Part shown: piece by piece, positions 1 through 25,853 of the stretch
How positions within the stretch are numbered: position 1 is the stretch's first letter
How the letters are laid out: each line of letters begins with the position of its first letter
Assembly (NCBI GenBank): GCA_009602725.1
Contig: WELB01000105.1
Coordinates: forward strand, 9,417-35,269
Reading direction: 5' to 3'
From: Spirogloea muscicola
Lineage: Eukaryota > Streptophyta > Zygnematophyceae > Spirogloeales > Spirogloeaceae
Length of the DNA: 25,853 bases
The notes under the pieces: model-generated
Told to the model about the DNA's origin: nothing
Database searches by the model: none
What the model saw: only the letters and a program-made list of their open reading frames with translations
Translations under genes and position numbers: made by a program

Positions 1-597
1 GCCTTGCAGCGAGCGGCCTTCGAGGCAGCGTGGCCGGCCCGCGAGGCAGAGAGCCCCAGGTTGGAGCGGTCGACCACATCGGTGGTGACTACATCGGCTA
101 TGATCCGCGCGCCACCTCCCGGCGTGGACGCCACCAGGTCCACACGACGCGTATGGTGTCCGTCAGCCCTCTTGAGGATGGGCATGACCGAGGCGTTCTC
201 CATCGCTACCGTGTGGCCCGCCTCCTGAAAGATCCCGAACATAGCATCACGCAAGTGGTCGTGCGCAGCTGTTCGTTCGCCTCCAGTGGCGCAGCGGAGG
301 AGATGCGCCGCCAGCTCCGCCGGGTCCGTCGACCGCTCCCCACATTCGCACTGCAGCACGCCCAGCAGGCAGGGCGGGGGGAGGCCCAGCAGGCGATGCG
401 TGGCCGTGCGGAACAGCTCGTCCGGCAGCCTGAGCGCATCATACAGTGGGAGCGCAGAGAGCCAGGCTGCCGCGCCGGGGGAGGCGGCCGACAGCAGCCG
501 AGCACGGCCGCGCACGTCGCCTGCGGGGAGGAGCTGCAGCGTGTCCGTGAACGTCGCCTTGTCCACAGCAGCCATGTATCGCGCCTGCGCCTGAAAG
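1..597 (-). mobile_element. LINE fragment: zinc knuckle and restriction-like endonuclease part, cut by left edge
   Basis: Read on the minus strand, one frame is open from about 597 to the window edge (about 190 codons; ATG-like codon at 575). It matches the C-terminal third of the LINE at 21763-22745. In order it shows MAAVDKATF, a CxC...HLLRC zinc knuckle followed by GGERTAAHDHLRDAMFGIF, and RVDLV then RIIADVVTTD. The last pair fits the (K/R)xD-x14-D active-site spacing of restriction-like endonucleases in R2/CRE/NeSL-type LINEs. The copy is 5'-truncated near 597, where it joins an unrelated short repeat module, and it runs off the left edge, so its 3' end is unseen. The frame is intact here, unlike the larger copy, so it may be younger. 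The family assignment rests on visible motifs only. Confidence 0.75.
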
Positions 598-676
598 AGA
601 GAAGGCTCGCGGGGCGCATGAAATGAATTGGAGGCCATTTCAAACCGATACATTGTTGAGGCAGAGTCTAGGGCAA
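598..676 (-). repeat. Short dispersed module B (SINE-like head)
   Basis: The segment GGCGCATGAAATGAATTGG with the following CATTGTTGAGGCAGAGTC recurs, slightly changed, at 7664-7722, 8818-8880 and 18483-18540 on the same strand, and at 6373-6436 and 9575-9640 in the opposite orientation. Elsewhere it normally sits next to the GGCTGGC stem-loop. Here it directly abuts the truncated 5' end of the LINE fragment at 1-597. No coding potential is seen. It may be the body of a non-autonomous retroelement or part of a longer LINE 3' UTR. Confidence 0.5.
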
Positions 677-778
677 ACTAAACAGGGCTACATAATATGG
701 AGACCGAAACTAAGGTGCCTAAGGTGACATCAGTACCCACCGTCTCAAAGAATAAGACAGGACGCTGCCAGGAGATGG

Positions 779-813
779 CGGTGGCCAATCCCACCAGGTG
801 GGATTGGCCACCG
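779..813. repeat. Perfect 35-bp palindrome (17-bp arms, 1-nt centre)
   Basis: Bases 779-795 are the exact reverse complement of 797-813, with a single A at 796 between them. The left arm begins CGGTGGCCAATCCCACC. It lies just before the 5' boundary of the truncated LINE copy at 835-1215. It could be a fold-back junction made during integration or repair, or a protein-binding palindrome; the sequence alone does not decide. Confidence 0.85.
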
Positions 814-834
814 AGGGCTTTCAATCTGGCCGCG

Positions 835-1215
835 CTTCTTTTTCGGCAGCCGCTGGCTGGATCTCCTCCAGCGGCTTGCCCGTCAGGCCATTGACCGGCG
901 GCCGGGTCGGCTGTCGCTTCTATGGGGAGCCGGTCGACTTTCCTGCAGTCGGGTCGCTGGCGCAAGTGTTTCGAATGCGCCTGGCCGTCTCGCTGCAGAG
1001 GTCTATGGCCCGGGCGTTGCACCTTCGTGCCGGCAGAGCCCTCGCTGCTGCCTCTGGCTCTGGCGAGGGGACCCACTTCAACGAGCCTAGCATCTCCGAC
1101 CTGCGGCTGCTTAGCAGAGGTTACTGAGTGATTCTCCTGTAGCTCTTTGGATTTTGTCCATTCTTGTTTTTGGCTGGCTTCTGCCAGCCCCTCTCTTCTA
1201 TGGGCGAGCTCATTC
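835..1215 (+). mobile_element. 5'-truncated LINE 3' end with 3' UTR stem-loop
   Basis: The coding remnant reads WLDLLQRLARQAIDRRPG, then after a frame shift VGSLAQVFRMRLAVSLQRS, ending SISDLRLLSRGY with a TGA at 1125-1127. This is the C-terminus of the large LINE at 21763-25850. The 3' UTR carries GTCCATTCTTG, then the stem-loop GGCTGGCttctGCCAGCC at 1172-1189, and ends around CTATGGGCGAGCTCATTC. The next LINE tail starts immediately after it. Internal frame damage shows it is dead. Confidence 0.75.
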
Positions 1216-1562
1216 TCTTTCTCGGTCTGCCAGGGGCGCTGCCCGGCTTCAATGCCGCCGGTTCGTTAGCCCAGGTCTTCCGCATGCGCCTGGCAGTATC
1301 GCTCCAACGATCCCTTGCCCACGCCGTCCACACGCGATCAGGACGTGCTCTGGCCGCCGCCTCTGGGTCTCGGCGGAGTGCCTCCTTCCCTGCCGCGAGT
1401 TACTCCGACCTGATGTTGCTCACTCGAGGTTACTGAGCTTCCCTAGTGCGTTGTCGTGTTCGGTAGTGTAGTCCTTTTTTCTTTTTTCAGCGCCCCTCTT
1501 TGGCTTTGGAGATTGTCCAATCTTTTTGGGCTGGCTTTGCCAGCTCTTTTCTCTATGGTGGC
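1216..1562 (+). mobile_element. Second LINE 3' end, head-to-tail with the previous one
   Basis: An intact frame from about 1222 to 1436 reads PGFNAAGSLAQVFRMRLAVS and ends SYSDLMLLTRGY-stop. It is the same protein end as the preceding copy but belongs to the SYSDLxLLTRGY subfamily. Its 3' UTR differs from the previous copy (GTGTAGTCCTTTTTTC, then CTTTGGCTTTGGA), yet it has the same GTCCAATCTTTTTGGGCTGG stem-loop at about 1528-1545. It begins right at the end of the preceding element, with no host DNA in between. Confidence 0.75.
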
Positions 1563-2060
1563 TGGGAGAGGCCAGCCCAGATCAAAGACTGAGCAAAGTC
1601 TGAAGGGGTCAGGGAAGGCGGCCTCAAAGGCCATGTTAGCCTGAGAACGTCACTCACTAAATTAATCAAACATTTCTGGCAGCTAGTCTGTCTGATTTGA
1701 GGCTCCTCATCCGTCACTACTGAGTGGTCCATCCTCCCCCCGTTCTGACATAGCTTCTTCGGGCCCCTTCGTAAGAAGAAAGTGCTCGCCCATTGAGAAT
1801 AGGGGCTGGAACAACCAGCCCGAAAAAGAATGAACAGAGTACGAGAAGGGGGCCAGGGGAAGCGCTAAGTAACAGAAACAAAGCTGCTACGAGACACTCG
1901 TAGCTGCTAAGCTTTCTTTGGCCCCTTCGAACTTTTGTCGATTCTTTTCGGGCTGGCTTTTAACATTTCGGGCTCGCTTGCCCCCATTGGGAGTGCCACA
2001 TCTTCCCACTGCAAGCCCGGAACCGGGCGGACCAAGCTCGGCCCCGCTCTGGGCCAGCAC
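1563..2060. mobile_element. Stack of LINE tails in both orientations upstream of HGH1
   Basis: Pieces recognised are: a minus-strand stem-loop at 1563-1580; a plus-strand tail ending SLSDLRLLIRHY-stop at about 1678-1721; a minus-strand tail at 1781-1857 carrying GCTCGCCCATTGAG and the stem-loop; and a plus-strand tail at 1918-2030 with GGGCTGGC near 1950 and TTGCCCCCATTGGGAG. The inverted junction near 1890-1908 has the arms CTACGAG/CTCGTAG. These remnants reach to within about 200 bp of the HGH1 start codon, so part of that promoter is probably LINE-derived. Confidence 0.55.
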
Positions 2061-2233
2061 TTTCTTCTGGACCTGGAGGACAACCCCTGCCAACCCAAAC
2101 CAATCTATCAAGCCAGCAGCTGTCCGTCGGGGACGCAGGGTTTAGCTTGGCGCCTGGCTCCCCGCGAGGGCCGCCGTGACCGCCCGCGCGGGCTCCGCCG
2201 GCCCGGCGAGCAGCGCTGCCATCTCCAAGGGTA

Positions 2234-4535
2234 ATGGCCGCGGAGCTGGACGAGCTGGTGGAGTTCCTGGGCTCCCCGCGCCCCGAGGTCTGCTTTGCAT
2301 CGCAGCGGCCACCGAGGAGCCTTTACGGTCCTCCACACACCGCCATCGCCCCGTGAAGCCATTGAGCTCGCCAGTGCGCTCGCAGAGGCCCGCCTCCTCG
2401 CTGGAGCTTGACGGGGCCTCGAGGCGGCCCTGGCAGGTGCGCCGGGAGGCGGTGAGCATTGTGGCGGGCCTGGCGGGCAGCGAGGACGGCGCCGCCGTGC
2501 TGGCCGCCAGCGCCCCGGCGCTGCTGCCGCCGCTCCTGCGCCTCCTGGCTCAAGACCAGGTGTATGCAGCGCGCCTCTGCTGAATCCCTGAACTCGACTT
2601 AATCCCAAAACCTTAAATCCCACCTCCCGCCTGCCATCTTTCTCAAAGCCTCGGCCTCCGTGGAACAGTGTGCTTTGGCCCGCGTCGTTGCTTCCTGGTG
2701 GTAGCCCACAGGAGCGCCGCAGCTTCATCCCTGCCACTGACCAGCTGGGCCGCTTGCAGCCGGCTGCTGACGACCTGGGTGCAGCTCGTGCCGTGCCCTC
2801 GGGCCCAATGCTCCTCTCACCAGAGACCTCGGCTGTTACACCAGGAGGTGGCAGAGCCTGCGGCAGGCGCTCTCGTGAACCTGTCGGCAAATGCAGGAGT
2901 GGCGGCCGCCTTGACTCAGCATGGCGGAGTGGAGGCTGCCGTGCAGCTCCTACTGCAGCCGCCGGCGGCCCGGCCGAGCGCAGCACGGCTGCTCGTGATG
3001 CTGCTGGCCAACCTCACCCGCGAGGAGCCTGGCGCCCGGCACATGCTGCAGGTTCCGAGCTGCCGGCGGAGACCAAGTCCTACAATGCTCGAGTACTTGC
3101 AGACCAGCAGGTGCCAGCTAAGGGCAGCCTCGTTGACAGCTGCCTTCATTTGCCGTTGTCTGCAGGAGGACCCCCGGGGGAAGGCAAAGGGCGAGTATCT
3201 GGCCAAGCTCCTGCAGCTCTTCCTGCGGACACCACTAGACAAGCAGCGTGAGGACTAGGTCAGCCTGTCCATCTGCTGCCTTATCCTTACGAGTACAATC
3301 ACGGCAGGCTGACGAGTTTTGCGAAGTGCCTGTGCTGCAGAAGACGACGCCTTTGAGCACGTTGCGGCGATTATGGTCAATGTGACACGCCTCCAGGCTG
3401 GGCGGCGGCTGGTGCTGGATCCGGAGCGTGCGCTGCTGAAGCAGATACTACCACAGATTGAGTCTCAGAGCGTTGTTCGTCGGCAGGGGGTGCGCGCCCT
3501 TTCATGCTCTTAGTTGTTCACTTGTGGCACATGACTTCATGTGCTGAAGTCAGTCTAGAACCCCAAATGCAACAGGTACTCCTCCTAAAATCTCCCGATG
3601 CTAAGCAACATCTACCATACTGTAGGAAGTGGCGCAACCTCTGCACTGTCAGGGACACTGACATGCATCCTTGAAATGCTTGCCAAACGCTGGCTCTGAG
3701 GCCTGACCCTGCCTGAAGAAAATCTGGTTGCGCACAGCTTGATTCAACCCTGGTCAGGTGTCAGGCACAGTGAGGAACTGCTGCTTTGAGGCTGAGACGC
3801 AGCTGGCCAACCTACTCCGAACTTCAGAGTTTTTGTGGCCCGCTCTGCTGCTGCCATTGGCCGGCTCCAGAGCTTACAGCGACGCAGATTGCAAAATGAT
3901 GCCGGCAGAGCTTGCTGTGCCACTCTCGTTCGAGCGCCCAGTTGAGGAGGACCCACATGTCAAGGCGGAGGCTGCTGAGGCTCTCTACCTTATTGCAATG
4001 CAGGTGAGTAAGCATCCTCGTCCTCTTGATAATTCACAGTTCTAAACACTTTCTCCAGACTTCCTTGGGTTGGTGAGTATGGTTGGTCCTGCATGTGTTT
4101 TGGTGGGCTGCATAGCATGAATTTTAGCGGATCTCTGTGGTGGGTTGCATGAGAGCCTGTACTGCCCTGGAAAGCAGGAGGAAGGCCGCCAAGCCCTCTG
4201 GAAGGTCAATGCTCCAAGGATCCTCCAAGTGGGGTACGAGGACGAGCAAGATCCCCAGGTCAACGAAGCATACGAGCGCATTGGCTCGCTGGTAAGTCAC
4301 CTCCCCTCCTTGAGGAGATAAGACAAGTAGGCTGTGTGAAGTACAGCATGAATGGGTTGCAATCTTGCTTGCTGGTATGCCCCTGGTGGTGAGTAGCAGG
4401 GCTTAGGACGTTGCTTTTGTAGCTTGGCATCTTCAATGCCATGCTATGCCTGACTGAGTCTTACACCCTTGTTTGGCTGTCCCTTGTCTGATGCAGCTTG
4501 TAGAGGAAAGTGGCAAGCAGGAGCAACAGCAATAG
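2234..4535 (+). CDS. HGH1: HGH1-family protein (armadillo-type eEF2-folding chaperone), 8 exons
   Basis: Eight exons join in phase with GT-AG introns: 2234-2287, 2437-2559, 2845-3051, 3166-3247, 3341-3489, 3758-4003, 4178-4291 and 4497-4535. They total 1014 nt (337 residues), near the usual family length of about 340-390. Visible family landmarks are VRREAVSIVAGLAG, ALVNLSANAGVAAAL, LLVMLLANLTREEPGARHML, HVAAIMVNVTRLQAGRRL (DUF383 region), then VRNCCFE, VKAEAAEALYLIAMQ and EEGRQALWKVNAPRILQVGY ending in YERIGSL (DUF384 region). Yeast Hgh1 is a cytosolic armadillo-repeat factor that works with TRiC and Hsp90 to fold translation elongation factor 2; the same role here is inferred. The first ATG at 2234 gives the short MAAELDELVEFLGSP start typical of the family. 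No broken frame or missing landmark was found. LINE tails lie immediately upstream. Confidence 0.93.
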
Positions 4536-6020
4536 TCAGTACATGTGGTTGTGCCCACCCACAAGAGCATCCATGTTGCATTGAGCAGCTAGGTAACCTG
4601 TTGACCTGCAAGCAATGTGAACTCTGTTGGCTGGCTTGGGCTTTTGTCTGCGTTCCGAGGACGCCTGTGAGGTCAATTGAAGATAGACGGGTATGGGAGT
4701 CCTTTAGACATCTGCAGATAAGTATCTGCTCGTCCACAGTCTTATGAATACCCTCATGGGTGCAAAAATTTGGGGGAGATGTGGCAAAGATGGTCCTGTG
4801 CAGTGGGCGTGTTGTACATGGCACCTATTCTTGAGCCACTTAGTCTCCTGAATGATTAGTACTTCACTCAGAAGTAGATTGTCAGCTACTCCGATTCCTC
4901 ACTGCTGGGAGCCGACTTGTTGACCTTCCTGCACGGATCAAATGGCAGCTGTTCCAAGCACGCATTGCTATGAATTGCCAGTCAATAGCAACAGGAAGTC
5001 TGTCCTATCTAGAGGTGGCACCCTCCATACATCTCGTGCCATATTGGGCCGCTCGACATAGCTTCTGCAAAGCTCAAGGCAAACAAGAAGCTATGCTGAC
5101 AATTTAATCTCTTAATGATATACCCATTGCCAATAAAGTTGAAGTCAATTACCAGCTATCAACTACAAGTCTATCTCTTCTGTATGCACAAGCACGGTGG
5201 AATGATCATTACAGTGACTATCTTCAAACAAATTCTGCATAGATTCTGAAGTCGGTCTTGTGCTGCTAGGGAACAGCATAGAAAGCCTGACTGAGGCACA
5301 GCCGATCTGTCTCTCTTGCCTTCCTGAAGTCGTATGTGGTCTGAAGGGTCAGTGTTTCTCTAAAAGGTAGTATGAAAGAACTGTATGAAACAGCAGATAT
5401 CACCTTCTGGTACTGCTGTCAAGCGTGGTACTTCCTGCCAAAGTGGTCCTCCTGCCTGACTTATACATGGTATGTGTCAAGTCAAAAGTTCAAGTCAAAA
5501 GGCTCCAAGAAGCTACAGCCGAACCCTCATCAGATAGGGCTCCCTCCAAATACAGTGGGACTGAAACGTATGTGCAAAAGAGTGGGTTGCAATTTGTATT
5601 GGACTTTCAGTCACACAATACAAGTGACAACGTTGTGCTTCTAGCTCGCTGCAATATGTCAATAGTATCTCCTGTCAATAGTATCTCCAACGCTGTGCTT
5701 CTAGCTCGCTGCAACATGTCAATAGTATCTCCAACGCTAGCTCCACACGAGTAGGCGCATTTTGTCACACCTCAGAGATTGATCTGGCCTTCAAGTCCTC
5801 AGGAACATGCAAGGCGCTAGCCTTGCATGGCTAGTCAAGTGCATTTTGTCAATGACCACGCCAGCTGGTCATGAAAGGCAAGCTGTTCTTGAAGGCTTGG
5901 TCAGTGGCGGCATAAAGCATCAGTAAGGATGTGCTGATTTTCACGCCCAAGTGCGATGTTGCGCGGCTGGACGCTGTAAGGACCTGCAGGTGTGCACAGT
6001 GGCAAGAAGCAAATTCTCCA
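4536..6020. other. Non-coding stretch downstream of HGH1
   Basis: This holds the HGH1 3' UTR and about 1.4 kb without a recognisable gene. Short open frames exist (for example 4469-4747 and 5372-5754, + strand) but none resembles a known family or shows splice-consistent extension. The only structure noticed is the tandem repeat at 5628-5746. Confidence 0.6.
5628..5746. repeat. Two-copy 60-bp tandem repeat with an internal 16-bp duplication
   Basis: The segment beginning CAACGTTGTGCTTCTAGCTC repeats at a 60-bp period (second copy starts at about 5688), with only a few substitutions. Inside the first unit, TGTCAATAGTATCTCC is itself duplicated at 5657 and 5673. No coding role is apparent. Confidence 0.85.
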
Positions 6021-6860
6021 AATGCGACGAGGGCTGTGACAAGCCAGCCCACATAAGATTGGTGCTTAGGCAGAAAAGGCAGCAAAGGGTTAAGTGTACG
6101 TCACAGAAGTCCCAAGGCGAGGTTCGACCAGACAAGTCGCACACACTTTTTCCCCACGGAACTTCCTCCCCTCCCAGATGCATCACATCCTGCCGTCTAA
6201 TGACATTCGACCGGGCGGGCCACCTATTCCGTCCTGAACTAAGCCAGGTTGTCTGAGCAGAACCGATTACATGCTTCTTTGGGTCGTCAATTCATTTGTT
6301 TCCAACTTACAGTTTTGTAGTTCTGCCTGTCCGTTACATTGGGCTGGCCTCTCACAACTATTGCTGTTTTCCCATTAGTTTCTGCTTGAACAATGTTTTT
6401 TGGCTTGAACTGGCCTCACTTATATCGATGCAAGGTAATGGCCAGCCCAAAAGGAATGTGCAATGTACGGGGGCGGGGGTTGCAAAGAAAGCCAGCCGGC
6501 TGCATACGAACGGTATGATGATGAGCAAGCCGATGGCTATCAGGTGACAAAATAGTTTGGTCTGTGAGGGCAAGCCCGTAGTAAATACTGGGGTTGCTTT
6601 CACACGCACCAGGCAGGGCAGATGCTGCGCCGCTCAGGACACCTGGCAGGACCATTCCGCTGTAGCTGGCTCGCCGCTCTTGTATGATGGCAGCCGGATT
6701 CTTCGACACATGGGCAATTCCAAAGCGCTTATGGCCCCTTCGTAATTTGGCCCCTCCGAACCTTGTCAACTGTTTTCGGGCTGGCTTATTACAGCCCTTG
6801 CCCCCATCGGGAGAGTCCCAATTCAAAGATGGGCAAGGGCCATGAAATACCAGCCCGAGG
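6020..6860. mobile_element. Degenerate LINE/SINE tail fragments
   Basis: Short pieces of the stem-loop module occur near 6031-6055 (minus), 6338-6350 (plus), 6430-6445 (minus), 6728-6805 (plus, with GGCCCC, GTCAACTGTTTTCGGGCTGG and TTGCCCCCATCGGGAG) and 6828-6860 (minus). The module-B sequence TTGAACAATG...GGCTTGAACTGGCCTC lies at 6388-6420. No long coding remnant is left. The plus copy at 6728 is followed directly by an inverted copy, giving a fold-back arrangement. Confidence 0.5.
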
Positions 6861-7212
6861 ATACCGGACAAGGGACTGGACTGGGAGAAAATTTCCGAAG
6901 GGGGCGATGGCTGTGAAAGCAGAAGGGGCGAGGGCTGGGGAAAGCAGTAGGAAGTCGAGAAAGTAGATTGACGCGCTATCTCAGAGCTTGCCCGGTGGGA
7001 TGAATCACTCAGTAACCACGAGTGAGGAGCGCAAATTCGGAAGACTAGCAGCCGGAAAGCAGCAGGAAGCCGGATGAGCGTCGGATGAAGGTGGCGCTCC
7101 CAATGGGGGCAAGGGCTGTGAGAAGGCCCAAGAAAGAATTAACAAGGTTCAAAGGGGCCAGATTACGAGGGGGCCAAAAGCGCTATCTCAGGATTGGGGG
7201 AGGATGAATCAC
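6861..7212 (-). mobile_element. LINE tail(s), minus strand
   Basis: Read on the minus strand, 7085-7009 ends ...LPNLRLLTRGY-stop (stop 7011-7009), a short 5'-truncated coding end. Above it, 7085-7195 is the 3' UTR of the next copy (stop at 7215-7213): GGCCCCTTTGAACCTTG, a degraded stem-loop and TTGCCCCCATTGGGAG. The 3' UTR of the upper copy thus abuts the truncated coding end of the lower one. Nothing was recognised in 6861-7000. Confidence 0.55.
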
Positions 7213-7480
7213 TCAATAGCTACGAGTGAGGAGCCTCAGATCCGAAAAACTGTCGGAAAACAATCGCCCTGACGAAAGCCAGAGCCCGCAGCGAGAGCAC
7301 GCAGGCCTAAAGCGTGGGCCATGGACCGCTGAAGGGAAATGGAGAGCCGCATGCAGTATACCTGGGCTAACGAGCCAGCTGCGTTGAAGTCAGCCTGCTC
7401 ACCTCGTCTGCAGGACACAGCGCGCCGCGCAAGTCGGAGGGGAGGGAGCAGCTCTGAAATGACAAAAGACGCTCTACAGG
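7213..7480 (-). mobile_element. 5'-truncated LINE C-terminus, minus strand
   Basis: The minus-strand frame reads RGEQADFNAAGSLAQVYC, MRLSISLQRSMAHALGLR and GFRQGDCFP. A one-base frame break precedes DLRLLTRSY-stop (stop 7215-7213). The closest match is the plus-strand copy at 18975-19455. Its 3' UTR continues to about 7085 and has the TTGCCCCCATTGGGAG tail type. Confidence 0.7.
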
Positions 7481-7539
7481 GGGGTGATGGCTGTGGAAGA
7501 AGCAGGTCATTCAAAGAAGAGCAGCTCCTCCAGTTCACG

Positions 7540-7725
7540 GCAATGGCTGTGAGAGGCCAGCACAAGATAAAACAAGGGCCGAAGGGGAGGTCATTCAAAG
7601 TGGGTGGCCGCGGAAGGCCGGCCAAGATCAAGAGTGGACAAGGTGCGACAGGGAGAGAAGATGCGCAGTGCGCATGAAATGAAAGCAAGGCCAATTCAAG
7701 CCAATGCATTGTTCAGGCGGAATTG
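7540..7725 (-). mobile_element. Module B plus two stem-loop copies (SINE-like composite)
   Basis: On the minus strand, 7722-7664 carries GCCTGAACAATGCATTGGC and the GGCC...CATGCGC end of module B. Then come a GGCCGGCCTTCCGCGGCC variant stem near 7605-7623 and a GTGCTGGCCTCTCACAGCC stem-loop near 7546-7565. The order of module B followed by stem-loop matches 18545-18350 and 8890-8735. No coding potential is seen. Confidence 0.5.
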
Positions 7726-7862
7726 CAGAAATTGCAAAGAATGTGACGGGGAAAAGGAAAGAGAAATAGCGCGCGCCCAGAGAGAAGAGTGGCTGGCAGA
7801 AAGGAAGAGGGCCGACGGGGCGGGGCGGGAAGCGGGAGAAGAAATGGAGAGAAGGAATGAGC

Positions 7863-7978
7863 TCGCCCATAGAAGAGAGGGGCTGGCAGAAGCCAGCCGA
7901 AAAAGAATGGACAAAATCCAAAGAGCTACAGGAGAATCACTCAGTAACCCCTGCTAAGCAGCCGCAGGTCGGAGATGC
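7863..7978 (-). mobile_element. Very short LINE 3' end (LLSRGY-stop subfamily)
   Basis: On the minus strand this reads LASPTCGC / DLRLLSRGY-stop (near 7957), then the UTR CTCTTTGGATTTTGTCC and the stem-loop GGCTGGCttctGCCAGCC, then CTATGGGCGAGCTC. It is almost identical to the UTR of the plus-strand copy at 1128-1215, so the two are recent relatives. Only a few codons of coding sequence remain. Confidence 0.7.
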
Positions 7979-8280
7979 TAGGCTCGCCCATGGAAAAAGA
8001 GGGGCTAGCAAAGCCAACACAGAATAGAATGGACATCACCCAAAGGCCACAAAAAGGTGCCGAAAAGAACAAAACAAACACTTAGACACGAGATGATGCG
8101 GATGGAAGCTCAGTACCCACGAGTGAGCAACAGCAAGTCAGAAGAACTCAAGCTGGGAAAGAGGCAGTCCGCCGACACCCAGAGGCAGCAGCCATACCGC
8201 GGCCGGCGCGCGTGTGGACTGTGGGAGCCAGAGAGCGCTGGAAAGAGACCGCCAGTCTCATGCGATATAATTGGGCTAGC
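7979..8280 (-). mobile_element. LINE 3' end, SSDLLLLTRGY subfamily, minus strand
   Basis: The minus-strand coding remnant at about 8275-8110 reads MRLAVSFQRSLAPTVHTRAG and RRTASFP, and ends SSDLLLLTRGY-stop (stop 8112-8110). The 3' UTR down to 7979 resembles the one of the large LINE at 21625-21762: TTTTTGTGGCCTTTGG, a degraded stem-loop GTTGGCtttGCtAGCC, and CCATGGGCGAGCC. A stop codon lies inside the coding remnant. Confidence 0.65.
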
Positions 8281-8650
8281 CACCAGTCAATCTGGCCGCG
8301 CTTTCTTCAATATTGGGCTAGGGAGCCGGCAGCATTGAAGCACCTCCCCCTTTTTGTTTCCGGCTGAGATGGGCTTGCCAGCTGCATATCTGTCGCTCTT
8401 GCGACGACGAGTTTCGGCCTGTTTGCAGCGTGCTCAGGCTAGTGCCCTGCACCAGAAAGCTGGGCGAGCTTTAGTAGGTGGCAGAAGGGCTCCGTTACTG
8501 GCATCTAGTATTCATGCATCGAGTAGTGACCTTTATGTTTTGACCCGTGGTTATTGAGCGGGTCAATCTGGTGTAGGTTATGTAGATCTTTAGATGTTAT
8601 TGCCATTGTACCTGGCCATTTGGCCTACGTCTCTTTCTAACACACGGTCT
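8281..8650 (+). mobile_element. Family-2 LINE 3' end (DLYVLTRGY-stop)
   Basis: The frame 8354-8557 reads GLPAAYLSLLRRRVSACLQR, then ALHQKAGRALVGG, and ends SSDLYVLTRGY-stop. This shares only the general layout and the (L)LTRGY end with the major family, so it is a second LINE family. Its 3' UTR AGCGGGTCAATCTGG...TACCTGGCCATTTGGCC carries a 12-bp palindrome (GGCCATTTGGCC) instead of the GGCTGGC stem-loop. Related tails lie at 9374-9530, 14600-14790, 19600-19800, 20000-20210 and 21310-21510. The leading part (8281-8350) has the CCACCAGTCAATCTGGCCGC module. Confidence 0.7.
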
Positions 8651-8905
8651 TCTACCCTGGCAGACCAGGCCGCCGCTCGATGGCCTGGCGGGCAAGCCGC
8701 TGGAGGAGATCCAGCCAGCCACTACAGAAAGAAAGTGCTCGGCCATTGAGGATAGGGGCTGGAAAAGCCAGCCCAAAAAAGAATGAACAGATTACGAGAG
8801 GGGGCCAGAGAGAAGGCGCGCGGGGCGCATGAATTGAAAGGGAGGCCAATTCAAGCCAATACATTGTTCAGGCAGAGTCGAGTGCAGACTAAACAATGCC
8901 AGGGG
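8651..8905 (-). mobile_element. Module B, stem-loop and a 60-bp LINE coding scrap
   Basis: Read on the minus strand: module B (CTGAACAATGTATTGGCTTG, 8880-8818), GCGCGCCTTCTCTC, GGCCCCCTCTCG, the stem-loop TTTTTTGGGCTGGC...CCAGCCCC (about 8780-8755) and CAATGGCCGAGCACTTTC. It then runs straight into the LINE coding scrap GWLDLLQRLARQAIERRPG (8715-8655). The stem-loop tail therefore abuts a 5'-truncated LINE fragment. Confidence 0.6.
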
Positions 8906-9240
8906 AGGCGCTAAGATAAACAAGCACACAAAGAAACAGGATCACTCAGTAGCCCCTGCTAAGCAGATTAGAGATGCTAGGCTCCTGGAAGCCCCGTGGA
9001 CGTCGATGGCCATGGCCGCGAAGTACGCCGATCACGTGGAGGGTGGTCGGCGTACTTCCGCTTCCTTGCGCCGGGCCGCCAAACCGACCGCGTACCCAGC
9101 GGTCGATGCCGACATGGAGGGGTTGGCGGAGTCGACGCAGTCGGCGGTCACCACACCGCGATGAAACGCGGACCTCCTCGATGAACAACTCCCTGCATGC
9201 CGTCTCGCAGGAGTCGTGGAGAGGAGCGAGTGGCCCCGCC
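8906..9240 (-). mobile_element. Internally deleted LINE end, minus strand
   Basis: Minus-strand remnants include LLRDGMQGV-like sequence, VVTADCVDSANPSMSAST, LAARRKEA, a DHPPRD-like stretch and MAIDVHGA. The sequence then jumps to EPSISNLLSRGY-stop (stop 8948-8946). About 80-90 codons present in the large LINE (the GWLDLL to RQSA part) are missing. Further deletions and frame breaks lie upstream. The 3' UTR (8905-8945) is the AACAAGCACACAAAG type also seen at 10080 and 21550. The 12-bp inverted repeat 9020-9031/9047-9058 lies inside. Confidence 0.65.
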
Positions 9241-9373
9241 ACTCACGCACGGCGCCGCCCACTGGCCTGGCCTGGCCCGCGCGCCGGCGCCGGCGCCGGC
9301 GCCCTGAGGCCTGACCGGCCCGCGCGGTGCCGGCCCGGCTCGCCCGGCCTCCCTCCGCCTGCCCCCGCCTGCT
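9241..9373. repeat. GC-rich low-complexity stretch
   Basis: Almost pure G/C sequence with a (GCGCCG)-like run at about 9279-9300 and GGCCTGGCCTGGCC motifs. It sits between two LINE tails. No gene was recognised. Confidence 0.6.
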
Positions 9374-9530
9374 AGTATCTAGTATTCATGCATCGAGTAG
9401 TGACCTTTATGTTTTGACTCGTGGTTATTGAGCGGGTCAATCTGCTGTAGGTTATGTAGATTTTTAGATGTGCTTGCCTTTGTACCTGGCCATTTGGCCT
9501 ACATTTCGTTCTAATACACGATCTCTCCTC
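9374..9530 (+). mobile_element. Family-2 LINE tail, only about 19 codons of coding left
   Basis: SIHASSSDLYVLTRGY-stop (stop 9429-9431) and the UTR with TACCTGGCCATTTGGCC are nearly identical to the copy at 8500-8650. The near identity over about 140 bp shows a recent duplication or a recent second insertion. Confidence 0.75.
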
Positions 9531-9725
9531 GCCTGGCCCCTTCGGCACTCGTTCACTCCTTTTGGGCTGGCCTTTCCCAGCCTGAACAGTGTACTGGCTT
9601 GAATTGGCCTCCCTGTCATTCCATGCGCTCCGCGCGCATTCTCCCAGCCCATAGAGTATATTTTTTTCGTATATTTGAAACAAACGAAGGCCAAATGGCC
9701 AAATACAGAGGCAAGCACATCTGAA
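9531..9725. mobile_element. Stem-loop plus module B (+), then a family-2 UTR scrap (-)
   Basis: The plus strand holds GGCCCCTTCGGCACTCGTTC, TTTTGGGCTGGCCTTTCCCAG at about 9560-9582, then directly the module-B core TGAACAGTGTACTGGC and TTGAATTGGCCTCCC. On the minus strand, 9725-9680 carries the family-2 tail (ATTTGGCCATTTGGCC-like). No coding sequence is seen. Confidence 0.5.
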
Positions 9726-9734
9726 GCAGCAAAG

Positions 9735-9960
9735 AGGGGGGTTGTCAGGGGGACTGTTTCCCGGCAGCTAGTCTGTCGCATTTGATGCTACTCCCTCGTT
9801 GCAGTAGGGGAAGCGCGGCCAGATTGCAATTGAGTGGTCCATCCTACCCCAGTTTCGACACTGCGCTTCTGGCCCCTTCGTATGTTTTTCGGGCTGGCAT
9901 TTCACAGCCCTAGCCCCCATATTGGGAGCGCCACTTCTTCCCAGCCCCTCTCCCCTAAGG
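9735..9960 (+). mobile_element. LINE tail with TTGCCCCCAT-type 3' UTR
   Basis: A degraded coding end, TTTCCCGGCAGCTAGTCTGT (PAASLS..LMLLPR), precedes GAGTGGTCCATCCTACCCC, GGCCCCTTCGTATG, the stem-loop GGGCTGGCatttcaCAGCCC near 9888-9908 and GCCCCCATATTGGGAGCGCC. The order and spacing match the copies at 1678-2030 and 19300-19455. Confidence 0.6.
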
Positions 9961-9964
9961 GATT

Positions 9965-10204
9965 GGCGCAGAACTGGCTTATAGAAGAAAGTGCTCGCCC
10001 ATTGAGGATAGGGGCTGGAAAAACCAGCCCAAAAAAGAATGAACAGAGTACGAGAAGGGGGCCAGGGGAAGCGCTAAGAAAAACAAGCACACAAAGAATC
10101 AAAGCAGCTACGAATCACTCAGTAACCCCTGCTAAGCAGCCGCAGATCAGAAATGCTAGGCTCCTGGAAGTGGGTCCCCTGGCCAGAGCCAGAGGCAGCA
10201 GCGA
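9965..10204 (-). mobile_element. LINE 3' end (LLSRGY-stop), cut by the assembly gap
   Basis: The minus strand reads AAASGSGQGTHFQEPSIS, then DLRLLSRGY-stop near 10117, followed by the 3' UTR TGTGTGCTTGTTTTTCTTAG, CGCTTCCCCTGG, the stem-loop GGGCTGGtttttCCAGCCCC near 10015-10032 and CAATGGGCGAGCACTTTC. The coding part continues into the run of N, so the full length of this copy is unknown. Confidence 0.7.
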
Positions 10205-10399
10205 NNNNNNNNNNNNNNNNNNNNNNNNNNNNNNNNNNNNNNNNNNNNNNNNNNNNNNNNNNNNNNNNNNNNNNNNNNNNNNNNNNNNNNNNNNNNNNNN
10301 NNNNNNNNNNNNNNNNNNNNNNNNNNNNNNNNNNNNNNNNNNNNNNNNNNNNNNNNNNNNNNNNNNNNNNNNNNNNNNNNNNNNNNNNNNNNNNNNNNN
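10205..10399. other. Assembly gap (195 N)
   Basis: An unbroken run of N. It separates the LINE end at 9965-10204 from the poly-A run and PC-esterase start. Long open frames that cross it are artefacts of undefined codons and lysine codons. The promoter and 5' UTR of the following gene may lie here. Confidence 0.99.
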
Positions 10400-10524
<125 letters not shown>

Positions 10525-13011
10525 ATGGCTGCGGCGGCGGCGGCGGCGGCGGCGCTGCAGGCCTTGGCCACGGCGCTGTGCGTGCTGGCAGCCGTGGCGC
10601 TGGGCTGGCACGCCGGCCGCACTGCCCCCGCCTCCTGGCCACGCCTCCCGGCGCTCTACATCGGCGGCATTGGCAATGGCGGCGGCAGTGGCGATGGCGT
10701 CGGCCTCCTCGCTGCCGGCGGCAGCCACCGGCGGCTGCTGCAAGCGGGCGACGAGCTGATGCTGCCCACCTCCGGCCACGACGTGCGCACTCCGCCAGCG
10801 GTCGCTCCGGACGGCAGGTTCCGTTGGGCGCTAGTGTAGCATCGCCCGGGAGAGTCGCCACACATCGGCCGTGGCGGGTGGAACCGCGACTTGACCGTAC
10901 CAGCGCAGGCCTTTGTGCGCGTCGACGGCTCCTCCGTCTACACACCCGCCGACGTGATGCGGGTGACCTCTCTCGCTCATGGTGTGCCTCGGATTGGGGC
11001 GAAGTGGATTGTCTGCTGCACAGGTTGCCAGTGGCGCGTCAAGAATGTCTGGTGCTAGTACTGGTAGCTACTCCCACTTGCCTGCCCACCTGCCCGGTAG
11101 CTGAGAACCTGCCATGCGCCGTTCACAGCATGCGCCGCCCGCTGCTTGCTGCACCTGAACGTCAAAGAGTCACGCACCCGGCTTTCCTTGCTCTTGCTTC
11201 CCATCTACTCCCACAGCTACTGGCTGGGAAGCGCGTGACGGTGCTGGGCGACAGCGTCACCAACCAGCTGCACGACGTTTTCGTGCTCTCACTGCAGCGT
11301 CAGGGTTATGAGGACCACGTCACCCAGCTGCCCCGCAGGTCGGGAGCAGCCCATTACGCGTTCCCTTTTTCGACACGCGCCCCAAAAACCCTCGCTGTCA
11401 CTACCTCTTGCTCGTTGAAGGCTCTGTGCTTGCTGCCCTTGACTCTAGCACAGTGTCCCGTCATTCGCCTGAGACCACCGCATGCACTGCCAACTCTGGC
11501 AGGAGACAATCTTGTCTACCACTTGGGGGAGCTTTGTTGCTGGAGGCCCCTTGCTTATGCTACCCATGCGTGCATGTTGTCTGCCCTCCTTGACATGTGT
11601 TGCCCTCGAGGCAGCAGGTCCCTCTGACTTTCTCACTCTGAGCATGGCCCTTGCGACTTCTCTGTCTGCAGGTACAGCTGCAACGGCAGCCTCGACAGCA
11701 CGATGCAAGAGCTGGAGCAGGATTTTGTGCATGTGACGCCCTCTTTTGCCTCTGAATGGGCCTCCACAGATTTAAAAAAAAGGCATTGTGATACCTATAT
11801 AAGCACCTTTGTGTTTGGGGGGCCGTTCAAGAACGTGACCTGGACTTACTACCGAGGTAGCAGCGTCTCATTGGCATAAACTCACAACATTGCCCAACAT
11901 GCAAGCAATGGCTGTCTATGTGCCTCAAGTTCACGAGCAGAACTGTACAATCAGAAGGCACTATATGGTCATCGATAGGGTGCCAGCGAGCTCAACCCCT
12001 CGAAACGATGTAACTAAGTCATTAAGACTGGCTCTTTCATGGGCTGATCTTGCAGCTTACATGCTCATTGAGCGGGATGGGAGCAAGTTGGCAACCTACG
12101 ATCTCTGGCCAGGATTGCTGGACCACATCTTTGCCAACAGCGACATTGTGAGGCACTCTGAATTGTCGGATGATTGTGCTTGTTGTGTTTGCCCTCCTGA
12201 TGGGAGAGAGCACCTGTCTGTGGCTAAGTTCCACGGACAGGCTACTGCACCATTGATTAACTGGCGGCTGACATCATGCGGCTTGACTCGGTGGCCAGGT
12301 CATTGCAAATCTGGGTATACACTACCGAATGTATGAGTGGGAGGACAGGCTTGCCTACCACTACGGCATTCTTGGTGACCGCATGGAAGCACTGAACAAG
12401 CTTCCAGGCAAGCTTGCATTCTTTCGACAGACCTTTCCTCAACAGTTTTACACTACAGATGGGTCAGGTCAATACAAGATCAACACCAGGCTCGTCTCAG
12501 CACCAGAGTTCCACGTCTGCCATTTTGCTGACAAGGTTGAGATCCAGGTAGGCACAAGAGCAAATATACGCCCAAGTTCTGCTACTGTTGTATTTCATGC
12601 TAAAAGCAACTTAAGCAAGGAAGCACAGACTGCCTTTGCTTAAGTGATAAGCGGCTAGTAAACCTTAACCCTAAAGTATCATCATTTTGTCAAGCAGGTC
12701 CTGGCAGGCCCTGCATAGTCATCTAGCTGTTGGTCTGCTTTGAGTAAAGTTTGTCTGCTTGCAGTTATGGAGGGCGTATGCTTCACGAAGCTGCCAAGCC
12801 AAGGGGGCTGGCAGTCCAGCCAATTTTCTGGGAGATGGACAAGGCAGAGTACCACGCCACCACTCTTCATGGCGGATACTTCCGCGATTGCACTCACTTC
12901 GCCTCCGTCCCAGAGTGGTGGGCTCCCGTTTGGGACACCATGTACCGCACCGCTGCCCAGGGACTCTGCAAGAAGCTCGAGGTTGACAGGAAATACTGCC
13001 TAGGTTTTTGA
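10525..13011 (+). CDS. PC-esterase / TBL-like SGNH-type enzyme, spliced, possibly broken near the 5' end
   Basis: The N-terminus (ATG 10525) is an alanine run followed by a hydrophobic segment LQALATALCVLAAVALGW, which suggests a type II Golgi or ER membrane anchor. Supported exons are 11217-11338 (GKRVTVLGDSVTNQL, the GDS nucleophile motif), 11672-11856 (YSCNGSLDSTMQEL), 12056-12147 (DLWPGLLDHIFANSDI), 12299-12547 (VIANLGIHYRMYEWEDRLAY) and 12765-13011 (EYHATTLHGGYFRDCTHFA, with the DxxH motif). Their phases agree if a 17-nt exon at 12727-12743 is included. Family members O-acetylate or deacetylate cell-wall glycans; the substrate here is unknown. A TAG at 10837-10839 interrupts the first frame, although the sequence after it (GRGGWNRDLTVPAQAF) still looks coding. 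Exons between 10840 and 11216 are unresolved. The gene may be intact with an error or unseen intron, or inactivated. Confidence 0.75.
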
Positions 13012-14260
13012 TCTGAATGCCTTATGCCTTTAGGGACCACAAAGTGTCTGCACAGGCTGCAAGTTCGTTTGAAGTCAACCTTGCATGTAAGTCATGATTA
13101 GCACGTCAAGACTGTGCATAAGAGAGTCTGTGACGGCAACATGAGAGGCACAGCCATTGTGCTGAATTAGCCTGTTGTCATGATGGTGTACACACATGCT
13201 CCAGAGTACACACAGGCATTGCTCTCACAGCGTGCGCACTGCCTTTACAGCCCCCTGCAACTCGCAGCATTCATCTCCCCAGTACCGCATCTGTATCCTT
13301 CTTATTGGCTGGTCGCTTACAGCCTTTGCACCACAGAAGGGGTTGAATGTGAACATATGGTGAACCAGCACTTTGGGCTGGGAAATCAATCTGACTGAGA
13401 GCCTACTGGGCCATGGGAGCTCCCTGTGAGAAGGGATGCCTCGAAACATTGGGCCATTTTCGATTGGAGGAGACCATGCAAGCTCCTATGCGCCCCAGAA
13501 ATGGCTGCCACCCACCTTGGGTGCAGGTTGCGCTTGTGCTGGTTCTTTGTGTGTGCCGCTATGAGCAGCTTTGCGTCTGACGGGGCCTATCTGCTAGACT
13601 TGTGGAGGGGGCAAACGCCCAGCTGAAGAAACATGACAAGGAAGACGAGAAGCTGCTGATGTCTAACACAGTCGAGAGATGCAACACAGCAGTCATAGAT
13701 TTGGCATTCTATGAGTAGTGCCCTATCACTTTCAGTGCCCTTGTCGTGCTACATCCCGTCGACCGCTTATGTGTGTCAATCTGACTAGGACACGCCCTCT
13801 CGCATGACACTCTGTCACTTCAGGTGACCATTGTATTCCTGCCGCCTGCACCTATCGCTAAATTGGTGATGAGTTAACAAGTAATCAGTACTGTGAAAAC
13901 TGTGGAATCTGTGCTTGATCGCATTAGTGGCAGTGGTTGACTAGCCAACCAGATTATGCAGCGAATCTGGAAAGAAGCAGAGAACAGTCAACTAAAGGGA
14001 GCAAAGGCAGGCGCACAACAATGTTGGGGGCTGAACGGTGCCACCGGAGGAGGCCGGCGCGACAGATGTGTCATCATGCCAACTCTCAAAAGCCGCGAAT
14101 TGGTGTATGAGGTCAGAGAGCTGGTGCAAAACTGACGAAGATAGCCCGAGGCAGCTGCAGTTGAAAGACCAACTCAGAGAAGCACGTCAAAGTGGAGCAA
14201 GCCCTGCAGCGACAGAAGAAGAACGACAGAAGAAGAACCACGACTGTTTAAGATAAAGAG
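13012..14260. other. Mostly non-coding stretch after the PC-esterase gene
   Basis: A TGTAA motif, the usual chlorophyte polyadenylation signal, lies at 13086-13090. A weak stem-loop module copy (TTATTGGCTGG...TTACAGCC) lies at about 13302-13325. A possible small frame from ATG at about 13476 has a hydrophobic WVQVALVLVLCVCRYEQ, one TGA, then LVEGANAQLKKHDKEDEKLL ending near 13719. It might be exons of an unknown gene, but nothing confirms that. Confidence 0.4.
13086..13090 (+). promoter_or_regulatory. Candidate TGTAA polyadenylation signal
   Basis: TGTAA occurs about 75 nt after the PC-esterase stop codon. TGTAA is the standard near-upstream polyadenylation element of chlorophyte nuclear genes. 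A 5-base motif is weak on its own; the position supports it. Confidence 0.35.
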
Positions 14261-14261
14261 G

Positions 14262-14600
14262 AGCTGCGAATGGCCGGGCCAAAGGTGTGTACATCAAGTG
14301 ATGATGGTGGTGGTGGTGGTGGTAGCTCCTCGCATCGAAGTTGGCCCAGCCACACATGATAGACGACTAATTAAAAAGGCATCCACGAAGGAGCAGTAAG
14401 AGTCAGTAAACAGGCTCGAGAAGGAAGCGCATTGAGTTGCAAGAAGAGCCGCGGATGGCCGGGCCAAGGAAGTGCACATCAAGTGATGGTGGTAGCTCCT
14501 CTAATCACTTGATGTCCAGCCACGACATGCATGACGACTCATCAAGAGACCTCCACGTAGGAGCAACAATAGTCAGTAAATAGCATCAAGAAGCATTCCT
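14262..14600. repeat. Diverged tandem duplication (about 185-bp period)
   Basis: Unit 1 (about 14262-14440) and unit 2 (about 14446-14600) share, in order, ATGGCCGGGCCAA, ACATCAAGTGATG, GGTGGTAGCTCCTC, GACGACT, CATCCACG/CCTCCACG, AGGAGCA and AGTCAGTAAA. Unit 1 has a (TGG) microsatellite at about 14305-14322 that is shorter in unit 2. Unit 2 contains a perfect 12-bp inverted repeat (14476-14487 / 14504-14515). The element type is unknown. Confidence 0.8.
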
Positions 14601-14790
14601 GTGTATTTAAAACAGACGAGGGCCAAATGGCCAAGTACAAATGCAAGCACATCTAAAGACCTACATAAGCTTCAGCAAAGTGACCCGCTCAGTAACCAGG
14701 GTCAAAACATGAAGGTAACTATCGATGCCTGAATACTAGATGTCAGATATGAAGCCCTTCTGCCACCAACTAGAGCTCAAGAAGGAAGTG
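14601..14790 (-). mobile_element. Family-2 LINE tail, minus strand
   Basis: The minus strand gives a degraded coding end (family-2 motif HVLTLVT in place of YVLTRGY; stop 14691-14689), then GTGACCCGCTCA-type sequence and the GGCCATTTGGCC palindrome near 14631. It corresponds to 8500-8650. Frame damage shows it is old. Confidence 0.6.
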
Positions 14791-14834
14791 CATCGTACTA
14801 AAGAATGGACAAGATGCAGACAAGAATTAGCTCT

Positions 14835-15062
14835 CCTAATGTAAAGGAAGTGGCTGTGAGAGGCCAGCCCAATGGAATTTACAAGGTCTGAAAGGGCCGG
14901 AAGGTGCAGGAGTGGAGTCGCTCCGCCTAGAGCCTGAGGCGCAGCGAGGCACGACCAGCACGAAGCAGCAAGGCATTAGCCAGGAAGCGTGCAAGAAATG
15001 GAGAGCCTCATTATTACACCAGAACCTGGAAGCCCGCGGCGTTAGAGTCTGCCTGCTCACTC
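14835..15062 (-). mobile_element. Degraded LINE C-terminus and stem-loop, minus strand
   Basis: On the minus strand, nucleotides matching GAGCAGGCTGACTTCAACGC, then GGCTCTCCATTTC, align with the QADFNAAGS and SISLQRS codons of the copies at 7213-7480 and 18975-19300, but with stops and indels. The UTR stem-loop GGGCTGGCCTCTCACAGCC lies at about 14850-14870. The GA microsatellite starts right at its upstream boundary. Confidence 0.55.
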
Positions 15063-15071
15063 TGTGACGGC

Positions 15072-15073
<2 letters not shown>

Positions 15074-15164
<91 letters not shown>

Positions 15165-15213
15165 NGAGGGAGGGAGGGAGGGAGAGAGGGAGGGAGGGAG
15201 GGAGGGGGGGAAA
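15074..15213. repeat. (GA)n then (GGGA)n microsatellite
   Basis: About 91 bp of perfect GA dinucleotides, one undefined base at 15165, then GGGA-type repeats to about 15213. The undefined base shows that the array length is uncertain in the assembly. On the opposite strand it gives a purely Ser/Leu shadow frame. Confidence 0.95.
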
Positions 15214-17262
15214 GCGATCGCCCCGCCCTGTATCAGGAGCTGCATTCTTTTATTCAAGGCACGGCAAGCAATCAGATGCAGTGGCGGGCAGGTACCCTAG
15301 TTTGCTGCTGGCGCTACTAGCAACGGTAGTTTGGTCAGTCTGAGAGTGGTATACACAGGTCCCCACTCCATGTGCATCCTTCCAGGCTGGTCCAGCTCAA
15401 GCAAGCAATTCAGGTGTACCACTCCCAGGCGGTCCGTTAGGATGTAGACAGCCGAACATATGTACGCTGCTCAGTTGCGAGTAACCTTGTGGAGCTGACA
15501 GCGTAGTGTTGAGGCTATGCAATTTGATTCTCTCACACAAGCTGAAGCGCTTGGCTTCAGTGCAAGAACGTTGGAGAAGTGGCCCAACAGCAGTGCACCA
15601 CATCATGCTAGCATGTAGACGCAAGTGAATGCCATTGCACGTTACAGGAGAATTGCAAGGATGTGCCAATGATGGACCTTTTTTGAGTAGCTAAAGCTGA
15701 ATACTAAATTGACTGGAGAACTGTACAGATAACATCGGAGTGCATGTCTAGTCCCTCAACATCTTGCAATTGCATCAAGACCAATGTCAATCCTAGCGAT
15801 TTGGGTACATTTGTGCAACGTGGACGCAACAATCTCATGCTTATGTACTGACCTACAGGTCCAGCATCTGCAAAATCAGGGCTAAGAGGGATGGGAGTGG
15901 TAGTTGGAGGTCGTATCCCTGAAAGCAGGAACGTGTGGAGACGGGAAATACGTCAATGCTTCCAGCTGCTTCTAGTGGCAGATCCTAAGTAGCCTGCAAA
16001 AGTTGCTCCAGCTCATAGTTGCAACAAATCTTGAACATCAGAACGAATGGTGACTTCTGCCTATCTTGAGCTTACTAGAGCAAGCTACAGGCCAAGCAGG
16101 AGCAGAAATTTTTCTGACTCTAACATAGGGGGAAAACCCTTTGGTACGTGATTGCTAGGCCACATTTATACGCAATTCTTTGGGCTGGCTTTCGACAGCC
16201 TATGCTTTCCTTTGTGCAACAAGCGCTCTCCCCAGGAGGCTCCTCCCCCACTGTGGGCAACATACAAATCTTCAGCTACAAAAGCTGAACCTTCAGTTTC
16301 TTATATTCATTTTGCCGAAAGAGGTGACCAACTTTCCTGCTGTCTGCGTGTCAGATCACCGGATAATAACGAAGGGCTACTAAAACTCCGCACGGTAGAT
16401 GTGCTATTGCTTAGCTGGTATGCTCTTGCTCAACTGGAGCTCCCCTCGCTTGTGCTGCTAACCCTTCGTCAAATCAAGATTTTGCTATCTCGGAGCCATT
16501 ACCCCGATATGGAGGCGCCTCAAATTGCACCTTGTGAGACATTCTCTTACTTTGAGCCTCATGCTTAATACCCCACCCTCAATTTGCATGAAGTGCAGTT
16601 TCTTCGACATACTTTCTGACGCTAGGGCTGCACAAGCTATCGACTCACAGCTGCACGCATGTCACTCCCCGTTCTTTCACACACCCCAGCACGAGTAAGG
16701 CAGGAAGAACAGGTATTGAGCATTATGTGTGCATAGAGATAGGACATTAAGGGCGGTCTAGAGTCTAACTCATGGCTTCTGACGTCCAGCTTGTACTCTA
16801 AGCTGCCAAGAGTTGCACATATGTATGCCTCCCTGCAGCCCATGGGCTTCTAAGCCTGTTGCGACTATGAATGCATAAGCACAGACGTTCTTCTGCACAT
16901 CCCCCTTTCTCGAGCTGCCCTGCACCTCCTGGCTCCCGGCTTCTGGCTCCTGGCTCCTGGTTAGAGTCATGTTGCAAGACTCTACTAAGAAGCACTCTTG
17001 AATGTCAGGCTGCCCAGCTGCACTCTTCAAGCCCAGCGCTGACGGCCGCCCTGCCGAGGGGCAGTATGTCACATTGATCAAGTAGGGCAGCAGAGACGTG
17101 GCTAGCAACCAAGTCAAGCGCAAATCAGCCGCAGGCCCCTTCGCTCCCTGCTACCCAAATGCAAGGCCGATGTCACAAAGAGGTGCTGCTCGCAGCACTA
17201 AATATCGCAGAGATACAGACATCGGCTATGAGAGACAGAGCTGTGCAGGTAAAGGAGTGCCA
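15214..17262. other. Two-kilobase stretch without a recognisable gene
   Basis: An isolated stem-loop module (TTCTTTGGGCTGGCTTTCGACAGCC) lies at about 16174-16200, + strand. The longest open frame, 16152-16568 (+, 138 codons), begins just ahead of that module and resembles nothing known. Imperfect GGCTCC(T/C) repeats lie near 16930-16962. The right end is the 3' flank of mL43, which is on the minus strand. Confidence 0.5.
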
Positions 17263-18050
17263 TCATAGGCGGAGGTCGGGCGTCCAGGGGCCCTGGACGC
17301 TGGGCCGTGTGGTGACATGCCGCGTTTTCAGCTTTTTGACCTTGCGCCCGAGCGCATCGCGCAACCGGGAGGCATGTCGCTGCACGTCATCGGCGTCCAG
17401 GTTCTTGACACCGACCACGCGGCAGCTTCCATTGGCTGCAAGCGACAGTGGTGACGCGTGCTCGGCGGGCGTCAGCTAATAGGTCAACAGCACAACTGGT
17501 CAGCAGTGCATGGGGCAGCTTGATGATCTGTGTCGATCAAGGTCGGGCGGCTTAGACTCGTGATAGCCCGCTTGGTTAGAGGCGAGCAAGCCAGAGCAGG
17601 GGCTCAGGGCCTCGACTCAACTTGGGCTGAGAATGTGTGTTTGGTATGTACGACCGGCAGGCAGGAGCACAGAGGCTGATACTCTGGACCGGACACACAC
17701 TGTGGGCTTGGGCGTTTTTCTGTGTGCAAGTCTGGACACAACAGGGCTTCGAGCATGGACCAGAGCTTCGCCTGGCCTATCAGCCCAACAGCTCAGAGCG
17801 ACAGTGTTGAGGAGCTCGGAAGGAGGGGGCGGGGGCGTGGATGACCGTAGTGCGCGGCGAGGTGGGGATGGCGGCCGCGGCAGATGGCCTCCTCGACTTC
17901 CACCTGCGGGTTGGCGGCGCGGAACGCCGCCAGCAGGCTGCCGCCCTCGCTCTCGGCCTGCGCAAACCGGCGCGCCCCAGCACTGCTGCCCGACACGTCG
18001 CACAGCGACACCACGAGCCTGCGCAGCTGCCACACGCCCAGCTTCGCCAT
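17263..18050 (-). CDS. MRPL43: Mitochondrial ribosomal protein mL43 (L51/S25/CI-B8 domain), 2 exons
   Basis: Exon 1 is 18050-17846 (205 nt, phase 1) and exon 2 is 17435-17263 (173 nt), joined by a GT-AG intron of 410 nt, for 125 residues in total. The start MAKLGVWQLRRLVVSLCD followed by GSS, the CRGRHPHLAAHY segment, and the end GRKVKKLKTRHVTTRPSVQG PW plus a short DLRL tail are diagnostic of mL43, a thioredoxin-like-fold protein of the mitochondrial large ribosomal subunit. Length and conserved blocks match plant and fungal homologues. There is no long presequence, as is common for this family. An additional SEGG segment in exon 1 is a small lineage insertion. The frame is intact. Exon 1 and its upstream region are very GC-rich. 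Confidence 0.92.
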
Positions 18051-18215
18051 GGCCGTCCGCCGCCGCCGCGCCCGCGGCCGCTGGGCCACGGGCGCGGCGC
18101 GCTGAGGCGCCGGCGCGGGCAGTGGCGGGAGATAGGTTTCACGCTTTGGCAGTGTCGAAAGTAAGACAGTAGATGGCATTCCCAAAGAAACAAAGTAGGC
18201 GGGCTTTAGGGTTCC
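18051..18215 (-). promoter_or_regulatory. Presumed mL43 5' region
   Basis: This is the 165 bp between the mL43 start codon and the first repeat module to its right. The part next to the ATG is extremely GC-rich (18055-18120). No TATA-like box is obvious. The assignment as promoter/5' UTR comes from position only. Confidence 0.3.
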
Positions 18216-18555
18216 AAATTTAGGGCACTGGTTTAATGAGGGCTGTGAACAGCCAAGGAATTGACAAGGGCGAAGAGGCCCGAATGTTTAGAGTGGACAA
18301 CGGTGGCCAAGCAGATGTAAGAAAGAGAAAGCGCGGCCATATTAACTGGTGGCTGTGAGAAAGTGCTCGCCCATAGAGAAGAGGGACTGGCAAAGCCAGC
18401 CCAAAAACAATGGACACGGTCTGGAGGAGCCGGATGGTGCAGAAAGCAAGGTACTAGAAGAGAGAGAGAAAGAGAGAGAGAAGGCGCGGTGCGCATGCAA
18501 TGAAAGCGAGGCCAATTCAAGCCAACACATTGTTCAGGAAAAAAATCAGAAAGTG
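18216..18555 (-). mobile_element. SINE-like composite: module B followed by stem-loop
   Basis: Minus-strand order: TCCTGAACAATGTGTTGGC and the module-B end CATGCGCACCGCGCC (18540-18483), a CT-rich tract, GACCGTGTCCATTG, TTTTTGGGCTGGC ttt GCCAG (about 18405-18386), CTCTATGGGCGAGC and ACTTTCTCACAGCC. Total length is about 190 bp and it is non-coding. It shares its 3' part with the LINEs, the classic pattern of a SINE using a partner LINE tail. Nothing else was recognised in 18216-18330. Confidence 0.5.
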
Positions 18556-18604
18556 CAAGAAAAGAGAAGAAGAGAAAGCGCGGCCAGGATGACTGGTGGC
18601 TGGG
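18556..18604 (-). repeat. Left arm of a 49-bp perfect inverted repeat
   Basis: The reverse complement of this segment is identical base for base to 18823-18871. Read on the minus strand it begins CCCAGCCACCAGTCATCC and ends TCTTTTCTTG. An adjacent shorter copy of its first part (18605-18636) makes a partial tandem duplication. Confidence 0.9.
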
Positions 18605-18822
18605 AGAAAGCGCGGCCAGATTGACTGGTGGCTGGGAAAGGCCAGCCCAAAAGAATGGACAAGGTCTGAGGGAGCTTGAGTGCGAACGACTAGGACTAAG
18701 ACATCAAGGAAAGACGTCGCCCTGACGGAAGCCGGAGGCCGCCGCCAAAGCTCGGCCTGCGCGCAAGTGAACCGCGAAGGCGAGGGACCGCTGCATCGAG
18801 ACGGCCAAACGCATACAGCCAG
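18605..18822 (-). mobile_element. LINE tail enclosed between the inverted arms
   Basis: On the minus strand the coding remnant at 18820-18700 reads GCMRLAVSMQRSLAFAVHLR, then ALAAASGFRQGDVFP. Its UTR has GACCTTGTCCATTC and the stem-loop TTTTGGGCTGGCCTTTCCCAG near 18632-18655. The coding end is damaged: DLRLL-type codons are not readable. Confidence 0.6.
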
Positions 18823-18871
18823 CCCAGCCACCAGTCATCCTGGCCGCGCTTTCTCTTCTTCTCTTTTCTTG
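18823..18871 (+). repeat. Right arm of the 49-bp perfect inverted repeat
   Basis: Identical to the reverse complement of 18556-18604. Beyond the arms the similarity fades (TCTGAT is shared a few bases further out), which suggests that the original duplication was longer. Confidence 0.9.
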
Positions 18872-19455
18872 GCTCTCTGATGTGGTGGACCGTTCCAATC
18901 CGAGGTCTGCCTTGAGGGCTTCTCTCTTGAGGGCTGGCCATGCTGCGGCGAATGCCGCTCGCAGCACAAAAGCGCTTCCAATTTGACAGCAGTGGGTGTG
19001 AGAGGCCAGCCCAGCACGGCGACAAAGCACGCAGGCCACCTGGCAGTGGACGAGTTCGTATTCCTGGCCGTGGATGTGCACGGGGCTCTCAGGTCTCAGT
19101 GGCTCGACCTGTTGGCCCGGCTTGCGCGGCGCGTTGTGTCCCGCAGGCGAGGTGAGCAGGCTGACTTCGACGCCGCTGGCTCGCTAGCTCAGGCCTTCCT
19201 AATGCGCTTCTCTATCTCCCTCCAGCGATCTATGGCCCACACCTTGCACCTGCGTGCCGGCCGTGCTCTAGCTGCAGCCTCTGGCTTCCATTAGGGGGAT
19301 TGCCTTCTGGCTGCTACTCTTCCGGATTTGCGGCTTCTCACTCGTGTTTACTAAGTGATCCGTCCTACCCAAGCTGAGAGCGCTTTTTGACCCTTCGGAC
19401 CTTGTCAATTCATTTCGGGCTGGCTTATCACAGCCCTTGCCCCCATGGTAGAGCC
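18872..19455 (+). mobile_element. LINE 3' end, plus strand, with frame damage
   Basis: The coding remnant reads AVDVHGALRSQWLDLLARLA, SRRRGEQADFDAAGS, FLMRFSISLQRSMAHTLHLR and AAASGFH-stop. After a frame break the end is ATLPDLRLLTRVY-stop at about 19351-19353. The UTR has GATCCGTCCTACCC, CCTTCGGACCTTGTCAATTC, the stem-loop TTTCGGGCTGGC...CAGCCC near 19413-19437 and TTGCCCCCATGG. A minus-strand stem-loop scrap lies at 18991-19015, in front of the coding remnant. Confidence 0.7.
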
Positions 19456-19599
19456 ACTTCTCCTTTAAGAGAGCCAGAATGCCTGAATCTTGAAACCCTA
19501 AACCACAAATCCTACACCCGAAACGCTTATCTCTAAATCCTTATCCCTGGATCTAAACCCTTCTGGCTCTTACAAAGGAAATGGAGTGTGTATTAAGTG

Positions 19600-19850
19600 A
19601 TGGAGGGCCTGTGTGGCTGAAGTACAAAGGCAAGCACTTTGACATGTGTATGTCACCTGCATTTAGCTGACCCGCTCAGTAACCACGAGTCAGCACATAG
19701 AGGTCGCGAACTGATGCCCGAATACCGGACGGCAATCGACCAGCTCTCGTGCCACCAGCTAAGGCTCGACTAGCTTTCTGATGCAAAGCATAAGCCTGAG
19801 CAAACAGAAAAACGCTTCCAGATTGACAGCAGTGGCTGTGAGAAGCCACC
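19600..19850 (-). mobile_element. Family-2 LINE end, minus strand
   Basis: The minus strand reads AYALHQKASRALAGGTRAGR then SGIRASVRDLYVLTRGY-stop (stop 19678-19676). The UTR follows to about 19600. Immediately before the coding remnant, at 19823-19850, is a stem-loop scrap (GGCTTCTCACAGCC). The segment 19456-19600 between tails contains AAACCCTAAACC-like sequence and nothing else recognised. Confidence 0.65.
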
Positions 19851-19949
19851 CCATTGGAAGAGAGAAAGAGCTTCCATGAGAAGAAGTGGCACTCCCGATG
19901 GGACTTTCTAATACACGGCGTTTTTCCCAATGGGAGGGCGGTGGCTTTC

Positions 19950-20212
19950 CCAGCCCCTTCGAACCTTGTTCATTCTTGTTGGGCTGGCCGTTCCGAGCCC
20001 CTATCCTCGTCTGCAGCGAGCTCAGGGTCATGCGCTGCATCAGAAAGCTGGTCGTGCCTTAGCTGGTTGTTCAAGAGCTTGTCAATTGCCGTCCGGTATT
20101 CGAGCATCAGTCAGCGACCTCTATGTGCCGATTCGCGGGTCAGCTTAGCAGCAGGTGACGTACATTGGTCAATGTGCTTGCCTTCGTACTTAGCCACACA
20201 TGGCCTCATCTC
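19950..20212 (+). mobile_element. Stem-loop tail fused to a family-2 LINE end
   Basis: CCCCTTCGAACCTTGTTC, then TTGGGCTGGCCGTTCCGAGCCCC at about 19978-20003, ends in TATCCTC. It passes directly into family-2 coding sequence: LQRAQGHALHQKAGRALAG, ending SDLYVPIRGSA-stop (20146-20148). The usual TRGY end is altered. The family-2 UTR runs to about 20212, where the MITE starts. Confidence 0.65.
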
Positions 20213-20215
20213 TTA

Positions 20216-20721
20216 GGGCCAATTTACACCGGGTCGGTCGGTCGCGCCGAGGGGTACGTGTTGCGCGGTGGATAACACGACCGGGCTAACGGCATTTCGC
20301 GCCCGGTCGCGGTCATCCGCCACGGAGGCGCCACATCGGACGCTGACCAGGACGCCTTTTGCCCCCGTCAAGGAGGAAGAACGCCGTTTGCACATCTGGC
20401 ACTGACTAGGACATCTGTAACCCCCGTCAAGGAAGAAAAGGCGCCGTGTGCCACGAGGGTGGTCAAGTTCCCGGCCCTCCTCCCCGGCCCCCTTCTCGTA
20501 CTATGTTCATTCTTTTTTGGGCTGACTTTTCCAGCCCCTATCCTCAATTGGTTAGCACTTTCTTCTCGAGGAGGGCCGAGTTTTCGACCACCACCCCCCC
20601 CCCCCCCCCCCCCCCCCCCCATTCCGCACGTGCAGGCAACCTCGGCTTCCGTGGCGGCGACCATCCCCTTGACGCGGTGGTCAGCACTTGCGGGGCCGAC
20701 CGACCCGGTGTAAACTGGCCC
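20216..20721. mobile_element. 506-bp MITE, PIF/Harbinger type
   Basis: The left end GGGCCAATTTACACCGGG and the right end, read inverted, GGGCCAGTTTACACCGGG match over 26 bp with one mismatch. TTA flanks both ends (20213-20215 and 20722-20724), which fits the 3-bp TWA target duplication of PIF/Harbinger elements. There is no transposase; it is a non-autonomous element. It contains two copies of a 59-bp tandem unit (20333-20391 and 20392-20450), a nested GGCTGAC/GGCTGGC-type stem-loop tail (about 20495-20565, + strand) and a 27-nt C run. Confidence 0.85.
20594..20620. repeat. 27-nt poly-C run inside the MITE
   Basis: An uninterrupted C homopolymer lies just after the nested stem-loop tail. Its length is likely to be unreliable in the assembly. 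Confidence 0.95.
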
Positions 20722-20764
20722 TTAATACACTCGCATTGTATCCTCTACGAGCACTTAACTGGAA

Positions 20765-21305
20765 GAGAAGTGGCTCTTCCAATCGGGGCAAGGGCTGTGG
20801 AAAGCCAGCCCGAAAAGAATTGACAGAAGGTCGAAGGGCCCATAATGACGGAGGGGCCTGGAAATGCTATGTCAGAACGGGTGGAGGAACGGCTGGGAGA
20901 GGCCAGCCCAGGAAAAGACATAGCAGGGACGACGACTGCAAGGGCCAGCTCGCTGCACAGAAGCTGATACTCGACGTCGCAAAAATGACCAGTCGGCTGC
21001 CGGCATGCCCATCTGGGCAAAAAGGGGGGCAAAGGCTGCGAACAGCCAGCCCGAAGAAGATTTACAAGGTTCCAACAAAAGTTAAAAACATGTGGCTACG
21101 AAGCAGATTTTCTAAATCCAGTCAAAAGGAATAAGCGCGGTGCGCTTGACTTCCGACCTGGCGGGGCTTGGGGGCGCTTCCGCACGAGCAGGCGGCCTTG
21201 GCCTCTGTTGCCACGTCCATCAGAAGATAGTGCTCGCCCACTGAGAATAGCGGCTGGAAAAGCCAGCCCAACAAGAACCCACAAAGGACGAGAAGGAAGC
21301 TTCCG
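20765..21305 (-). mobile_element. Series of LINE tails on the minus strand
   Basis: Stem-loops lie near 20790-20812 (GGGCTGGCTTTCCACAGCCC), 20890-20910 (GGGCTGGCCTCTCCCAGCC), 21033-21052 (GGGCTGGCTGTTCGCAGCC) and 21250-21267 (GGGCTGGCTTTTCCAGCCG). Between the second and third, the minus strand encodes GMPAADWSFLRRRVSASVQR, a family-2 coding scrap (about 21020-20940). The spacing is irregular and no complete coding end is present. Confidence 0.55.
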
Positions 21306-21309
21306 TGTA

Positions 21310-21515
21310 CTAGAAACAAATGTAGGCCAAATAGCCAAGTACAAAGCCAAGCACATCTAAAGATCTACATAACCTACAGCAGATTGACCCGCTCAATAAC
21401 CACGGGTCAAAACATAAAGGTCACTAATCGATGCATGGATACTAGATGCCAGAAACGGAGCCCTTCTGCCCCCAACTAGAGCTCGCCCAGCTTTCTGGTG
21501 CAAGGCACTAGCCTG
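21310..21515 (-). mobile_element. Family-2 LINE end, minus strand
   Basis: The minus strand reads ALHQKAGRALVGGRRAPFLA, then SDLYVLTRGY-stop (stop 21395-21393), close to 8354-8557. The UTR contains the ATTTGGCC arm near 21325, with one change (CTATTTGGCC). The GCTTGCTTTTGTACTTGGC segment is also shared. Confidence 0.6.
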
Positions 21516-21624
21516 AGAAGGGGCCCAGGGGAAGCGCTAAGAAAAACAAGCACACAAAGAAACAGCAGCTACGGGTCACTCAGTAACCCCTGCTAAGCAG
21601 CCTCAGCCCTCCCCCTGCCGGGAA
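21516..21624 (-). mobile_element. Minimal LINE tail (LLSRGY-stop) at the 3' end of the large LINE
   Basis: The minus strand reads LRLLSRGY-stop (near 21583), then CGTAGCTGCTG, TGTGTGCTTGTTTTTCTTAG and CGCTTCCCCTGGGCCCC. It is joined on its 5' side to the GGGCGAGCTC end of the large LINE at about 21625, with no host sequence between. It lacks its stem-loop, being overlaid by the family-2 copy below. Confidence 0.6.
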
Positions 21625-21762
21625 GAGCTCGCCCATAGAGAAGATGGGCTGGCAAAGCCAACCCAAAAAGAATCGACAATGTCCAAAGCCAAAGAAAAAA
21701 GTGTCGGAAAAAGACTACACTACAAATCACGAGACGGTATGGAGGGAGATGCAGATAGATGC

Positions 21763-22230
21763 TCAGTATCCACGTGTGAGCAACAGCAGATCAGAGTAAC
21801 TCGAAGCGGGAAAAGCGGCACTCTGTCGAGACCCGGGAGCAGCAGCCATAGCATGGCCAGCGCGCGCGTGGACCGCATGAGCCAAAGAGCGCTGCAACGA
21901 GACCGCCAGCCTCATCCGAAAGACCTGCGAGAGGGAGCCGGTAGCATTGAAACCTGGCGAGCCCTGCCGCCGCTCGATGGCCTCCCGGGCAAGCCGCTGG
22001 AGGAGATCCAACCAGCCACTGCCGAAGGCCCCGAGTACGTCAATGGCTAGTGCCGTGAAGGCATCGCCTGGAGGGTGGTCACAGTACTTGCGCTCTTTAC
22101 TCCGAGCCGCCAAAGCAACCGCGTGCCTGACGAGCGTCGCCGACTTCGCGGGGTTGGCCGAATCAACGCAATCTGCAGTCACCACATCAGCGATGATACG
22201 CGGACCTCCTCCGGGCGGGATGGCAAACGA
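21763..22230 (-). pseudogene. LINE endonuclease C-terminal half and tail
   Basis: The frame gives RIIADVVTADCVDSANPAKS, HAVALAARSKERKYCDHPPG, TALAIDVLGAFGSGWLDLLQ, FRMRLAVSLQRSLAHAVHAR, then SYSDLLLLTRGY-stop. The D of IIAD pairs with the RCADLV aspartate read from the neighbouring frame to give the RLE active-site spacing. A frame break near 22215 separates the two halves. The segment after GWLDLL is the part most often kept in truncated copies, including 835-1127, 1222-1436, 7213-7480 and 18872-19353. Confidence 0.8.
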
Positions 22231-22745
22231 GGTCCGCGCAGCGGGTGTGAAGCTGTCCGTCAGCGCCCCACAGGATGGGCATGATCGTCGAGTTCTCCAC
22301 TTTGTAGCCGGCATCCAGGAACACACCCTGCATGGCGTCTCGCAGGAGGTCGTGCGAACCTGTCTTGATCGCCACCGTGTAACCGGCCTCGACAAAGATG
22401 CCGAACATCGCATTCTGCAGCAGGTCGTGTGTTCCTGTCCGCTCCCCGCCCCGTGCGCACCTGAGCATGTGAGCTGCCAACGATGCCGCGTCTGAAATGT
22501 GCTTTTCGCACTCACACTGCCGTACTCCACTGAGGCAGGGTGGGTGGAGGCCGAGGAGGCGGTGCACCGCCATACGGAAGGCGTCATCGGGCATTTGGAG
22601 CGCGTCGTGGATCGGCAGGGCAGACTACCAAGCTGCCGCCCCTGGTGAGGATGCCGAGAGCAACTGCGCCCGCCCACCGGAGGTCGGCCGACGTCAAGAG
22701 CCCCATCGCCGTGGTGAAGGAGGCCGCATCTACCTCTGCCATTTA
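22187..22745 (-). pseudogene. LINE zinc-knuckle region and endonuclease N-terminal half
   Basis: The frame 22594-22187 reads FRMAVHRLLGLHPPCLSGVR, QCECEKHISDAASLAAHMLR with a final C (CxC-x-HxxxC), GGERTGTHDLLQNAMFGIF, then KTGSHDLLRDAMQGVFLDAG and RCADLV. The HDLL...AMFGIF block is followed by a near repeat, HDLLRDAMQGVF. That block occurs once in the fragment at 1-597, so this copy carries an internal duplication. Above 22594 the frame is lost until about 22745. Confidence 0.75.
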
Positions 22746-23316
22746 GCGAGCTTGGGCCCGGAGGTCAGCCGTGCGCGCGAGGTGCGCGAACGGACGGCCC
22801 GTGGCACCAGGGCGGGGTGACCTGCAAGCAGCGCATCCCGGGCTGAGTGGAGAGCCGCCTGGAAGGGCAACGTGCCAGTCTCCACGTCCGCTGCCGCCTG
22901 CTCCAGAAGGTGACCCCCATGCCGGATGAAACGCTGGGCCACCGAAGCCGCAACCTGCGCCCAACTCCTCAGGTGTGCTGCCCAGCAGGCACGAGCCAGC
23001 GGACGGCAGCCCAGACCCCCGCGGCTCACAGGCAGGGAGGCCTGGTGCCGGCAGCCGGCGTTGCCAGGAAGGCCGGGTGTTGGACCAGGGCCGCTGTGCT
23101 GGCGAGGATACCTGCATCGAAAGTTGCATAGGCGGCCTGCACCACCGGGGAGGGGGGGAGGGCTCGAGCCAGATACAGGGAACGTTGCGCAATGCTGTGC
23201 GTCAGCATGGCGAGCCCTAGCTGCATGTCGCGCAGCTCAAGGAGGCGGGCCGCCGGCTTGAGGTGCTCCTGCAGCTTGCCGTGCAGCTGCTCGTCCACGA
23301 AGGCCGGTGAGCCCAA
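22746..23316 (-). pseudogene. LINE post-RT region
   Basis: Two consecutive minus-strand frames give FVDEQLHGKLQEHLKPAARL, LGLAMLTHSIAQRSLYLARA (23316-23026), then CWAAHLRSWAQVAASVAQRF and HSARDALLAGHPALVPRA (23029-22730). This corresponds to the thumb and linker behind the reverse transcriptase in RLE-type LINEs. Frame changes lie at about 23330 and 23030. Confidence 0.7.
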
Positions 23317-24331
23317 GGGAACCCTGAGGAGTGTGAGACCCCCCGCTGGTGTCTGTCAGCCGGAGGGTAGGCGGAGGAGGGCTGGCAACCCTTGTGGGGA
23401 CCAAGCGCTGCACTTCGGCGCGCGGATGTCCAAGCCGATCTCCTTCAGCTGCTCCCCGAGGGTGGCAAAGGCAGCCAAGACCTCGTCTGCTTGCCCGTCT
23501 AGGGTGGTGTCGTCGGCATACGTGGGCATGAGGACGCCCGGGTGAGCAGCTGCCGTGGCCTTCAGGGCGCGGTCGTGGGCCAGCGCATAGAAGAACCCCG
23601 CCAGTGGGTACCCTTAACGCGTGCCTGTGGAAGACTGAAGGACCTCCACCCCTCCGGCTCCAAGCCGCCATAGGAGATCACTGGGCTTGCCGTTGCCCAG
23701 GAAGAACGGCAGCAGGTTGGGGAAGGCGTCACGGAGCTCCTCGGCGACAGCTGCGCGGTCGCCGCAGTTGAATGCGTTGCGGACGTCCACTGCCAATACC
23801 ACCCACTCGGGGTGCACGTCGAGGGAAGCTCGCACCCCGTTGACCACTGCTTCTTCGCCGCTCTGCAGGCCTGCGCCATACTGGTGCGGGACCAGGTGTG
23901 CCTGGGCCGCATCGGCGTGCTGTTGCCAGAGTGCCCGTCCCACCAGGCGATACAGAACCTCGCCGATGGCGACGGGGCGGACGGCGCCATTGACCTTGCT
24001 GAGGGCTAGCAGGGTGCTGGCGCAGAGCACACCGCGGGACGCAGGCAGGGATGTGACCCCGGGCCATGTGTTGGCAAACCTGGTGCAGCGCCCAAAAGTC
24101 CGCCTCGTCCCCCTCGAGGAAGAGCTCCCTCAAATGCTCCGTGACCATGCGCGAGGGGCCGCCTGCAGCTGCGCGCCGGCTGCTCTGCAAGGCCTTGCGG
24201 AAGGCTGCCGCATCAAGGGCCACCTCCGCCTGCAGGACGTAGGAAGCCAACCACGAAGGCAGGGGAGAGCGCGCCGGGGGGTGGAGGGACGGGAGGGCTT
24301 CCCGCGTGGCCTCAATCGCCGGCACCAACAA
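23317..24331 (-). pseudogene. LINE reverse transcriptase, several frame breaks
   Basis: Visible parts: AAGGPSRMVTEHLRELFLEG and HQVCQHMARGHIPACVP (24331 frame); after a shift, LLALSKVNGAVRPVAIGEVL and LYRLVGRALWQQ; WVVLAVDVRNAFN, motif A with the catalytic Asp (about 23800-23768); and, after a further shift, PTYADDTTLDGQADEVLAAF with the YADD box at 23520-23509. All key catalytic aspartates are present despite the broken frames, so the decay is recent or some breaks are sequencing errors in GC-rich DNA. RT makes cDNA from the element RNA at the nicked target. Confidence 0.82.
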
Positions 24332-25549
24332 CGAATCGCGCCTGGACGGCTCTCAAGAGCTCCCCGGCATGGCCATACCGGAGAGCGCGGCGGACACTGG
24401 CCGCCATGTCAGGCGAAGGCGCTGTCTGCAAAGTGCGGCGGCCTGCCGAGGCCGCAGCCACTACAGCGTCGTGCCGCGCCAGGAGCTCCTCCCATCGCCC
24501 GCACTCAAAGAGGTAGATGCGGTCCAGGAGCAGCTGGCGGCCTTGGCCGTGGCCCTTGGGGGGTGCTCGAGCAGCAGCCTGGGGAAGAGGATGAAGCCTT
24601 TCCAGGCGGCCGCGTCCCTGTGGTCGACCACGATTTGCTGCAGACGGAGCGGAGGGCGCGGCGCAGGTGTGGGCGCGCCCACCGCGGCACATGGCGCAGG
24701 AGTGGGAGAGCCTCCTGCCGGTGGACCGCATCCAGGTCAAGGTCTGCCGCCCATTGCCAGTGGTGGGGACCTGGAGGGTCCGGCCCTGGTGGGACACGCC
24801 GGCCCGGGCTGCCACCACGGCCGCGGCCGCCCGCTGCCGACGTGGCCCGCGTCTGCGCAGCACGATTGGCCTGCTGCTGGCAAGCGCGCTCGTGCGAGGT
24901 CGAGCACGCTGGGTTGGCCAGGGGCGCTGACAGTGCCGGCACCGTAGAGGCTCAGACGGAGAAAGCGGCGGTGAGGACGAGGCGGGTGGCTGGCTTGGCA
25001 GCGGGGGGCGCGGGGGAGGCGGCGGCGACCACGGCGGCGACGGTGGTGACGGTGGCGTCGCCGATGGCGGCGGTGTCGGAGGCGGCGGGGAGGGGAGGGT
25101 GGTGATGACGGCGGGGCAGGTGTGGACGGCACGGGAGATGAGGATGGTGGGGGGGGGCGGCGGCACGGCGGGTTGTTGCAGCTGCGGCCCTTCTGCCACG
25201 GGAGGAGCGCACACACAGGATCATCAAAGCCAGCATCGCGCCCAATGGACAGAGTATCCGGAGGAATGAGCGGGTGCACCTCTGTGGGCCCTTCGCTCAT
25301 CAAGGGCGGAGGTGGGAGAGCAGGTGCCCCTTGCGTCTCAGGGGCGGTAGGCAATATGTGCTCCTCCGTGAGTTGCTCCTGCGCTGAAACAGCCCGGACA
25401 GAAGGGATGGGGCCGCACGCCGCGACGGCCACAGCAGGCGCCGTGCCGGTGTGACTGGCACGCCCTGCGCAGGAGTGCGCGTGGATTTTGAGACCCTTGT
25501 TGTTCTTGCAGGTTTTCAGACAGTCGGGGCTCTGCACACATGCGGGCAT
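24332..25549 (-). pseudogene. LINE N-terminal region with two zinc fingers and proline-rich linker
   Basis: The ATG at 25549 starts MPACVQSPDCLKTCKNNKGL, continuing KIHAHSC: a C2H2/C2HC-like finger. A long Pro/Ser/Arg linker follows (about 25200-24960). A second finger, CRHCQRP...SHERACQQQ, is split by a frame break near 24930. Further on, WKGFILFPRLLLEHPP, DRIYLFECGRWEELLARHDA and RRALRYGHAGELLRAVQARF lead into the reverse transcriptase. N-terminal fingers in RLE LINEs bind target DNA. The start codon is uncertain because the proline-rich frame is open upstream to the window edge. Confidence 0.65.
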
Positions 25550-25853
25550 CGCTGGCGGGGGTGATGGTGGCGGCGGGGGTGGAGGGGGGGGCGAAGGGGG
25601 CGCAGACGGGGACGATGGCGATGGGGAGCGGATTGGGTGGCGGCTGAGGCGGCGTGGTGACGGATTCGGGGGCAGTGGGGAGGGGGAGCTGCGGCCTGGC
25701 GAGCTTGGCCGGGGGGTCTTCGGGGCTCCGGCTCCGGGGTCGGCATCAGGAGCGCACGGATGGGGGTGGCGGCGGGCGGTGTGGCGGCTGCGGGAGGTGG
25801 GGGAGGAGGAGGAGGGGAAAGAGGAGGAGGAGGAGGAGGAGGAGGAGGAGGAG
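25550..25853. repeat. Proline-codon-rich, G-rich low-complexity end with (GGA)n
   Basis: The plus strand is G-rich with GGCGG/GGGGG runs and ends in an uninterrupted GGA triplet array from about 25800. On the minus strand it encodes mostly Pro, Ser, Ala and Leu and could be the extreme N-terminus or 5' UTR of the LINE. The element boundary is not visible. Confidence 0.6.

Follow-up and report, generated by a model that had tools for sequence, protein, structure and literature searches.

The R2 protein is described as binding a 3' UTR element for target-primed reverse transcription, and the passages of PMC12222951 drawn on here present this element as compact: the 3' 67 nt in R2Tg, where a pseudoknot is used, and a two-hairpin element in R2Bm. 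In the stringent-type L2 clade (UnaL2, ZfL2-1 and ZfL2-2), the relevant sections of PMC4176376 report a 3' tail stem-loop that is required for retrotransposition, with the loop acting as the specific determinant and the stems being exchangeable, with roughly half the rate in one such exchange. A conserved hairpin near the 3' end has also been described in plant L1-clade LINEs, for which stringent-type recognition was proposed; according to the part of PMC3747384 concerned, variation in its stem is compensated, whereas the loop UCU and the flank CGAG are kept. For green-algal RandI/Dualen LINEs and the SINEX elements of Chlamydomonas, that source gives tails partly common to elements of one genome, RandI tails ending in ATT or CTATTT repeats. 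The choice of RNA by the LINE protein is understood for few elements.

In a window of 25,853 nt from Spirogloea muscicola (the whole stretch of DNA analysed, to which all coordinates refer), a tail profile matched 33 tails at E<=0.01. This agrees with the original prediction of about thirty hairpin-bearing LINE tails, and all 28 places it had listed (11 on the + strand, 17 on the - strand) lie inside or <=3 nt from one of the 33 matches. At the looser threshold of E<=1 the window gave 39 matches, and the sequence read backwards gave none. The window tails discussed below, including the five found at E<=0.01 beyond the 28 places, are as follows.

1146..1210 (+): LINE tail with hairpin, TGGCTGGCTTCTGCCAGCC type; tail profile E=9.8e-12
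1504..1558 (+): A-type LINE tail, hairpin GGGCTGGCTTTGCCAGC; tail profile E=2.2e-9
1556..1605 (-): W-type LINE tail with hairpin; tail profile E=1.9e-6
1762..1771 (no strand): target-site duplication GGCCCCTTCG, left copy (10 nt)
1772..1919 (-): 148-nt B-type LINE insert, 5'-truncated; target-site duplication of 10
1783-1844 (-): tail of the 148-nt B-type insert, hairpin GGGCTGG-TTGTT-CCAGCCC; tail profile E=3.6e-12
1920..1929 (no strand): target-site duplication GGCCCCTTCG, right copy
1926..1997 (+): T-type LINE tail, 3' arm decayed; tail profile E=1.9e-7
6018-6055 (-): additional tail; tail profile E<=0.01
6755..6815 (+): T-type LINE tail with hairpin; tail profile E=3.4e-13
7093-7154 (-): additional tail; tail profile E<=0.01
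7860..7922 (-): LINE tail, 7-bp hairpin GGCTGGC-TTCT-GCCAGCC; tail profile E=2.1e-14
8736..8797 (-): B-type LINE tail with hairpin; tail profile E=3.0e-13
9992..10053 (-): B-type LINE tail with hairpin; tail profile E=2.0e-13
14829..14892 (-): S-type LINE tail (GGGCTGGCCTCTCACAGCC); tail profile E=6.1e-11
18236-18271 (-): additional tail; tail profile E<=0.01
18330-18361 (-): additional tail; tail profile E<=0.01
18364..18424 (-): A-type LINE tail with hairpin; tail profile E=6.8e-13
18609..18669 (-): W-type LINE tail with hairpin, then CCAGTCAATCTGG; tail profile E=4.4e-15
19393..19455 (+): T-type LINE tail with hairpin; tail profile E=5.7e-15
19814-19853 (-): additional tail; tail profile E<=0.01
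20496..20557 (+): B-type LINE tail, decayed hairpin (GGGCTGAC); tail profile E=1.3e-9
20772..20825 (-): T-type LINE tail with hairpin; tail profile E=2.0e-13
21231..21291 (-): B-type LINE tail with hairpin; tail profile E=5.2e-11
21626..21688 (-): tail of the longest window LINE copy, GGGTTGGC..GCCAGCCCA, one G.U pair; tail profile E=2.4e-14

The 148-nt insert interrupts the element with the T-type tail at 1926-1997(+), and the tail at 21626..21688(-) stands behind the stop of a copy that was also sampled as L035. Some window tails are partial, the 3' arm being absent at 6437-6469 and broken at 6329-6364. The exact 8-bp hairpin (GGGCTGGC-N2-12-GCCAGCCC) had no match in the window and 2182 occurrences in the 153-Mb genome; the window copies are decayed or come from families with shorter pairing. 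A/B tails with exact flanks numbered 4478 genome-wide. Rfam and tRNA searches of the window returned no matches.

The UTR subtypes had been thought to keep only the hairpin, which proved too narrow: about 65 nt are common to them, with TGTYCATTCTTTT on the 5' side and GG-N-N-GAGC plus a pyrimidine end on the 3' side, on the plan TGTYCATTCTTTT-hairpin-spacer-GGGCGAGC-YTTCTTC. Among 47 tail-bearing LINE copies we distinguished 26 UTR groups. Recent spread of the tail from one LINE family to another, through recombination or template switching and with no need for selection, would fit two B-like proteins, one copy each, whose tails are of the A type (L072) and the C type (L104). However, among the sampled copies the type of tail otherwise mostly matches the type of protein, and loops and flanks are type-specific around arms that are the most constant part of the tail; we regard such a spread as extremely unlikely.

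Six window tails are of the C type (GAATTGGCCT or close), and the hairpin of the other tails is absent from them. C-type tails had 1825 exact-flank matches in the genome, and one terminates L079, a LINE of the same group, so the hairpin letters are dispensable for some members. Two candidate links between C-type and other tails were rejected. The C-type hairpin GAATTG/CAATTC did not qualify as a compensated version, since the profile scored no C-type tail above shuffles, and a common neck, TGGCCTC, was not significant (of 2000 shuffles, 116-156 equalled the W, S and A tails, 722 the T tails and 1999 the B tails).

When LINE copies were sampled via the protein, blind to the hairpin, 46 of the 52 with a readable C-terminus carried it in sense behind the stop, bearing out its assignment to LINE tails. 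As in stringent-type LINEs, autonomous copies have in common a defined 3' end and a conserved hairpin. The predicted distance of 45-110 nt behind the stop held approximately, the measured distances spanning 41-100 nt with a median of 80; the 47 matches measured include one antisense insert (L043). Conversely, LINE C-terminal coding lay <=420 nt upstream in 170 of 276 tails. The other 106, with no LINE coding detected upstream, were not united by any upstream sequence (the largest group had 3 members), and among the loci examined we saw neither a shared non-LINE body upstream of the tail nor a SINE with this tail. On these counts, the hairpin tail appears not to be an independent element. Its place in the 3' UTR, shortly behind the stop and near the element end, would also suit an mRNA processing signal acting in 3' end formation, stability or export, and not in recognition by the reverse transcriptase. 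Against this, the LINE copies read end about 30 nt 3' of the hairpin in a pyrimidine run of the CTTCTTC kind, not poly(A), and the tail persists in heavily truncated copies, as would be predicted were it the starting point of synthesis; a processing role appears very unlikely. Target-site duplications are in excess around the copies.

The window also contains two pieces of LINE protein.

22187..22594 (-): C-terminal LINE piece with a zinc-knuckle-like motif and a putative restriction-like endonuclease, broken copy; genome matches, L058 model
23614..24030 (-): LINE reverse transcriptase piece, broken copy; genome matches, relative L024

With 150 of 3819 candidates scored, the C-terminal piece had at least 194 matches genome-wide, and with 150 of 937 scored, the reverse transcriptase piece had at least 150, the latter being 66-91% identical to the window's reverse transcriptase among the 150 matches scored. 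The reverse transcriptase domain of an RLE-type (R2-superfamily) LINE is present, with RVT_1 detected in L024 (E=7e-15) and L018 (E=1.5e-10) and an R2 protein as the best solved relative (E=0.0012). The region of L058 that matches 22187..22594 adopts an R2-like fold in a weak structure model (mean pLDDT 48.7), consistent with the C-terminal restriction-like endonuclease of that superfamily. R2 proper occupies one 28S rDNA site; here the matches lie on many contigs, with copies inside other LINEs.

The original prediction of a selected RNA structure was upheld as to selection. The arms are 96-100% identical between 13 families, whereas four-fold sites adjacent to the tails, at 40% identity against 30% by chance, are near saturation, so the tail element is under selection. 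This constraint on the stem is visible between families, not at the copy level: exact-context counts of variants within one family, beside 423 exact, were 20 for the stem and 26 for the loop, each per 3 sites, and 43 for the flank (p=0.005 for the stem against the flank, p=0.46 against the loop). Decay of the stem at the pace of its neighbours, which would have spoken against selection, was thus seen relative to the loop and not to the faster flank; being the expectation for dead inserts, it was not counted against the element. Within-family divergence was 1.3% in the stem vs 7-9% in loop and flanks, a contrast probably inflated by profile selection.

Compensatory support for the structure did not emerge. 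Across 18 tails, none of the six hairpin pairs had changed on both sides, the outermost pair was absent in seven, and the RNAalifold covariation term was -0.1; the case for a structure accordingly comes from folding and a small number of G.U changes, and the hairpin as the RNA fold is a prediction. For W- and T-type tails, folding was not stronger than in shuffled sequences (z -0.98 and -0.84). RNAalifold, given the first 13-tail alignment, in which the B tails are shifted by one column, left out the hairpin and placed a separate candidate 3-bp helix downstream. Among 13 tails, every cell of this helix was paired (100%, a level reached by 2 of 500 shuffles), and one of its pairs had changed on both sides, in W/E tails (296 of 500); with 18 tails the values were 90.7% (11 of 500) and two pairs (190 of 500), a result that concerns three pairs only and essentially one type difference. 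A candidate outer helix, GUYCAUU/AAUGGGC, is strong in A/B tails and beats letter-shuffled arms (-4.85), but its pairing is not type-specific: in 122 non-redundant tails, own partners (-6.35) were no better than permuted ones (-6.11; 130 of 1000 permutations as good).

These data bear on whether the sequence is selected and not an RNA hairpin, the inverted repeat being a linear protein-binding motif or acting at the DNA level, for example in second-strand synthesis. The near-invariant stem letters without compensatory change fit such a motif, as do the last GC of GGGCTGGC, kept in T- and S-type tails even where unpaired, and the similar counts of C-to-T (G.U-keeping) and G-to-A (pair-breaking) changes (43 vs 31, p=0.20, no clear excess). 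The constant letters nonetheless form two complementary arms round a variable loop, pairing over 6-8 bp in 11 of 11 families with at least five sampled tails, and all three one-sided changes in pairs 2-6 of the 18 tails leave G.U, two of them in one single-copy tail (L094). On balance, we hold this sequence-only reading to be rather unlikely.

We therefore regard the element as probably the recognition tail at the 3' end of a dispersed, R2-like group of LINEs, signalling where target-primed reverse transcription starts. The hairpin would be the invariant core of a ~65-nt terminal tail that many families of a single LINE group have in common. Once the element is transcribed, the LINE protein would bind the tail and bring its pyrimidine-rich 3' end into the active site; target-primed reverse transcription would begin at the nicked target, yielding copies that are often 5'-truncated, with short flanking target-site duplications. 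Joint reading of the hairpin by sequence and shape would leave the arms near-frozen while loop and spacer drift. Tail position, target-site duplications and the R2-like protein suggest recognition by the reverse transcriptase; a part for the tail in priming, and use of one family's tail by another's protein, are likewise inferred. A tail hairpin near letter-constant across many related LINEs, despite changed surroundings, most likely reflects the reverse transcriptase finding its own RNA. It is also conceivable, if doubtful, that a guild of LINE families uses the stem as a shared password recognised by its sequence: loops, spacers and synonymous sites would have diverged almost to saturation, with any protein still starting on any tail. 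The families would then be one pool that shares templates and swaps tails, in contrast to L2, where loop recognition is private to each family. With thousands of tails, many families and one common hairpin in a single genome, natural tail variation could reveal the recognition code and cross-family use, which are testable in vitro.

Among solved structures, the reverse transcriptase and putative C-terminal endonuclease of these LINEs are nearest to R2 (R2Tg, R2Bm) in sequence and predicted fold, and as far as the R2 passages go, the RNA of both carries a compact element within its final 60-70 nt. R2, however, inserts into rDNA, whereas the LINEs here are dispersed, often inside each other, and have one hairpin sequence common to many families of one genome. 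With RandI/Dualen and SINEX, as described, they share tails partly common within one genome, ending in CTTCTTC-like runs and not in the ATT or CTATTT repeats given for RandI. L2 proteins have an endonuclease of another type. The 3' tail stem-loop resembles that described for the L2 clade but has constant stem letters and a variable loop, which also reverses the pattern reported for plant L1. A constant stem with a variable loop is unusual, the inverse of L2 and plant L1 tails.

LINE copies were chosen by their RT or C-terminal protein, and the hairpin (near-invariant arms around a variable loop) played no part in the choice. The C-terminus, with SDLxLLxRGY or a close variant at its end, could be read at 52 of 70 loci (L035–L104); the others included truncated and broken copies. 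The hairpin search matched 47 of these 52 copies, representing 26 UTR groups, compared with 0.16 of 52 in a shuffled-UTR control. The matches lay 41–100 nt after the stop codon (median 80); the original prediction had correctly placed the loop behind the stop, giving its distance as roughly 45–110 nt. Because the match at L043 is an antisense insert, genuine sense hairpins number 46 of 52, which supports the hairpin as a LINE-tail feature. The five copies without it comprise L061 (stops too early), L044 (different sequence), L090 (decayed), and L079 and L104 (C-type tail, a class lacking the shared hairpin). Conversely, 276 of 309 unique tails in the loci had ≥300 nt upstream, and 170 of these were preceded by LINE C-terminal coding sequence. 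The other 106 had no upstream sequence in common (largest group 3), which argues against a SINE as their source and makes them look, by sequence, like short 5′-truncated LINEs.

The window spans positions 9417–35269 of contig C105. Across the genome (153 Mb, 471 contigs), a pattern search found 2182 hairpins with both 8-nt arms exact, versus none for the reversed pattern, and flank-exact A- and B-type tails numbered 4478. When a nucleotide profile iterated from four starting tails was run on the window, 33 tails passed E ≤ 0.01 and 39 passed E ≤ 1, with no matches to reversed sequence at E ≤ 1. All 28 hairpin places originally listed fall inside, or ≤3 nt from, one of the 33; however, the exact 8-nt-arm form is absent from the window, and some of the listed places hold half or decayed tails. 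A perfect 49-nt inverted repeat (18556–18871, 218 nt between arms) consists of a pair of oppositely oriented W-type tail ends. Separately, an N run (10205–10399) followed by 124 A (10400–10523) immediately precedes an ATG-led reading frame, and looks like an assembly gap or poly-A insert.

The three UTR subtypes proposed to keep only the hairpin are real (families B, T and A, each with its own protein ending) and hardly alignable upstream, but they have the last ~65 nt in common, in the order TGTYCATTCTTTT, hairpin, spacer, GG-N-N-GAGC and pyrimidine end. When 13 families were compared in 78 pairs, identity at four-fold degenerate sites in at most the last 120 codons of the coding sequence was 40%, versus 30% expected from base make-up; in the same pairs the 5′ arm was 96% and CAGCC 100% identical, the arm figures being slightly high because the families were picked among copies with ≤1 arm mismatch (46 of 52 copies). 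A hairpin-masked profile recovered 152 full-span tails through their flanks alone, and 136 of them held ≥6 bp between the flanks, versus 15.7% of shuffled middles; at least four of the 136 were other pairings. The tail is shown to be shared, selected and terminal.

For each of 11 families, the majority tail is clearly predicted to fold into a hairpin of 6–8 bp. Folding z-scores were −3.4 (A) and −3.5 (B); W (−0.98) and T (−0.84) tails were not outstanding. The compensatory stem changes sought as a sign of RNA structure did not appear: in 18 tails, none of six pairs had changed on both sides, the outermost was missing in seven, and each of the three one-sided changes in pairs 2–6 gave G.U, a single tail accounting for two of the three. 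In A-type context with all else exact, C-to-T (43) and G-to-A (31) variants stood beside 423 exact copies (p = 0.20). At copy level, variants were fewer in the stem (20) than in the flank (43), but close to those in the loop (26; stem and loop per three sites). Once a copy has inserted, its stem is therefore barely protected. Such near-equal decay is expected of dead copies; the constraint on the stem acts in active lineages. Further towards the 3′ end, a candidate 3-bp helix (alignment A2 columns 38–40 with 46–48) can pair in 13 of 13 family tails, and in W/E tails both partners of one pair have changed; it is weaker in the 18 tails and comprises three pairs only. In A- and B-type tails (e.g. 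window 1783–1844, − strand), an outer helix around the hairpin could form between the conserved GUYCAUU on its 5′ side and AAUGGGC on its 3′ side, a pairing that was not type-specific in permutations.

C-type tails carry the hairpin GAATTG-GCCTCCCTTT-CAATTC, or a decayed form, followed by ATGCGC, GCGC and a CTTCTCTC end, in place of GGGCTGGC. Exact-flank matches number 1825 in the genome, and examples are as follows.

C-type tails in the window and at sampled LINE loci
591–680, − strand, C-type tail
6375–6450, + strand, C-type tail
7647–7735, − strand, C-type tail
8802–8890, − strand, C-type tail
9575–9660, + strand, C-type tail
18462–18560, − strand, C-type tail
Loci L079 and L104, C-type tail

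B-like LINE proteins with tails of another type occurred in one copy each at L072 (A-type) and L104 (C-type), possible template-switch chimeras. The strongest genome-wide PF00078 matches sit elsewhere than those of the window's LINE RT piece, several clustering on shared contigs (C61, C119, C170, C267, C294 and C445), and may be other retroelement types.

We found no paper on this tail in literature searches that covered few subscription journals. Its anatomy fits target-primed reverse transcription begun on a short structured 3′ tail, which the LINE protein would bind. One report (PMC12222951) describes such a start on the 3′ 67 nt of R2Tg, and a two-hairpin element in the same role in R2Bm; binding of the present tail by the LINE protein is inferred. 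In zebrafish L2 elements, according to PMC4176376, the loop is decisive and stems are exchangeable, whereas Spirogloea tails have fixed stem letters and varying loops. The same fixed stem sets them apart from plant L1, in which the stem varies with compensation, as described in PMC3747384.
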